A DNA stretch of 59,978 nucleotides from Dehalococcoidia bacterium. Lineage in GTDB: Bacteria; Chloroflexota; Dehalococcoidia; UBA3495. Within the stretch, counting starts at the first letter, position 1; each line of letters opens with the position of its first letter. The notes under the pieces were generated by a model. The model was given only the letters and a program-made list of their open reading frames with translations, was not told where the DNA came from and did not search any database. A program made the position numbers and the translations under genes. Location of the stretch: positions 1 to 59,978 of the forward strand of contig JASMCQ010000008.1 in the NCBI GenBank assembly GCA_030753265.1, read 5' to 3'. Positions 1 to 59,978 of the stretch are shown in pieces.

Positions 1-312
1 TAGCTGAGCATACGCACGATGGCTTATAATTAGACGATAGTTGAAAGAGCATCGACGAATTACTGATAGAGCTTTTCAATCATATGGGAAATGTGGGATG
101 GGACACATTAGGGTGTAAGAAAACCCGAGGGTCTGGAAGTGGCGTGAGCTCGTGGGGTGAAGGTAAAGTACTCACAGAAAGGAGCAGGTGTGTCCCAGTC
201 AGTAATCAGCAAAGACACGGCCGTCGAGGTGAAGACTACACTACTGATCCTCAGGGAGTTCACCCAAGCTCTTCCCCACCCCTGATCTCTCGGGTCCCTA
301 ACTGTCCCATTT

Positions 313-2118
313 GTGCTGGTTGCCAACAGACGGGCCCTTGAGGAGCAGGCTCTTGGGGAAGCCCTGGCCCCGGAGTCCTTGGCCCAGGCAATTCCGTCAG
401 ACGAGATTTGGTTCGACCAAATCCTGGGCTCTGCCTCGGTGACAGAGGCAGACGCGGAGGCTGTTGCTCGCTTTGTGGCCACGGCCATCTTCGATCCGGG
501 AAGCACGGCCGATGTGGCTTCGGACAGTTCCAGCACGGACGCAGCCCCGCGGATGGTCTTTATCTCTATCAGCGATGGGGCTTCTGTAGCCAGGGTTGTG
601 AGGGGTTCCGGCAGAGGCGTTGCCGCGGCCGTCGATCAGGCCTTAGAACAGGCACGCGCCTTGGTCGAGGACGGGTACCAGCCCAGATGGATCAAGGTTG
701 ACATCGTGCAGGAGAGCCTTCAGCTCACGGATATCGATCCTGAAGACTCCCTAGATCATGAGCGAAGCCTCTACGGGCTAGCCTTCGATCGCGCATCGGG
801 GCTGGCGTTCTTGCCGGAAGAGCTGGTGGCCCATACCCTGGTGGATAGTGACCTGGACCTTCGATTCGATAGAATCGCGGATTACCTCGAGGAGAGTTCG
901 GTATCCACCAACCACCTTCGAAGACTGGAACTGTCACGACCGCTCCCGATGTATCGGTTTGTCACCACCGGTTTCTTTTCTGACGGAGAGGAGATCGTTC
1001 AGCTCTTCCGGGGCCATCGTCGTTTTGGCCGGCTCTCAGCGGAGGGGGTGCTTTCGGCCGCCATAGCTGGCGGAGAGTATCTCACCGAGGCAGTGCGCTC
1101 GAATGGAAAGTTTGTTTATAGCTACTTGCCCAAGACCGACAGGGTACCGGACCGCTACAACATCCTGAGGCACGCCGGAACAGTCTATTCCATGCTGGAA
1201 TTGTACGAGGTCACGGGGGACGTGGAGCTTCTACAAGCGGCCGAGCGAGCAATTGGCTATCTTCGGACATCATCCTTGCCTTGCGAAGTGGACGATGAGA
1301 GCGTGCTCTGCGTGGTGGAAGACGAGGAGGTCAAACTGGGAGGCGCCGGACTGGCGGCAATCGCGCTGGCGAAGTACACTGAGGTTACCGGCGACGAGCG
1401 ATATTCGGCTGAATTAGTCGCCTTGGGCCGGACGATGCAGGCCCTCCAACATGAGAGTGGCGAATTCACCCACAAGATCACTTACCCAGAGGGTGAGGAT
1501 ACGCATTTTGTGTCGCAGTACTACCCCGGCGAAGCCCTGCTGGCCCTGACACGCATCTACGCGATTGATCCTGACGAAGGCTGGTTGGATACGGCCGAGA
1601 GGGGAGCCCAATACTTAATCAACGTTCGCGACAAGGGATTGTCGATTTCTCAACTGACCCATGACCACTGGTTATTGTACGCACTGAACGAGCTGTATCG
1701 CTACCGACCCAATCCAACGTACCGAGATCACGCCGCGCATATTGCACGGGCGATAATGCAAAGTCAGAACCAGAGGCCAGAGTATCCAGATTGGCTCGGG
1801 AGTTATTACCGACCGCCACGGTCCACATCCACGGCAACCCGTACGGAGGGACTGTGTGCAGCCTACCGGTTGGTCCGCGATTTCGGAGACCCAAGGACGG
1901 CTGACTCGATTTTTCGAGCAATTGAGCTCGGGGTTGCCTTTCAATTGCAGACACAGTTCCTACCTGCATCAGTCTTGTACGTCAGTGATCCGCAGCGATC
2001 GCTGGGCGGATTTCATCGAAGCCTTACAAACTTCGAGATTCGGATCGACTACGTTCAACACAACATCTCCAGCCTCCTTTGTGCAGCGCACCTTCTTTCG
2101 TATATAATTGGGACTTAA
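313..2118 (+). CDS. Conserved hypothetical protein with C-terminal alpha/alpha-barrel-like region
   Basis: A 601-aa protein read from GTG at 313. I do not recognise a named family with certainty. The N-terminal ~200 residues are mixed alpha/beta. From about residue 240 onward the protein is a series of paired helices (AGTVYSMLELYEVTGD, AGLAAIALAKYTEVTGDERY, PGEALLALTRIYA, WLLYALNELYRY), typical of six-hairpin glycosidase-like or terpenoid-cyclase-like alpha/alpha barrels. There is no signal peptide. The start is uncertain: a GTG at 190 with a strong AAAGGAG site 6 nt upstream is in the same frame, but a TGA at 283-285 separates it from this ORF. Either translation starts at 313 without a good RBS, or the real N-terminus is cut by a nonsense codon. 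GC is lower than in the neighbours. Bases 1-189 hold nothing recognisable. Confidence 0.7.
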   Translation: MLVANRRALEEQALGEALAPESLAQAIPSDEIWFDQILGSASVTEADAEAVARFVATAIFDPGSTADVASDSSSTDAAPRMVFISISDGASVARVVRGSGRGVAAAVDQALEQARALVEDGYQPRWIKVDIVQESLQLTDIDPEDSLDHERSLYGLAFDRASGLAFLPEELVAHTLVDSDLDLRFDRIADYLEESSVSTNHLRRLELSRPLPMYRFVTTGFFSDGEEIVQLFRGHRRFGRLSAEGVLSAAIAGGEYLTEAVRSNGKFVYSYLPKTDRVPDRYNILRHAGTVYSMLELYEVTGDVELLQAAERAIGYLRTSSLPCEVDDESVLCVVEDEEVKLGGAGLAAIALAKYTEVTGDERYSAELVALGRTMQALQHESGEFTHKITYPEGEDTHFVSQYYPGEALLALTRIYAIDPDEGWLDTAERGAQYLINVRDKGLSISQLTHDHWLLYALNELYRYRPNPTYRDHAAHIARAIMQSQNQRPEYPDWLGSYYRPPRSTSTATRTEGLCAAYRLVRDFGDPRTADSIFRAIELGVAFQLQTQFLPASVLYVSDPQRSLGGFHRSLTNFEIRIDYVQHNISSLLCAAHLLSYIIGT

Positions 2119-2165
2119 TGAACCCAGCACGCTGGTGAACATCCCGGAGAGCAAAGGGGAAGGTT

Positions 2166-4073
2166 ATGAGCTTCCACGGCTACGCCGGACAGATTCTATA
2201 CGTCGACCTGAGCAGCGGGGCCGTCACCAAGGAGCCGCTGGACCTGGACATGGCCCGGGCCTTCATCGGTGGCTTCGGGGTCAACCACAAGCTGGCCTAT
2301 GACCTGATCAAGCCGGGCGTGGGTGCCCTATCCCCGGAGAATGCCATCGTCGTCGGCGCCGGGGTCCTGTCGGGCACCATGGCTCCGGGCTCCTCCAGGA
2401 TTTCGGCCACCACCAAGTTCCCCCAGACCGGCGCCATCGCCTCGGGAAACGGGGGCCTCAGGTTTGCCGCCGAACTCAAGGCGGCCGGTTACGACCACCT
2501 GGTCATCACCGGCAAAGCCGACCGTCCGGTGTACCTCAACATCGTGGATGACAAGGTTGAGATCTGCGACGCCGGTAACCTCTGGGGCCAGGACCTCTGC
2601 GATACCACCGATGCCCTTTGGCAAAAGCACGGCGGGAATTCCAGCGTCATCGCCATCGGCCAGGCCGGCGAGAACCTGGTGGGAGTCTCCCTGACCCTGG
2701 TTGACCGGAGCGCCACCCTGGGCAAGGGCGGCTTGGCCGCCGTCATGGGCTCCAAGAACCTGAAGGGCCTGGTGGTCCGAGGCACCGGCGGCGTCGCGGT
2801 GGCCGATCACCTGCGTTTTCTCAAGCTCGTCGACCGCCACATGGAGCGCGTCAGGAAATACCCGCTACGCCCGGAGTGGATCGATAAGGGCATCAACTTC
2901 ACCATGACCAAGGCCGACTGGGAGAATCCGCAGATCGGCATGGAGATCTACCTCAAAAAGGTCAAGCAGGGCAGGATGAGCTGCCCCTCGTGCACCATGG
3001 CCGACAAGGAAGTCCTGGGGGTCAGCGAGGGGGAGCACCAGGGCTTGTTGGTCTATACCGCCGGCTGGTCCGGCCGGTCCCGGAACTTCGCCTCCTGCTG
3101 TCCGGACAGCAGCTATGACAAGGTCATGAAATGCCTCGATACGGCCAACCGCTACGGCATCGACAGCCACTCCTTCAGCAGCATCTTCGTTCATGCCGTC
3201 CAGCTGTACGAGCAGGGAGTGATCACCGACGCCGACACCGAAGGCCTGGTCCTCAAACGAGATTTCGATACCACCATGGCATTGCTCCATCAGACTGCCC
3301 ACCGGCAGGGCCTCGGCGACACCCTGGCCGATGGCATGATTGCGATGAACGAAAGGTTCGGGCCCGAGGCGGAGAATGAGGCCAACTTCGTTAAAGGCCT
3401 CGAGACCTCCCAGGACGCAAGGGTATCAGGGCTGGGAACCATGGAGTTCGAGCTGGCGCTCAACCCCAGGGGAGGCCACCACTCGGCGGGAGGGTCGCCC
3501 TCCTACGCCGGGGCCGGGGCGTCGGTCGACAAATTCGCCAGCCACTGCGCGCGCATGGGCGCCCCGCCCGATGCCGTCAAGCGGATACTGGACTCACCCT
3601 TCGGCTTCAACGTGGGCCGGCTCAGCCGGTACGCCGAAGACTGGTACGCCACGCTGAGTTCCCTGGGGCTGTGCAACCGGGCTCAAATAAACCGGTTCCA
3701 CTCCATAGAAAGCTGCGCCGAACTCTACTCCGCGACCACCGGCTTCGAGATCAGCGCCGAGGAGCTGGAGACCGCCGCCGAGCGGATTTGGAACGTGAAG
3801 AAGGCCTCCAACGTTAGGGAGGGTTTCGACAGAAAGGACGACCGGCTCCCACCAAGCTGGTTCCATCCCCTGAAGGATGCCCAGGGCAAGGAGTTGAGGA
3901 TTCGTGATTACTACGGCACCAAGGACCTGACTCCCGAAGACGTGGAATACCTATTCGACGACTACTACGATGAAAGGGGCTGGACCAGGGCGACCGGCAT
4001 ACCCTCCAGGGAGAAGCTGGTGGAGCTGGGGCTCGAGGAAATAGCCAGCGATCTGAGCCTAGCGGCGACCTAG
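2166..4073 (+). CDS. Aldehyde:ferredoxin oxidoreductase family protein
   Basis: A 635-aa protein matching the AOR family in length and motifs, normally a tungstopterin enzyme that oxidises aldehydes or carboxylate-level substrates with ferredoxin. The N-terminal domain (residues 1-205) carries the family landmarks GGFGVNHKLAYDL, SSRISATTKFPQTGAIASGN and GKGGLAAVMGSKNLKGLVV. The cluster-binding segment reads C273-P-S-C276-T-M-A-D280. AOR enzymes normally have C-x2-C-x3-C here, so the third ligand is replaced by Asp. A late Cys (SLGLCNR) fits the fourth ligand. The start at 2166 follows GGGGAAGG. The MoaD/MoaE genes at 19 kb would serve its pterin cofactor. Substrate unknown. Confidence 0.93.
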   Translation: MSFHGYAGQILYVDLSSGAVTKEPLDLDMARAFIGGFGVNHKLAYDLIKPGVGALSPENAIVVGAGVLSGTMAPGSSRISATTKFPQTGAIASGNGGLRFAAELKAAGYDHLVITGKADRPVYLNIVDDKVEICDAGNLWGQDLCDTTDALWQKHGGNSSVIAIGQAGENLVGVSLTLVDRSATLGKGGLAAVMGSKNLKGLVVRGTGGVAVADHLRFLKLVDRHMERVRKYPLRPEWIDKGINFTMTKADWENPQIGMEIYLKKVKQGRMSCPSCTMADKEVLGVSEGEHQGLLVYTAGWSGRSRNFASCCPDSSYDKVMKCLDTANRYGIDSHSFSSIFVHAVQLYEQGVITDADTEGLVLKRDFDTTMALLHQTAHRQGLGDTLADGMIAMNERFGPEAENEANFVKGLETSQDARVSGLGTMEFELALNPRGGHHSAGGSPSYAGAGASVDKFASHCARMGAPPDAVKRILDSPFGFNVGRLSRYAEDWYATLSSLGLCNRAQINRFHSIESCAELYSATTGFEISAEELETAAERIWNVKKASNVREGFDRKDDRLPPSWFHPLKDAQGKELRIRDYYGTKDLTPEDVEYLFDDYYDERGWTRATGIPSREKLVELGLEEIASDLSLAAT

Positions 4074-4267
4074 CAGGCCCCGCGGACGCCGTGGCGACAG
4101 AGGGCACAACGCCCGCGACGGGCCGGGGATGCTGGAAGGCGACCCGGCCCTACGTTGCGAGCCACGAGCGGGTCCACCGGCATCAGATGTAACCCGCCCG
4201 TCCTGAGCCTGCCGAAGGGCCGGTGCCTGCCTACTGTTTCAACTCCCGAATAGCCTCCGGGCATGCC

Positions 4268-5254
4268 CTACTGAACGTGGGGCAGCACTTCCTCGACGGT
4301 CCGCCGGAACTGGCCGTTCTGGTCCCAAGAAGGGAAGCGCAACAGAATGTCCGTGGCCCCGTCGTCCACGAGCGACTGGAGCTGCTGGATGCATTGCTCG
4401 GGCGACCCATGGGCCACCCAGTTTTCTATCGCTCCCCGCTTGAAGTCCAGCGAGTAGTACTGGTCCAGGTACTGCTTCGACTCCTGGAAAGCCGCCTCCC
4501 GGTCCTCGTTGACGTTGATGTTGTAGTAGAGCGCGCAGGGTTTGTCTTCAAAGCTGCGGTCATAGTCCCCGGCATACTCCAGGACGCGCCTTCTCAGCTC
4601 TTTGAAGTCGTTGGTCGGGTTCGCGGTGGTCATCCAGCCGTCTCCCATTTGGGCGACCCGGCGCAGGGACCGCTCGATGATGTGGGGCTTGCCGGTGCCC
4701 AGCTTGGGGTTGCTGATGACCCAGATGGGAGGCGGGCTCTGTATCGGCTTGGGCTCGATGAACGCGTTCTCCAACCGGTGGAACTTGCCTTCGAAGTTGA
4801 CGCGGTCTTCGGTCCACAGCTTTCGCAGGATTGTGATGTTCTCCTCCAGGCGCAATGCCCGGTCCACCCCTCGGATGTTCATGTTCCGGTACTCGGCCCG
4901 GTGCTCTTGGGCGCTGATGGGGCCTCCCATGCAGGCGCCCATAATCATCCGGCCTCCAGAGAGCACGTCGAGACTGGCCCATTGGTAGGCCAGGACGATA
5001 GGGTTCCGGGAAGGGAAGCTGGCCATGCAGGCGACCCCGATCCCCACCCGCTTGGTGCGGGCCGCGATGGCCGCCATCAGGGTTATCGACTCCAGCCTGG
5101 GCTTGGCCATTATGGTATCGCCCACCCAGACGTGATCGAAGCAGCCGGAAGCCTCGGCCGCCTCCGCCATCTCCAGTATCTCCTCCGGTTGCGTCAATCC
5201 GAGCAGTACGCCCCGATTGGATAGTGTCAGACCGAACTTGACCTTCTGTGCCAT
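4268..5254 (-). CDS. LLM-class flavin/F420-dependent oxidoreductase
   Basis: A 328-aa luciferase-like monooxygenase-fold protein starting MAQKVKFGLTLSNRG. Family features are the early strand plus GLTQPEEILEMAEAAEASGCFDHVWVGD, the AARTKRVGIGVACMASFPSRNP segment, the core DVLSGGRMIMGACMG, and LRKLWTEDRVNFEGKFHRLEN. The family uses FMNH2 or F420H2 to attack sulfonates, amines or related organics. Cofactor and substrate cannot be decided here. I set the start at 5254 because AGGAGG lies just upstream. The open frame extends further only through a non-homologous stretch. It lies 17 nt downstream of the amidohydrolase start on the opposite side of a catabolic cluster, and its 3' end faces the AOR gene. 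Confidence 0.9.
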   Translation of the reverse strand: MAQKVKFGLTLSNRGVLLGLTQPEEILEMAEAAEASGCFDHVWVGDTIMAKPRLESITLMAAIAARTKRVGIGVACMASFPSRNPIVLAYQWASLDVLSGGRMIMGACMGGPISAQEHRAEYRNMNIRGVDRALRLEENITILRKLWTEDRVNFEGKFHRLENAFIEPKPIQSPPPIWVISNPKLGTGKPHIIERSLRRVAQMGDGWMTTANPTNDFKELRRRVLEYAGDYDRSFEDKPCALYYNINVNEDREAAFQESKQYLDQYYSLDFKRGAIENWVAHGSPEQCIQQLQSLVDDGATDILLRFPSWDQNGQFRRTVEEVLPHVQ

Positions 5255-5271
5255 GGTCCCTCCTCTCGAAT

Positions 5272-6654
5272 CTACTCTATCGGCCAGCGTTGAGGAAAGG
5301 ACACGTTGGTGCGAGCCATCAGGTCCTCCCCCAATGTCTGGGCTTTCTGAATAAGCCGCCATTCGTCCACGAACACCGGCTGGTGGTCCTCGACCACCAC
5401 CCTGCCGTCCACGATGACGGTGTGGACGCTCCGGCCATCCGCGTTGTACACCAGGTTGTTGACCGGATTGGTGATGGTCCGCCACTCGGGGCGCCGGGTG
5501 TCGAACAGCACCAGGTCGGCCTTCTTGCCCACTTCGACGGACCCGATCTCGTCCTTCAGCCCAAGGGCCTCCGCCCCCATTATCGTCGCCATTTCCAGGG
5601 CCGTCTCGGCGGGGATGACGTTGGTGGTCCGCCGGGCGTCCTTGAAGATCACCGCTATCAGGTACATGGACCGGGCGGTTTCGACCAGGTTGGAGTTGTT
5701 GCCGGCGTCAGTGCCCAGGCCAACGCAGACGCCCCGTTCCAGCATCTCCGGCAACAACGCCCGGGCCGAGAACCCCGTGGCCATCTTGAGGGCCGCCGTG
5801 GGGCACATCACGGCCTTGGTCCCGGTCCGGACCAGGCACTCGATCTCCGTCTCATCCAGCCCGATCGCGTGGGCCAGGAGGACGTTGGGCCCCAACACCC
5901 CGATCTCCTCCAGGTACTCCACGGGCCGTTTGCCATACAGTTTCAGGTGAGCGGCAACCGAAGCCGGGCTGTTGTTCTGGTGGAGGGTCATGTTTGTCTT
6001 GTACCGGTCGGCGATCTCCTTGGCCGCGACCAGCAACTCCCGCGAGCAATGGTCCGCCGTGAAGGGCATGGTCCAGGCGCGGACCCGGCCTTCCAGCCGC
6101 CCGTCGTAGGTCCGCACGGCCTCCTCCATCAGGGAGACCGACTCAGCCAGAGGAGTCACCGGGAGGTTCAGGGGATTCTCGGAATCCACCACCGCCCTCC
6201 CCACGATGATCCGGCAACCCGACTTCTCGTAGGCCTGCATGCAGGCGTCGAGGTACTTGGTGCTGCCGGGGTCGAGCAGGCAGGTGGTCCCATACTTCAG
6301 AAGCTCGGTGAGGCCCAGGAGCGATGTGTTGTATTCCTCCTCCTCGGTCATCTCCGCTTGCAGTCTGAACACGTTTGCGAGGTATTCGCCGGGGTCCAGG
6401 TTATCGGGGAAAATCCCCCGGACCGCATGGGCGTAGCTGAGGTGCATGTGGCCGTTGCAAAACCCGGGCGTCACCACCATCTCCCTGGCGTCGACGACCC
6501 GATCCGCAGGGACCGCCGCCAGCTCCGAGGCCTTGCCCACCCGGGTGATTCTCTGCCCCTCGATGATGATGGATCCGTCACGGATAATCCTCCGTTTGGG
6601 GTCCACTGTCAGTATGAAACGTGCGCCTTCGATCTTCAGGGTCCCATTGCTCAT
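5272..6654 (-). CDS. Amidohydrolase / deaminase of the SsnA-TRZ-ATZ group
   Basis: A 460-aa metal-dependent hydrolase of the cytosine deaminase-like amidohydrolase superfamily (chlorohydrolase, MTA/SAH deaminase and guanine deaminase relatives). Metal-site motifs visible are H69-M-H71 in GFCNGHMHLS, a His in TLHQNN, a His in VLLAHAIGLDE, and Asp in VGLGTDAGNN. An N-terminal beta-sandwich segment (RIIRDGSIIIEGQRITRVG) and a C-terminal VGKKADLVLFD complete the fold. The exact substrate is unknown. It is transcribed just before the luciferase-like gene on the same strand and probably forms a two-gene operon with it, suggesting successive hydrolysis and oxidation of a nitrogen heterocycle or related compound. 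Confidence 0.92.
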   Translation of the reverse strand: MSNGTLKIEGARFILTVDPKRRIIRDGSIIIEGQRITRVGKASELAAVPADRVVDAREMVVTPGFCNGHMHLSYAHAVRGIFPDNLDPGEYLANVFRLQAEMTEEEEYNTSLLGLTELLKYGTTCLLDPGSTKYLDACMQAYEKSGCRIIVGRAVVDSENPLNLPVTPLAESVSLMEEAVRTYDGRLEGRVRAWTMPFTADHCSRELLVAAKEIADRYKTNMTLHQNNSPASVAAHLKLYGKRPVEYLEEIGVLGPNVLLAHAIGLDETEIECLVRTGTKAVMCPTAALKMATGFSARALLPEMLERGVCVGLGTDAGNNSNLVETARSMYLIAVIFKDARRTTNVIPAETALEMATIMGAEALGLKDEIGSVEVGKKADLVLFDTRRPEWRTITNPVNNLVYNADGRSVHTVIVDGRVVVEDHQPVFVDEWRLIQKAQTLGEDLMARTNVSFPQRWPIE

Positions 6655-6932
6655 GGCGTTAAAACCTCAACGGCCGGGCCTAACCGGGCCGGTTCCAACA
6701 TCTTAAGGCCGGACACGGCCCCAATCTTGCCTCCATGAGTATAATCCCTGTCCCGGCATATATCACCCCCACCACGCCACTGCGCCGCCGGCCTCCGTAC
6801 CAGCCGGCCGGAGCCGGTGTTGAACGGGGTCTCAACCGCGCCTATGATGCAGTTGACCGGGCATTTACCCGTCCCGCCGGCCGGTTAACTTGCCTCCCCT
6901 GGCTTCGAACAACTTTCGTGAAGGGGGCTACC

Positions 6933-8333
6933 TTGAAGAAAGCCGATATTCCTTTCCTGACTGCGTCCGACCTTGCCGGCCTCATCAAAGAGCGAGAGGT
7001 ATCCCCGGTTGAGGCAGTGGAGGCGTATTTGGACCGCATCGAGGCCCTGAATGATAAGCTCTACGCCTACTTGACGGTTTGCCGCGAAGAGGCGCTTCAG
7101 GCCGCCCGCGAATCGGAGAAGGCCCTGGCCCGGGGCGAAGACCTGGGACCGCTGCACGGGGTCCCGGTGGCGGTGAAAGACCAACTCCACACGGCGGGCA
7201 TCCGCACCACCTTCGGCACACCCATTTTCAACGACTTCGTGCCCGACGAAGACGCCGCAGTGATATCGAGCTTGAAGTCCGCCGGCGCCATCCTGTTGGG
7301 AAAGCTGAACATGACCGAGTTCGGCACCACGAGCCTCTCCCATGCCTTCGAAACCGCCCGCAATCCCTGGGACCTGGAACGGTACACCGGCGGCTCCAGC
7401 AGCGGCTCGGGCGGTGCCACCGCCGCTTTCCTTTGCGCCGCGGCCTTGGGCGAGGATACCGGAGGCTCGATCCGCGCCCCGGCAGCCTGGTGCGGCCTGG
7501 TGGGGCTCCGGCCCACCTGGGGCTTGGTCAGCCGCTACGGCCTGAGAACGGGCATGTGGTCCATGGATACCATCGGTCCTCTCACCCGCACGGCCGAGGA
7601 TTGCGCCATCATCCTCCAGGCCATAGCCGGCCACGATCCCAGGGACCGCTACTCGTCGACCCTCCCGGTACCCGACTACCGGCGGGCCCTGGATGGAAAT
7701 ATCCGGGGCCTCAGGGTGGGCGTGGTGAAGGAGCTAGCGCAGGCCGAGGCGGTCGTCCCGGAGGTAGGGGACGCCGTGTCTTTGGCCACCGGCGTTCTGG
7801 GCGAACTGGGGGCCACCGTGGAGGAAATCTCCATCCCCCTCGCCAGCCATGCCCGCACGATTTCCGACACCTTGAGAATCCAAGCACCGACCAACTACCG
7901 GGACCTGCTGCGGCACCGGCTCCGGGACATAAGACACGACAACCGGATCTCGTATCTCACCTGGAGCCTGATTCCGGCCCTGGCCTACTACAAGGCGGAG
8001 AAGCTGCGCGCGCTCCTCCGGCGGCAGGTGCTGGAGGCGCTTCAGAGGGTGGACGTGCTGGTTTCACCAACGTCGGCGGTGCCGGCTTTGAAAATCGAGC
8101 CGGACCAGGCCATCGACGGCAAGAAGAAAGGCAGCCGCAACCCCTGGGGCCTCACCCCCACTTTCAGCCTGGCCAGCGTTCCCGCTCTCAGCATCTGTTG
8201 CGGGTTCACGTCCGAGAATCTCCCCATCGGGCTCCAGGTTGCGGGGGCGCCCTTCCAGGAGGAGACGATGTTGAGGTTGGCCCACGCCTACGAACAGAAC
8301 ACCCCCTGGCACACCCGGAAGCCGCCCCTCTAG
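6933..8333 (+). CDS. Amidase signature family hydrolase
   Basis: A 466-aa amidase of the GatA/aspartyl-tRNA amidotransferase-like signature family, hydrolysing amides through a Ser-cisSer-Lys triad. The triad is visible: K82 in PVAVKDQ, S155 in the GGSSSGSGG block and the nucleophile S179 in EDTGGSIRAPAAWCGLVG. I chose TTG at 6933 (LKKADIPFLTASDLAGLIK) because AAGGGGG lies about 5 nt upstream and the family usually begins there. The open frame reaches back to an ATG at 6735 through a Pro/Arg-rich stretch with no family resemblance. It is not the GatCAB subunit by context, since no gatB or gatC is adjacent. It is likely a catabolic amidase convergent with the dihydropyrimidinase-like gene. Confidence 0.92.
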   Translation: MKKADIPFLTASDLAGLIKEREVSPVEAVEAYLDRIEALNDKLYAYLTVCREEALQAARESEKALARGEDLGPLHGVPVAVKDQLHTAGIRTTFGTPIFNDFVPDEDAAVISSLKSAGAILLGKLNMTEFGTTSLSHAFETARNPWDLERYTGGSSSGSGGATAAFLCAAALGEDTGGSIRAPAAWCGLVGLRPTWGLVSRYGLRTGMWSMDTIGPLTRTAEDCAIILQAIAGHDPRDRYSSTLPVPDYRRALDGNIRGLRVGVVKELAQAEAVVPEVGDAVSLATGVLGELGATVEEISIPLASHARTISDTLRIQAPTNYRDLLRHRLRDIRHDNRISYLTWSLIPALAYYKAEKLRALLRRQVLEALQRVDVLVSPTSAVPALKIEPDQAIDGKKKGSRNPWGLTPTFSLASVPALSICCGFTSENLPIGLQVAGAPFQEETMLRLAHAYEQNTPWHTRKPPL

Positions 8334-8437
8334 CATCATGTGTGGCGTCCCCGGCCTCACTTTTTTCAGGCAGGCCCGAGGGTCCGGGTAGCTCGCCGGT
8401 CAAGCTGACATTCGTGGCCCAAAAAGAGACATCTTCT

Positions 8438-9856
8438 CTACCGCACCGGGCCGCCGATGGGAGCCCTGGGGCCCTCACAGGACAGGAACCGGCCGTAGCC
8501 GGGCTTCTGCTCCAGTTTGCCCTGGTTCAGCAAAACCTGCCCCCGCAGCAGCGTCATCCACGGACGGCCTTTGACCTGCCACCCCTCGAACAAGCTGTAG
8601 CCCGCGTTGCTCTGATGGTCCTTGGCCGTGATGATCCGGTCCCCGGCCGGGTCCATGATCAGCAGGTCGGCGTCCGAGCCTACCTGGATTGTCCCTTTTC
8701 GCGGATAGAGGCCAAAGATCCGGGCTGGGTTCTCCGACATTACCCGAGCCAGCCACCATATGGGCAGCTCCCTCTTGACCACCCCCTCGCTGTACATCAG
8801 CGACACGATCGTCTCAATCCCGGGGGAGCCAAAGGGGACCGATGCGCCGTCGGGCGTCACGAAGATATTGTCCCAGCCCACCTGCTTGAGGTCATAGGGA
8901 TACGGCGCGTGGTCACTGGAGACTATCGACGTTTGCCCGAGTTCCAGCCCCCGCCACAGGGCTTCCCGGTCGGGCCCACCATCAGGCCGCAAGGGAGGCC
9001 CGATTTTGGCCAGCGGCCCCTTGCTGGCCATCTCCGCGTCCGAGAGCAGCAGATAGTGGGGACAGGTCTCCGTCCATACTGTTTGGCCGATAGCCTGGGC
9101 CCGCTTTATTCGCTCCAGACCGAGCTGGGTGCTGAGGTGGACCACGTAGGTCGGGCACCTGGTTGCCGCACCCATCTGGATCGCCCGATTGATGGCCTCC
9201 TCCTCGGCCCAATCCGGGCAGGCCGCGGGGAAATCCGTGGGATGGGTGTGCCCTTCGGCAATTAGCTTGTTCTCCAGGTATTCAATGATGTTGCCGCTTT
9301 CGCAGTGAAGCTGCAGCAGCCCGCCGCCGGCGGCCACCATCTCCATGGTCTTGCAGATGTAGTCGTCATCGCACATGCGGTACGGGCGCTTCTTGTAGGT
9401 CATGAACATCTTGTAGGACTTGACCCCCAACTCCATGGCCTGGCGGAGCCCGTTCAGGATGCTGGGCCGGTTTTGCAGGATGAAGTGGAAGCCAAAGTCC
9501 ACCAACGCAGCGGCATTCACCTCCTCCCTGGTGCGGTGAATGGCGGCAGGCAGAGGCTCATCGGCCTCTACATCGTAGTTGCCAAATGGGATCAGTGTCG
9601 TCAGCCCGGCGTAGGCCGCGGCCCGGGAACCCAGGGCGTAGTCGTCAATGCGGTCCAGGTGGACGTGACAGTCGATCAGTCCCGGCAGCACCAGTTTCCC
9701 CTCGGCATCGATGTACCGGTCCGCCGGGGGCAGCAGCGATTCAGGACCCAGGGCGACGATCTTTTCACCGGAGATGGCGATGGCTGCGTCGTAGACCTGA
9801 GACGAGGTGACCACTTGGCCGCCACGCACGATGGTGTCCACTCTAGCGTCGGGCAT
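8438..9856 (-). CDS. Dihydropyrimidinase/allantoinase-like cyclic amidohydrolase
   Basis: A 472-aa cyclic amide hydrolase of the hydantoinase/dihydropyrimidinase/allantoinase group. Binuclear metal ligands are all visible: H64-V-H66 in GLIDCHVHLD, the carboxylated lysine K149 in GVKSYKMFMTY, H184 in QLHCESG, H240 in YVVHLST and D315 in SSDHAPY. The start at 9856 has GGGAGGG about 5 nt upstream. The C-terminal VGSDADLLIMDP is the usual composite-domain return. With the amidase, the HyuAB pair and the amidohydrolase, it points to degradation of hydantoin- or pyrimidine-like ring amides. The precise substrate is not predictable. Confidence 0.93.
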   Translation of the reverse strand: MPDARVDTIVRGGQVVTSSQVYDAAIAISGEKIVALGPESLLPPADRYIDAEGKLVLPGLIDCHVHLDRIDDYALGSRAAAYAGLTTLIPFGNYDVEADEPLPAAIHRTREEVNAAALVDFGFHFILQNRPSILNGLRQAMELGVKSYKMFMTYKKRPYRMCDDDYICKTMEMVAAGGGLLQLHCESGNIIEYLENKLIAEGHTHPTDFPAACPDWAEEEAINRAIQMGAATRCPTYVVHLSTQLGLERIKRAQAIGQTVWTETCPHYLLLSDAEMASKGPLAKIGPPLRPDGGPDREALWRGLELGQTSIVSSDHAPYPYDLKQVGWDNIFVTPDGASVPFGSPGIETIVSLMYSEGVVKRELPIWWLARVMSENPARIFGLYPRKGTIQVGSDADLLIMDPAGDRIITAKDHQSNAGYSLFEGWQVKGRPWMTLLRGQVLLNQGKLEQKPGYGRFLSCEGPRAPIGGPVR

Positions 9857-10030
9857 ACTAACCCTCCCGGTTGGAAGCGCGCGGGGTAACCCCAAGCGGC
9901 ATCCATATTCAGTTTCCAGGCTTCAGTTTCCAGGACCCGATTCCAAGTCCCGAGACTTGAAGAGGAGCATAACAAGAAAGTCCCGCCGGAATCAATTCAA
10001 GAAACTGCCAAACGTGCCCCCGGCGGCGCG

Positions 10031-10059
10031 TTGACACAGGGATGAGCCCGGCTTACACT
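10031..10059 (+). promoter_or_regulatory. Sigma70-type promoter of the SDR gene
   Basis: TTGACA at 10031-10036 and TACACT at 10054-10059 are separated by exactly 17 bp. The upstream ATG at 10042 lies inside the spacer, which supports the downstream start at 10099 for the SDR gene. Confidence 0.65.
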
Positions 10060-10098
10060 CTGGAAAATGCTCAGCCAAGAATGGGGGCGGAGTGGTGT

Positions 10099-10881
10099 AT
10101 GGTGCTGGTCAATAGGGTTGCCCTCGTAACCGGCGCCGCCCGCGGCATGGGAAAGGCTATTGCCCTGGCGTTGGCGGAGGCGGGAGCCCACGTGGCCGCG
10201 GTGGATATCGACGGCCCGGGGGCCGAGAGTACGGGAATAGCGGTGCGTGAGCTGGGGCGGCAAAGCCTGGCCATCGAGGCCGACGTGGGCAGCGTGGACG
10301 AGATCGACCGCATCGTCAAAGAGACGGTGGATCTCTTTAGCCGCGTCGACATTCTGGTGAACAACGCGGGGGTGACCCGCTATCTGGACCTCATGGAGGT
10401 CGCGGAGGCGGACTGGGACCGGATCCACCGGGTCAACGCCAAAGGGGTCTTCTTCTGTATGCAGCGGGTGGCCGGGGAGCTGATCAAACAGGGCGAGGGC
10501 GGGCGCATCATAAACATCGCCTCGATCGCCGGCAAGGGTTACTCCGGAACTTCCAACGCAGCCTACGCGGCCAGCAAAGGGGCCGTCATCTCCATGACCC
10601 ACATCGCAGCCCTCCAACTGGGCCGCCACGACATTAACGTTAACGCTATCTGCCCGGGCATGACCCGCACGGCCATGTCCCTGACTACCATGGCGCAGCG
10701 GGCCGAATCCATGGGGGTGACGGCGGGGGAACTGGAGGCCCAGAGGGCCACCCGAGTACCCATAGGCCGGACCAATGAACCCGAGGACATCGCCGCCATG
10801 GCGGTCTTTCTGGCTGGGCCCGGAGCCCGCAACATCACCGGACAGGCGTTCAACGTCGACGGTGGTCTGGTGATGCACTAA
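10099..10881 (+). CDS. Short-chain dehydrogenase/reductase
   Basis: A 260-aa classical SDR, NAD(P)-dependent alcohol/ketone oxidoreductase. The Rossmann motif T11-G-A-A-R-G-M-G18 is followed by an acidic residue after strand two (AAVDIDG), which favours NAD. NNAG, the catalytic S...Y-A-A-S-K block (IASIAGKGYSGTSNAAYAASK) and a C-terminal ITGQAFNVDGG are all present. The start at 10099 (MVLVNRVALVTGA) is chosen because GGGGGCGGAG lies upstream and because the promoter overlaps the earlier ATG at 10042. It appears to be transcribed alone. The next gene starts 34 nt downstream on the same strand and may be co-transcribed. Substrate unknown. Confidence 0.93.
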   Translation: MVLVNRVALVTGAARGMGKAIALALAEAGAHVAAVDIDGPGAESTGIAVRELGRQSLAIEADVGSVDEIDRIVKETVDLFSRVDILVNNAGVTRYLDLMEVAEADWDRIHRVNAKGVFFCMQRVAGELIKQGEGGRIINIASIAGKGYSGTSNAAYAASKGAVISMTHIAALQLGRHDINVNAICPGMTRTAMSLTTMAQRAESMGVTAGELEAQRATRVPIGRTNEPEDIAAMAVFLAGPGARNITGQAFNVDGGLVMH

Positions 10882-10915
10882 TCACGTTTTGGCTTCCGGC
10901 GCATGGGGGTGGAAA

Positions 10916-12211
10916 GTGACAGTAAGGCCAAGGCTCCTGGTTCTCACGATGGTAGGGCTCGTTGTAATGGCCCTCGCTTTCCTTGAATCGGGCTCTCTCG
11001 GACTCAAGCCGGTCGCCGGCTCTCCGGGGCCTAGGATTCTGGCCGCCACACTGTCGTTGGTGCCGTCCACGGCCATCCCAAACCAGTCTATCGTCGTGAA
11101 CCGCTCCGGGTTCACCCTCTCTTCCATCCCTGGAGGCGCCGGGCCCAGCGGGGGCCATCAGATCACCGGGACGGACGCCAGTTTCGTCGTAGTTGCGGGC
11201 ATTCAGTTGGGGCCTCCCCACGTAATCTACCCCATCAACCTGGATAGCGGCGGCTCGCTGACGGCCACGGTATGGGTGCCCGTCACTTTGGCGACGCTTT
11301 CGGCAGGTCCCGAGACTGTAACACTCACCGACGATCGTGGCGCAACCGCGTCGGCCACCCTGACCATTTCAGCGCGCACACTTACGCTGGACCCCAGCAC
11401 CAGCACCCGGGGCAGCACCGTGACTGCCACGGGGACCGGGTTTCCCACCGGCGATCCCAACAGCCCGGGGTCCTTCCCGTTGAGTATGGATTACGCTGGA
11501 ACAGCCTTGGGCCTGGTGACTGCCGACAGCACCGGCGCCTTCACGACCACTTTCACGGTCCCCGTCACCGCGAGCATACCTTCGACGAACACCGTGACCG
11601 CCCTGGTCCTGGACAAACCGGCCTCCACCACCGCCGCCCACACGGTGCCCGGGCCATCCGTCGAGGCGATCCCAGCTCTCGGTTCTGTTGGCGGATTTAT
11701 CACCGCGGCCGGTACGAATTTTCCGGCCTTTTCCACGGTCAGTTCCCTCGCCATCGGCCCCGTCCAGGTCCTGCCCTTGCCCGCTCCCAACACGGATCCG
11801 AGCGGCGGCTTCGCCGTTGCCGTCCAGGTGCCCAACATCCCCGCCGGTAACACGACACTTCTGGCCAAGGCCGGAGGCATCACCGCCATAGTCTTATTCA
11901 CCGTGGTGGAATCGGGGCAGGCCGCGGCGCCTACGAGGACTCCCACGCCGACTCCGGTGCCCTCGATCCCGCCGGCCGTCGCGTTGGAGCCGCTGTTGAC
12001 CTCCGACAACCTATTACGGATGTGGACCTTTGACAACGCCACCAAGGTATGGTCTTTCTTCGACCCTCGCCCCGCCTTCGCCGATGTCAACACCATCACC
12101 GGAGTGCAGCCCGGCCTGGTCTTCTGGATCAATCTGGTCTTCGACCAGACGGTAATCCTCAACGGCAGGCTACGCAATCTGAACAGTGGGTGGAACTTGG
12201 TGTCCTGGTAA
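10916..12211 (+). CDS. Secreted protein with Ig-like/IPT-like repeats
   Basis: A 431-aa exported protein. The GTG at 10916 follows GGGGGTGG and begins MTVRPRLLVLTMVGLVVMALAF, a clear signal peptide or membrane anchor. The body contains several beta-rich segments of about 90 residues (for example LTLDPSTSTRGSTVTATGTGF and PSVEAIPALGSVGGFITAAG) typical of IPT/TIG or Ig-like folds. A Thr/Pro linker (TRTPTPTPVPSIP) leads to a C-terminal module with FDNATKVWSFFDP and ending GWNLVSW. I know that type of ending as a recurring module in secreted Chloroflexota proteins, but I assign no function. Probably cell-surface or extracellular. Confidence 0.8.
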   Translation: MTVRPRLLVLTMVGLVVMALAFLESGSLGLKPVAGSPGPRILAATLSLVPSTAIPNQSIVVNRSGFTLSSIPGGAGPSGGHQITGTDASFVVVAGIQLGPPHVIYPINLDSGGSLTATVWVPVTLATLSAGPETVTLTDDRGATASATLTISARTLTLDPSTSTRGSTVTATGTGFPTGDPNSPGSFPLSMDYAGTALGLVTADSTGAFTTTFTVPVTASIPSTNTVTALVLDKPASTTAAHTVPGPSVEAIPALGSVGGFITAAGTNFPAFSTVSSLAIGPVQVLPLPAPNTDPSGGFAVAVQVPNIPAGNTTLLAKAGGITAIVLFTVVESGQAAAPTRTPTPTPVPSIPPAVALEPLLTSDNLLRMWTFDNATKVWSFFDPRPAFADVNTITGVQPGLVFWINLVFDQTVILNGRLRNLNSGWNLVSW

Positions 12212-12557
12212 GAGCCGAGCGCTCCGGCTGCCGGGCTATCGGTGATTCTCCGCCTGCCATCCGAGCAAGAGCCATACCCGATGTCGGTCTTGGTCGCAAA
12301 ATAGCGTGACTTTCGGTGATCGTCGCCCAACTTTTAGCGCAACCGGTGGAGGGTCACACACGGGCTGAACCTGCGGTATTGTTTAGCTCAGAGATTTTTC
12401 ATGGGATTCTCGGGGCCGGCGCCAACCCGAAGCAACCGGAATCCCCGGGTCCCGCGGATTCATCAGGGGCGAGTGAGTGAGCGAGCAGGGTCACTAGTGT
12501 ACTGTCTCGTAAGCAGCTTCACATCGGCGAATTTGTGCAGCATTCCCTCCCCACAAT

Positions 12558-12925
12558 CGTCTTTCCGGCGAAAGCCGGAATCCAGGGGAGCGCTAACTGG
12601 ATCCCGGCCTTCGCCGGGATGACGGATCGGGTACCGGGTCGGTAACGAGTTATTAGCCCAGGTGTTCTCCCGCGTCACCCCCACGGCCGTCTTTCCGGCG
12701 AAGACCGGAACCCAGGTAAGCGCGGACTGGACCCCGGCCTTCGCCGGGGTGACGGATTGGGTACCGAGCCGGTCACGAGATACTCGCCTAGATGATCTCC
12801 TGCTTCACCTGCCACAATCGTCTTTCCGGCGAAGGCCAGAATCCAGGGAAGCGCTAACTGGATCCCGGCCTTCGCCGGGATGACGAACTGGGTATCAAGC
12901 TATTTACGAGACACCAGACTAGCTG
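12558..12925. repeat. Three tandem ~130-bp palindrome-bearing repeats
   Basis: Three copies begin at 12558, 12688 and 12819 (periods 130 and 131). Each starts CGTCTTTCCGGCGAA, contains a second arm near CCCGGCCTTCGCCGGG followed by ATGACG, and ends in a less conserved GGGTACC..ACGAGA stretch. Within each copy the CCGGCGAA...CCGG and CCCGG..CCGGG parts can fold as hairpins. Copy three runs up to, and apparently into, the stop codon of the hydantoinase B gene at 12919. Unequal spacing and divergence argue against CRISPR. The remainder of the 12212-12918 gap shows no gene. Confidence 0.8.
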
Positions 12926-14661
12926 TTGCCTGCGACCCCCTGGCAGTAGGGACAACGCAGCTCCGCGGCATTGGCCACACCGTAATCGGCCGCCGCGCGA
13001 ACCTCTGATACGTAGCCATTCACCACGTCGCTCGCCAGCCGGTCCACGTCCCGCCGGCCGGGGTCCCCGTATCCGCCGGCGCCAGCTATCTCATACCACA
13101 CGCAGCTTTCGTCGGGGACGGGGAACGCGGGGCCTTTGCTGTTCAGCGGCCTCTTCCGGCCATCGGGGCCCACTAGATAGACCTTGGTAGGAGCGCCGGA
13201 GAGCCCGCCGAAGAGACCGAAGGGCGCGGACTTGGTGCGCTCGCAGCACACGGCGGCCACGGCGGTGTGGCCCAGGACGCGCCAGACCCGGCGCACGCCG
13301 CAACCGCCCCGGTACTCTCCGGCCCCGCCGCTATCCGGGATGATCTCGTACCGGTCGATGAGAACGGGGAACCGCATTTCTAGCTGCTCGATGGGCGTGT
13401 TCATGGTGTTGCTGATGCCGCTCTTCACCGCGTTGATCCCGTCCTGGTTGGGCCGCGCACCCATCCCGCCGCCCATGGTCTCGTAGCTCACGTACCGCCG
13501 CCGGGTCACCGGGTCCTGGCCGCCCAGGGTCAGTATGGCCGAGGTCCCCTGGGAGCAGGCGAGCACCCTGTTGGGGTAGCCGGGGGCCACCGCGCCGAAG
13601 ACCATGTCGCAGATGCGGTGGGTCATCTCGTGATTGGCGTAGACCACGGGGGCCGGAGGCAGGACGTTGACCACGCTGCCTAGTGGAGCCGTCACGTCGA
13701 TGGGCCGCCAGGCGCCCGAGTTGGGCGGGATCAGGTCGTTGGGGTCGACGATCATCTTGACGGCGGTGTACACCCCCGAGGCGGTAACCGCCAGGGGAGC
13801 GTTCATCGGACCCTCGACCTGGGGATCGCTGCCCGTAAAATCGATGGTCATCCGGTCTCCGCTCTTGGTGACCTTGAGCTTCACGTTGATGATCTCGTCC
13901 TCGGTCTGGCCCACGCCGATAATGCCGTCGCCGTCGCAAAAATCCTCGAAGTGGAACTCGCCGTCCTCCAACCGCTCTAGCTGAGCCCGCATCATGCGCT
14001 CGGAGTAGTCCTGGACCTCCTGCATGGCTGCCATCACCATTTCCACGCCGTATCTGCGTGAAATCTCCCGGACCCGGACCGCGCCCCGGTAGTTGGCGGC
14101 AATCTGGGCCCTCAGGTCGCCGCGCCGCTCCTCAGGGGTCCGTACATTGACGAATATGATGCTGTCGACGTCGGTGTTCAAGGCGCCGGCCGTGTAGAGC
14201 CGCACTGCCGGGAGCCGCAGCCCCTCGCCGTATATCTCCGAGACCGCCCCGTAGCTGCCGGGACTGGCGCTTCCGATGTCCGGCCAGTGGGCCCTCACGC
14301 AGGTGAACCCCAGCAGCATCCGCTCGTCCAGGTAGATGGGAGCGACCACGTTGACATCCGGGAGATGCGACCCGCCGAAGTACGGGTCATTGTGAATAAA
14401 TATGTCCCCCGGAGCGAAGCTCTCGAACGTGGCCAGGATCGCCTTCACCGTCAAGGGCATGGAGCCCAGGTGAATGGGGATGTCCGGGCCCTGGGCGACC
14501 ATGTTGCCCGAAACGTCGAAGATGCCGCAGGAGTAGTCGCCGGCCAGCTTGAGGAGCGGAGAGTAGGCGGTTTTGGCCAGGACGATCTTCATCTCCTCGG
14601 CGGCGGAGATCAGGCTGTTCTTGATCACTTGAAAGGTGATCGGATCAAGGTTGTCCCTCAT
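12919..14661 (-). CDS. hyuB: Hydantoinase B / oxoprolinase beta-type subunit
   Basis: A 580-aa HyuB-family subunit, the partner of HyuA in ATP-dependent cleavage of N-methylhydantoin or 5-oxoproline, also found in acetone and acetophenone carboxylases. Recognisable stretches are MRDNLDPITFQVIKNSL, FIHNDPYFGGSHLPDVNVVAP, DFTGSDPQVEGPMNAP and DSGGAGEYRGGCGVRR. Start at 14661: its ATG overlaps the TGA of hyuA as ATGA, so the two are translationally coupled. The C-terminus carries a Cys pair (RCPYCQG). The final residues lie at the edge of a repeat array and may be derived from it. Substrate is unknown. Confidence 0.93.
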   Translation of the reverse strand: MRDNLDPITFQVIKNSLISAAEEMKIVLAKTAYSPLLKLAGDYSCGIFDVSGNMVAQGPDIPIHLGSMPLTVKAILATFESFAPGDIFIHNDPYFGGSHLPDVNVVAPIYLDERMLLGFTCVRAHWPDIGSASPGSYGAVSEIYGEGLRLPAVRLYTAGALNTDVDSIIFVNVRTPEERRGDLRAQIAANYRGAVRVREISRRYGVEMVMAAMQEVQDYSERMMRAQLERLEDGEFHFEDFCDGDGIIGVGQTEDEIINVKLKVTKSGDRMTIDFTGSDPQVEGPMNAPLAVTASGVYTAVKMIVDPNDLIPPNSGAWRPIDVTAPLGSVVNVLPPAPVVYANHEMTHRICDMVFGAVAPGYPNRVLACSQGTSAILTLGGQDPVTRRRYVSYETMGGGMGARPNQDGINAVKSGISNTMNTPIEQLEMRFPVLIDRYEIIPDSGGAGEYRGGCGVRRVWRVLGHTAVAAVCCERTKSAPFGLFGGLSGAPTKVYLVGPDGRKRPLNSKGPAFPVPDESCVWYEIAGAGGYGDPGRRDVDRLASDVVNGYVSEVRAAADYGVANAAELRCPYCQGVAGNS

Positions 14662-16748
14662 GCTCCACTCCTCAGGGTGATCGTATCCCATTCGGTCACG
14701 GTGGCGGACTGGCCCGGATACACCACGACGGTGGAGCTGGCCTCTTCCACGATGGCCGGCCCCCGGATGGCTGCGTCCAACGGCAGCTTGGTCCGGTCGT
14801 ACACCGGGCAAAGGGTGAACCCGGTCTCCTTGAAGAACACCCTCCGTTCCGCGGCAAGGGCATCGTCCAGAGGTCCCTCCGGCCTGGCGACCGGCCGCAC
14901 GACATAGCTTCGGGAGAGCCAGCCGATGGCGCTGACCCGCAGGTTCACCAGCTGTACCGCTTCCCCCGGGGCGTTGTACCCGTACACAGCGAGGTGCTGA
15001 TCGTGGAACCGCTCGGCGATGGAAACCAGGCCATCGGCCTCCAACTCGGAGTGGTCGACGGGAACGGTAAGCTCGTAGGCCTGGGGGACCAGCCGGAGAT
15101 CCATGGAGTGCCGGATTTCCCACCGTTCACGGTCGATTCCGGACCGGGCCAGCATGTCTCCGGCCTCCCGCTCCATCTGGCGGTAAGCTTCCTGTATCCG
15201 GGTCAAGACGTCCCGGTCAAGGGGGGCGAACAGGGTCCGGACGTAGTCCTGTTTCAGATCGCTGGAGACGAGGCCGACGGCGGAGAAGACACCCGGATTA
15301 GGAGGAATAACTACAGTGGCGATGTCCAGTTCCTCCGCCAGCCGGCCGGCGTGCACTGGCCCAGCGCCCCCGAAAGCCACCAGCGTCAGGGACCGGGGGT
15401 CGTAGCCACGCTCGACGGAGATCATCCGGATGGCGTTGGCCATGCTGGAGTTCACGATGTCCACGATCCCCTGCGCGGCGCCCACGGTGTCCAACCCGAG
15501 GCGGCCGCCCACCCGGCGCTGAATGGCTTCCGCCGCTCGGTCCGGAGAGAGGGCCAGCTCGCCGCCCAACAGGTGCTGGGCGTTGAGATAACCCAGGATG
15601 ACATCGGCGTCGGTCACCGTCGGCTCCTGCCCGCCGCCGCCGTAGCAGGCAGGCCCCGGCGCCGCTCCGGCGCTCCGCGGTCCAACCCGCAGCCCACCTC
15701 CGTCGTCGACCCAGGCTATGCTTCCCCCGCCGGCGCTGACCTCGGAAAGGTCAACAACCGGGACCTTGATGGGATGGCCGGTGCCCTGGAGCCAGCGCCG
15801 CAGGTTGCCGCCGCCCCCGACCTCGTACTCCGTCGTGACGCTGACCTGCCCGTCGTCGATCAGGCTGGCCTTGGCGGTGGTGCCGCCCATGTCAAAGGAG
15901 ACCAGGCGGGAGAGAGACAGCGCGTTTCCCAGGGCGGCGGTGGCGATCACTCCGGCGGCAGGGCCTGATTCCACGAACATCGCCGGCATCCGGAGACCCT
16001 CATCGACGGTGGAAACGCCACCCCCGGAGCCCATGAGGTAGAGAGGAGGGTAGGCGTCCTGCTCCAGGAACTGGGTCAGCCGGCTCAGGTACCCTTCCAG
16101 CACGGGCGCCACGTAGGCGCAAACCGCAGTGGTGCTGGTGCGTTCGTACTCCCGAACCTCCGGCAAGACCTCGCTGGACAGGAACACCCGCACGTCCGGC
16201 AGGCTGCGGCGGACCGCTTCGCCGACGGCCCGCTCGTGCTCGGGATTGAGGAACGAGAACAGCAGGCAGACGGCCACCGCCTGGACCCGGTGGCTCTTCA
16301 GGAAGGCGATGATTTCCGAGAGTTCATCCTCGGCCAGAGGGGTACGGACCTGCCCCAGGGCATCCACCCGCTCGGACACCTCCAGCCGCAAATGGCGTGG
16401 AATGAGCGTCGCTGGAGGCGGCTGGAACATGTTGTAGAGTTCGGCCCGGGCCTGCCGGCGGATCTCCAGCACGTCGCGAAAACCCTGGGTGGTTATCAGG
16501 GCCGCCCGCGCCCCCTTGGACTCCAGGATGGCGTTGGTCACCACCGTGGTGGCGTGAGAGAGGAAGGAAATGGCGCCGGCGGAAACGTCCTGGCCGGCGG
16601 CCAGGGCCTTGAGGGCCTCGATCACGCCGGCCGCATAGTCCCCGGGGGTGGAGGCCACCTTCAGGACGCCGGTCTCCGCCGTCGCCTCGTCGACGAAGGC
16701 CAGGTCGGTGAACGTCCCCCCGATGTCTATGCCCACGCGTATTCCCAT
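14658..16748 (-). CDS. hyuA: Hydantoinase A / oxoprolinase alpha-type subunit
   Basis: A 696-aa HyuA-family subunit with the acetate/sugar-kinase/Hsp70-like ATPase fold. The N-terminus MGIRVGIDIGGTFTDLAF is the phosphate-binding motif. Further landmarks are SHATTVVTNAILE, SFDMGGTTAKASLIDDG, a G/A-rich SAGGGSIAWVD loop and VAFGGAGPVHAG. The start at 16748 is preceded by AGGAGG at 8 nt, so the 11 extra codons upstream are not used. It sits 72 nt downstream of the UGSC selenoprotein gene in the order partner, UGSC, hyuA, hyuB on one strand, suggesting the selenoprotein pair works with this ATP-dependent ring-opening enzyme. Confidence 0.94.
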   Translation of the reverse strand: MGIRVGIDIGGTFTDLAFVDEATAETGVLKVASTPGDYAAGVIEALKALAAGQDVSAGAISFLSHATTVVTNAILESKGARAALITTQGFRDVLEIRRQARAELYNMFQPPPATLIPRHLRLEVSERVDALGQVRTPLAEDELSEIIAFLKSHRVQAVAVCLLFSFLNPEHERAVGEAVRRSLPDVRVFLSSEVLPEVREYERTSTTAVCAYVAPVLEGYLSRLTQFLEQDAYPPLYLMGSGGGVSTVDEGLRMPAMFVESGPAAGVIATAALGNALSLSRLVSFDMGGTTAKASLIDDGQVSVTTEYEVGGGGNLRRWLQGTGHPIKVPVVDLSEVSAGGGSIAWVDDGGGLRVGPRSAGAAPGPACYGGGGQEPTVTDADVILGYLNAQHLLGGELALSPDRAAEAIQRRVGGRLGLDTVGAAQGIVDIVNSSMANAIRMISVERGYDPRSLTLVAFGGAGPVHAGRLAEELDIATVVIPPNPGVFSAVGLVSSDLKQDYVRTLFAPLDRDVLTRIQEAYRQMEREAGDMLARSGIDRERWEIRHSMDLRLVPQAYELTVPVDHSELEADGLVSIAERFHDQHLAVYGYNAPGEAVQLVNLRVSAIGWLSRSYVVRPVARPEGPLDDALAAERRVFFKETGFTLCPVYDRTKLPLDAAIRGPAIVEEASSTVVVYPGQSATVTEWDTITLRSGA

Positions 16749-16820
16749 AGGGGCTGCCTCCTGGAACAACGGGATTTTCACCGGCCGGGCAGGCCGTGAT
16801 GGGCGGCCGCGGACTCCGAG

Positions 16821-17351
16821 CTAGAGCAGGTTCTGCTCCAACTCTTCTGCCGCCTTGGCCCCTTTCTCGGCCTCTACCTCGTCAGGCTCGCCGGACCGGT
16901 TTTGAGGGTACACGTAGATGCGGAGGTCCGGCATCCCCAAAGCGGCGGCCTGGGCGTGGGCCGCCCGCTCGAAAACGTCGTGTACGTAGACCAGGGTAGG
17001 ATGGCCGGTACTCAAGAGTGCGATCCCGTCGCGCACGGCGGCGGAGGTGCAGGACCCTCAAGCCCCAACCCCAACCAGGGCATAATCCGATTCCCGAACC
17101 ACCCGGTCGATTTCCTCTTGGGCCGCCGGCGTGGTGTGGCTCGGCTTGTATACCTTCACGGTACCGGAAGGCTCGAGGGAACTCTCCACGTTCTCCTCCA
17201 GGTGCTTCCAGAACACGTTAGACGAGATGTGCTGGTTGAATACGTAGCCGACGGCCTTGCCTTTGAGCGTGTCCAGAACAATCTCCTCGGCCCGCTCGGG
17301 CAGAGCGATATCTCCTACTGGGTCGAACAGTCGCATACTCATGGCTCTCAT
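16821..17351 (-). CDS. UGSC-family selenoprotein, copy 1 (UGA read as Sec)
   Basis: A 176-aa protein if the in-frame TGA at 17060-17058 is read through as selenocysteine at residue 98. The first part ends VRESDYALVGVGA, then U-G-S-C-T-S-A-A-V-R-D-G-I and a second domain half (LVYVHDVFERAAHAQAAALGMPDLRIYVYP) follows in the same frame to TAG at 16821. The second half matches copies 2 and 3 (…A..A..LGMP..RI.V.P), so the TGA is internal, not terminal. UGSC is a known selenoprotein family name. The U-x-x-C pair suggests thiol/selenol redox or nucleophilic chemistry. It lies 21 nt after the partner gene and precedes hyuA. Confidence 0.88.
17024..17060 (-). promoter_or_regulatory. Candidate SECIS of UGSC copy 1
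   Basis: Minus strand: the UGA is followed by GGGTCCTGCAC, identical to the other two copies, then a hairpin with CCGT/ACGG arms (17038-17035 and 17029-17026) around a 5-nt GC-rich loop. The loop begins about 24 nt after the UGA, inside the usual bacterial range. The stem is shorter than in copies 2 and 3. Confidence 0.5.
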
Positions 17352-17372
17352 CTCGCGTCCTGGGAAAACGGA

Positions 17373-18446
17373 TCAGGCGTTGGGAAAACGGACGGCTTTG
17401 CTCTGGGTCAGGCCTCCGTGGCTACCCCAGCCGGGGAAAAGGGACGCAAACCCTCCTCCCGAACCCCAACCTCCGGTGGTGAGAATGACCAGGTTCTCCG
17501 GTTTCCGGATGAAGGGTACCAGAGCGTCATCGTCGTCGGGATCAGCTAGCTTGTTCCAGTGGTGCGGGCTGACTTCCGCTATGTTCCGTTTGCGCCTCAT
17601 GTCGTGGACCGGGCGCAGGGCCAGCTGCATTAGCTCTCGGACCACTTCCTGCTTACTGAGACCGCTTTCGGCCAAGTTTTGGGACACCAACGGACTGAGG
17701 GCCAGAATCATGTGCCCGCCGGTCACGTTGTTGCTGCCCAGAGTTGTTATGGCGTCGGCCAGGACGAAGAGCACGTCCTCGGCAGGGCTGTATCCGGCGC
17801 CCGTGCCGATGGAGTGGGGCCCCTCCACGGCGGTCACCGTGACCACCGTCTCGTCCACGCTAAACCCTCGCCCAACGTGGAGCGGCTCCCAGGGGTTGAC
17901 GTCCTGGTTCTCAGCGATGCAGAAGCTGTAATAGCCGGGGTGGCCGTGGGTGGTCTTGCACGGCTCGCCGGGCAGACCGCCCCCGATGTTCCAGAGGATG
18001 AGACGCACCGCCCGCCCGATCGTCGCGTTGGCCCGGGAGCCATGGCCCAGCGCCCCCTCCGTGGTGTTGAAGTCCAGCTTCTTCACCGCCGGACCGCTCA
18101 CGATAACCAGCGGGGCGCAGCAATGGGTTGTCGTCTGCACGCCGTTCAGGTTGAAGGGCTCCTCCAGCATCGCCTCCAGGGCGGCGATGACGATGGGAAC
18201 GTACTCCACCAGGCAGCCGGCCATGACGCAGTTGATGGCGATCTTCTCGATGGTAGCGATGCCGTTTCGAGGGGTGACGATGCCCACCACTTCTTTGGGG
18301 TCTCGGCCCAGGTAGCCGATGATCCGTTCGATCGCTTCCTGGGTGGGAGGCACCACCGGGAGCCCGTCGGTCCAGCCCTGTTGGTAGCAGAATTCCACCG
18401 CCGCCGCTGCGTCCGGCACATCGAATGTTCTCGATCCCAGTTGCAA
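17373..18446 (-). CDS. Conserved UGSC-partner protein, copy 1
   Basis: A 357-aa protein with TTG start (AAGGGGG upstream). I do not know its biochemical function. It is clearly homologous to the genes at 26752 and 57528. Shared motifs are WTDGLPVVPPT (residues ~25-35), EKIAINCVMAGCLVEYVPIV, a CAPLVIVSGP strand, GSRANATIGRAVRLILWNIGG, CIAENQDVNPWEPLHVGRGF and a C-terminal ENLVILTTGGWGS. The invariant Cys of MAGC and the Asp of DGLPV are candidates for active-site residues. There is no signal peptide or membrane helix. It is always next to a UGSC selenoprotein, here the gene immediately downstream, so the two probably form one enzyme or electron-transfer pair. Confidence 0.88.
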   Translation of the reverse strand: MQLGSRTFDVPDAAAAVEFCYQQGWTDGLPVVPPTQEAIERIIGYLGRDPKEVVGIVTPRNGIATIEKIAINCVMAGCLVEYVPIVIAALEAMLEEPFNLNGVQTTTHCCAPLVIVSGPAVKKLDFNTTEGALGHGSRANATIGRAVRLILWNIGGGLPGEPCKTTHGHPGYYSFCIAENQDVNPWEPLHVGRGFSVDETVVTVTAVEGPHSIGTGAGYSPAEDVLFVLADAITTLGSNNVTGGHMILALSPLVSQNLAESGLSKQEVVRELMQLALRPVHDMRRKRNIAEVSPHHWNKLADPDDDDALVPFIRKPENLVILTTGGWGSGGGFASLFPGWGSHGGLTQSKAVRFPNA

Positions 18447-18967
18447 GCCAACCCCCTTCTGCCAGCTAGAACGGCGGATAGCCCGGACTTGGGTTCCCCG
18501 GTGTTCCCCTCACCAAGCCGCCGGGTCCAAGCAGGTACCTCTTGGATAAGAGCCATCCTAGTATCACCCAGGAATGCTGTCAACCATCTCGTCAAGCTCG
18601 CAGGGCCGTCCTCCGGTGTCGTCAGCTAGCCCGCGTGGACAAAGGTTACGTCTTACACCACAAATACACCGCCGGGAGCAAAGTTGCAGCTAAACACGAC
18701 ATAAGACGAACCCACCTGCCGGGTGGCCCAGCTCTCCTGCCGCGACAATCGGCGTCACCGCTTCCTGCCGCGAGGGCTCGCTGCCCACCGTGGGGCGCCG
18801 AGTCCCCTACGGCGCGCTTATAGTCGAACCCGCCAGCCTGTGCGATAATGTATGCAGTACAAAACAGCGTCCCTCGCCAACCCGAGGGGCAAATTTCCTC
18901 TCCAAATCGCCAGGCCCGCCCGGCGGGCAGCTTCAGCTACCGCGAGTGGGCGGGCAAAGGCCGGCAC
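18447..18967. other. Intergenic region, no gene seen
   Basis: About 520 bp between the divergent partner gene and moaD. Neither strand has an ORF with a ribosome-binding site and protein-like composition. It should contain the promoters of both flanking operons, but I cannot fix a convincing -35/-10 pair. I see no Moco-type riboswitch fold. Confidence 0.5.
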
Positions 18968-19213
18968 ATGGAACTGACAGTGAGGTTTTTCGCGTTGTAC
19001 CGGGAGCGGGCCGGCCGCAGCTCCTTCCCGTTGCAGCTCCCCGAGGGAGCAACGGTGGCGGACCTGACCGCGGAGGTCCGCCGGCATTTCCCCAAGCTGG
19101 CCCCACCGCAAGTGCAGATCGTGGTGGCGGTCAACGCCGACTACGCCGGGCCGGAGGCGGCCCTGCACGAGGGCGACGACGTTTGCCTGATACCCCCGGT
19201 CAGCGGAGGATAG
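18968..19213 (+). CDS. moaD: Molybdopterin synthase small subunit (MoaD)
   Basis: An 81-aa ubiquitin-like sulfur carrier. It begins MELTVRFFALYRERAGRSS and ends CLIPPVSGG. The C-terminal Gly-Gly is the site that is adenylated and thiocarboxylated before sulfur transfer to precursor Z. The start at ATG 18968 gives the family length. The frame is open further upstream but without homology. The next gene, moaE, starts 2 nt after its stop, so the two subunits are co-translated. Molybdopterin made here would supply tungsto/molybdo enzymes such as the AOR-family protein at 2.2 kb. Confidence 0.93.
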   Translation: MELTVRFFALYRERAGRSSFPLQLPEGATVADLTAEVRRHFPKLAPPQVQIVVAVNADYAGPEAALHEGDDVCLIPPVSGG

Positions 19214-19214
19214 C

Positions 19215-19676
19215 GTGACAGTCGAGCTTACCCACCGACCACTGGATCCGGAGCGAATCACCGCCCAAGTGCGGCGGGACACCAACGGTGCGGTGGTGAC
19301 ATTCCTGGGCACCACCCGCGACAGCTTCGAGGGCAAGCGGGTGGTCAAGCTGGAGTATGAAGCCTTCGAAGAGATGGCGCTGAAGAAGCTGGAAGAGGTC
19401 CGCCGGGACATTCAGGCCCAGTACGAAATCGAGGACATCGCCATCGCCCACCGCATCGGGACGGTGCCCATCGGCCAGATCAGCCTGGTAATCGCCGTCG
19501 CCTCTCCCCACCGGGAGAAGGCCTTCTTGGCCTGCCACAAAGCGGTGGACCAGCTCAAGGCGACAGTCCCAATCTGGAAGAAAGAGGTCTTCGAGGACGG
19601 CTCCCGCTGGGTGGCCTGCGAGGACCACGAGTTTCAACCGGCGGAGACGGCCGACCGCCACGCCCACGACGGGTAG
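19215..19676 (+). CDS. moaE: Molybdopterin synthase catalytic subunit (MoaE)
   Basis: A 153-aa MoaE with GTG start one base after the moaD stop codon. Family motifs are GAVVTFLGTTRD near residue 25, KLEYEAFEEMALKKLEEV, IAHRIGTVPIGQISLVIAVASPHREKAF and VPIWKKEVFEDGSRWV, the last carrying the active-site lysines (K-K-E). The C-terminus has a His-rich tail. Together with MoaD it converts precursor Z (cPMP) to molybdopterin in the cytoplasm. No other moa genes are nearby. Confidence 0.95.
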   Translation: MTVELTHRPLDPERITAQVRRDTNGAVVTFLGTTRDSFEGKRVVKLEYEAFEEMALKKLEEVRRDIQAQYEIEDIAIAHRIGTVPIGQISLVIAVASPHREKAFLACHKAVDQLKATVPIWKKEVFEDGSRWVACEDHEFQPAETADRHAHDG

Positions 19677-20027
19677 CGGGGCCCCTGCCAGAGGTCTCTG
19701 CGCCGCCCTACACCCCACTCTACCAACGCATGATTATTCGCGCCATTTCGTCGACCTGCTGAGAATCACTCCTGTTGTAGAGCGTAGGGGTTTTGCCCAC
19801 TTCCATCACTACCTCCACCCCTAGGCGCCTGCCCTCGGGCGACCCTTCGGGACGAACACTAACCACCATTGCTTCGTTCACTAGACAGACGGTTTACCCT
19901 GAGGAACCACAGGAACACAGGAAGATGCGCTCGCAATACGATTAGGCTCACGAGCGGTTCTGAGCTTCCCGCGAAACATTGGCAATGCCACCTGGTCCCG
20001 AGCCCTGCGGGCGGTCCAGGAATTCGA
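19677..20027. other. Intergenic region between convergent genes
   Basis: About 350 bp between the 3' ends of moaE and radA. I see no coding ORF, RNA gene or strong hairpin with a T-run. Confidence 0.5.
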
Positions 20028-21467
20028 TCAGTCTGGCTCCTGAGCAGGTTCTTCGGTGGGTTCCACGTTTGGCCGGCCCCTCCCCCCGCCCAGCGCGGCC
20101 CGCAGGGCTTCTCTCAGGGTCCGGACCGGGGACAACTTCACTTCCGGCGGCGCCGTAAGCCCGTCCAGGCCCGTCGCCGGCAAGACACAGCGGGACAGGC
20201 CCAGGCGCGCGGCCTCCGCGATCCGCCGCGCCATTTGGGGCACGGCCCGCAGCTCGCCGCTGAGGCCCACTTCGCCGAAGGCCACCAGTTCCGGGTCCAC
20301 GGCCCGGTTGTACAGGCTGGAGGCGATGGCCAGCACCACCGCCAGGTCGGCGGCGGGCTCGCCGACCCGGAACCCGCCCGCCACGCTTACGATGATGTCC
20401 TGGCCGGCCAGCTCCAACCCGGCCCGCCGGCCGGCCACCGCCGTCAGCATCAGCAGCCGGTTGTGGTCCACGCCGTTGGCCACCCTACGGGGTATGGGCA
20501 ACTGGCTGGGAGAGGTTAAGGCCTGGACCTCCAGCATCAGCGGACGGCTGCCTTCCAGCACCGGCACCAGCGCGGCGCCAACCGCCCGGTCGTACCGTTG
20601 GGAAAGAAGGGTCCGGGAGGGGTCCGGGACCTCGGCCAGCCCCTGGCCCGTCATTTCGAAGACTCCAACCTCGGTGGTGGGGCCGAACCGGTTCTTCTCA
20701 CTGCGCAGCACCCGGTAAGTGCTGAAGTCCTGGGACTCCAGGTAGGTGACCACGTCCACCATGTGCTCCAGCACCCGGGGTCCGGCGAGCGTGCCATCCT
20801 TGGTCACGTGCCCGGCAAGAAACACCGGCACGTGGCGCATCTTGGCCCAGCGCATCAACCGCAGGCCGGCCTCCCGCACCTGGACCACACTTCCCGGACC
20901 CGAGGGTACGTCCTGACTGTACAAGGTCTGAATGGAATCGACGATGGCCAGGGCGGGCCGGCGCTCCTCCAGCCGGTTCACCACCTGGCCCACGTCGGTT
21001 TCCGCGAGGAGGAAAACCCCCTCGCCGTCGAAGCCCAGGCGCTCGGACCTCAGCTTGATCTGCTGGGGAGATTCCTCGCCGCTGACGTAAAGTACGCTCT
21101 CGCCACTGGAGGACATGAATTGGGCTATTTGGAGGAGAAGCGTGGACTTGCCGACCCCGGGTTCCCCGGCCAGCAGCACCACCGAGCCGGGCACCAGGCC
21201 CCCGCCCAACACCCGGTTGAGTTCTTGAGAGGGAAACTCGATACGAGCCTGGCCGTCCAAGCTGAGCTGGGATAGCTCCTGAACGGGCTCAGTCTCGGTG
21301 GCCACCCACCCGGGCCGGCCCGGTTTGGTCACCGCGGCCTCGGCTTCCACGAGAGGAAGGGTCGAGTTGCAGGAAGGGGCCGGGCAAAACCCCATCCATC
21401 TGGGGCTTTCGTGGCCGCATTCCTGGCAAAAGAAGATGGTGTGTTGACGGCTTCGGGAGCGGCTCAC
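20028..21467 (-). CDS. radA: DNA repair protein RadA
   Basis: A 479-aa RadA/Sms, a RecA-like branch-migration ATPase with a Lon-like C-terminal domain. An N-terminal zinc finger is formed by C14, C17, C28 and C33. The Walker A motif GEPGVGKSTLLL lies at residues 101-112, and the RadA-specific KNRFG motif is in SEKNRFGPTTEVGVFEM. The C-terminal third (PRRVANGVDHNRLLMLTAVAGRRAG, GEVGLSGELRAVPQMARRIAEA) is the degenerate Lon protease-like domain. The GTG start at 21467 has AGGGAGG upstream. The gene follows clpC on the same strand across a terminator-like hairpin, the common clpC-radA arrangement. Confidence 0.97.
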   Translation of the reverse strand: MSRSRSRQHTIFFCQECGHESPRWMGFCPAPSCNSTLPLVEAEAAVTKPGRPGWVATETEPVQELSQLSLDGQARIEFPSQELNRVLGGGLVPGSVVLLAGEPGVGKSTLLLQIAQFMSSSGESVLYVSGEESPQQIKLRSERLGFDGEGVFLLAETDVGQVVNRLEERRPALAIVDSIQTLYSQDVPSGPGSVVQVREAGLRLMRWAKMRHVPVFLAGHVTKDGTLAGPRVLEHMVDVVTYLESQDFSTYRVLRSEKNRFGPTTEVGVFEMTGQGLAEVPDPSRTLLSQRYDRAVGAALVPVLEGSRPLMLEVQALTSPSQLPIPRRVANGVDHNRLLMLTAVAGRRAGLELAGQDIIVSVAGGFRVGEPAADLAVVLAIASSLYNRAVDPELVAFGEVGLSGELRAVPQMARRIAEAARLGLSRCVLPATGLDGLTAPPEVKLSPVRTLREALRAALGGGRGRPNVEPTEEPAQEPD

Positions 21468-21506
21468 CCGTGGCCTCCCTGGTCAGGCTGGGCCAAGTAT
21501 AACAGC

Positions 21507-21534
21507 AGAAGGCCCCGCCACGGCGGGGCCTTCT
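21507..21534 (-). terminator. Terminator-like hairpin between clpC and radA
   Basis: A perfect 13-bp inverted repeat (AGAAGGCCCCGCC / GGCGGGGCCTTCT) with a 2-nt centre lies in the 104-bp gap after clpC. It lacks a long T-run on the minus strand, so it may attenuate rather than fully stop transcription into radA. Confidence 0.65.
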
Positions 21535-21571
21535 GTCAGTGCAAACAGTGCAAACCTGTGGGCGTTGAAGC

Positions 21572-24040
21572 CTACGGTTTTGCCACGGGAACGACGGCCG
21601 CCTTAGCGTGGACCACGATCTTGCCATCTTCCAGGTCCACCATGGCGGTATCACCGGCGTTCAGCCGCCCGCCCAGGATCTCGTCGGAGAGGGTATCTTC
21701 GACTTCGTTCTGGATGAGGCGGCGCAGGGGCCTGGCCCCCAACACCGGGTCATAGCCCTTCTCGCCCAGGTAATCCCGAGCGGCATCCGTCAACTCCATC
21801 TCCACCCGCTTCTCCTTCAACTCCTCACGGACCTGGTCTATCATCAGATCGACGATGGCCAGGATCTCCGAGCGGCTTAGCGCATGGAAGACGACGGTGG
21901 CGTCGATACGGTTGAGGAACTCCGGCCGGAAGAAGCGCTTGACTTCGTCCATTACCTTGTCCTTCATCCGCAGGTAGGAGCTTTCCTCGGTCTGGGCTTC
22001 GTCCGCCTTGATGCTGAAGCCCATGGCGGTCTCCCGCTTGATCAGGTCAGACCCCAAGTTACTGGTCATGACCAGGATGGAGTTACGGAAATCAACCCGC
22101 CGTCCCCGGGCGTCGGTCAGTTGTCCGGCGTCGAAGATCTGGAGCAGGATGTTGAACACCTCCGGGTGGGCCTTCTCGATCTCGTCCAGTAGGATGGCGC
22201 AGTAGTTCTTCCGGCGCACCCCTTCGGTCAGTTGCCCGCCTTCGTCGTAGCCCACGTATCCGGGGGGCGCTCCAATCAGCCGGGCCACCGTATGACGCTC
22301 CTGGAACTCGGACATGTCCAGGCGAATCATGTTATCTTCGTTGCCAAACATGAACTCCGACAGGGCGCGGACCAACTCGGTTTTGCCGACGCCCGTCGGG
22401 CCAAGGAACATGAACACGCCGATGGGCCGCCGCGGGTCCTTGAGCCCCGCCCTGGCGCGGCGAACCGACTTGGATATGTTGAGGATGGCCTCGTCCTGAC
22501 CGATGATCCGCTTGTGGATCTCCTCCTCCATGCGAAGGAGCCGGTCCGTCTCTTCCTGGGCCAGCCGGGTCACCGGAATCCCGGTCCACATGCTGACCAC
22601 CTCGGCGATATCCTCCTCGGAGACGATCTGGCGCTCTTTACCTTTGCCTTCTTGCCACTCTTTTTCCAGCGTGTCGAGGTCGTCATTGGCGTGCAGTTCT
22701 TTGTCGCGCAACTCCGCGGCAGCTTCGTATTGCTGGGACGCGATGGCCTCGTCTTTCTCCTTGCGTACCTGCTCCAGCACCTGCATCGCATCCTTCAATG
22801 CCACGGGAGTGACGCTGCCCCGCAGGCGTACGCGGGAGCCGGCCTCGTCTATCAAGTCGATCGCTTTGTCGGGCAGGAACCGGTCCGCGATGAAGCGGGC
22901 CGCCAACGACGCCGCACTCCTGATGGCTTCGTCGGTTATGTCAACCTGGTGATGCTCTTCATACCGGCTTCTGACACCCATCAGAATCTGTACCGTTTCA
23001 TCCTGAGAGGGCTCGTCCACCCGAACCGGCTGCAGCCGGCGCTCCAGGGCCGGGTCTCTTTCGACATACTTGCGGTAGTCGTCGAGGGTGGTGGCGCCGA
23101 TGCACTGGAGTTCACCCCGAGCCAGGGAAGGCTTCAAGATGTTGGAAGCGTCCACCGCGCCCTCGGCGGCCCCGGCGCCAACGATGGTGTGTATCTCGTC
23201 GATGAACAGGACGCAGTTGCCTGAGCCTTTGATCTCCTCGATTACTTTCTTGAGGCGCTCTTCGAACTCTCCGCGGTATTTGGTACCCGCCACCAGGGCG
23301 CCCATATCCAGGGTGACCAGGCGCTTGCCCTGAAGAGTATCGGGCACCTCACCTGTGCCGATCCGCTGAGCTAATGCTTCGACGATGGCGGTCTTGCCGA
23401 CACCGGGCTCTCCGACCAGTACCGGGTTGTTCTTGGTCCTCCGGCTGAGTATCTGGATGACCCGCTGGATTTCCTGCTCGCGGCCAATGACCGGGTCCAG
23501 CTTGTCGGCCCGGGCCGCCACCGTCAGGTCCACCCCAAGTTGATCCAGGGTTGGCGTGCGGGTGCTGCTGCGCGCCCCGGTTCCACCGCTGCTGGCGCTG
23601 TGACTCAGGATACGGTGGGTTTCGGCCCGAACCTTGTCGAGGGTGACTCCGAGGCTTTCCAGAACGCCAGCGGCCACGCCCTCGCCCTCCCGCAACAAGC
23701 CAATGAGCAGGTGTTCGGTGCCGATGTAGGTGTGGTTCATGCGGCGGGCTTCGTCGACGGCCAACTCCACCACTTTCTTGGCTCGTGGCGTCAGTCCGAT
23801 CTCACCTTGGGTCGGTTTCTCGCCGCGCCCGATGATGAACTCCACCGCGGACTGGACCTTGCTCAGGTCCACTGCCAGGCTGGAGAGGACGCGCGCCGCT
23901 ACGCCTTCGGTTTCGCGCACCAAGCCCAGTAGAATGTGCTCGGTTCCAATGTAGTTATGGTTAAAACGCTGGGCTTCTTCTTGGGCCAGCGATAGGACCC
24001 GTCTCGCTCGTTCGGAGAACTTTTCGAATCTGCTTCCCAT
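21572..24040 (-). CDS. clpC: ATP-dependent Clp protease ATPase subunit ClpC
   Basis: An 822-aa class I Hsp100 unfoldase that feeds ClpP. Two Clp_N repeats occupy residues 1-150 ([19 protein letters not shown] and [19 protein letters not shown] are the matching helices). The first AAA+ domain has Walker [15 protein letters not shown] near residue 215. A UVR-type segment ([15 protein letters not shown]) in the middle region identifies ClpC rather than ClpB. The second AAA+ has [14 protein letters not shown] near 550, and ends with the D2 small domain. The family's ctsR/mcsAB companions are absent next to it. The N-terminus [23 protein letters not shown] is typical. Confidence 0.97.
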
Positions 24041-24427
24041 GTTACCGCTCCTGGTGGGTGAAGGTGAGGGCTTCTCGTCCGTCTGAGCGTCTCTGGGCTA
24101 AGTTGCATTCCCCGGGCAATTACATCAATCGGTCCCCCGGGTCCGTGCGCCCCCATCCTCGTCTGCTCTTCCACCGCCCCACCCAGGGGTGTCTACTTGC
24201 CCACGAAACCGTCTAGTCATACCCAATTATAGGCGACGCTTCAATCTATGTAAAGGCGCTCTGGGTGTGATAGATGCCAGTAATGTCACGACTCGGCCTC
24301 GCCTGGATTCCTGCCTTTTCGCCGGTTGGCGGCGGGGCGCCGGGAGGGGTTCCCGGCCGGCCGGAGTCCATGATGATGCAGCAAGGTGAGGTTGAGTAGC
24401 GTGGTGGTGCAGAAATTGAAAATGCCT
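24041..24427. other. Region upstream of clpC, no gene seen
   Basis: About 390 bp between the 5S rRNA 3' end and clpC. It must carry the clpC promoter unless clpC is read through from the 5S gene. I see no CtsR-type tandem operator and no convincing ORF. Confidence 0.45.
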
Positions 24428-24543
24428 CCCGGCGGTGACCTATTTTCCCGCCCCGTTACCAAGGAAGTATCGTCGGCGCTGAGGCGTTTCACTACCGTGT
24501 TCGGGATGGGAACGGGTGGGACCGCCTCGCTAGAACCACCAGG
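24428..24543 (-). rRNA. rrf: 5S ribosomal RNA
   Basis: The minus strand carries the conserved 5S core CCCATCCCGAACACGG, followed by GTGAAACGCCTCAGCGCC and a 3' half with GATACTTCC and GTAACGGGGCGGG. The terminal stem CCUGGUGGU/ACCGCCGGG pairs over nine positions and sets the ends at 24543 and 24428 (116 nt). No 16S or 23S gene lies on either side, so this is a stand-alone 5S gene in the window. Confidence 0.92.
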
Positions 24544-24559
24544 AAGCTATTTCCCTACC

Positions 24560-24588
24560 AGTATGAACTAATTCTCACAACCCTGCAA
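24560..24588 (-). promoter_or_regulatory. Probable promoter of the 5S rRNA gene
   Basis: On the minus strand TTGCAG (24588-24583) and CATACT (24565-24560) are separated by 17 bp. Transcription would start about 10 nt before the mature 5S end. Confidence 0.45.
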
Positions 24589-24662
24589 GGGGCCGTGAGG
24601 AATCTATCGATTGTCACGTTATTGTTGCAGCTCCCGCCGTCAGAGGACAAATGCCCGCTCTG

Positions 24663-24692
24663 TTGACTTTCCTGCGCAATTCCTGCTAAATT
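24663..24692 (+). promoter_or_regulatory. Probable promoter of the GuaB-like gene
   Basis: TTGACT at 24663-24668 and TAAATT at 24687-24692 with an 18-bp spacer lie about 40 nt before the ATG at 24731. Confidence 0.5.
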
Positions 24693-24730
24693 CAACTTCA
24701 AATTATCGCCTTAGCCCGAGGTAAACAGGG

Positions 24731-25867
24731 ATGGGAAGACGCCTTTTTAAAGAACTGGAGCGGGCTTACGGCTTCGACGAGGTCGCGATCGTTCCAGGTC
24801 AAGTCACCATTAACCCGGACTTGACCTCTACCACGATGACCATAGGGGATCAGACCTTCGAGATACCGGTGTTGGCCTCGGCCATGGATGGGGCCGTGTC
24901 CCCCCGATTCGCCACCTTGATGAATCAAATGGGCGGGCTGGGTGTACTGAACGCCGAGGGCCTGTACACCCGGTACGAAGACCCCTACTCCGTGCTTGAA
25001 GAGATCATCTCCGCGCCCCAGGCGGAGGTAACCCACCACCTCCAACAGGTCTACTCCGAACCCATCCGGGAGCACTTGGTGGGGGAGCGGGTCCACGAGA
25101 TCAAGAAGTCCGGCTCGGTCTGCGCCGTCTCCTTCACCCCTCAAAACGCCAAGCGGATGTCCCCGGTTGCCGTGGAAGCTGGGGCCGATATCGTGGTGGT
25201 GCAGTCCACAGTGACCACGGCGAGGCACATGTCCCGAAGCTACCGGGGTCTGATCTTTTCCGAGATGATAAAGACCCTCAACGTCCCGGTGATGGTGGGC
25301 AACTGCGTGACCTACGAGGTGGCCCTGGAACTGATGGAAACCGGCATTGACGGGATCCTGGTCGGAGTGGGACCCGGCGCCGCCTGCACCACCCGCGAGG
25401 TGGTGGGGGTCGGGGTCCCCCAGGTGACCGCCACCCTGCAGTGCGCCACCGCTCGGGATGACCACTTCCGCCGCACCGGGCGCTACGTGAACGTCATTAC
25501 CGACGGCGGGTTTCGCACCGGAGGGGACATCTGCAAGGCCCTCGTCAGCGGCGCCGACGCCGTGATGCTGGGAACTCCCTTTGCCCAGGCCGAGGAAGCG
25601 CCGGGACGGGGACACAACTGGGGCATGGCCAACCCCCATCCCGAGCTGCCCCGGGGCACCCGCATCAAGGTGGGCACCAAGGGGACCCTGCAGCAGATAC
25701 TGTTTGGCCCGACGTCCGCCACGGACGGCACCCAGAACTTCATCGGCGCCCTGCGGGTTGCGATGGGCATGTGCGGCGCTTACACCATTCGAGACATGCA
25801 CCGGGCTGAAATGGTCGTCGCCCCGTCGATCAAGACCGAGGGCAAGTACTTCCAGTTGGGTTTGTAG
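24731..25867 (+). CDS. GuaB3-type IMP dehydrogenase-related protein
   Basis: A 378-aa TIM-barrel protein of the IMP dehydrogenase/GMP reductase family, shorter than housekeeping GuaB because it lacks the inserted CBS pair. The catalytic loop is visible as [20 protein letters not shown] with Cys219. [26 protein letters not shown] is the phosphate-binding region, and [15 protein letters not shown] the early motif. It resembles the GuaB3 class (IMPDH-related proteins of actinobacteria and Chloroflexota), whose main reaction (IMP oxidation or GMP reduction) cannot be settled by eye. Promoter-like elements precede it. Confidence 0.9.
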
Positions 25868-25997
25868 CGCCGGGGGCGGCCTTGCCCGCTACCGGAGAGC
25901 CGTTCGCTCCGGCTCGCGCCGCCGGGGCGAATCTTCCTCAGCGTCTCATTCTCAAACGGAGAGCCAGGGGACCCACACCCCTCCACCACCGATGATG

Positions 25998-26062
25998 GCC
26001 ACAGAGGCGCAGAGATACAGAGAAGAAACCGCTGGTCCTCTGTGCCTCTGCGCCTCTGTGGC
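25998..26062. repeat. Long inverted repeat (GCCACAGAGGCGCAGAG arms)
   Basis: Perfect 17-bp arms at 25998-26014 and 26046-26062, with imperfect extension inward (ACAGAG / CTCTGTG), enclose a short centre. This is the CCACAGAGGC-type palindrome that is dispersed in many bacterial genomes. It lies between the GuaB-like gene and UGSC copy 2 and could form a strong hairpin. Confidence 0.8.
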
Positions 26063-26154
26063 TATCGCACCGAAAAAGAGGTCTGGACAGATGATCTCCT
26101 TTCCGCTATTTTAGTGTTTAATGTAGTGCAACCTTCGACAAGGAGGCATCCGGA

Positions 26155-26697
26155 ATGGCAGATGACATCCGCACGGTCCAAATCCTTGACCCGACCGCCG
26201 AGGACGTACCCGAAGAGCTGGGCCTCAGCCCGAAGCTCCCCGACCTGAAGGGAAAAGTGGTTGGCCTCTTGGAAAACCGCAAGTATCATGCCGACGCTTT
26301 CCTGCAAGAGCTTCAGGATGTTTTGGTCCAGGACTACGGGGCGGGCAAGGTAGTGTATACCACCAAGTTCACCTACAGCGCGGCCTGCGCGGAAGAGACC
26401 CTGGACACCATGTCCGCCGAGTGCGACGTGATTATCCACGGAATCGCGGATTGAGGGTCCTGCACGGCGTGGGGTCTCCACGACACCGTAGCGACCGAGT
26501 CCAAAGGGGTTCCGTCGGTCAGCGTGATAACCAGTGCCTTTACCCGGGCGGCGCATGCCCGGGCGACCTTCCTGGGAATGCCGGGCGCCCGCATTGTGGT
26601 CCTGCCCAGCCCTCTGGCCACCCGCAGCTCTGACGAAGTCCGCCAGATGGCCCACGAGTACGCCTCGGAAATCGTCGGTCATCTCGCCGGCGACTAG
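26155..26697 (+). CDS. UGSC-family selenoprotein, copy 2 (UGA read as Sec)
   Basis: A 180-aa protein with selenocysteine at residue 100 encoded by TGA at 26452-26454. The ATG at 26155 has AAGGAGG 8 nt upstream. The N-terminal half includes LPDLKGKVVGLLENRKYHAD, a strand-helix unit also seen in copy 3 (DLKGATVAILNNRWTSMD). After CDVIIHGIAD comes U-G-S-C-T-A-W-G-L-H-D-T-V, then GVPSVSVITSAFTRAAHARA, LGMPGARIVVLP and a stop at 26697. The frame, GC and homology continue unbroken across the TGA. Its partner gene starts 54 nt downstream. The paired nucleophiles (Sec and Cys) suggest redox catalysis, but no reaction is established here. Confidence 0.9.
26452..26484 (+). promoter_or_regulatory. Candidate SECIS of UGSC copy 2
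   Basis: Directly after the UGA: GGGTCCTGCACGG, then CGTGG (26468-26472), loop GGTCT (26473-26477) and CCACG (26478-26482). The loop opens 19 nt after the UGA, within the usual bacterial SECIS distance, and starts with two G residues, as expected for SelB recognition. Confidence 0.75.
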
Positions 26698-26751
26698 CCC
26701 GCCACCGGCGCCGAGCCGGGCGGAGCCGTCAATAAACCTCCGAGGACTGAC

Positions 26752-27822
26752 ATGGCGAATCCGTTAGCCCTTCAGTCGCGTCGCGTCCAGGTCCAGGACT
26801 CGTTCGACGCGATCCAAGACTACTGTTCAGAACAGGGCTGGACCGATGGCCTGCCGGTGGTTCCACCCACCGAGGACCTGGTGCGCCGGACGCTACTGGC
26901 CTACGGCGAAGATCCGTCCCTGTCCCTGGGGGTTATCCAACCGCGCAATGCCAAGGTCACCCTGGAGAAGCTGGCGGTAAACGCCGTCATGGCCGGCTGC
27001 CGGCCCGAGTACTTCCCGGTGGTAGTAGCGGTGGCCAAGGCGGTCCTTAAAGAAGAGTTCAACGTGGCCGGGGTATCGGCCACCACCGGCGGCGCCACCC
27101 CGGCCATCATCGTCAACGGGCCCGTGGTTGAGGAGCTGGGCATCAACGGGGATGCCGGCTGTTTCGGCCCGGGCTACCGGTCCAACGCCGCCATCGGCCG
27201 CGCGGTACGCCTGGTCATCCGCAACCTGGGAGGATTGATCCCCGGAGAGATGGACAAGGCGACCCTTTCGCTGCCGGCCCGGTACACCCTCTGCTTCTCC
27301 GAAAATGTGGACCGCAGCCCCTGGGAGCCGCGGCACGTAGAGCTGGGATACGACCCCTCCGCCAGCATCATCACGGTAGCCGGCATCAGGGGCATCCATA
27401 TCGTGATGGAGAACACGGTTTCCACTGGCATCGGGGTCCTCCAAACCATCGTCGGCAACATGAAAGGGACCGCGGTTTCCAACTACTGCCAAATTGGCAC
27501 CGGCACCCAAATCGTTCTGGTGCTGTGCCCCGAGCACGCCGCCGACATTCACGCCTCCGGGCTGTCTAAAGCCGACGTCCGGGAGTTCATCCACCAGAAC
27601 GCCCGCATGCCGATTCACCAGCTAAAAGACATCGGCCACTACGGCAACCGCAACTGGCCTCTCTGGATCGACCAGACCAACCCCAACACCCTAGTGCCGA
27701 TCGCCCTGTCTGCCGACGACATCGTGGTCGTGGTCGCCGGTGGCGATGGCCGCCACTCCGCCTGGCTGTCCGGATGGGGAGTCACCCGAATAACGACCCA
27801 GGAGATCACCCGCCCGGCCTGA
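26752..27822 (+). CDS. Conserved UGSC-partner protein, copy 2
   Basis: A 356-aa paralogue of the genes at 17373 and 57528. Function unknown. Motifs in order: EQGWTDGLPVVPPTEDLV (residues ~28-45), EKLAVNAVMAGCRPEYFPVV, ATPAIIVNGPVVEELGINGD, GYRSNAAIGRAVRLVIRNLGG, CFSENVDRSPWEPRHVELGY, and near the end TLVPIALSADDIVVVVAGGDGRHS. No export signal. It is 54 nt downstream of UGSC copy 2 in the same direction, so a two-gene operon is likely. Unlike copies 1 and 3 it has no obvious catabolic gene attached, so it may represent the core module. Confidence 0.88.
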   Translation: MANPLALQSRRVQVQDSFDAIQDYCSEQGWTDGLPVVPPTEDLVRRTLLAYGEDPSLSLGVIQPRNAKVTLEKLAVNAVMAGCRPEYFPVVVAVAKAVLKEEFNVAGVSATTGGATPAIIVNGPVVEELGINGDAGCFGPGYRSNAAIGRAVRLVIRNLGGLIPGEMDKATLSLPARYTLCFSENVDRSPWEPRHVELGYDPSASIITVAGIRGIHIVMENTVSTGIGVLQTIVGNMKGTAVSNYCQIGTGTQIVLVLCPEHAADIHASGLSKADVREFIHQNARMPIHQLKDIGHYGNRNWPLWIDQTNPNTLVPIALSADDIVVVVAGGDGRHSAWLSGWGVTRITTQEITRPA

Positions 27823-28264
27823 ACGTACGGGCGATGGCGCTCTCCTGAACCCTCCACCCAAGGCCGGGAAAGCACCCGGTGCCGGCCGAATCGTCTTCTC
27901 CTGCTCTTCCTGATTCTTCCGTCCCCTCCGAATCGTCACCCTCCACCTCCCATTGGGCCCTCGGGCGCGCCATTGCCCTTCGCGGCCGGCGCTCGAGAAG
28001 ACGCCCGGCGCCAACCGGGGCCTCGAGCCATCCGCTTCGAACCTCCGGCCCGCCCGACGCATCAAACTTATCAGTGAAAGACCGGCAATCCTTCAATCCT
28101 TCAATCTTCGACCGAAAGGCCGGCAATCTTTGGCCGGAGCCGATCCGAAGGGGGCAGCCGGTTGGATTCTCCGGGGTAGATGCCAGAAATCGTCCATGTT
28201 TCCCGGTTATCGCGCCTGAGTACGCTCAACAAGAGAATGTTTGACTGATATGAACTCCGGGATA
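27823..28264. other. Intergenic region with short direct repeats
   Basis: About 440 bp without a credible gene. It contains a near-repeat CCGGCAATC(C/T)TT (28082 and again near 28122) and CTTCAATC in tandem. I see no terminator with a T-run. Confidence 0.4.
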
Positions 28265-28294
28265 TTGACGAAACCCGGCAAGGCATGCTACAAT
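28265..28294 (+). promoter_or_regulatory. Promoter of the small zinc-ribbon gene
   Basis: TTGACG (28265-28270) and TACAAT (28289-28294) are 18 bp apart. The ATG at 28325 follows about 24 nt after the expected start of transcription. Confidence 0.6.
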
Positions 28295-28324
28295 AATCGT
28301 CGGTCAATCATAAGGAAAAACGAG

Positions 28325-28585
28325 ATGACACAGACTACGACAATCAATCCGCCAGCGGAACTAGAAAGTACCCCCCAGTGTCGGCATCATTGGGTAATTC
28401 AGCCAGCCACGGGGCCTATGAGCCTGGGGGTCTGCCAGACTTGTGGCACGTCCCGGGAATTCAAGAACTACGTTGAAGCCGCCGCTTGGGGCGATTCGCG
28501 GCAGGCCGCCCGTGCCAGCACCGCAGCCTCGGAAGCGGTTTCGCGGGCCGTCGCCGACTACATCGACCACGAAGTAGAGGAATAA
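28325..28585 (+). CDS. Small zinc-ribbon-like protein
   Basis: An 86-aa protein starting MTQTTTINPPAELES after AAGGAAAAACGAG. Likely metal ligands are C19, H21/H22, C37 and C40 (CRHHW...CQTCG), a small treble-clef or zinc-ribbon arrangement. The C-terminal half is an Ala-rich acidic helix. I recognise no specific family function. It has its own promoter and is followed by a strong hairpin, so it is probably a monocistronic unit. It could be a small regulator or adaptor. Confidence 0.7.
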   Translation: MTQTTTINPPAELESTPQCRHHWVIQPATGPMSLGVCQTCGTSREFKNYVEAAAWGDSRQAARASTAASEAVSRAVADYIDHEVEE

Positions 28586-28590
28586 ACTCC

Positions 28591-28617
28591 GGGCCGCCGC
28601 GAGGTTAGCGGCGGCCC
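28591..28617 (+). terminator. Terminator-like GC hairpin
   Basis: A perfect 10-bp stem (GGGCCGCCGC / GCGGCGGCCC) with a 7-nt loop starts 6 nt after the zinc-ribbon stop codon. No T-run follows, so termination strength is uncertain. The remaining 28618-28900 region shows no gene. Confidence 0.55.
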
Positions 28618-28902
28618 CGGCACTCCGGCCATTCCTCCCGATTCCCGACCGGTTCAGGCGCCGCCTCTCACCGGGCCAAGTCCCGGCATCGGTTTGCCCT
28701 GTGCTGGCTGGCCCTTCCGCCACCACCCTCCCTGCTCCAACCCGATTCGCCCATGAATCGTGCATCCCAGTGCATATAATCGATGCGTCGCGGCTGCCCG
28801 CCTTCGGAGCGATTTGGCGTCAGCGGAGAAAGTGCCCGTCTCTCCACCTGGTATCCGGCCCCAACTCAATTACCACATCTTGTGCAATTTGTCCTTATTG
28901 CC

Positions 28903-28935
28903 TTGACAAAGGGATAGTCGGGCAGGGGTTATAAT
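28903..28935 (+). promoter_or_regulatory. Possible promoter of dnaE
   Basis: TTGACA (28903-28908) and TATAAT (28930-28935) are both perfect hexamers, but the 21-bp spacer is longer than usual. The dnaE ATG follows at 28955. Confidence 0.4.
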
Positions 28936-28954
28936 ACCCTCTACCGGAGGTCCC

Positions 28955-31900
28955 ATGGCAAACTCAACTCCAGACACCCGCTTTACCCACCTCCACGTCC
29001 ACACCGAATACAGCATGTTGGACGGGATCAGCCGCATCCCGGAATTGGTGGCCCGGACCAAGGAACTGGGTATGGACGCCCTGGCGATTACCGACCACGG
29101 GACCTTCTACGGCGTGGTGGACTTCTATTCGGCGTGCCGGGAAGCGGGGATCAAACCCATAATCGGCTGCGAAGTCTACGTGGCCCACGGCAGCCGGTTG
29201 GACAAACACGGTGGCGAGCGCAGCCCCCACCACCTGGTGCTCCTGGCCCGCGATAACACCGGCTACCACAACCTGATGCGCCTGCTGACCAAGGCACACG
29301 TCGAGGGCTTCCACTACCGGCCTCGCATCGACCGCGAGCTGTTGGAGAGCCACCACGAGGGCCTCATTGCTCTCTCCGGCTGCCCCTCCGCCGAGGTACC
29401 CCGCCTGATCGGCGATGGCAACATGGAAGAGGCCTCCCGCGCCGCCCAATGGTACAAGGACCTGTTCGGCGACGGCTATTTCCTGGAGTTGCAGCGCCAC
29501 CAGCACGTGCCCCGGCTTACGGAGATCAATGAGGGACTGGTAACGCTGAGCCGGGAACTCGATATTCCGTTGGTTGCCACCAACGATTCCCACTACACCC
29601 GGCAGGCCGACGCACCGCTACAGGACGTCTACATTTGCATCCAGACCAACACGACGGTCAACGACGAGCGCCGGCTGCGCATGGAAGACGACTCCTACTA
29701 CATCAAGAGCCCCGAGGAGATGGCCGAACTCTTCCCCGACTTTCCCGAAGCCCTGGAAAACGCCGGGAAGATCGCCGATATGTGCAACGTGGAGCTGGAC
29801 TTCGGTCAGACCCACCTGCCCAAGTACCCCACCCCCGACGGTATGGACGCCGACCGATACCTGGCCAAGCTCTGCTGGGAGGGATTCAAGGGCCGCTACC
29901 CCCGCTCGGCCCCCGAGGCCGAGGAACGGCTGCAATATGAACTGGGAGTTATCGAGCAAACCAAGTTCGCCAATTACTTCCTCGTCGTCTGGGACATCAT
30001 CAACTTCGTCCGGCGCGGCAACATCCTGTACGGTGTCCGGGGCAGCGCCGCCGCCAGCGTGGCCCTCTATTGCCTGGGGATCACCAACGTGGACCCGTTG
30101 GAGTACCGCCTGGTCTTCGAGCGGTTCCTCAACCTGGAACGCAAAGAGATGCCCGACATCGATCTGGACTTTCAGGATGACCGGCGCGACGAGGTGCTCC
30201 ACTACGTCATCGAGCGGTACGGCCGCGACCAGGTAGCCCAGATTATTACCTTCGGCACCTTTGGCGCCAAGGCCGCCCTGCGCGACGTGGGCCGGGCCCT
30301 GGGCATGGCCTACGCCGACGTTGACCAGGTTGCCCGCATGGTTCCCTTCAAGGCCCGCACCCTGGAAGATGCCCTGAGGATCAATCAGGAGCTGCAGGCC
30401 CAGTACGAAACCAACGACGCGGTCCGCCGGCTCGTGGACACAGCCCAGGGACTGGAGGGAATTACCCGCCAGGTCAGCACCCACGCCGCCGGTGTGCTGA
30501 TCGCCGATGAGCCGCTGACGGAGACGGTACCGCTGCAACGCCCGGTTCACGGCGACGACGACAGCCCGGTGCTCATGACCCAGTTTTCCATGGCGCCAGT
30601 CGCCCACCTGGGCCTCCTCAAGATGGACTTCCTGGGACTCACCAACCTGACCATCCTGGACCGGGCCATCAAGCTGCTGGACCTAACCCAGGGGATTCGC
30701 ATCGACCTGGACCGCCTTCCCCTAGACGATGGTCCCACCTTTGAGCTGCTCTCCTCGGGAAACACCACCGACCTGTTCCAACTCGAAAGCACCGGGATGC
30801 AGCGGTACATCAAGGAGCTGAAGCCTTCGAGCCTGGGCGACATCGCGGCCATGATCGCCCTCTACCGGCCCGGTCCCATGGAGCATATTGATACCTTCAT
30901 CGACTCCAAGTTCGGCCGCACTCCGATAACCTACCCCCACCCCAGCCTCAAGGAGTTGCTGGACGAGACCTACGGCATAATCGTCTACCAGGACCAGGTG
31001 TTGCTGATACTCCAGCAGTTCGCCGGATACTCCCTGGGCGCCGCCGACATAGTCCGCAAGGCCATGGGCAAGAAGATAGCCTCCCTCATGGCCCAGGAGC
31101 GCGACCGGTTCGTCGCGGGCGCCGAGGCCAAGGGGTACGACGCCAAACAGGCGTTGGACATATTTGACCTCATCGAGCCCTTCGCCGGGTATGCTTTCAA
31201 CAAGTCTCACAGCGTGAGTTACGCCCTGATCTCCTATTGGACGGCTTACTTCAAAGCCCACTATCCTCTGGAATACATGGGCTCGGTCCTCAACGCTCGC
31301 ATGGACCACCCCGACAAGATGATCAGCTGCATCAACGAGTGCTTCCGCCTCGGCATACCGGTCCTGCTTCCAGACATCAACAAGTCCGAGGAGTTCTACA
31401 CACTCGACCGGGAGAGCGGCCCCACCACGGGGCTGCGTACCGGCCTGGCCGCCATCAAGACCGTGGGCGAGGCGGCTGTACGGCCCGTGGTGGAAGAACG
31501 AAAACTGAACGGCCCCTATCAGTCCATCGACGACTTTTGCCGCCGCGCCGGCTCGAAAGGCCTCAACCGGCGCACGCTGGAAAGCCTGGTACGGGCCGGC
31601 GCTTTCGACTGCCTCGGGCCCCGGGGGGCTATTTTGAACGCCGTCGACCAGATCATCGCCACCGCTCAGCTTGAAGCACGGACCCGCAACTCCGGCCAGA
31701 CCAGCTTGTTCGGCGGCCAGGACGGCCAGCCAGCGCTGAGCCAGGTTCCGGGCATCTCCATCGGCATCTCCGATGTACCGATCGAGCAGAAGGCGGCCTG
31801 GGAGAGAGAGCTGTTGGGATTGCCCCTGTCCCACAACCCCGTCTGGGAGTTAGCCTCCATTGACGCCGGCGATGCTATCAACTCCCTGGCCCAACTGGAC

Positions 31901-32557
31901 GAAGGGATGCAGGGGCAGACCCTGTCGCTCCTGGGCCATGTTTCAGCCTTGACCGAGCGGTACACCAAAGAGCAAAAACGGTTCATGGTGGTCACGCTGG
32001 ACCTGCTGGGCGGCCCGTTTGAGGTGATCGTCTGGCCCGACGTGCTGGAGCGCACTCAACAAGTGTGGCAGGAAGGGAAGGTGGTGCGGGTCACCGGCAA
32101 GTTGCGGCTCCGGGCAGACCAGTTTTCTCTGGCCTGCGACCGCGTACAGGAGTACTCCGCCAAAGAGCCTGCGTCAACCAACGGCTCCGGGCCGCCTTCT
32201 CAGAACGGCGGCAAGCCCGCCCGCTCAAACGGCGCCCGGCAGGCCCGTGTCCCGAAACCCAGGACCGCGGAATCCGCCGCCGCCAACGGGGGGCGCTTCC
32301 GGACGGTCTTCGTGGGTGTCACCGAGTCCGAGGATCCCACCGGGGACGCGCATCTGCTGCGGGAAGTCGTCCGGGTCCTCCTGGAATACCCAGGCAAAGA
32401 CCGGGTGAATCTGAACATCAATACCGGCGGCCGCAGGGTGTTGATGGAGCTGCCGGTAGTCAACACCAGCTACTGCGACAGCCTGCGAGAGCGGTTGGAA
32501 GCTTTGTTGGGGCCCGAAGCGGTTGCCTTCCAGGATAGTACCGGGCCGGTGGAGTAA
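28955..32557 (+). CDS. dnaE: DNA polymerase III subunit alpha
   Basis: A 1200-aa replicative polymerase of the C family. Residues 1-270 form the PHP domain (FTHLHVHTEYSMLDG, ALAITDHGTFYGVVDFYSAC). The polymerase palm carries the catalytic Asp pair in MPDIDLDFQDDRRDEV near residue 400. The fingers and the tandem helix-hairpin-helix region follow (RRAGSKGLNRRTLESLVRAGAFD). An OB-fold domain lies at about 1000-1060 (LSLLGHVSALTERYTKEQKRFMVVTLDLLGG). After a low-complexity Asn/Gly/Pro linker (~1070-1110) there is a C-terminal domain ending ALLGPEAVAF. The start has GGAGG 8 nt upstream. It is full-length for a DnaE1. Confidence 0.97.
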   Translation: MANSTPDTRFTHLHVHTEYSMLDGISRIPELVARTKELGMDALAITDHGTFYGVVDFYSACREAGIKPIIGCEVYVAHGSRLDKHGGERSPHHLVLLARDNTGYHNLMRLLTKAHVEGFHYRPRIDRELLESHHEGLIALSGCPSAEVPRLIGDGNMEEASRAAQWYKDLFGDGYFLELQRHQHVPRLTEINEGLVTLSRELDIPLVATNDSHYTRQADAPLQDVYICIQTNTTVNDERRLRMEDDSYYIKSPEEMAELFPDFPEALENAGKIADMCNVELDFGQTHLPKYPTPDGMDADRYLAKLCWEGFKGRYPRSAPEAEERLQYELGVIEQTKFANYFLVVWDIINFVRRGNILYGVRGSAAASVALYCLGITNVDPLEYRLVFERFLNLERKEMPDIDLDFQDDRRDEVLHYVIERYGRDQVAQIITFGTFGAKAALRDVGRALGMAYADVDQVARMVPFKARTLEDALRINQELQAQYETNDAVRRLVDTAQGLEGITRQVSTHAAGVLIADEPLTETVPLQRPVHGDDDSPVLMTQFSMAPVAHLGLLKMDFLGLTNLTILDRAIKLLDLTQGIRIDLDRLPLDDGPTFELLSSGNTTDLFQLESTGMQRYIKELKPSSLGDIAAMIALYRPGPMEHIDTFIDSKFGRTPITYPHPSLKELLDETYGIIVYQDQVLLILQQFAGYSLGAADIVRKAMGKKIASLMAQERDRFVAGAEAKGYDAKQALDIFDLIEPFAGYAFNKSHSVSYALISYWTAYFKAHYPLEYMGSVLNARMDHPDKMISCINECFRLGIPVLLPDINKSEEFYTLDRESGPTTGLRTGLAAIKTVGEAAVRPVVEERKLNGPYQSIDDFCRRAGSKGLNRRTLESLVRAGAFDCLGPRGAILNAVDQIIATAQLEARTRNSGQTSLFGGQDGQPALSQVPGISIGISDVPIEQKAAWERELLGLPLSHNPVWELASIDAGDAINSLAQLDEGMQGQTLSLLGHVSALTERYTKEQKRFMVVTLDLLGGPFEVIVWPDVLERTQQVWQEGKVVRVTGKLRLRADQFSLACDRVQEYSAKEPASTNGSGPPSQNGGKPARSNGARQARVPKPRTAESAAANGGRFRTVFVGVTESEDPTGDAHLLREVVRVLLEYPGKDRVNLNINTGGRRVLMELPVVNTSYCDSLRERLEALLGPEAVAFQDSTGPVE

Positions 32558-33304
32558 CCCCCACCCCTCGGGACCCTGCTCGCCGCCGCTGCCCCGGCCC
32601 GCAATTATCTCCCACCGGCAATGAACCTGCCTGCGACCCAAGGGTCGGCGGATGACTGCAACAAAGCCCGGCCGGTCGTCCAGGCCGTGGCCAGACGGCC
32701 TGCAGCCGGTGGGAGCCAGTGCTTCCATACAACAACTGGTCATTTATGCCGTAATCCGGCTTGGCTCCTCTTAAGACCAACCCGGATGTGGCGTCCGGGG
32801 CCGGTTCCCAGACTTTATTGTGGCCTCACGCGCTTTCGCGCAGTTGACGGCTATGATAGGGGCTGCTAAACTCCCTGCGCCTAGAGCCCGCTCATTGGGG
32901 GAGTGCCCAACCAAGGATTGCGGCTATCGCCAGAGTGGTAGACGCGCCTTCCCTGGCAGAGGTAATCGAGTGAAAACATCCAGCCTTCATCCGCTACCGG
33001 GTCTAGCAAGTAGGGCAGACGACCGCCGCATCTTAGGGGTACTGTCGTCGCCTGTTGCATGCTGTCCGTCCTGGTGCCAGCACGCCGTCCCCTGCGAACC
33101 ATAGCTCCCTCCCCCTTCTCTGCGTTTTCCCGGCTTGATACCGGGCCCGTCCGCAAACTCCCAGGTTTCAACGACCCTCAGGCACATCGCAATCATTCTA
33201 TCTATTGGATTTATCTGCGCGAGTGACCATGAGCCTTGGCACCGCTATAGCGTAGTTATTCCCGAGCTAGACGCTCGGGTTCTTATTCAAACGGAGGCAA
33301 CCAC
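32558..33304. other. Intergenic region; hairpin leader near its end
   Basis: About 750 bp with no convincing gene. Near the end, at 33261-33279, a 7-bp hairpin (CCCGAGC / GCTCGGG, loop TAGAC) followed by TTCTTATT stands just before the RBS of a small ORF. It could be a terminator for an upstream transcript or an attenuator in the leader of the phosphonate cluster. Confidence 0.45.
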
Positions 33305-33400
33305 ATGGATCCAACTCAAGCGCCGGAGAAATTAGACGCCGAGCAGGTCAACGAGTTGGCGCCCGTGCCCCCACGCAACTCTCTCTGGTTACCGCGATAA
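33305..33400 (+). CDS. 31-aa small ORF ahead of the phosphonate genes
   Basis: ATG at 33305 with ACGGAGG ending 7 nt upstream, the best ribosome-binding site in this region. The predicted peptide starts MDPTQAPEKLDAEQVNEL and ends APVPPRNSLWLPR: an acidic, helix-prone first half and a Pro/Arg/Trp second half. I recognise no family. It lies 98 nt upstream of PEP mutase on the same strand. It could be a leader peptide controlling the operon, a peptide substrate (its two-part layout is RiPP-like), or chance. Only the RBS and position support it. Confidence 0.5.
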   Translation: MDPTQAPEKLDAEQVNELAPVPPRNSLWLPR

Positions 33401-33498
33401 GACCTCCGCTCCGTTGACCCAAGTGGGACCCGTTCTTTAACACTTTTTCGCCGGCCCGAGCAAGGACCGGTCTTAGAAACTTACGAGGTGAACTTGTT

Positions 33499-34584
33499 AT
33501 GGCGTTCGCGAATGCAATCACGCCAGGGGAACGGCTTCAGGCGCTCAAGAAGTGTATCGCCCGCCAGGGCTTCGCCCGCATAATGGAGGCTCACAACGGT
33601 CTCAGCGGCATCATTGCTGAAACCGTACGAGCCAAGAAGGGCGGCCGGACCATCGAATACGACGGCCTTTGGGAAAGCAGCCTGACCGACTCCGCCAGCA
33701 AAGGGATGCCCGATTGTTCCATCGTCGGCTTCGATTCCCGCACCCAAACCGTTGACCAGATCCTCAACGTGACCAACAAGCCCATCCTCGTGGACGGCGA
33801 CACCGGGGGGGAACCCGCCCAGTTCGAGTATCTGGTGAGGCAACTGGAACGCCTGGGCGTGTCGGCGGTGATCATCGAGGACAAGGTCTACCCCAAGCGA
33901 AACAGCCTGGACGCATCCGCCTGCCAAAACCTGGAAGACCCCCGGATTTTCGCCGGAAAGATCGCGGCCGGCAAAGACGTGAAAGTCACCGATGACTTCA
34001 TGATCGTGGCCCGCCTGGAAAGCTTGATCGCCGGGGCGGGCCTGGAGGACGCCCTGTACCGGGCCGAATGCTATATCCGCGCCGGGGCCGACGGGATCAT
34101 GATTCACTCGAATAACCGGGACCCCGCCGAAGTGCTCGCCTTCGCCGAAGCCTACGGCCCCCTCTGCGAGGGGCTGGGGAGACGCCCAGCCCTGGTGTGC
34201 GTGCCGACTACCTACAACACCATCTCCGATCAGGAGTTGGTAGCCAGAGGATTCAACGTCATCATCCATGCTAATCACCTCCTGCGCGCCGCCTACCGGG
34301 CCATGTGCGAGGTTGCCCTCAATATCCTGGAGACCGGCAGCAGCCATGAGGCAGACTCCCTCTGTTCACCGGTCCGGGAGATTTTTGACTGTGTGGGCCA
34401 CGACCGCATCACCGAGAAGGACCGGGAGCGCGAGCAGGCCCTTCACCAGACCAGCGGCTCCGGGAGCGTCAAGGGAGACCCGCGGCTGGTCAAGGTGAAA
34501 TATGTTGGGAGGACGACGAGCAAATCAGGCGCACGGGCGAGACTGTCGTCAACATCAAATGGACCGGCCCGAGGCGCCCGATAG
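33499..34584 (+). CDS. pepM: Phosphoenolpyruvate mutase
   Basis: A 361-aa enzyme of the PEP mutase/isocitrate lyase superfamily, which converts phosphoenolpyruvate to phosphonopyruvate, the entry step of almost all phosphonate biosynthesis. The diagnostic motif EDKVYPKRNS is at residues 127-136. VDGDTGG (98-104) is the Mg-binding segment, and IMEAHNGLSGIIAE the early substrate-binding part. The tail from about residue 335 (after DPRLVKVK) turns into a Ser/Arg-rich stretch, while another frame looks more protein-like, so the C-terminus may be frameshifted. It is followed 30 nt later by a two-subunit decarboxylase that pulls the unfavourable equilibrium. Confidence 0.94.
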   Translation: MAFANAITPGERLQALKKCIARQGFARIMEAHNGLSGIIAETVRAKKGGRTIEYDGLWESSLTDSASKGMPDCSIVGFDSRTQTVDQILNVTNKPILVDGDTGGEPAQFEYLVRQLERLGVSAVIIEDKVYPKRNSLDASACQNLEDPRIFAGKIAAGKDVKVTDDFMIVARLESLIAGAGLEDALYRAECYIRAGADGIMIHSNNRDPAEVLAFAEAYGPLCEGLGRRPALVCVPTTYNTISDQELVARGFNVIIHANHLLRAAYRAMCEVALNILETGSSHEADSLCSPVREIFDCVGHDRITEKDREREQALHQTSGSGSVKGDPRLVKVKYVGRTTSKSGARARLSSTSNGPARGAR

Positions 34585-34614
34585 CATGATCGACGAACTT
34601 ACGATGGCCCGCCA

Positions 34615-35109
34615 ATGAAAGCGCAAGCCTTCTGGGAGGTCCTGAAACAACGCGGCCTGACCTTTTTTTCCGGCGTACCGGATTCCACCTTTCATGAAGT
34701 GTATAACGCCATGGCCGGCGTTCCGGAGATCCGTTACGTCCCGGCCGTGCGGGAGGACGTGGCCCTTGGCGTCGCCAGCGCCGCTTACTTCTCCGGGCAG
34801 TTGGGGGGCGTGATCTTGCAGAACTCGGGAATCGGTAACCTCGTCAACCCTTTGACCTCCTTCAGCCTGATGTACAAGATCCCAGTGCTCCTCCTGATTG
34901 GCTGGCGCGGGTACGGGGGACCGCCCAACGACGCTCCGGAGCACTGGATCATGGGAGTCAAAACACCGGAGATATTGGACCTTCTGGGAATCCCCTACGA
35001 AATACTGGAACCGGACAATATGGAGCCCGCCCTGGACCGGCTGCTGACGAATATCAGGGAACAATCGGTGCCGGGGGCGCTGTTGGTCCGCGCGGGGATG
35101 GTAGATTGA
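34615..35109 (+). CDS. Phosphonopyruvate decarboxylase, N-terminal (Pyr) subunit
   Basis: A 164-aa protein equivalent to the N-terminal thiamine-pyrophosphate Pyr domain: FFSGVPDSTFHEVYNAM, then REDVALGVASAAYFSG with the conserved Glu-type contact, LQNSGIGNLVNPLTSF and VLLLIGWRGYGGPPNDAPEHWIMG. In one-chain phosphonopyruvate decarboxylases this domain is fused to the PP domain. Here they are separate genes as in ComD/ComE sulfopyruvate decarboxylase. The neighbouring PEP mutase favours phosphonopyruvate as substrate, giving phosphonoacetaldehyde. Its TGA overlaps the next start. Confidence 0.9.
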   Translation: MKAQAFWEVLKQRGLTFFSGVPDSTFHEVYNAMAGVPEIRYVPAVREDVALGVASAAYFSGQLGGVILQNSGIGNLVNPLTSFSLMYKIPVLLLIGWRGYGGPPNDAPEHWIMGVKTPEILDLLGIPYEILEPDNMEPALDRLLTNIREQSVPGALLVRAGMVD

Positions 35110-35678
35110 TTCCTCGATACCTGGCAATCGAGAAGGTCCTGGAACACGTTCAGCCCGCCGACCTAGTCCTGAGCACCACGGGAATGATCTCCCGGGAGGT
35201 GTTCGTGTCCGGCGACCGGGCCGGGAATTTCTACATGCTCGGGTCCATGGGCCTCCTGTCCTCTTTCGGACTGGGGCTGGCGCTCTTCAACCCGGAGCAG
35301 CGCGTCTTCGTGCTGGAAGGTGACGGCAGCGCCCTCATGAGCCTCGGTGCTGTGCCCCTTATCGGCTCCGAGGGCCCCGGCAACTTGATCCACATCATCC
35401 TGGACAACGAAGCCTACGAGTCCACCGGAGGGCAGCCGTCCATCAGTTCCGGGTTCGACCTGACCCGGGTGGCCGAGGGCGCCGGGTACCGCACCGTAGC
35501 CCGGACCGGCGATGTGGAAGGGCTTCAGAGCGCCCTCTTGGAGTGCGCCCGCGGTCCCGGCCCTCACCTGATTCTGGTCAAGGCCGGAATCGTCCCGGTC
35601 AAAGGTATTCCCCGGGTTTCGCACTCGCCCACGGACATCCGGGACCGGTTCAACAGCAGCGTTCACGCGGGGGAATGA
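35106..35678 (+). CDS. Phosphonopyruvate decarboxylase, C-terminal (PP) subunit
   Basis: A 190-aa TPP-binding subunit with a TTG start at 35106 overlapping the stop of the preceding subunit. The ThDP/Mg motif is GDGSALMSLGAVPLIG ... IILDNEAYESTGGQPS, and the middle carries FYMLGSMGLLSSFGLGLALF. With the upstream subunit it would form the active site at their interface and release CO2 from phosphonopyruvate. The stop codon overlaps the aminotransferase ATG as ATGA, so at least three genes of the cluster are translationally coupled. Confidence 0.9.
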   Translation: MIPRYLAIEKVLEHVQPADLVLSTTGMISREVFVSGDRAGNFYMLGSMGLLSSFGLGLALFNPEQRVFVLEGDGSALMSLGAVPLIGSEGPGNLIHIILDNEAYESTGGQPSISSGFDLTRVAEGAGYRTVARTGDVEGLQSALLECARGPGPHLILVKAGIVPVKGIPRVSHSPTDIRDRFNSSVHAGE

Positions 35679-36751
35679 AAGAGATGCTGATACTGTCACC
35701 AGGGCCGGCAAACATCTCGGAGCGCGTGCGCCAGGCCCTGACCGCCCCTGACATCGGGCACCGGGAGGAGGAGTTCACCTCCCTCCTCCGGGAGACCCGT
35801 TCCCTGCTTCTGGATATCTGCGGCGCCCCCGAGGGCTACTCCTGCGCCACCCTCAGCGGGTCGGGCACGACGGGCATCGAGGCCACCATCACCTCCCTGA
35901 GCGCCTCCAGCGGCGTGCTCATCTTTTCCAACGGGGTCTACGGCGAGCGGGCGGCCCAGATCGCACAGGTGTTCGGCATTCCCCACACCCTGGAAAAGCT
36001 GGAATGGACCCAACCCCTCCCGCTGGGCCGGGTGGAGGAGTTGGTCCGGACTACCCCCCATGATTCGGTCTATTTGATACACCACGAGACCACCACCGGC
36101 ATCCTCAACCCCCTGCGTCAGGTGGCGGAGATCGCGAAAAGCAATCACAAATGGGTACTGGCGGACACGGTGAGCAGCGTGGGAGGTGAGGAGTTAGACC
36201 TACCGGGTTGGGGCGTGGACCTGGTCCTAGGCTCTGCCAACAAGTGCCTCCGGGGAGTCCCCGGGGTATCGTTTGTCGTCCTCTCCAACCAACTCCTAGA
36301 AGCCTGGTCCCAGCGGCGCCAGGTGACCTTCTCCACCGACCTGGTCAGCACCATGAGCAAGGAGGAGGACGGCGAGACCCCGTTCACGCCGCCGGTTCAA
36401 ACCATGTACGCCCTACGTGAGGCAGCCAGGGAGTTGTTGGAAGAGGGGGTGGAGAACCGGATCGCCCACTACCGGGGCATCGCGACAACCCTGCGCGACG
36501 GCTTGACGTCTCTGGAGCTGGACTTCCTGGTCCCCCGCGAGCACCTGTCCAACACCATGACCACGGTGATGCTGCCCGAGGGCTGGTCCTACCCGGAGCT
36601 GCACGCTCCCCTCAAGGAGCGGGGATACGCCATATACAAGTCTCAGGGGCACCTGAGCCAGACCACCTTCCGCCTCGGTACGGTCGGCCTCATGAGTCAA
36701 GAGGATATACGCGGATTTCTAACCGCCCTGCAGCAAGTGCTGGGCCGGTAA
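35675..36751 (+). CDS. 2-aminoethylphosphonate-type aminotransferase
   Basis: A 358-aa fold-type I PLP aminotransferase of the class V/PhnW group, starting MKEMLILSPGPANISERVRQAL. The typical landmarks are LSGSGTTGIEATITSL, the PLP-contacting VLADTVSSVGGEELDL and the Schiff-base lysine in GSANKCLRGVPGVSFV. In a cluster with PEP mutase and phosphonopyruvate decarboxylase it would convert phosphonoacetaldehyde to 2-aminoethylphosphonate, the reverse of the catabolic PhnW reaction. The ATG at 35675 overlaps the stop of the decarboxylase subunit, so I set aside the longer open frame. Confidence 0.91.
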   Translation: MKEMLILSPGPANISERVRQALTAPDIGHREEEFTSLLRETRSLLLDICGAPEGYSCATLSGSGTTGIEATITSLSASSGVLIFSNGVYGERAAQIAQVFGIPHTLEKLEWTQPLPLGRVEELVRTTPHDSVYLIHHETTTGILNPLRQVAEIAKSNHKWVLADTVSSVGGEELDLPGWGVDLVLGSANKCLRGVPGVSFVVLSNQLLEAWSQRRQVTFSTDLVSTMSKEEDGETPFTPPVQTMYALREAARELLEEGVENRIAHYRGIATTLRDGLTSLELDFLVPREHLSNTMTTVMLPEGWSYPELHAPLKERGYAIYKSQGHLSQTTFRLGTVGLMSQEDIRGFLTALQQVLGR

Positions 36752-36769
36752 CGAACGAAGGGGGCAATG

Positions 36770-37396
36770 ATGCCCGAGGAAAACAAGGTCCAGTGGGTGT
36801 ACTCTTCGCGGAACAACCAGGAGCTGGAGGAGCGGTACGACCAGTGGGCGTCGGGATACGAAGCCGACCTCACCAGGGACTTCGACTACCTAGGCCCCCC
36901 GAGGGCCGCTGAAGTCCTTTCCCGCCACGTGCCCAAGGATGCCCGCATCCTGGACGCCGGGGCCGGCACCGGCCTGGTGGGTCAGGTCTTGGCCGGACTC
37001 GGATACGGCAACCTGACCGCCGTGGACCTCTCACAGGGCATGCTGGAGGAGTCCCGCGGCAAGAACGTGTACCGGGAATTGCACCAGATGGTCATGGGGG
37101 AGCCTCTGGACTTTCCCAGCGGCGCCTTCGACGCGGCAATAAGCGTGGGGGTGCTGACCGTAGGCCACGCCCCGGCCAACTCCCTGGACGAACTGGTGCG
37201 GGTGACCAAACAAGGGGGGCACATCGTCTTCACCCTGAGGCCCGACGTGTATGAAACCGGCGGCTTCAAAGAGAAGCACGCCGCGCTGGAAGCTGAAGGC
37301 AAATGGCGGCACGTCGAGACCACCGAGCAGTTTCAAACCCTGCCCAAGGGCGAGCCCGACGTCTACCACCAGGTATGGGTATATCGGGTAATGTAG
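36770..37396 (+). CDS. SAM-dependent methyltransferase of the phosphonate cluster
   Basis: A 208-aa class I methyltransferase. The SAM-binding motif I is ILDAGAGTGLVGQVL, followed by acidic motif II in LTAVDLSQGML and motif III-like FDAAISVGVLTVGH. Of two adjacent ATGs I use 36770, because AAGGGGG is then 5 nt away. It is 18 nt after the aminotransferase stop and probably the last gene of the operon. It may modify the phosphonate product, for example N-methylation of 2-aminoethylphosphonate, but the acceptor is unknown. Confidence 0.85.
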   Translation: MPEENKVQWVYSSRNNQELEERYDQWASGYEADLTRDFDYLGPPRAAEVLSRHVPKDARILDAGAGTGLVGQVLAGLGYGNLTAVDLSQGMLEESRGKNVYRELHQMVMGEPLDFPSGAFDAAISVGVLTVGHAPANSLDELVRVTKQGGHIVFTLRPDVYETGGFKEKHAALEAEGKWRHVETTEQFQTLPKGEPDVYHQVWVYRVM

Positions 37397-37438
37397 GCTG
37401 GGTATTTGCCCCTGAGCCGGTTCTTCAAGATGGGTTTC

Positions 37439-37470
37439 AGGGGACCCTCTCTTGCCAGAAAGAGTCCCCT
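37439..37470. terminator. Hairpin between convergent genes
   Basis: AGGGGAC (37439-37445) pairs with GTCCCCT (37464-37470) and an inner CTCTT/AAAGAG pair extends the stem. It lies between the 3' ends of the phosphonate operon and the alpha/beta hydrolase and could end both transcripts. There is no long T-run. Confidence 0.5.
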
Positions 37471-37485
37471 TGACCGTACCCGGCG

Positions 37486-38379
37486 TCACTCCCCGGCCAA
37501 GAACTCCCTGATGATTGTCGCCAACTCCCCAGGCTTGTCGTAGCCGATATCATGGATCGTCTCCGGTATCCAATGGACCCGGCATCCCGTCACGGCCGCG
37601 GCAGCCGCTCCCACCATGACCCGCCGCATCTGGGCGAATTCGGAGCCGGCCCGGTCGGGCGAAGGCCCGGCGGCGACGATCAGGGTGGGGCAGGTTATCT
37701 TCGGCAGGATGGTGGAGGCCGGCTGGTCCCACATCGCGCGGATCACCTGGGCGTGATTGTCTAGCTGCAGGATGTCGTGCATCTGACCGTCCCCGTCCTC
37801 GTAGACCATGGTCTGAACGATGCGCTCCACCTCGTCACTCCAGCAACCAGCAAGCTGGGACCGAAACCGGTCGAGGAGTTCCCGGCGGGTGCCGGAGACG
37901 TCTCGGGCGCGGACCCGGTTGGAGAACGCCTCCCAGGTGGCGCCGGGGTTCAGGCGGGGGTCGAGGAAGCCCCCGTCGATCATCACCAGGTTGCTGACCC
38001 GCTCCGGTTGGTAGGCCGCCATGGCTACGGCCACCTGGCCGCCCCAAGAGTGACCCATCACCACCGCCCGGTCCAACCCCAACCGGTCCATCAGCCCGGC
38101 CACGTCCGAGGCCAGGGCGGGCCAGTCGTACCCGCTACACGCCTGAGTGGTCTTGCCGTGGCCTCGTTGGTCCGGCGCAATGATCCGGAAATCTCCGGAA
38201 AGCAGGGGAGCGACCAGATCATACCAATGGCCGCTGGAGGCGAGCCCGTGCAGCGCGATAATGGGCAGGCCGTCTCCGCCCCAGTCCAGGTAGCGGACCC
38301 GCAAGTCCCCCACATCGACCCAGCCTTCAGTGGGGCGTTTCACCAGGGATTCCGAAGCAGTCAAATCAGAGTCTCCCAT
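37486..38379 (-). CDS. Alpha/beta hydrolase
   Basis: A 297-aa alpha/beta-hydrolase-fold enzyme. The oxyanion-hole motif HGLASSGHWYDL follows the first core strands, DQRGHGKT marks the next turn, and the nucleophile elbow is G-H-S-W-G-G. The catalytic His is expected in the C-terminal WIPETIHDIGYDKPGELA. It is similar in layout to hydrolases of small esters, lactones or meta-cleavage products. No lipase lid is obvious and no signal peptide is seen. It appears monocistronic, convergent with the phosphonate operon. Substrate unknown. Confidence 0.92.
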   Translation of the reverse strand: MGDSDLTASESLVKRPTEGWVDVGDLRVRYLDWGGDGLPIIALHGLASSGHWYDLVAPLLSGDFRIIAPDQRGHGKTTQACSGYDWPALASDVAGLMDRLGLDRAVVMGHSWGGQVAVAMAAYQPERVSNLVMIDGGFLDPRLNPGATWEAFSNRVRARDVSGTRRELLDRFRSQLAGCWSDEVERIVQTMVYEDGDGQMHDILQLDNHAQVIRAMWDQPASTILPKITCPTLIVAAGPSPDRAGSEFAQMRRVMVGAAAAAVTGCRVHWIPETIHDIGYDKPGELATIIREFLAGE

Positions 38380-38426
38380 TCGAGCAAAATCATGCCCTCA
38401 ACCCGGCCTCGATTCCAATCGTGACT

Positions 38427-38449
38427 CCCTTCTCCCTTTGGGAGAAGGG
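38427..38449. repeat. Perfect palindrome CCCTTCTCCC-TTT-GGGAGAAGGG
   Basis: A 10-bp perfect stem with a 3-nt loop, followed by CCGGGAATGAGGG. This is a dispersed intergenic hairpin type known from many genomes and not specific to one gene. Confidence 0.8.
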
Positions 38450-38589
38450 CCGGGAATGAGGGTCTTCAAGTACCGGCCGCTAATCCTAAGCCGCCGGTTC
38501 AAATCGCCTCTAGTGTCCGATACGCGGACCTGGAGCCGACATCGGCGCGATCGGGGTCGAGGCCGAGGCGAAGGGGGAAATCCCCCCAA

Positions 38590-38610
38590 CCCCCCTTTAC
38601 GAAAGGGGGG
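38590..38610. repeat. Palindrome CCCCCCTTT-acg-AAAGGGGGG
   Basis: A 9-bp perfect stem with a 3-nt loop, embedded in AATCCCCCCAA..., another widespread intergenic repeat. It shares the 38380-38647 gap with the preceding palindrome. No gene is present there. Confidence 0.8.
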
Positions 38611-38647
38611 CTTTCAAGAGGGTCGAGGGAGTCGGTAAACCGGGCCA

Positions 38648-39166
38648 TCAGCCGCGCTTTGCGGCGGCGACCCGTTCCCGCGCCAGCAGGTCGGCCTTCA
38701 CCTTCAGGCCTCCCGCGCCGTAGCCCCGCAGGTCGCCGTCGCTGGCGATGACCCGGTGGCAGGGTACGATCAGAACGAAGCGGTTCCGCGCCATGGCCTG
38801 CCCGGCGGCCCTGACCGCCAGAGGGCTACCGGCCTCTGATGCCAGCCAGGCGTAGCTCCTGGTCTCCCCGGCGGGTATCCGCCGGCAGGCGGCCCACGCC
38901 CTGCCGAAAAATGGCGGGGCGTCCGACAAGTCCAATTCGATCTCATCCAGCGCCCTGGCATCCCCTTCCATGTACTTATTCAGGCAACTGAGGACCTCCT
39001 CGAAACCGGAAGGGTTGTTGTCGGCCTGGTCCACCTCCGGCCCCAGCTCCTCCAGTGCCTCCTGGGGAGTCGGCTTCAGACTCAAGCCAATCAGTCCCTT
39101 CCCACTGCCCAGAAGGGCAACCCAGCCCACCGGCGTCTGAATCATGTGATAGTTGAACCGGCTCAT
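38648..39166 (-). CDS. ogt: Methylated-DNA--protein-cysteine methyltransferase
   Basis: A 172-aa O6-alkylguanine-DNA alkyltransferase, a suicide repair protein. The acceptor Cys136 is in VPCHRVI. The upstream GRAWAACRRIPAGETRSYAWLA and AVRAAGQAMARNR form the helix-turn-helix and Asn hinge region, and GYGAGGLKVKADLLARE is the usual C-terminal part. Its ATG overlaps the stop of the TgpA-like gene (ATGA), so it is the last gene of the MoxR-DUF58-TgpA operon, an uncommon partner for that membrane system. Confidence 0.95.
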   Translation of the reverse strand: MSRFNYHMIQTPVGWVALLGSGKGLIGLSLKPTPQEALEELGPEVDQADNNPSGFEEVLSCLNKYMEGDARALDEIELDLSDAPPFFGRAWAACRRIPAGETRSYAWLASEAGSPLAVRAAGQAMARNRFVLIVPCHRVIASDGDLRGYGAGGLKVKADLLARERVAAAKRG

Positions 39167-41676
39167 GTGCTACTCCTTTTGAAAACTCGCCACAGCAGCG
39201 GTAACCGCAACTTGAGCCAGGAATTGACCAACAGCTGGCTCTCCTCGCTGGCCAATTGCTTGGCGCCGTACCGGCTGCGAACGTATGCCCCAATCAACGC
39301 CGACACTTCCTCGTCGTGTCCGGGCAAGGCGGTACGTAGCCGCTCCCGGTACTGGTACGGCGTCTGGTGGACCGCCGGCCCGGCCGAGCCAAGGGCGCCC
39401 AGCAATCCCAGGCGGCGGTAGGCGGTCCGCGGGTCCCCGGAAGGGACCATATACCGCTTCCAGAGAATCCAAAGGGCGCCGGCCAGCGCCGAGAACAGAA
39501 CTACCGCGGCCGACAGCCAGGGGGCGATGTTCAGCAGCCTCTCTCTCCACACGGCGGCCGCCCCATCCGGACCTCCCGGTTGAGGAGGTTCGACCTCATC
39601 CTCGCAAAGGTCATCGTCCTCATCGAAGCAGATGTCTTCCAAGCTGGCTCCATCCGCCGTACTGGCAAACTCAGGGGGTAGTTCTTCGGCCACGGGCTGG
39701 TAAGACGGCGGAAGTTCGGCGCCAGGGGTCGGCTCGAAGGGTATCCACCCGTATTTGGGAAAGTATACCTCTACCCAGGCGTGGCTATGGCTGTCGGTAA
39801 CCACGTAAAGGTCCGTGTCGGTCACGTTGTCGCCGACGGTGTAGCCGGTGGCCAGGCGGGCCGGCACGTCCACCGAGCGAAGCAACACCGTCATCGCCGA
39901 GGCGAAGTACTCGCTATAGCCCTGTTTGAGGGTGAACAAGAAATGATCCACCCCATCGCTGTCGAAGGGTGGCGGATCCACTTTGAGGGTATAGGGGAGG
40001 CCGGCCAGGTGGGCTTCGATGGCTTTAGCCTTGTCGTATGGTGTCAGCGCCTCGGCGGTCAGTTGGGCTCCCAGGTCCCGCACCCGCTGGGGTAAGTCGT
40101 CGGGTAGCGCAGTGTACCTGACCATCGCCCAGGTGGGGAAATCGGTCCCGGCCCGCCGTAGCTGCAAGGGAGAGGCCCGGGATATCGAGGAGGTCACCGT
40201 GTAGCCATGCCCAGCCTTGATCTTGCCGCTGGTGCTCCGCAGTGAAAGCACGTCGGCCCGCTCCGGAAGCGCTTCGGCCAGAATGGCCTGCTGGGCCACT
40301 CCCTCACTGCGAATTACCTCCAGCAGCCGAAACCCGGGAGGCAGGCTGGCCGCCAGAGCGGAGTCTCGCGCGCCCGGTTGGCCGGTTATCCGGTAAAGCC
40401 CGTCGGCGGCGGCCGCCAACCCGGAGGGAAGCGACTGGAGCGCCTCCGGATCGGACAGGTCCAGGGTATAGGTGGGAGAATCGTAGGTCTCGACGTTCGC
40501 CTCCCGGCTGGTTGCCAGGGCCAGGCCTCCCGCGAAGAGGCTCCGAGTGGCGTAGTTGGGTGTCAAGAAGTAGGTGACCTCTATCCGGTTCAGGGGTTGT
40601 TGGCCAAGGGTGTAGCTGGGGACCCAGCCCATGGGTTGGAAAGTTGTATCCTGAGAAACCCATCCCTTGGAAGTATAGGTGCCGTAGGTGCGGGCTTTCC
40701 AGTACAAGGGCGCGGGAGACTCGACCCGAAGCACCTCGGCGGTCGTGGGTTGGATAGTCCCCTGAAAGGCCATCACGTCGCCCCATATGCGGTACCCCAG
40801 GGGACGCCGGGCCGGCAGACCGGCAAACAGGCGGTTGAAGTCGTCCTCCCAGTTTTTCAGGGGCGACCGGAGCGACTCGTAGACATCGTGGGCCGGTCCC
40901 ACCTTGTTGCCCTCGGGAATCACGAAGAACGCCACGAACAACACCATGGCCGCCAGAAGGAAGCTGTCGAACGCGGACAAAGACCCCAGATGGCCGTCGA
41001 ACTCAATATTGCGGCGTTGCCACTCCTGCCGGCGGCGCACCGCCTGCACCCTGGCCACCAGAAGCAGGGCGGTGAACAGGAAGAAGCCAAGGGTCTGGCT
41101 GGCGTCGGGCGGCAAGAAAGTCAGGTTGGAAAGCAGGCCGGCACCGCCCAGTATGAACACGCCCCAAAAGTTACGGTAGCGGGTGAAGAGCCAGAAGGCA
41201 AGAAAGCCCAGGAGCCAGGTTGCGGCGGTCAAACCAAAGGCAAAGGGCAGTTGGTCGATATTGATGCTGCCCTCTTTGGCCGCTCCGAACCAGAGGGCCA
41301 GCCGGTCCCACAACTCTCCGGCATTGGTTACAGACTCTTCTCCCCCTTGGAAAGAGGTTAGCTGCCAGACCACCACCAGGAGTCCAATCCCCAGTCCCAC
41401 GGATAAAAGCAGCGGGCCCCAGACCGGCACCCGGGCCAGGAGCAGCCCCGTCACCATGGCCAGGAGAAGAACGAAAGACAAACTTGGCGTCGGCGCCCAT
41501 TCAGCCTGGGTCACGGACCCAACCACAATCGTGAGGTTCAAGGCCAGCAGAAGCACCGCCACCCACCCGTCGCTGGGCCGCAGAATCCTGGCGAGCGCCA
41601 TTAACCCGCCGATCGCGAATTCAGAGTTGATGCGGTCCCGGAGGGTGGTGTCCGCCGGAAGTTCGCGCACCGTCAT
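39163..41676 (-). CDS. TgpA-like membrane transglutaminase protein
   Basis: An 837-aa membrane protein of the TgpA/DUF3488-transglutaminase type. Residues ~20-240 hold about six to seven hydrophobic helices. A periplasmic region follows, with a papain-like transglutaminase core (SEYFASAMTVLLRSVDVPARLATGYTVGD, then DSHSHAWVEVYFPKYGWIPFEPTP). The usual catalytic Cys position reads Ser in GYSEYFASA, where the family has Y-C-x-x-F-A. A single helix near residue 740 (APWLSAAVVLFSALAGALWIL) and a cytoplasmic DUF4129-like tail end the chain. The ATG overlaps the DUF58 gene stop. Confidence 0.9.
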   Translation of the reverse strand: MTVRELPADTTLRDRINSEFAIGGLMALARILRPSDGWVAVLLLALNLTIVVGSVTQAEWAPTPSLSFVLLLAMVTGLLLARVPVWGPLLLSVGLGIGLLVVVWQLTSFQGGEESVTNAGELWDRLALWFGAAKEGSINIDQLPFAFGLTAATWLLGFLAFWLFTRYRNFWGVFILGGAGLLSNLTFLPPDASQTLGFFLFTALLLVARVQAVRRRQEWQRRNIEFDGHLGSLSAFDSFLLAAMVLFVAFFVIPEGNKVGPAHDVYESLRSPLKNWEDDFNRLFAGLPARRPLGYRIWGDVMAFQGTIQPTTAEVLRVESPAPLYWKARTYGTYTSKGWVSQDTTFQPMGWVPSYTLGQQPLNRIEVTYFLTPNYATRSLFAGGLALATSREANVETYDSPTYTLDLSDPEALQSLPSGLAAAADGLYRITGQPGARDSALAASLPPGFRLLEVIRSEGVAQQAILAEALPERADVLSLRSTSGKIKAGHGYTVTSSISRASPLQLRRAGTDFPTWAMVRYTALPDDLPQRVRDLGAQLTAEALTPYDKAKAIEAHLAGLPYTLKVDPPPFDSDGVDHFLFTLKQGYSEYFASAMTVLLRSVDVPARLATGYTVGDNVTDTDLYVVTDSHSHAWVEVYFPKYGWIPFEPTPGAELPPSYQPVAEELPPEFASTADGASLEDICFDEDDDLCEDEVEPPQPGGPDGAAAVWRERLLNIAPWLSAAVVLFSALAGALWILWKRYMVPSGDPRTAYRRLGLLGALGSAGPAVHQTPYQYRERLRTALPGHDEEVSALIGAYVRSRYGAKQLASEESQLLVNSWLKLRLPLLWRVFKRSST

Positions 41677-42935
41677 GCGCTCGGCTCGCCGGCCGGTGGA
41701 CCGGAGGCGGCAGGGGCCATGTAGGCACGCCGGGGCGCGGAGAAACGGAGGGCTTCGTTCAAGGGCGCTCCCCGCTGCACGACATAGGTAGGAAGTTCGT
41801 TCGCCCAGAGGGCCTCCAGGACGGTCTCGATGCCGAGCGAATTACCGAATCCCTGGGGATCGACCATGACCACGTTCACCTGCACCCCCCGTCGGCGCAG
41901 GGCGGCAAGGGCCGGCACCCACTCGGGCCGGGGTGACGGGCTGATGACCGTCAAGGTGTTGAACCTGCTCAAAGAAGGACGCAGATCGTAGATAAAACGC
42001 GCCAGTGGGGTCACTCCCCGGGCGCGCACCGCGGCCAACGCCTCCATCAGCTTCCCCAAATACTCCGGGCTGCTGTAGGGACGGAGGATGAAACTGGGGT
42101 CACCATTGGTCGCCAAACCCACCGGCAACGAAAAATCGGCCAGGCGGGTGATTAATGAAGCGGCGATGGTCACGGCCAGTTCTTCCGTGTTGTCCACGTC
42201 TTCCGGGTCGCTACGGACGTGGGCGGCCTCCTCCAGATCCAGCACCACCCAGGCCTCGGCGGAAAGGCCCATGTCGAACTCCTTGACCATCAGGGAGTTC
42301 ATGCGGGCCGTGTAGGGCCAGTGGATGCGCCGCAAGCTGTCGCCGCTGCTGTAGGGGCGGACCGAAGCGACATCGGTGGTGATCTGGTCCCAGTGGCGTG
42401 TTGTGCGTCCGTCGCTGGGCAGGTTGGCGAAGCCGGGGTGCAGGTCCGGCAACGGTTCCGCGGCGGGCAACACCGTGTAAAGTTGGGGTTGCAGGAAGTG
42501 GCGCCGCAGCCGGAACAGGCCAAAGGGGTCCTGGCTGGTCACCAGAACCTGGCCGGTCTGGTAGACGCCCCGGCGGCTGAGGTAGGCCTCCGTCTTCCAG
42601 GTGCGGAACTGGTCCCGGACCATCGCCATCCCCCGCCCGGGAAGGTGGCCCGGCAGGTCTGAGACCTCCGCCACCTCCAGCCAGGACTTCGGCAGGCGGT
42701 TGTGATTCAGGATCCGGATCCGGCCTTCCAGGTATCCGCCGACCTGGCCCCTGGTGGCAAATCGGGTCAACTGGACCTCCAACCCCCGCAGGTTAAGCCA
42801 GGCCCAGATAAACCCCACAGGCAAGACCAGGAGCAGCACGTAGAGAAACCGGTAGAAGAACGTGAAGCCGGTGCCGAAGGCGTAAAAAGTTACAATAGCC
42901 AACAGCAAGATAATCCCGATGCTGCGCTTGCTCAT
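41673..42935 (-). CDS. DUF58 domain protein
   Basis: A 420-aa membrane-anchored protein with two N-terminal hydrophobic helices (residues 7-45), a beta-rich middle and a DUF58 core: VRPYSSGDSLRRIHWPYTARMNSLMVKEFD carries the R-x-Y-x-x-G-D-x-x-R-x-I-x-W signature. A vWA-like region follows (EAWVVLDLEEA). DUF58 proteins work with a MoxR ATPase and a transglutaminase-like membrane protein, exactly the neighbours here. The system is thought to assemble or activate cell-envelope or metal-dependent proteins. Confidence 0.92.
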   Translation of the reverse strand: MSKRSIGIILLLAIVTFYAFGTGFTFFYRFLYVLLLVLPVGFIWAWLNLRGLEVQLTRFATRGQVGGYLEGRIRILNHNRLPKSWLEVAEVSDLPGHLPGRGMAMVRDQFRTWKTEAYLSRRGVYQTGQVLVTSQDPFGLFRLRRHFLQPQLYTVLPAAEPLPDLHPGFANLPSDGRTTRHWDQITTDVASVRPYSSGDSLRRIHWPYTARMNSLMVKEFDMGLSAEAWVVLDLEEAAHVRSDPEDVDNTEELAVTIAASLITRLADFSLPVGLATNGDPSFILRPYSSPEYLGKLMEALAAVRARGVTPLARFIYDLRPSLSRFNTLTVISPSPRPEWVPALAALRRRGVQVNVVMVDPQGFGNSLGIETVLEALWANELPTYVVQRGAPLNEALRFSAPRRAYMAPAASGPPAGEPSA

Positions 42936-43178
42936 TTGTCATCCTACTCCACTCCGTGGGGCCCGTTGGTCGGCCCATCCACCGGCGCGGAGGATACTTT
43001 ACAGGAACGCCAGGTTTTCGCCTTAGTCAGAAACACAAAGCGAAATAATGTCTGGCGAAACAAAGGCGGGAAGGCTGCCTGTCAACGAGAACATTCAGCT
43101 TCGGACCGCGCGCCCGGTTATCACTGGGGAACGGGTCCCTTAGGCACACGAGGAAGGTCGAACCCGGCCCGGCCGCCT

Positions 43179-44132
43179 TTATCGGACCGCTCCCGGTACG
43201 GCCACATCATCAAGCAGTTCCCCAACCACGTCGGCGTTCCGCATGCCCCGCATCCTCGCGGAAGGGGAAAGTATGATCCGGTGGGCGATTACCGCCGGCG
43301 CCAGCGCCTTGATGTCGTCCGGGATGACGTAGTCGCGGTCCTGCACCAGCGCCAGCCCTCGAGCCGCCCGGAACAGCCCCAGCGAGGCCCGAGGTGAAGC
43401 TCCCAATGAGATGTCCTGATGCCGGCGAGTGGACTCCACCAGGCCCACCACGTATTGCCGCACCAGCCGGTCGACATAGACCGATTTGGCGGCTTCTTGC
43501 ATGCCGACAATATCTTCGGGCGTCGCCACCGGCCCCAGGGAATCGATCGGGTGCTCCGTTTCCTGCTGCTCGATGATCGACATCTCTTCGCTGAAGTCGG
43601 GGTAACCCAAACTGACGCGCAGCATGAACCGGTCCAATTGGGCTTCGGGCAGGGGAAAAGTGCCTTCGTATTCGATCGGATTCTGAGTGGCGAGGACAAT
43701 GAAGGGGTGATGGAGAAGGTGAGTCACTCCATCCACGGTGACCTGTAGCTCCTCCATCGCTTCCAGCAGGGCGGACTGCGTCTTCGGAGTTGCCCGGTTT
43801 ATCTCGTCGGCCAGCACTACCTGAGACATGATTGGGCCCGGCCGGAAGTGGAACTCCCCGTTGCGCTGGTCGTAGACTGAAATGCCCGATACGTCGCTGG
43901 GCAAAAGGTCGGGGGTGAACTGGATCCGTTTGAAAGAGCAGCCAATGGACGTGGCCAGGCTCTTGGCCAGCATCGTTTTACCGACGCCCGGTACGTCCTC
44001 CACCAGTACGTGGCCTCGGCCGATGAGGGCGGCCAACGCGGTTTCGATGACCGGCGTCTTCCCCACGATCACCTTGGCCACGTTTTCGACGATTTTCCGT
44101 GCTAGTGCCGAGGAGGGAACGACTTCCCGCAA
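43179..44132 (-). CDS. MoxR-family AAA+ ATPase
   Basis: A 317-aa MoxR-type chaperone ATPase. The Walker A motif is EDVPGVGKTMLAKSLA, Walker B VVLADEINRATPKTQSALLEAM, with sensor 1 in IVLATQNPIEYEGTFPLPEAQLDRF. The C-terminal lid has RRHQDISLGASPRASLGLFRAARGLAL. TTG start at 44132 with AAGGAGG 7 nt upstream. It heads the operon MoxR, DUF58, TgpA, Ogt. About 240 bp separate it from the DUF58 gene, with no gene between. Confidence 0.95.
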   Translation of the reverse strand: MREVVPSSALARKIVENVAKVIVGKTPVIETALAALIGRGHVLVEDVPGVGKTMLAKSLATSIGCSFKRIQFTPDLLPSDVSGISVYDQRNGEFHFRPGPIMSQVVLADEINRATPKTQSALLEAMEELQVTVDGVTHLLHHPFIVLATQNPIEYEGTFPLPEAQLDRFMLRVSLGYPDFSEEMSIIEQQETEHPIDSLGPVATPEDIVGMQEAAKSVYVDRLVRQYVVGLVESTRRHQDISLGASPRASLGLFRAARGLALVQDRDYVIPDDIKALAPAVIAHRIILSPSARMRGMRNADVVGELLDDVAVPGAVR

Positions 44133-44397
44133 GCAGGGCCTCCTTGCCGGAAATACTGTGCCTCAAGTTTAAGCCTGCAAGGTTGAAGTTTAACACAGGC
44201 CTTGGCGAAAGGCACGAAAACTGAGGCTCCCGGGGCAGGCCGGCGAGCAACCGGATCGCTCCACCCTACATCTAATCTTCCGGAGATATCGTATTCAATT
44301 CATAACCAGTTCGCTCCCGGCGCCCGTCGCGGGCGAGCGGACGGAAACCCAGATAGTCCAGGCAACAACCTGAGAAATTGCGCCAGAGGATATACTG

Positions 44398-45855
44398 ATG
44401 AAAGCCGTTGCAAATATCCGGCTCCCAGCTCTCGCGCTGACTGCCATCGCCGTGACCTTGTTGCTGGCCGCCTGTGGCAGCGGTAACGGGGTCCCAGACC
44501 AGCAATCGTCAGGAGTAGACAACTCGCCGGACCGAGGCGCGACCACAGCCGCTCCCGGAGTCCCGGCCATCGCGCCGGTTGCGGCGTTGCCTGGTCCGGA
44601 GGGAGCCTCCGCCTCATCGACTACCGCCGACCCGATAGGCGAGCCTGCCGCGGCGGATCAGTCCACTCCTGAGGGTTCGGGAGAAGACCGGCTGCCCGCC
44701 GAGTCACCGGCCCCGGCCCTCCGGGAGACCCCGGAGGCCGCTACCAAGGACCCCGGTCAGGCAGCGAACCAAGCATCCAGTCCCGAGCCGACGCCCAAAC
44801 CGACAGCCGGCATTGAAATAGGGGGGAAGGTCGGCGACCGGGCCCCGGAGTTTCAGGCTATTGCCAACTGGATCAACTCCAAGCCTTTGACCATGGAAAG
44901 CCTGCGAGGCAACGTCGTCCTCATCGACTTCTGGACCTACACCTGCGTCAACTGCATCCGCACCTTGCCTTACCTGAAAGATTGGTACAGCAAGTACGCC
45001 GACGAGGGACTGGTCATCGTGGGCGTGCACTCGCCCGAGTTCGAGTTCGAGAAGCTGACCGAGAACGTGGTGAGCAGCGTAACCAGCTTCGAACTGGAGT
45101 ATCTCATCGCTCAAGACAATGACTTCGGCACCTGGCGCGCTTACGGCAACCGCTTCTGGCCCGCCAAGTATCTGGTGGACCAGGACGGCACCGTACGCTA
45201 CGTCCACTTCGGGGAGGGCGCCTACGACGAGACCGAGGAGCGTATCCGGACCCTGCTGGAGGAAGCGGGCGTCGACCTTACAGGCGTGGCTGTCAACGAC
45301 ACTCCACCACCCGAGACCGATCCTCGGGCCTTGGCCAGAGACCGGGCAACCGGGACCACCCGGGAGATATACGGTGGCTACCTGAGGAACGCTTCCTCGC
45401 AAGGCATCTACGTCGCCGACCCCGTCTACTATGACGAACCGGAGCGGGTTTTCGAGTACCACGATACCGGCGTGCACCAGAACCAGTTCATCTACCTACA
45501 GGGTCTCTGGTTCAATGGGCTCGAGGAACTGCGCCACGCCCGCCAGACCGAGGACTACGAAGACCACATCGCCCTCAAGTTCTTCGCCACCAGCGTTAAT
45601 ACCGTCATCAGCTTCGAGGGCGAGGAGCCCTTCGACGTCAACGTGACCATCGATGGCCGCCCTCTTCTGCCCGGGGAAGCAGGCACCGACATGATGATCA
45701 GCGAAGGACGCAGCTTCTTCGCCGTGGACCAGGCGCGCCTTTACGAGGTGGTGGCGCTGCTCGAATTTGGCGGCCATGAGCTGACGCTAAGCTCTAACTC
45801 CCCCGACTTCGCCTTTTTCGCATTTACCTTCAGAGCCTACACGGAGGGACTGTAA
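44398..45855 (+). CDS. TlpA/DipZ-like thioredoxin-fold lipoprotein
   Basis: A 485-aa predicted lipoprotein: signal peptide with lipobox LLAAC (Cys26), then a long Pro/Thr/Ala-rich linker to about residue 140. The thioredoxin-like domain (residues ~145-310) has VLIDFWTYTCVNCIRTLPYLKDWY with C183-V-N-C186, and GVHSPEFEFEKLTENV. A C-terminal ~170-residue jelly-roll-like domain (FEYHDTGVHQNQFIYLQGLWFNG ... FDVNVTIDGRPLLPGEAGTDMM) matches the carbohydrate-binding-like tail of DipZ proteins. Extracytoplasmic thiol redox role. GAGGA precedes the ATG. Confidence 0.9.
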   Translation: MKAVANIRLPALALTAIAVTLLLAACGSGNGVPDQQSSGVDNSPDRGATTAAPGVPAIAPVAALPGPEGASASSTTADPIGEPAAADQSTPEGSGEDRLPAESPAPALRETPEAATKDPGQAANQASSPEPTPKPTAGIEIGGKVGDRAPEFQAIANWINSKPLTMESLRGNVVLIDFWTYTCVNCIRTLPYLKDWYSKYADEGLVIVGVHSPEFEFEKLTENVVSSVTSFELEYLIAQDNDFGTWRAYGNRFWPAKYLVDQDGTVRYVHFGEGAYDETEERIRTLLEEAGVDLTGVAVNDTPPPETDPRALARDRATGTTREIYGGYLRNASSQGIYVADPVYYDEPERVFEYHDTGVHQNQFIYLQGLWFNGLEELRHARQTEDYEDHIALKFFATSVNTVISFEGEEPFDVNVTIDGRPLLPGEAGTDMMISEGRSFFAVDQARLYEVVALLEFGGHELTLSSNSPDFAFFAFTFRAYTEGL

Positions 45856-45860
45856 ACGAC

Positions 45861-46799
45861 GTGCAATCCAGGTTAATTCGTCTGACAACCCGCCGGCTCC
45901 TGCCGGCTCTGGCCGCCCTCGTTGCGTTGGCCGCGGTGGCCTGCAGCAGCGCGGCCTCGACCGCACCGGCGCCGACGCCCGTGCCTCCGGGTCCGGCCAG
46001 CGGAGAGATCAAACCGATCCTGGCCACCACAGTGTTGCGGGTGGGCACCCAGCGGGTCGCCTTCCTTCTGGCCTCCACCGAGGCTCTCATCAAGGCGCCT
46101 GAGGCCACCGTGACCTCGGTGTTCCTGGGGAACGGTGAAGGGGAGGGCGAGCGCAAGCAGGCGGCCTTTCACCTTTGGCCCTACGAGGTTCGCGGCGCCT
46201 ACAGCACCCCGCTTACCTTCGACCGGCCCGGCCCCTGGCGCCTCGACATCACGGTGGAAGATGGGGCCGGCCCCGTCGCGACCCAACTGGCCATAGAGGT
46301 TGCCGAGAAAACAGGCATCCCCGAGATCGGCGCAATCCCGCCTTTGAGCCCAAATAAGACGCTCTACACCGTGGAACGCCTGGAAGAGCTGACCACCGAC
46401 TACACTCCGGACCCGGACCTGTACCAACTCACCATCGCCGAAGCACTGATCACGGGCCGCCCCACCGTCATCGTATTCGCCACGCCGGCCTTCTGCACCA
46501 GCCCCACCTGCGGGCCCTAGGTCGATGCGGTCACCGAGCTGAAGGAGAGGCACCGGGACCGGGCCAATTTCATCCACGTGGAGATCTACGACAACCCGGA
46601 CGAGATCCAGGGGGACCTCGACAAAGGGAGGTTCTCCAACCTGGTCCACGAATGGGGCCTCAGCGGGATTCCCCGCTGGTTCAACGAGTCGTGGACCTTC
46701 TTGCTGGGCACGGACGGCCGCATCTCCCAGCGCTTCGAGGGTTTTGCCACTGTGGACTAGATGGAGGAAGCCCTCGAGGCGGCCCTCCCCCCGGCCTAA
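45861..46799 (+). pseudogene. Thioredoxin-fold lipoprotein interrupted by two amber codons
   Basis: The gene starts at GTG 45861 with signal peptide and lipobox LAAVAC (Cys28), and continues in one frame to TAA at 46797-46799, but TAG codons occur at 46518-46520 (codon 220) and 46758-46760 (codon 300). The segment before the first TAG ends FCTSPTCGP, the redox motif of a thioredoxin-like fold. The segment after it (VDAVTELKERHRDRANFIHV ... SGIPRWFNESWTFLLGTDGRISQRF) is clearly the rest of the same fold. TAG is the normal stop of many neighbours, so this is most simply a decaying gene. Suppression cannot be excluded. Confidence 0.75.
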
Positions 46800-47243
46800 C
46801 CACCGTAGGCCCGTCCTCGGACCAGGGCTGACGGCCCGATCCGCCCAACGTTGGCCTGTGCCCTGCCTCGCCGGGGTCCCCAACCTCGCCAGCATCCCAC
46901 CGGCCAGGCGTTCCGGCGCGGACTGGCGCCCCTGAGGCGACTCAAGAACCCTCCATTACCTCCGTCTGGCCACGGAGCAGCCCCAGAGCAGAGCAGGTCC
47001 GAGGCGCGCTCGCCGGTGTGAGTGACTGTTGCTTCAAGCCACCCGCGTGGCTTGGATGCCTCGAACCCCGAAACAGCCCGGCCGGGCCACCACGGGCACG
47101 CTTATGGATTCTGATTGCCCACATCTTGAAACTAGGGTCAATCTCGACCTGACTGAGACACCGGTCGAGGGGATCAACAGCCACACTGAACGCAAGAAGG
47201 GGATACCGCTAAGGAAACTTGAGATTCGCATATTGGGGGAAGC
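46800..47243. other. Intergenic region between two broken genes
   Basis: About 440 bp with no credible ORF. GGGGGAAGC just before 47244 is the RBS of the following receiver fragment. Confidence 0.45.
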
Positions 47244-47634
47244 ATGCCTATCCTGAGCACCAAGAACATTCTCGTTGTTGATGATGAAGCCAGCGCTTTG
47301 GAAATGGCGTGGATTAGCCTTGAGCAGATGGGTGGCTGGGAGGTGCTATTGGCGGCTACGGCCACCGACGGCCTGGCTATCCGCCCGAACCAGTCAACCG
47401 GACGCTATCCTCGTTGAGTTGAAGATGCGCCACGACGACGGCCCCGAAATTCTTCGAAATCTTCTGGCTGAGGAAACAACGAGGAATAGCCCCGTGATCT
47501 TGCTCTTGGAACGATTCGCACCCCGGGTGAGGAGAAACTTCGATGAACCGGGGGTGGTGGGCCTGATCTGGAAGCCATTCCACGCAATGGACCTGCCCCG
47601 CCAGGTCGCGATGCTGCTGGGTTGGCGACCGTGA
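47244..47634 (+). pseudogene. Frameshifted response-regulator receiver domain
   Basis: ATG 47244 (RBS GGGGGAA) reads MPILSTKNILVVDDEASALEMAWISLEQMG...TATDGLAI and then runs into a stop. The next frame continues TSQPDAILVELKMRHDDGPEILRNLLAEE...GVVGLIWKPFHAMDLPRQVAMLLGW. Together they make a full CheY-like receiver joined by a frameshift near 47375-47390. The acidic pocket DDE is kept, but the phosphoacceptor position reads ILVELKM, Glu instead of Asp. The Lys of WKPF is present. It is either a recent pseudogene or an assembly error. Confidence 0.75.
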
Positions 47635-47637
47635 TCC

Positions 47638-48188
47638 TCCACTGACCTGCGGGCCGAGTGGGGCTGCCTGCACCCCGGCCTCACTATTGAAGACTGCCAG
47701 AAAACTTGACCGCGGCATGCGGTCTCACCACTGCAGCTCAACGCTTTGCAGAATGCCGGCCGCCGGCTCCCTATGCCCTCGGCTCCTGTGACGGCCTTCG
47801 TCACTCCGCCGTTCTCGACTAGCTGAGCGCTGGTCAACTCCCTGGGCCGGCAAGGCCTCGCTCCTTTCCGCGCCTACCTCCTTCCTCCTGGCGCACCTTG
47901 GCGCCCGTGAGGCTCCCTGCTAGCATATCCAGCAGTGGCCCGATTGGAGATCCCTCCCCCGCAATCCGGAGAATGGGCGCGAGAGCCTTTGCGGCTGGAG
48001 GGCGAGGCCGCCGGCCGAATGTAGCATTATGTCCGGATTTGGGTTTTTCCAAAAAATGGTCAAATTTGGTTCAAAGCCGAAACCTGTTGATCGCGAAGAG
48101 AAGCCTACAATAGTGATGAGCAAAAGGTTTTCATGCCAGGCGTTGTCTTGCGAGAGAACCTAAATCACACGCACAGAAGGAGAAAGGC
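47638..48188. other. Intergenic region upstream of the FtsZ-like gene
   Basis: About 550 bp with no protein-like ORF. The last 150 bp are AT-richer (TTTTTCCAAAAAATGG) and probably contain the promoter of the FtsZ-like gene. I cannot assign a firm -35/-10 pair. Confidence 0.4.
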
Positions 48189-49445
48189 ATGAAGCTCGTC
48201 GTCGTAGGCGCCGGCCAGGGTGGATCGAACATCGCCGATGAGTTTGTTGCGATGGGGAAGTGGGTGTGGAAGAACAGGCGCATCCGAATCTTCACCGGGA
48301 ATGAGGGTGACCCGATCTGCCGTGGGGTATTCGCGGTAAATCTCGGGGCGGGGGACCTGTACGGACTTCACCATATCCCCCTCACTGATGACCACGCAAT
48401 CTTGTTGGGGACCACTGATGAGTTCCGGGGACGTGGGGCGGGCAAGGTCAATGCTGACGGGGCGGAACAGGCCCGGCGGGACGGAAGAAAAATAGTGTCG
48501 ACCATACGGGATAACGGCGATGTCCCCACCGCCGACGCGATAATGGTGATCGCCACCACCGCTGGAGGTACCGGTTCCGGCTCGGTGGGTGTCATCGTGG
48601 ACCTTCTCAAAGACGCGTTCAAGAAGCCCGTTTACGCCATGCTGATCCTCCCATTCGCTAATCAGTATGACGACCCCGATAGCCTGGTGAATACCGCCAC
48701 ATGCCTGAAGAAGGTACTCGACAACTCTCAGGCCGACGCCGTGTTTCTGATTGACAATCAGAAGTTTGTCCGAGGCAGCGAGACCATGAGCCACAACTAT
48801 GCCCAGATCAACCGGCGGATCGCTGACTCTTTCATGGATATCTTGTGCGTGGGCGAGGAAACTGAACGCCGGTTTGTTGGCGAGGTCCTCGACGCCAACG
48901 ACGTCATACGGATCCTCAACGGTCCCACGGCCCTGGGCGTGAGCCAGACGCGGGTGCCCAAGAAATCCTCTTCCCTACTTAATCGGTTCAAGCGGGATGG
49001 CTCGAACAGCAAACACTTCGCCACCTCCAAAGCGCAGATCGAGAGGGCCCAGAGCGTATTGAACCGGGCACTGGGTGAGCTATCCATCGACTGCGAGTTT
49101 TCGAACAGCGGGGACGCGACCTACGATGCCCAGCACGTTCTCGGCCTCTTCTCCGGGCCTTCCCAAGAAGCCACCGAAGAGATAGTCGAGATGATGGACA
49201 ACTGTCTCTCGGAGCGAGTACCGGGGGCTGGGCGCCGGAAGGGGACCTATCCGGGAAGGACCTCGGACACGATCAGCATCACGGTAATCGTATCCAACCT
49301 CGGCCGCGGCGCCGCTATGGACCGGATACATTTTTTCTACACTGAAGCCACGAAGATGATGGAGGCGGTCCAGAAAAAGAAGCAAGGTAGAGAAAAACGT
49401 TGGGAAGAGGCCGCGAAGTCGGCGGCTCTCCTGCCCAGCCTCTAG
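48189..49445 (+). CDS. Divergent FtsZ/tubulin-family GTPase
   Basis: A 418-aa protein of the tubulin/FtsZ superfamily but not a cell-division FtsZ. The nucleotide-binding N-terminus is VVVGAGQGGSNIADEF, and the tubulin signature is A-G-G-T-G-S-G-S at residues 125-132. The T7-loop region reads EVLDANDVIRIL, keeping the two catalytic acidic residues (D..D) but lacking the usual Asn. The typical FtsZ C-terminal peptide is absent. The tail is Lys/Arg-rich (QKKKQGREKRWEEAAK). Start follows AGAAGGAG. It may belong to the FtsZ-like groups proposed for membrane remodelling. The membrane-anchored gene downstream fits that. Confidence 0.87.
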   Translation: MKLVVVGAGQGGSNIADEFVAMGKWVWKNRRIRIFTGNEGDPICRGVFAVNLGAGDLYGLHHIPLTDDHAILLGTTDEFRGRGAGKVNADGAEQARRDGRKIVSTIRDNGDVPTADAIMVIATTAGGTGSGSVGVIVDLLKDAFKKPVYAMLILPFANQYDDPDSLVNTATCLKKVLDNSQADAVFLIDNQKFVRGSETMSHNYAQINRRIADSFMDILCVGEETERRFVGEVLDANDVIRILNGPTALGVSQTRVPKKSSSLLNRFKRDGSNSKHFATSKAQIERAQSVLNRALGELSIDCEFSNSGDATYDAQHVLGLFSGPSQEATEEIVEMMDNCLSERVPGAGRRKGTYPGRTSDTISITVIVSNLGRGAAMDRIHFFYTEATKMMEAVQKKKQGREKRWEEAAKSAALLPSL

Positions 49446-49508
49446 CTCTTCCCTTTCGGTGTCGAGTCGCGGCTCGAAGCAAAGACCGAATCATAACGGG
49501 GGCTGAAG

Positions 49509-50432
49509 ATGAGATCTTCGAGGGCGCCGGAAGGGCGCGGCACGAACACACGAATCCTGTTCTTCGCAGCAGCAATGGTCGCAATTATTGTGGGTGTTGT
49601 TTTCACCTATTTTTCATTTGGTCCCGGTTCCCTTTCGGCAAAAGATGACCAGTCCACCCAGCCGCTGGAAGCGGCCCAGGCCTCTCCATTGCCGGATGAA
49701 GGGGCACTAGCGCCAGAGCCAACTCCCACGGCACAACCTACGGCGACCCCCCAAGCAGCTCCCACCGCCACTCCAATCCCTACCTCAACGCCAAGGCCAA
49801 CGTTGGCTCCCACCCGCGTGCCTCCTACCCCTACCCCTCAGCCCACGGTGGGACCTACTGCGGAGCCGGAATCGGCCACCATTCCCAGGGTTTTGCCTGA
49901 CGCGGACTTCGGAGAGGTATTGGAAGAGGGCTTGGTTCAGATAAAGTTGCCCACCGGCGACCCGTTGGACACCTGGTATTCCTTCCAAGTTGATACCGAA
50001 TCCCAGGACATCACCGTGTTCTTCGCCCTGTATGACATCGCGTCGAATGCCCTGGCCAGCACGGTAAAGATCGACGATTACTCCAAGGGCATCCCCTTGG
50101 ATAACGCCGAAGTCACCCTCTATTATCCCGACGGGTCCGACCGCATTCTCTTCTTCGACGGGTCCGATGGAATCATATCCCTCATCCAGCAATACCGGTT
50201 GCCCTACGGGCCGAGCATGTTCACCTCCGGCCTGCGCCGGGCGCTCGTCTACTATGGAATGAAGCTCCAGGACGAGGCCGGCGAAGTGGATGTGGAACTC
50301 CATCTTGATCTCAGCGGGTTGTCGCAAAGCGAGGGCCTGGAATTCAAGCGCGCAGTGCCGGGCACGGTCGAAGACGTGCTCCGCGAAATCAGGGGTCTGG
50401 TGGAGCAGATCGAAGAGGGCCGCGGGCGTTAA
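49509..50432 (+). CDS. Single-pass membrane protein with Pro/Thr-rich stalk
   Basis: A 307-aa protein. A short basic N-terminus (MRSSRAPEGRGTNTR) precedes one membrane helix (ILFFAAAMVAIIVGVVFTYFSF), so the bulk is probably extracytoplasmic. Residues ~65-125 are a Pro/Thr/Ala stalk (PTPTAQPTATPQ). The folded C-terminal region (~130-307) is of unknown family, beginning with a beta-rich part (IKLPTGDPLDTWYSFQVD) and ending in a charged helix (VEDVLREIRGLVEQIEEGRGR). It lies 63 nt after the FtsZ-like gene with a strong terminator after it, so both probably form one operon and may act together at the membrane. Confidence 0.8.
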   Translation: MRSSRAPEGRGTNTRILFFAAAMVAIIVGVVFTYFSFGPGSLSAKDDQSTQPLEAAQASPLPDEGALAPEPTPTAQPTATPQAAPTATPIPTSTPRPTLAPTRVPPTPTPQPTVGPTAEPESATIPRVLPDADFGEVLEEGLVQIKLPTGDPLDTWYSFQVDTESQDITVFFALYDIASNALASTVKIDDYSKGIPLDNAEVTLYYPDGSDRILFFDGSDGIISLIQQYRLPYGPSMFTSGLRRALVYYGMKLQDEAGEVDVELHLDLSGLSQSEGLEFKRAVPGTVEDVLREIRGLVEQIEEGRGR

Positions 50433-50455
50433 CAGCAGCTTTCTTTCCCTTCACC

Positions 50456-50489
50456 ACGAAGACGTCGCGCTAGGGCGCGGCGTCTTCGT
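50456..50489. terminator. Strong bidirectional terminator hairpin
   Basis: ACGAAGACGTCGCGC (50456-50470) pairs with GCGCGGCGTCTTCGT (50475-50489) over 15 positions with one G-T wobble and a 4-nt loop. It lies between the convergent FtsZ-like operon and the TPP-subunit pair. Confidence 0.8.
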
Positions 50490-50602
50490 TCTCCCAACCT
50501 TTGCGTAGGGCTTTGGAAGGGTGGTCCCCTGGGCGTCCAGTTTCGAGATAGCCGGTTGGTATAAGAGAGAGGCGCCCGAGGCCGAGACCTGAAAGGATCG
50601 GA

Positions 50603-51169
50603 CTAGCCTGTGAAGCTATTTCGCATCCGGTAGAGGGTCAGTTCGGGCTCGATGGGGGCCACGGGCATGTACTCCGCCTCCTGAATCTTGGCCACGATGA
50701 GCCACGGCCCGTCTTCATCGAGAGCGGTGCGAAATATCGATTCCAACTCCTCCAGGTTGTCAACCATGGCGGTGCGCCGTATGCCGCAGCTTTGGGCCAC
50801 CTGAGCCAGATCGGTTCCCTGGGCCGTGTGGCTGGCTTGGTGGCCCGTCTGGCCCCACTGCTCGTTGTCCCACACCACCACAACTAGGTTCTTGGGCGCC
50901 TCCCGCCCGATGGTCGCGATGCCGCCCAGATTCATCAGCAGCGACCCGTCACCGTCCAGCGATATGATTCGCTCGGTGGTGGATAGCGCCATGCCCAGGG
51001 CAATGGAGGAGCACAAGCCCATGCTGCCGTAGGTGTAGAAGTTGCGGTCCCGGTGGCCGGCGTGCCTCAACTCGTCGGAGGTCGGCCCCAGATTGCCGAC
51101 GATGGGGCTGTTTCCGGCATGCCGTAGAATCAGCTTGGTGGCCTCGAACCTAAGCAATCTTACCCCCAT
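50603..51169 (-). CDS. TPP-dependent decarboxylase PP subunit (ComE/Ppd-like)
   Basis: A 188-aa thiamine-diphosphate-binding subunit. The ThDP motif is SLDGDGSLLMNLGGIATIG, followed by VVVWDNEQWGQTGHQASHT. FYTYGSMGLCSSIALGMAL matches the equivalent segment of the subunit at 35106. Its N-terminus overlaps the 3' end of the upstream Pyr-subunit gene by 20 nt. The pair resembles sulfopyruvate or phosphonopyruvate decarboxylase (ComDE), but no PEP mutase or sulfolactate genes are adjacent, so the 2-oxo acid is unknown. Confidence 0.88.
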   Translation of the reverse strand: MGVRLLRFEATKLILRHAGNSPIVGNLGPTSDELRHAGHRDRNFYTYGSMGLCSSIALGMALSTTERIISLDGDGSLLMNLGGIATIGREAPKNLVVVVWDNEQWGQTGHQASHTAQGTDLAQVAQSCGIRRTAMVDNLEELESIFRTALDEDGPWLIVAKIQEAEYMPVAPIEPELTLYRMRNSFTG

Positions 51170-51656
51170 GGAGCAACTGAGTCATGCAGATGGCCACCGG
51201 CTGGCGGCCGGCGTGGCACAGCTTCAGAGCGCCGTCCATCAATAGGTCCATCTTATGCTCGTCTTCTAGGGTGAAGTGGACCAGGCCCAACAGGTCCAGA
51301 ATCGGCCGGGTGGTGCGGCCCATGGCCACCTGGGCGATATTGAATTCGCCGACGCCGCCTCGAAGGTTGATGAAGAGTGGAATGGGCGTCCGGCAGGGGA
51401 TGCACAAGCTGGCTAGGGCGTTGACACAGTTGCCGAACCCGCTGGATTGCATGAACACTGCAGAGTTTCGCCCCACCGCATAGGCGCCGGCGGCGATGCC
51501 GATGGCCTCCTCTTCCCGGGTGGCCGATACCAGGTGAAAGAACGGGTCGGCTTCGATCAAGCTGGTTACCTGATGAATGGAGATGTCCGGCACGTAGACG
51601 ATCATGGAAGTGTTCCAGTCTTTCAACGCCTTCACAATGGTTTCAGCCCAGTTCAT
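51150..51656 (-). CDS. TPP-dependent decarboxylase Pyr subunit (ComD/Ppd-like)
   Basis: A 168-aa protein equivalent to the Pyr domain: IVYVPDISIHQVTSLIEAD, ATREEEAIGIAAGAYAVGRNS with the conserved Glu for thiamine activation, MQSSGFGNCVNALASL, and a substrate-side loop INLRGGVGEFNIAQVAMG. It is distantly related to the gene at 34615 (24-residue spacing of the SGVPDS-like and REE-like elements is similar). It starts at ATG 51656 and is followed with overlap by the PP subunit, forming a two-subunit enzyme. This is a paralogous split decarboxylase outside the phosphonate cluster. Confidence 0.86.
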   Translation of the reverse strand: MNWAETIVKALKDWNTSMIVYVPDISIHQVTSLIEADPFFHLVSATREEEAIGIAAGAYAVGRNSAVFMQSSGFGNCVNALASLCIPCRTPIPLFINLRGGVGEFNIAQVAMGRTTRPILDLLGLVHFTLEDEHKMDLLMDGALKLCHAGRQPVAICMTQLLHGGKIA

Positions 51657-52165
51657 CGTTTAGATCCCACCTCCAGCCGAAGACAGACGCCTGGGAAGCC
51701 CACGCTTCCGCTTCGGGTCGTTTCCAAGGTTTCAGCGGGCCTCTGCGGGGTCGAGTGGCCGTTCGTCACCCTACGGGTCCGCCCCCCAAGTTCAATCGAA
51801 GTCACTTTGGGTCCGGTCCAAGCTCAGGGCCGGGCCGTCAAGCCACAGCAGGGGATGCAGAGCGGCATCGCCGAGGCAACAAACCCGCGCCTGATTGACC
51901 GGTTTTGCTGCGAGACGGCTAAACGATAGCAGCGCGGTCAACGAATGTCAAAGGCTCCGGTCGAAGCGGCCGCAAGGCCGTTGGAAGATCGTTCCCGCGG
52001 CGCCGGCAGAGTGGTTGACTGTACCCGGAGGCGCTACTACAATGCCACTATTGCCAAGTAGCGCCCGGAGCGATCGCACTTCTTGATAACAAATAGAGTC
52101 CTGGCCTGCTGTCGCTCGCGTGGCGCTGTCCGGAGCGGCGGGCCCAGCCGAAAGCAGGAGTGGTC
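51657..52165. other. Intergenic region, divergent promoters expected
   Basis: About 510 bp between the divergent decarboxylase and DUF1847 genes. It contains no ORF that looks like a protein and no RNA gene that I can recognise. Confidence 0.45.
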
Positions 52166-53308
52166 ATGGTACAAAACATCGAGGCGGATTGCGCGACGTG
52201 TCCAGACTTTACCTGTCGCCTGGGGTTTCGCGACCTGGGCCCAGACAGTTGCCCCATGAAGGGTGATTTCCCCACGCCACAGGAGCTGTATGGGGACCGG
52301 GAGGACCTCCTCGCCACGGCGCGAAACGCTGCCATGATTGAGGGTGAGGGATACCGGAGGTGGACCCGGTCAAAAGAGATTATCGAACTGGCCCAGCGCC
52401 TAGGCGTATCCAAGGTGGGACTAGCCGCCTGCAAGACCATGAAACTGGAGCAGGACATCTACGCGGACTGGCTCGCCGACGCCGGGTTCGAGGTGCTGCG
52501 GGGCCGGGACGCCGTTGCCGACGGCCAGTGCGGACCTCGGGAGCAAGCTGCTTTCCTCAACTCCGCTGTTACGGGCCTCAACGTGGTGATGGGAATGTGC
52601 GTCGGGCATGACTCCCTGTTCATGCACACTTCCCGGGCCCTGGTCACACCGTTGGTCTCTCAGGACTCCTTCCTGCGCCACAACCCGGCGGCCGCCTTGC
52701 ATACCTCCCGCACCTACTTCGACGGCCCCTTGCACCACGCCCACAAGGAGGCCTACGCGTCCCCGATGGTCGAGCCGGGGACCTTGCAAGAGGCCGCCCG
52801 GGACCCCTCCGGCCCGGCGGCGGACCGTCTGGAAGAGCTGGCGACCCAGGTGGTCCAGGACGGTGACGGCAGGTGGTGCCGGGTGGAGGAACTGCTGGAA
52901 TTCGCCGGCCGGGCCGGAGCAAAAACGCTTGGATTGGTTTTCTGCTCGGGCTTTCGTGAGGAAGCGAAGGTCCTCAACCGCCTGCTGGGGATCAACGGCT
53001 TCAAGACCCTTTCCATCCAGTGCAAAGCCGGCGCCGTGCCCAAGGAAGAGATGGGCATTCTCGATTCCCAGAAGGTGCGGCCCGGTAACAAAGAGATGAT
53101 GTGCAATCCCTTGGCCCAGGCGGTGGTCATGAACCGGTCCGGCGCGGACCTCAACATCCTCTTGGGCCAGTGCGCGGGCCACGACGCCGGCACTATCGCC
53201 ACCACCGAAGCCCTCGCCGTGTCCCTGGCGGTCAAAGACCGGGTCCTGGCCCACAACACCGTTGTGGAACTTTACCGGGGCGCCCTTCTGGATCGGGAAT
53301 CGGCTTGA
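52166..53308 (+). CDS. Tandem DUF1847-like cysteine-rich protein
   Basis: A 380-aa protein. The N-terminal cysteine cluster C9-x2-C12-x4-C17-x11-C29 is of the zinc or Fe-S type seen in DUF1847 proteins. Two homologous ~150-residue halves follow: the first with ELAQRLGVSKVGLAACKT..., NSAVTGLNVVMGMCVGHDSLF and TPLVSQDSFLRHNPAAAL, the second with EFAGRAGAKTLGLVFCSGF..., NRSGADLNILLGQCAGHDAG and LAVKDRVLAHNTVVELY. The repeated G-x-C-x-G-H-D motif carries one Cys each. The second half also has QCKAGAVPKEE. The ATG at 52166 has CAGGAG 5 nt before it. Function unknown, probably metal-binding. Confidence 0.8.
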   Translation: MVQNIEADCATCPDFTCRLGFRDLGPDSCPMKGDFPTPQELYGDREDLLATARNAAMIEGEGYRRWTRSKEIIELAQRLGVSKVGLAACKTMKLEQDIYADWLADAGFEVLRGRDAVADGQCGPREQAAFLNSAVTGLNVVMGMCVGHDSLFMHTSRALVTPLVSQDSFLRHNPAAALHTSRTYFDGPLHHAHKEAYASPMVEPGTLQEAARDPSGPAADRLEELATQVVQDGDGRWCRVEELLEFAGRAGAKTLGLVFCSGFREEAKVLNRLLGINGFKTLSIQCKAGAVPKEEMGILDSQKVRPGNKEMMCNPLAQAVVMNRSGADLNILLGQCAGHDAGTIATTEALAVSLAVKDRVLAHNTVVELYRGALLDRESA

Positions 53309-53664
53309 TGCAGCACGCCGTTGTTCGTGCGCCGCGCTCGGACGGTGCCGGTGGCGATCAAAAGAGCCATCGGCGCCCGGACCCTCCGAATCCTGGTCCG
53401 CCCGTCGCCGCCCACAAGCTGGTTCGGTACTCTCCCCCCGCCCCCAACCTCTTACCTCAACCTCCAACCGAATTGGGGCGTAACCGACTTTCCAGGAACC
53501 CGCCCGCAGGCCGGCTCGCCAGGAGCGGGCGATTTCCGTTCGTGGTGAGCTTCCTGTTCGTGGCGAGCTTGTCGAACCACAGCGGCAGGGTCTCGATATG
53601 GCTCCGATTGAAGCGGGCGGCAGATGGCCGCTTGAAACCGACACCAGCAGTAGCGGGGTAGCCG
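53309..53664. other. Intergenic region with dispersed repeat
   Basis: About 356 bp with no supported gene. At 53538-53580 lies a dispersed repeat of the form CGTTCGTGGTGAGCTT...GTTCGTGGCGAGCTTGTCGAACCAC, related to the element at 58610. Confidence 0.5.
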
Positions 53665-54885
53665 ATGGCGCTTGACTTTCTCGAAGGGATCAACGTCTTG
53701 GATTTGGGGCAGGGAATCAGCGGGCCTTTCTGCGCAAAGCTGCTCGCCGACCTGGGCGCCAGGGTGGTCAAGGTGGAGCCGCCGGTCGGAGACTCATCCC
53801 GAGGTGTGGGACCCTTCCCCGGCGACCTACCCGACGCTGAGAAGAGCGGCACCTATCTGTCCATGAACACCAACAAGCTGGGGATCACCCTGAACGTGGA
53901 GACCGCCGGCGGCCGGGAGCTTTTGCTGCAACTGGTTGATGGAGCCGACATACTGATCGAAAACTACCCGGCCTCATACCTGCCGGGGATTGGCCTGGAC
54001 TTTGCCACCCTCCACACCCGGAACCCCGAGTTGGTGATGACCTCCATCACCCCCTTTGGGCTGACGGGCCCCTGGGCCAACTACCAGGCCGACAATCTGA
54101 TCATATGCAATGTCAGCGGCCATTCCCGGGAACACCCGGGCCCGGTGGAAGACCTGGAAACGCAACCACCCCTGCAACTGGCGGCTCACCAGGCTGATTT
54201 TGTCGCCGGCCTGGCTGGGGCCACCGCCACGATGCTGGCCTTCAACCGGCGCCGCCTTGACGGCGTCGGCAGCCACGTCGACGTATCGGGGATGGAGGCC
54301 TTGGCTCTGCTGCCCCAGACCACTCTGGCCCAATTCGCGCTGGGCCAAGAAGCCCGCGGCCAGCACCGGGATGAGCCGACCCGCCTGGCCCTACTGGCCC
54401 TGCTTCCCTGCCAGGACGGTTACGTGGGCGTTTCACCCCGCCAGCAGGACCAATGGGATAATTTTGTGACCCTCCTGGGCAACCCCGAATGGGCGGCGGA
54501 CCCCAAGTTTGCCACCCGGGACTCCCGTTTGGCCAACTGGAACGAGCTGGAGCCTCGGCTGATTGCCTGGTCATCCGGATTCAAGAAGGACGATATATAC
54601 CGCCAGGCCCAAGCTCACCACGTTCCTTCCTTCCCGTTGAATACCGCCGCCGACCTTTTCAAGTCGGCCCAATTCGAAGCGCGGGAGTTCTTCCACGAGG
54701 TGGAGCACCCCGCGGCCGGGACGCAGCGTTATCCCGGCGTCCCCATCCAGTTGGCGTCCGGCAAGAAGCTGGAGTTGACTCCCGCCCCATTGTTGAGCCA
54801 GGACACCCAGGCCATCCTGGGAGACGGCGGCCTGGGGCTGAGCCGGGAAGAGATAGCCGCGCTACGAGTCGCCGGCACGATCTGA
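53665..54885 (+). CDS. CaiB/BaiF family (class III) CoA-transferase
   Basis: A 406-aa formyl-CoA-transferase-like protein that would move CoA between organic acids. It starts MALDFLEGINVLDLGQGISG with the family motif ISGPFCAKLLADLGARVVKVEPP, GDSSRG, SMNTNKLGITLNV and ENYPASYLPGIGLD. The active-site Asp is expected in LAAHQADFVAGLAGA. It is the first gene of a run of five co-oriented genes with a flavin-reductase-like protein, a second class III CoA-transferase and a UGSC/partner pair, suggesting activation of one carboxylic acid substrate. Confidence 0.92.
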   Translation: MALDFLEGINVLDLGQGISGPFCAKLLADLGARVVKVEPPVGDSSRGVGPFPGDLPDAEKSGTYLSMNTNKLGITLNVETAGGRELLLQLVDGADILIENYPASYLPGIGLDFATLHTRNPELVMTSITPFGLTGPWANYQADNLIICNVSGHSREHPGPVEDLETQPPLQLAAHQADFVAGLAGATATMLAFNRRRLDGVGSHVDVSGMEALALLPQTTLAQFALGQEARGQHRDEPTRLALLALLPCQDGYVGVSPRQQDQWDNFVTLLGNPEWAADPKFATRDSRLANWNELEPRLIAWSSGFKKDDIYRQAQAHHVPSFPLNTAADLFKSAQFEAREFFHEVEHPAAGTQRYPGVPIQLASGKKLELTPAPLLSQDTQAILGDGGLGLSREEIAALRVAGTI

Positions 54886-54908
54886 AGAATGCGAAGGGGG
54901 TGAGCCCA

Positions 54909-55547
54909 GTGAGGATAGACCCGCAGAATTTCGAAGGCTTCAACCGCGTGCTGACCGCGGTGGTGGTCCCGCGTCCCATCGCCTTCGTCTCCACCATATC
55001 CACCGACGGATTCGTCAACGTCGCGCCCTACTCCTTTTTCAATGTGATGTCTTACAATCCGGCGACCGTGGTCTTCTCTTCCTCCCGCCACACTGGAGGA
55101 GGACGAGGGAAACGTAAGGACACGCTGGCGAACATCGAAGAAACCGGGGAGTTCGTCGTCAACATAGTGGTCGACGACATCGCTGAAGCCATGAACCTGA
55201 CCGCCGCCGAGTACCCCACCGAGGCCAACGAGTTTGAAATCGCCGGATTGACTCCGGCGCCATCGGAGTTGGTAGCCCCACCCCGCGTGGCCGAGTCGCC
55301 GGTGAACATGGAATGCCGGCTGAAGCAGGTGATTTCCCTGGGAATCGGGAAGGGCCGGCACGGCCTGGTCATCGGCGAAATCGTACTGATGCACGTCCGC
55401 GACGACCTGATAGACGGGCACCGCATCAACCACCAGAAGCTCCGGCCCACGGGCCGCTTGGCCGGAAATATGTATTGTCACACCGTCGATACCTTCGAGC
55501 TGGTCCGTCCCAATTACAAAGAGGGAGAAAGCCCGCAAATAGGCTGA
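54909..55547 (+). CDS. Flavin reductase-like split-barrel protein
   Basis: A 212-aa FMN-binding split-barrel protein, related to flavin reductases that supply FMNH2 to monooxygenases. Motifs are VVVPRPIAFVSTISTDGFVNVAPYSFFNVMSYNP (flavin-binding core), KDTLANIEETGEFVVNIV and ESPVNMECRL. The GTG at 54909 follows GGGGGTGAG. It starts 24 nt after the first CoA-transferase. It could be the reductase partner of a luciferase-like monooxygenase such as the one at 4.3 kb, but none is adjacent, so it may act on its own substrate. Confidence 0.88.
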   Translation: MRIDPQNFEGFNRVLTAVVVPRPIAFVSTISTDGFVNVAPYSFFNVMSYNPATVVFSSSRHTGGGRGKRKDTLANIEETGEFVVNIVVDDIAEAMNLTAAEYPTEANEFEIAGLTPAPSELVAPPRVAESPVNMECRLKQVISLGIGKGRHGLVIGEIVLMHVRDDLIDGHRINHQKLRPTGRLAGNMYCHTVDTFELVRPNYKEGESPQIG

Positions 55548-55676
55548 CCCCAGAGTCCCCAGGAATCGCGAGACCGGCAACATGGGCTCGCGGCCCGCTT
55601 GTTTCCAACCCGGGCGCCACCTTTTTCCCGAGGAGCCGGGAATGGGCAAGCCCTAGGAAAAGGAGCGTTCAACCTC

Positions 55677-56849
55677 ATGCGCCAACTGCCTCTGGAGGGA
55701 GTAAGGGTTACCGACCTTAGCTGGCAAATTGCCGGCCCCACCTGCAACCGCTACCTGGGGATGATGGGAGCGGAGGTAATCCGCATCGAAAGCAACAAGC
55801 GCCCGGACCCCTACAGGGAGCGGGTCATCAACAATTTCATCAACCAGTCGAAGAAAAGCATCACGCTGAACCTGGGGCACCCCAAGGGTACAGACCTCGT
55901 CCGGAGGCTGGCCGGCCTGAGCGACATTGTGATGGAGAACTTCGCCTGCGGTGTCATCGAGCGCCTGGGGCTGGGCTATGACGAGTTGCGCCGGGCCAAC
56001 CCGGACATCATCATGCTCTCTTCGGCCGGCCTGGGCCACTCCGGCCCAGACATGAAGCAGGTGGCCTACGGCACCCTGATCCAGTGTTTCACCGGCTGGA
56101 GTTCCCTGCAGGGCTATCCCGACGGGGGCCCGGAGATAGGCGGCATCTGGACCGACCCGGTGGTGGGAATGCTGGAGGTATTCCTGATTAACGCCGCCCT
56201 CCACCGCAAGTGGCAGCAGGGGGAAGGTCAATATATCGACCTCTCCATGGCCGAGGCCACCACCATGCTGCTTCCTGAAGCCATCCTGGATTACTCGATG
56301 AACGGCCGGATCCAGGAGCCGCGAGGCAACCGGCACCAGGCCCACGCCCCCCACGGCAACTATCCCTGCCTCGGCTACGACCGCTGGATCGGAATCGCCG
56401 TGACCGGTGATTCCCAGTGGGAGGCCCTGTGCCGGGCCCTCGGCTGCGTGGAATTGCTGGAGGACTCCCGGTTCTCCGACGCCATGGCCCGCTGGAAGAA
56501 CCAGGATGCTCTGGACCGGGCCCTGGCCGCCAAAACGAGGGATCATGACGCCGATGAGCTGACGGCCAAGCTGCAAGAGGCCGGGGTGCCCGCGGGGCCA
56601 ACACTGGCCGTCGACCAACTCTGGACCAACACCCATCTCCGGGAGCGAGGCTTCTTCCAGAGCTACGAGACTGAGGATGGAACGATCCGGGATATCCCCG
56701 GCGTACCCTGGCGGTTCGACGGCGCCGCCGACGCCAATATGACTCCTCCGCCCCTTCGGGGCCAGCACAACGCGTACGTCTTCGAGGACCTGCTGGGTCT
56801 GTCCAAGCCGGAGATCGAGGCCCTGGTCGAAGAGCAGGTAATCTACTGA
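55677..56849 (+). CDS. CaiB/BaiF family (class III) CoA-transferase, second copy
   Basis: A 390-aa class III CoA-transferase. The N-terminus LEGVRVTDLSWQIAGPTCNRYLGMMGAEVIRIE is followed by NNFINQSKKSITLNLGHP, ENFACGVIERLGLGYDEL and the active-site region GGIWTDPVVGMLEVF with the catalytic Asp. RGNRHQAHAPHGNYPCLG replaces the usual substrate segment. The ATG at 55677 has AAGGAG upstream. It diverges from the copy at 53665 and could form a heteromeric pair with it, as some benzylsuccinate-type CoA-transferases do. It lies upstream of UGSC copy 3. Confidence 0.92.
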   Translation: MRQLPLEGVRVTDLSWQIAGPTCNRYLGMMGAEVIRIESNKRPDPYRERVINNFINQSKKSITLNLGHPKGTDLVRRLAGLSDIVMENFACGVIERLGLGYDELRRANPDIIMLSSAGLGHSGPDMKQVAYGTLIQCFTGWSSLQGYPDGGPEIGGIWTDPVVGMLEVFLINAALHRKWQQGEGQYIDLSMAEATTMLLPEAILDYSMNGRIQEPRGNRHQAHAPHGNYPCLGYDRWIGIAVTGDSQWEALCRALGCVELLEDSRFSDAMARWKNQDALDRALAAKTRDHDADELTAKLQEAGVPAGPTLAVDQLWTNTHLRERGFFQSYETEDGTIRDIPGVPWRFDGAADANMTPPPLRGQHNAYVFEDLLGLSKPEIEALVEEQVIY

Positions 56850-56939
56850 TACCGGGTCCGCCCGTTACCGTGGTTCGGAAAAGAGACTATAATCAATCCA
56901 TGCCATCATGGGGTGACCACCACGACAGGAGTTCGAAAC

Positions 56940-57494
56940 ATGACGAGTAAGATTTCGATACTGAGCCCAGCCGCCGAGGCCTGGCGTCCCGTTGAGGCCA
57001 CCGTTCCTCGCATCGATGACCTGAAGGGCGCCACCGTTGCCATCTTGAACAACCGGTGGACCAGCATGGACATCATCTCAGAGCAGATCGCCATCATCCT
57101 CAAGGAGCAGTACGGCGTGGCCGATGTGTTCGAGTTGGGGATACCCACGTCCTCCAAGGCGTCCCGGGAGACCTTCGAAGAAGTCTTGTCCCGGGCGCAG
57201 ATGGCCGTGGTGGGCCTGGCCAATTGAGGGTCCTGCACCGCGTGGAGTGTCCACGACAGCGTTGAACTGGTGAAAGAGGGAGTGCCCTCGGTGGTTTTGG
57301 TTACCGAGCGGTTTGTCCCCCTCGCCAAAGCATCCATGAAGGGCAACGGCGTGCCCGACGCGCCGATGGTGGTGCTGCCGAAGACCGAACTCACCGAGTA
57401 CGTCCCGCCGGAGACCGTCCGGGTGGTGGCGCGGGAGACCGTTGCCCAGATAATCGCCCAGCTGAGCACCGCCGCCGCGCCAAACGGCCCGTAG
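56940..57494 (+). CDS. UGSC-family selenoprotein, copy 3 (UGA read as Sec)
   Basis: A 184-aa protein with selenocysteine at residue 96 (TGA 57225-57227). ATG 56940 has AGGAG about 8 nt upstream. The N-terminal part has IDDLKGATVAILNNRWTSMD and a helical segment, then MAVVGLAN-U-G-S-C-T-A-W-S-V-H-D-S-V continues without a frame change to VPSVVLVTERFVPLAKASMK and the TAG at 57494. The sequence after the UGA matches copy 2 (U-G-S-C-T-A-W, then V/L-H-D, then GVPSV), so truncation there is excluded. The partner gene starts 33 nt downstream. It closes a CoA-transferase operon, so the substrate may be a CoA ester or acid. Confidence 0.9.
57225..57257 (+). promoter_or_regulatory. Candidate SECIS of UGSC copy 3
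   Basis: After the UGA: GGGTCCTGCACCG, then CGTGG (57241-57245), loop AGTGT (57246-57250) and CCACG (57251-57255). The stem bases are identical to copy 2 while the loop differs, and the loop opens 19 nt after the UGA. Confidence 0.75.
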
Positions 57495-57527
57495 CGGACT
57501 ACCCGAGCCCAACCCAAGGAGCGATGC

Positions 57528-58577
57528 TTGGCCCAAGTACGAGACCTCACATCATCCAGCCTTCCGGCGGACGACTCTCCCGAGTCGGTGTTCCAGCTGA
57601 TGTTGGACCAGGACTGGTCCGACGGCTTGCCGGTAATTCCGCCCACCCCGGACCGGGTCCACTCCATGGTGGAGGGAAGCCGCCGGGACCCTTCTCACCT
57701 GGTGGGTTACATCAACCCCGAGGGGGGCGCCGCCACCGTGGAGAAGATCGCGGTCAACGCGGTGATGGCCGGGTGCTTGCCCGAGTACATGCCGGTGCTC
57801 ATCGCCGCCGTGCAGGCCATAACCGAGCCGGGGTTCAACATCCACGGTATCCAGACCACCACCAACCCAGTGGCCCCCGCCCTCATCATCAACGGCCCGA
57901 TCCGCAATCAGCTAGGCGTCAACAGCGGCCGCGGCTGTCTGGGCCCCGGCTGGCGGGCCAACGCCACCATCGGGCGGGCCCTGCGGTTTCTGCTCATCAA
58001 CGTGGGGAACGCCAAGCCCCTGACCACCGACATGGCGATCCACGGGATGCCCGGCAAGTACACCTTCTGCTTCGGCGAGAACGAGGAAGAGAGCGTCTGG
58101 GACCCGCTTCAAGTGGAGCGCGGCCTGGCCCCGGACCAGAGCGCCGTCACCGTGGTCGGCTCCCAGGGCACCAGCAACTGTCTCACCCTCTACAAAGAGG
58201 CGGAAAGCATCCTCACGGTGATCGCCAGCGCCATGGCCGATTTCAGTGACAACAACTACCTGCTGGGCGGAGGTAATCCGATGCTGGTGTTGAGTCCGGG
58301 ACACTCCCGGGTGCTCACCGAGCAGGGCTTCACCAAGCAGGCGGTCAAAGAATGGCTCTTCGAGCACTGCAAGATTCCCTTGGACCGGATCCCCCAGGAG
58401 ACCTCGATCGTCCACTACGAGAAGGAGTTCGTCAGGGATGGTGATTTGGTCTGTCTCTGCCGCAGCCCCGAGGACATCGTGGTGGTGGTCGCCGGTGGCC
58501 CGGAGCCGTACCACGCCACCTACTGCGCCAGCTTCGGCGACACCCAGGCCGCGACCAAACTGGTGGCGACGGACTAG
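57528..58577 (+). CDS. Conserved UGSC-partner protein, copy 3
   Basis: A 349-aa homologue of the genes at 17373 and 26752. TTG at 57528 is chosen because AAGGAG ends 6 nt upstream. The ATG at 57524 is in another frame and too close to the RBS. Motifs: WSDGLPVIPPTPDRV, EKIAVNAVMAGCLPEYMPVL, APALIINGPIRNQLGVNSG, GWRANATIGRALRFLLINVG, CFGENEEESVWDPLQVERGL, and a C-terminal SPEDIVVVVAGGPEPYHATY. The enzyme activity is unknown. The strict co-occurrence with UGSC is the main functional clue. Confidence 0.88.
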   Translation: MAQVRDLTSSSLPADDSPESVFQLMLDQDWSDGLPVIPPTPDRVHSMVEGSRRDPSHLVGYINPEGGAATVEKIAVNAVMAGCLPEYMPVLIAAVQAITEPGFNIHGIQTTTNPVAPALIINGPIRNQLGVNSGRGCLGPGWRANATIGRALRFLLINVGNAKPLTTDMAIHGMPGKYTFCFGENEEESVWDPLQVERGLAPDQSAVTVVGSQGTSNCLTLYKEAESILTVIASAMADFSDNNYLLGGGNPMLVLSPGHSRVLTEQGFTKQAVKEWLFEHCKIPLDRIPQETSIVHYEKEFVRDGDLVCLCRSPEDIVVVVAGGPEPYHATYCASFGDTQAATKLVATD

Positions 58578-58609
58578 CACTTCCTCTCGAAAACCGGCGT
58601 CGCGAATAC

Positions 58610-58671
58610 CGTTCGTGGTGAGCCTGTAGAACCACTGGCCCCGAGCCCTTGGACAAGCTCAAAGTGAACGG
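58610..58671. repeat. Dispersed inverted repeat (CGTTCGTGGTGAGC..GTGAACGG)
   Basis: Starts CGTTCGTGGTGAGCCTGTAGAACCAC and ends CCCTTGGACAAGCTCAAAGTGAACGG, an imperfect inverted repeat. It resembles the element at 53538-53580 and the widespread GTTCGTGGTGAGCTTGTCGAACCA family. Confidence 0.7.
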
Positions 58672-58768
58672 ACTATCATAACGGCATTTTTCGATGTTGG
58701 GTACCAGAGCCCCGGCCTTCGTCGCAGCCTCCCCGGTCCCGCCGGCGATACGTCCTCGTCCCGCAATG

Positions 58769-58798
58769 AAAAACCCCGATGGGCCACACCCAGCGGGG
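58769..58798 (-). terminator. Rho-independent terminator
   Basis: On the minus strand CCCCG..TGGG pairs with CCCA..CGGGG, followed directly by TTTTT. It ends the transcript of the small membrane protein gene at 58832. Confidence 0.8.
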
Positions 58799-58831
58799 CG
58801 AAATTATCGGGTCCGGAATACGGGCTGCCGG

Positions 58832-59317
58832 TCAGTAATTCGGCGGATTGTCCCGATCTTCTTCCACGATACCCTCGACGATACCCTCCGCGATTTCCCC
58901 GCCCTCGCCTGTGCCATTGTATTCCCGCATGGCCTCGTCCAGCCGGTCGCGAAACTCCTCGGGTTGGCGGGCCAGTATCATCATCCGCTTGCCAGAGACT
59001 AGGCGTACCCGCAGACGCTCGCCCAGCGGAGTGACCAGCAACTCGGGGTGAGATATCTGATCAAACGTGAGCACCTTGATCCGGGGCCGGCCGTAGGCGA
59101 CCACCAGGGCATTGGTAAAAATGAGGTACTGCTTTGGGGTGGTGAACCAACTGTAAGCCGCAACCCCCAGGCCGAGGATCAACATAAGGGGGTCCAGCCC
59201 GGCTAGCAAGCCCATGGCGGCGATGCACAAAGCGAACAGGAACGTCAGATTGTATCGAGCCCGATATCTGTCCCAGTAAAGTGGCTGGATTTGCTGCGGC
59301 TGCTCCACGGGTTCCAT
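58832..59317 (-). CDS. Small membrane protein with PH-like cytoplasmic domain
   Basis: A 161-aa protein starting MEPVEQPQQIQPLYWDRYRARYNL. Two short hydrophobic helices (LTFLFALCIAAMGLLAGL and LMLILGLGVAAYSWF) are followed by a beta-rich domain (YLIFTNALVVAYGRPRIKVLTFDQI) of the kind seen in bacterial PH-like/YdbT-type proteins, and an acidic tail. The function is unknown. I use ATG 59317 because the longer frame before it is Cys-rich and shows no homology-like pattern, although its RBS is weak. A T-rich hairpin follows the gene. Confidence 0.7.
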   Translation of the reverse strand: MEPVEQPQQIQPLYWDRYRARYNLTFLFALCIAAMGLLAGLDPLMLILGLGVAAYSWFTTPKQYLIFTNALVVAYGRPRIKVLTFDQISHPELLVTPLGERLRVRLVSGKRMMILARQPEEFRDRLDEAMREYNGTGEGGEIAEGIVEGIVEEDRDNPPNY

Positions 59318-59462
59318 TCTAGCACACGTCTTGGAAAAAAATAACTGGCTTTGCCGAAGATTCTGCCCAACTTCAGTGACCCAAACAAGACCGGGCGCGC
59401 TGCAACAGGTAAGAGCGTCCGCGGTTTCAAGCACGGCGACGCGCCGCCACGACGTTGATAAT

Positions 59463-59539
59463 TGGTCGGGGCGGCCAGATTCGAACTGGCGGCCCCCTAC
59501 ACCCCATGCAGGTGCGCTACCTGGCTGCGCTACGCCCCG
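59463..59539 (-). tRNA. tRNA-Pro (anticodon GGG)
   Basis: On the minus strand, a 7-bp acceptor stem CGGGGCG/CGCCCCG, D arm with AGCGC...GCGC, anticodon stem CCTGC/GTAGG with loop ATGGGGT (anticodon GGG), T arm GCCAG-TTCGAAT-CTGGC, discriminator A and an encoded CCA (59465-59463). The first base C fits tRNA-Pro. Confidence 0.93.
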
Positions 59540-59625
59540 ACTGAGTCTACTTTACCACAATCCAAATCTAAAATCAGGGTGTTGCCTATTATTCCCTAAG
59601 AACATCTGTCTTTAAGTAAGGGGTT

Positions 59626-59649
59626 GTACACCTTTTTGTACACCTTTTT
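59626..59649. repeat. Two perfect 12-bp direct repeats (GTACACCTTTTT)
   Basis: GTACACCTTTTT occurs at 59626-59637 and again at 59638-59649 without a gap, in an AT-rich segment between tRNA-Pro and the recombinase gene. These may be recombinase arm-type sites or a chance repeat. Confidence 0.65.
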
Positions 59650-59760
59650 CTAAAGGTTAGGTCTTAATCGCCACTCTTACTACATCAATTCGTTATGGGT
59701 GCCCATATCTTTGGTGGCGGCTACCTTACGTTTGATTGTAACCTCGTCACGGCCAATTTA

Positions 59761-59978
59761 TTAGCCCGCATGGAGGTTTGATAAGGCCATCCTGAATCTC
59801 TTTTTATGGTCTGGCCTGGCTTCAGCATATATGTCTAAAGTTGTTGACAGTTGGCTATGACCCATCATTTGCCTGACCTCTTCTAGGTCAGTCCCAAACT
59901 TGATAGCCGATGCCAACAGGTCAGTGCCACAGTAATGCCTGAGGTCATGGGGAGTAACATTAGATAGGCCCATAGCTT
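59761..59978 (-). CDS. Tyrosine recombinase/integrase, C-terminal fragment (cut by window end)
   Basis: The last ~72 residues of a phage-type integrase. H-D-L-R-H gives the catalytic Arg and flanking His, and MMGHSQLSTTLDIYAEA the second His and the nucleophilic Tyr. Its 5' end lies beyond base 59978. It reads toward tRNA-Pro. The flanking DNA (59540-59760) is clearly AT-richer than the rest of the window, a sign of recent acquisition. It probably marks the edge of an integrated element continuing to the right. Confidence 0.88.
   Translation of the reverse strand, partial: AMGLSNVTPHDLRHYCGTDLLASAIKFGTDLEEVRQMMGHSQLSTTLDIYAEARPDHKKRFRMALSNLHAG

Follow-up and report, generated by a model that had tools for sequence, protein, structure and literature searches.

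A two-gene unit is present three times in the window, a 59,978-nt stretch of DNA from a Chloroflexota-type bacterium. In each copy, the gene for a UGSC selenoprotein is accompanied by the gene for a partner protein of approximately 350 aa. The coordinates of these genes, their neighbors, and the hairpins are collected in Table 1. Each UGSC gene contains an in-frame TGA, and the reading frame past each TGA is open and conserved. An earlier note had placed these UGAs inside homologous UGSC proteins, and this was confirmed with the profile PF24696. The products of modules 1, 2, and 3 score 113.4, 171.9, and 115.8 bits, respectively, against a gathering cut-off of 25, and all three align over nearly the full length with Sec at the motif. 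With the equivalog profile NF041046 (NCBIfam), module 2 scores 139.7 bits, above the curated cut-off of 125, whereas the 78.5 and 80.2 bits of modules 1 and 3, the more divergent members, fall below it.

The partners of 349–357 aa belong to one family, as the note had proposed, with 39% identity to the module 1 partner. The UGSC proteins of the three modules are 24–33% identical. Among 86 pairs, the proteins nearest to the module 1 partner are found in betaproteobacterial MAGs (L001, 70%; L002, 65%). The sequences show the three modules to be old and separate lineages and not recent duplicates. The neighborhoods also differ as described earlier, with HyuA/HyuB at module 1, an IMPDH-like protein at module 2, and two family-III CoA-transferases at module 3. 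The IMPDH/GuaB-like region at module 2 (24414–25860) aligns also in L114, the closest relative. No family among the neighbors recurs often enough to identify a substrate. The recurrence of the unit beside differing neighbors bears out the description of a reusable module; the exchange of its substrate input fits the varied neighborhoods and may be proposed on that basis.

Table 1. Positions of the module genes, adjoining genes, and hairpins in the window
Feature	Position	Strand	Comment
HyuB-like hydantoinase B, near module 1	12919..15123	-	ORF bounds mechanical; listed ORF overlaps HyuA
HyuA-like hydantoinase/oxoprolinase A, directly downstream of module 1	14658..16781	-	ORF bounds mechanical
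Module 1 UGSC selenoprotein gene	16821..17342	-	Sec codon TGA 17060-17058, residue 95 from ATG at 17342
Candidate SECIS hairpin, module 1	17025..17045	-	Register shifted from family consensus; 5-nt loop
Module 1 partner	17373..18446	-	357 aa; unmatched in Pfam and NCBIfam
IMPDH/GuaB-like protein, upstream of module 2	24731..25867	+	
Module 2 UGSC selenoprotein gene	26155..26697	+	Sec codon TGA 26452-26454, residue 100
Putative SECIS hairpin, module 2	26467..26483	+	Stem CGTGG/CCACG, loop GGTCT
Module 2 partner	26752..27822	+	356 aa
Two family-III CoA-transferases, upstream of module 3	53665-54885, 55599-56849	+	
Module 3 UGSC selenoprotein gene	56940..57494	+	Sec codon TGA 57225-57227, residue 96 from ATG at 56940
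Putative SECIS hairpin, module 3	57240..57256	+	Stem CGTGGA/TCCACG, loop GTG
Module 3 partner	57528..58577	+	349 aa

Codon and hairpin at the UGSC motif

The UGSC selenoprotein family is already known and is not new. It has been published since at least 2008, and the available text of the GOS aquatic metagenome survey places it among the more frequent selenoprotein families, with 255 Sec copies and 21 Cys homologues (PMC2398784). The published descriptions of the family, in the portions available, do not give a function. Of the 90 UGSC matches with a letter at the site (3 more are gapped), obtained from 80 GTDB loci and the window, 84 have TGA, 5 have a Cys codon, and 1 has a Gln codon. Cys forms of UGSC occur, for example, in cultured Natrialba asiatica, Natrinema, and Sphingobium. 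The earlier note had named homologues ending at the UGA as one observation that would refute its reading; the reading frame goes on beyond the TGA in 84 of 84 TGA copies. Exactly one TGA is present in every UGSC match among the matches listed for 294 genomes of the closest relative's class. The second motif position is Cys in 79 of the 84 TGA copies and is occupied by Ser (4) or Ala (1) in the other 5. TGA is also the terminator of the module 1 and module 2 partner genes, and it is therefore an ordinary stop codon in the window as well.

The reported 14-base identity was reproduced: the window has exactly three occurrences of TGAGGGTCCTGCAC, at 17060–17047 (−), 26452–26465 (+), and 57225–57238 (+). 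If the Gly, Ser, and Cys codons at the three sites were drawn independently, they would match throughout with a probability of 0.005 under the window's own codon usage. The identity is notable, yet it is no family-wide rule. The 11 bases after the TGA are GGGTCCTGCAC in only 9 of the 84 TGA copies, 3 of which are from the window, and this makes the identity weaker evidence. Across the 84 copies there are 39 different 11-mers, and the wobble bases of Gly and Ser differ among family members.

The 14-base identity is not what reveals the SECIS; its signal resides mainly in the statistics of the family and in a hairpin located 15–31 nt past the first base of the UGA. Relative to synonymous-codon shuffles, the RNA is more stable at UGA+0 (mean z −1.21, se 0.14, n = 81), with mean z values of −0.67 at UGA+6 and −0.60 at UGA+12. 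The values at the remaining nine offsets range from −0.37 to +0.35; the lowest of these, at −102 (z −0.37, se 0.10), is itself a little below zero. In hairpin columns 16–22/26–32, 86.1% of the cells are paired versus 76.9% after shuffling, and covariation is 0.243 versus 0.130, a value reached in 0 of 500 shuffles. At one pair, 21 of the 76 rows have C-G in place of G-C. Pairs changed on both sides number 4 versus 3.7 in shuffles, with no excess by this measure of covariation, and almost no consensus structure was obtained using RNAalifold.

Taken singly, the three window RNAs exhibit no significant folding gain over dinucleotide shuffles (z of 0.53, −0.86, and 1.43). The downstream hairpin expected of a bacterial SECIS is detected for the family and is not significant at single window sites. 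The module 1 candidate (z 0.53) is weak alone and lies off the consensus hairpin; L001 and L002 can fold in its register as well. For module 2 the first 35 nt from the UGA are identical in the syntenic orthologue (L114), and for module 3 the first 38 nt are identical (L068). When modules 2 and 3 are compared with these orthologues, synonymous codons are kept at 19 of 20 positions from UGA+1 to +11, versus 123 of 236 same-amino-acid codons elsewhere (p = 8e-5).

The distribution of the Sec machinery was surveyed in 50 genomes of our choosing, 40 with TGA copies and 5 with Cys copies. A selB match above the cut-off was found in 38 of the 40 TGA genomes versus 0 of the 5 Cys genomes (Fisher 1.7e-5); in one of the latter, G047, the match of 204.9 bits is below the cut-off. 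A tRNA-Sec of at least 57 bits is present in 37 of 40 versus 0 of 5, a line chosen after the scores were known, while Rfam's own cut-off passes 45 of the 50 genomes. The closest relative among the genomes compared (G045, DnaE 71% identical) has a selB match of 344 bits and a tRNA-Sec of 66 bits. Among the matches listed for the closest relative's class, selB occurs in 86 of 94 genomes with UGSC versus 114 of 200 without it (6e-10), and no selB match at E ≤ 1e-62 was found in eight UGSC genomes, among them G094 with at least 11 UGSC matches. These comparisons of sequences indicate that the UGAs in the window are almost certainly decoded as Sec, aided by the hairpin just downstream. The earlier proposal of a shared SECIS in place of nonsense mutations is borne out as regards Sec; as an argument for the SECIS, the identity of the 14 bases is not supported.

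The partner protein and the relation to GrdB and PrdB

For 87 of 102 partners, a UGSC gene is encoded on the same strand at a distance of no more than 500 bp. The distance matrices of UGSC and partner correlate with r = 0.74 over 86 pairs; the best of 2000 permutations gives 0.16. Natural UGSC-partner fusions are found with CGSC (P0126 and P0151) or with the motif lost (P0120), and lone partners also occur (e.g., L033, L046, L048, L056, L059, L063, and L072). The approximately 350-aa protein is, on these patterns, very likely the regular partner of UGSC, with which it co-diverges and is sometimes fused. The "UGSC/Unknown_1" fusion of 2008, as described in the available text (PMC2398784), likewise joins UGSC to a conserved unnamed domain and resembles P0126 and P0151 by that text description. 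The window partners have no match in Pfam or NCBIfam, and a search of the partner against PDB sequences gave nothing at E below 0.9. The AF2 model of fusion P0126 is confident (pLDDT 91.6, pTM 0.90), and its elements are predicted to follow one another in repeated strand-then-helix units. The Sec of UGSC is probably located just before helix 3 of this beta-alpha repeat.

In their Sec-bearing region, GrdB (glycine/sarcosine/betaine reductase) and PrdB (proline reductase) are probably distantly related to UGSC. With hhalign, the UGSC profile gives 87% with GrdB and 90% with PrdB-like proteins, Sec aligned on Sec, for a likeness that derives from 6 + 18 sequences, is concentrated at the Sec site, and was scored with U as C on both sides. 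The partner profile gives 0.1 and 2.1% with the same two. An HMM of 24 PF07355 members detects 26 of 72 UGSC proteins and 0 of 326 controls at E < 0.01; with the search reversed, just 2 of the 24 members reach this value. The Pfam profile PF07355 (GRDB) itself has no match to the three window UGSC proteins, even at E 10. GrdB resembles UGSC in its Sec-Gly-x-(Cys/Ser/Gly)-Thr-type motif and in the region that follows it, and the GrdB genes in the data examined likewise adjoin a gene for a component of approximately 400 aa, GrdE. The two differ in size, UGSC having about 170–190 aa and the PF07355 model about 350 positions. The UGSC partner is unrelated in sequence to GrdE (hhalign 0.1% against 7 GrdE sequences), and it does not correspond to the GrdE-type pyruvoyl partner of the GRDB/PrdB complex.

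Proposed enzyme and alternative readings

The best explanation, to which we assign a probability of roughly 60%, is that each module encodes one two-component selenocysteine-dependent enzyme. The partner would bind and position a small substrate of the organic-acid type, and the selenolate would attack it, with reductive cleavage or substitution as the outcome. The selenolate would then be regenerated by a thiol/thioredoxin system, as in GrdB and PrdB, without their pyruvoyl subunit. This sequence of steps, drawn by analogy, is tentative, and the odds are slightly against it. There is an about even chance that the paralogous modules serve different substrates and that the partner sets which.

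The available text of the 2008 survey suggested a thioredoxin-like redox role (PMC2398784), and UGSC might accordingly be a generic thiol-disulfide oxidoreductase of the UxxC type that reduces its partner or other cell proteins. The prevalence of Cys at the second motif position agrees with such a role. The predicted strand-then-helix repeat counts against it, and each UGSC lineage has one co-diverging partner, which argues against a general reductant. The second Cys can also vanish while Sec stays; 4 of the 6 GrdB proteins examined are likewise without it, and this shared loss is counted for chemistry of the GrdB/PrdB type. The oxidoreductase is thus considered unlikely. Slightly less probable still is a lyase or hydrolase pair in which the catalytic site is on the partner and the role of UGSC is to bind a metal or thiol cofactor. 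The first-ranked structural matches of the partner, although weak, are to class-I fumarase (7xky_A, fumarase alpha) and to cyclic-amide hydrolases of the Toblerone fold; Asp32, Arg150, Glu184, and Trp191 (module 3 numbering) are invariant in 85 partners, and HyuAB adjoins module 1.

Three pseudogenes, formed by nonsense mutations in former Cys genes, would explain the in-frame TGA itself and nothing further. That reading is contradicted by the recurrence of TGA at this codon in 84 of the 90 matches, the conserved C-terminal half, the link to selB, and the codon constraint in the orthologues, and it was rejected as extremely improbable. From these comparisons, the UGAs in the window are very probably Sec codons and not three nonsense mutations.

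For the two-component selenoenzyme, the pairing, the many copies, and the resemblance to amino-acid reductases all point toward a type of enzyme that is uncharacterised. What is added here to the known family is a near-regular partner, the occurrence of at least 11 UGSC copies in some genomes, and the probable kinship with GrdB and PrdB. A broader possibility, which we regard as rather unlikely, is that UGSC and its partner form a superfamily of two-component selenoenzymes not described before. These would carry out reductive bond cleavage of the GrdB/PrdB type without a pyruvoyl subunit and, duplicated in some Chloroflexota genomes to 11 or more copies, would break down many different organic acids there. 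The regular partner and the probable kinship with GrdB/PrdB provide a concrete biochemical hypothesis for UGSC. Should the numerous copies found in single genomes be functional enzymes, they could link the supply of selenium to the breakdown of organic matter in Chloroflexota.

The three UGSC genes and the codon at the Sec site

The sequence TGAGGGTCCTGCAC occurs three times in the window, at exactly the positions listed in the earlier note. With TGA read as Sec, the three UGSC proteins carry it at residue 95–100. All three match the Pfam UGSC family (PF24696), and the NCBIfam cut-off (NF041046) is reached by module 2 only; the selenoproteins are members of an already known family. Since they are just 24–33% identical to one another, the genes are, judged from sequence, old paralogues. 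Compared with the first partner, the other two show 39% identity; none of the three gave a match in Pfam or NCBIfam. The observation of three modules is real and beyond chance.

Coordinates of the Sec codons and of other features
Feature	Position	Strand	Description
Module 1 Sec codon	17060–17058	−	UGSC protein of 173 aa, TGA read as Sec
Module 2 Sec codon	26452–26454	+	UGSC protein of 180 aa, TGA read as Sec
Module 3 Sec codon	57225–57227	+	UGSC protein of 193 aa, TGA read as Sec; 184 aa from the ATG at 56940
Aldehyde ferredoxin oxidoreductase	2166–4073	+	N and C domains
Apparent phosphonate (aminoethylphosphonate-type) biosynthesis cluster	33499–37396	+	PEP mutase, thiamine-enzyme N- and C-terminal parts (two ORFs), class-V aminotransferase, methyltransferase
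Tubulin/FtsZ-family protein	48189–49445	+	CetZ C-terminal domain match
UGSC domain in GTDB locus L030	5206–5727		No Sec/Cys; CAG (Gln) at the site

From 575 GTDB stretches whose relationship to the partner was confirmed, the best 80 were searched together with the window, using an iterated UGSC profile with TGA read through. Three of the 93 matches are gapped at the Sec site, and the remaining 90 carry TGA (84), TGC (4), TGT (1), or CAG (1). The second Cys of the motif is absent from 5 of the 84 TGA copies, with Sec kept. Ser replaces this Cys, with TGA retained, in the copies L027:9612, L035:9488, L036:998, and L067:1417. The record titles of loci L035 and L071, both metagenome-assembled contigs, name Bordetella parapertussis, a label that may be a misassignment.

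The search for selB and tRNA-Sec covered 50 genomes, chosen by hand from the 72 behind these loci and including those of all five Cys loci. For the 40 genomes whose locus has a TGA copy, selB is over the cut-off in 38 (one of the other two has selB in pieces) and tRNA-Sec scores at least 57 bits, a line chosen after the scores were known, in 37. The corresponding counts are 0/5 and 0/5 for the Cys-copy genomes, one of which (G047) matches selB below the cut-off, at 204.9 bits, and 5/5 and 4/5 for genomes with the partner and no UGSC in the locus. The Rfam tRNA-Sec cut-off (47 bits) is passed by 45 of the 50 genomes; the weaker matches of 42–53 bits seen in many of them are probably other long-arm tRNAs.

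UGSC is present in 94 of 294 genomes (93 over cut-off) from the class of G045, the closest relative among the genomes compared, with at least 11 matches in five genomes and one TGA in each of the matches listed. Comparison of the lists by eye gave selB at E ≤ 1e-62 in 86 of the 94 genomes with UGSC versus 114 of the 200 without. The eight UGSC genomes in which selB was not found at this threshold are likely explained by incomplete assembly. G094, one of the eight, has at least 11 UGSC matches.

Constraint on the bases following the UGA

The earlier note took the identity of the 14 bases as a sign of a SECIS. The chance that all three modules agree is 0.005 under the codon usage of the window, so some constraint is likely. 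However, 39 different 11-mers follow TGA in 84 copies; the answer was right but was drawn from weaker evidence.

True orthologues provide the cleanest SECIS test. DnaE of G045 is 71% identical to that of the window; the next by score is 54%, and the others among the matches listed are at most 60% over shorter stretches. The counterparts of modules 2 and 3 are on one G045 contig in the same setting, and the aligned pieces have about 74–82% DNA identity. Identical runs of 35 (module 2) and 38 bases (module 3) start at the UGA. Degenerate codons for the same amino acid are unchanged in 19/20 cases at UGA+1 to +11 versus 123/236 elsewhere (p = 8e-5), and a few codons preceding the UGA are likewise unchanged in both genes. 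The preference of the earlier note for Sec over three independent nonsense mutations is upheld by this codon constraint, by TGA in 84/90 matches, and by the link to selB.

Alignment of six G045 UGSC copies revealed no orthologue of module 1 among them. The pairs closest to module 1, of those compared, come from betaproteobacterial MAGs, which suggests acquisition by horizontal transfer.

The folding of 48-nt windows was compared with synonymous-codon shuffles for 81 complete TGA sequences. At UGA+0 these sequences are more stable than expected (mean z of −1.21); the excess is smaller at +6 (−0.67) and +12 (−0.60), and the nine remaining offsets range from −0.37 to +0.35. The Cys homologues gave −0.31 (se 0.31), with n = 5 too few to say much. 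For 76 of the 77 distinct complete sequences (L044:16362, with a shifted motif, was omitted), 86.1% of cells are paired in hairpin columns 16–22/26–32. One pair has 21 G-C to C-G swaps, a covariation count inflated by related sequences in a helix chosen from the same sequences. Four of five hairpin measures are above nearly all shuffles and one is not. The candidate hairpin of module 1 has a shifted register, also formable in loci L001 and L002.

The partner protein and gene neighborhoods

After removal of two fragments and three contig-edge matches, 102 of 107 partner matches were retained. For 87 of them a UGSC gene lies no more than 500 bp away in the same orientation (61 upstream, 26 downstream), and for four more it lies inside 1 kb. 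Over 86 pairs, the distance matrix of UGSC has a correlation of 0.74 with that of the partner (permutation maximum of 0.16), and in each window module both genes have the same nearest relatives. Natural UGSC-partner fusions include P0126 and P0151, which carry CGSC, and P0120, in which the motif is lost (LGTE, no Sec/Cys). P0144 (888 aa) is likewise labelled PF24696. At least 7982 partner homologues are present among 7999 candidates scored. Among the loci examined, those of Poribacteria and a few others have the partner with no UGSC gene found nearby; the poribacterial homologues are ORFs of 319–337 aa (L045, L046, L048, L059, and L063), and the L045 contig stops soon after the homologue.

The nearest ORFs (n = 126) are led by TctC-type binding proteins (13) and luciferase-like monooxygenases (4), followed by enoyl-CoA hydratases, TPP enzymes, amidohydrolases, LysR regulators, and NHL repeats (3 each). 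TctC (11) and luciferase-like proteins (7) are again on top for the next ORFs (n = 115). These surroundings resemble peripheral organic-acid catabolism and point to no single pathway. They agree with a reusable enzyme but do not prove that substrates are exchanged.

Likeness to GrdB and PrdB

PF07355, the family of the GrdB and PrdB selenoproteins, was matched in 15 of 16 genomes searched (14 over cut-off), and full-length GrdB adjoins GrdE in four of the 16. The UGSC profile aligns Sec on Sec with six GrdB (87% probability, 94 columns) and with 18 PrdB-like sequences (90%, 72 columns); the partner profile gave just 0.1 and 2.1% against the same sets. Sequence by sequence, 10 of 24 PF07355 members score above the best of 126 unrelated neighbors. 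An HMM of these 24 detects 26/72 UGSC proteins at E < 0.01 and 0/326 controls. Two GrdB alone pass the reverse search, at 3e-4 and 3e-3, and the Pfam GRDB model gave no match to UGSC. UGSC and GrdB/PrdB are probably distant homologues.

The second Cys is absent, with Sec kept, in 4 of the 6 GrdB, and UGSC resembles GrdB in tolerating this loss (5/84). Because both families drop the second Cys yet keep Sec, a role for the Sec of UGSC as a nucleophile would fit better than one as a disulfide exchanger. What merits pursuit is the two-gene module together with its resemblance to GrdB and PrdB.
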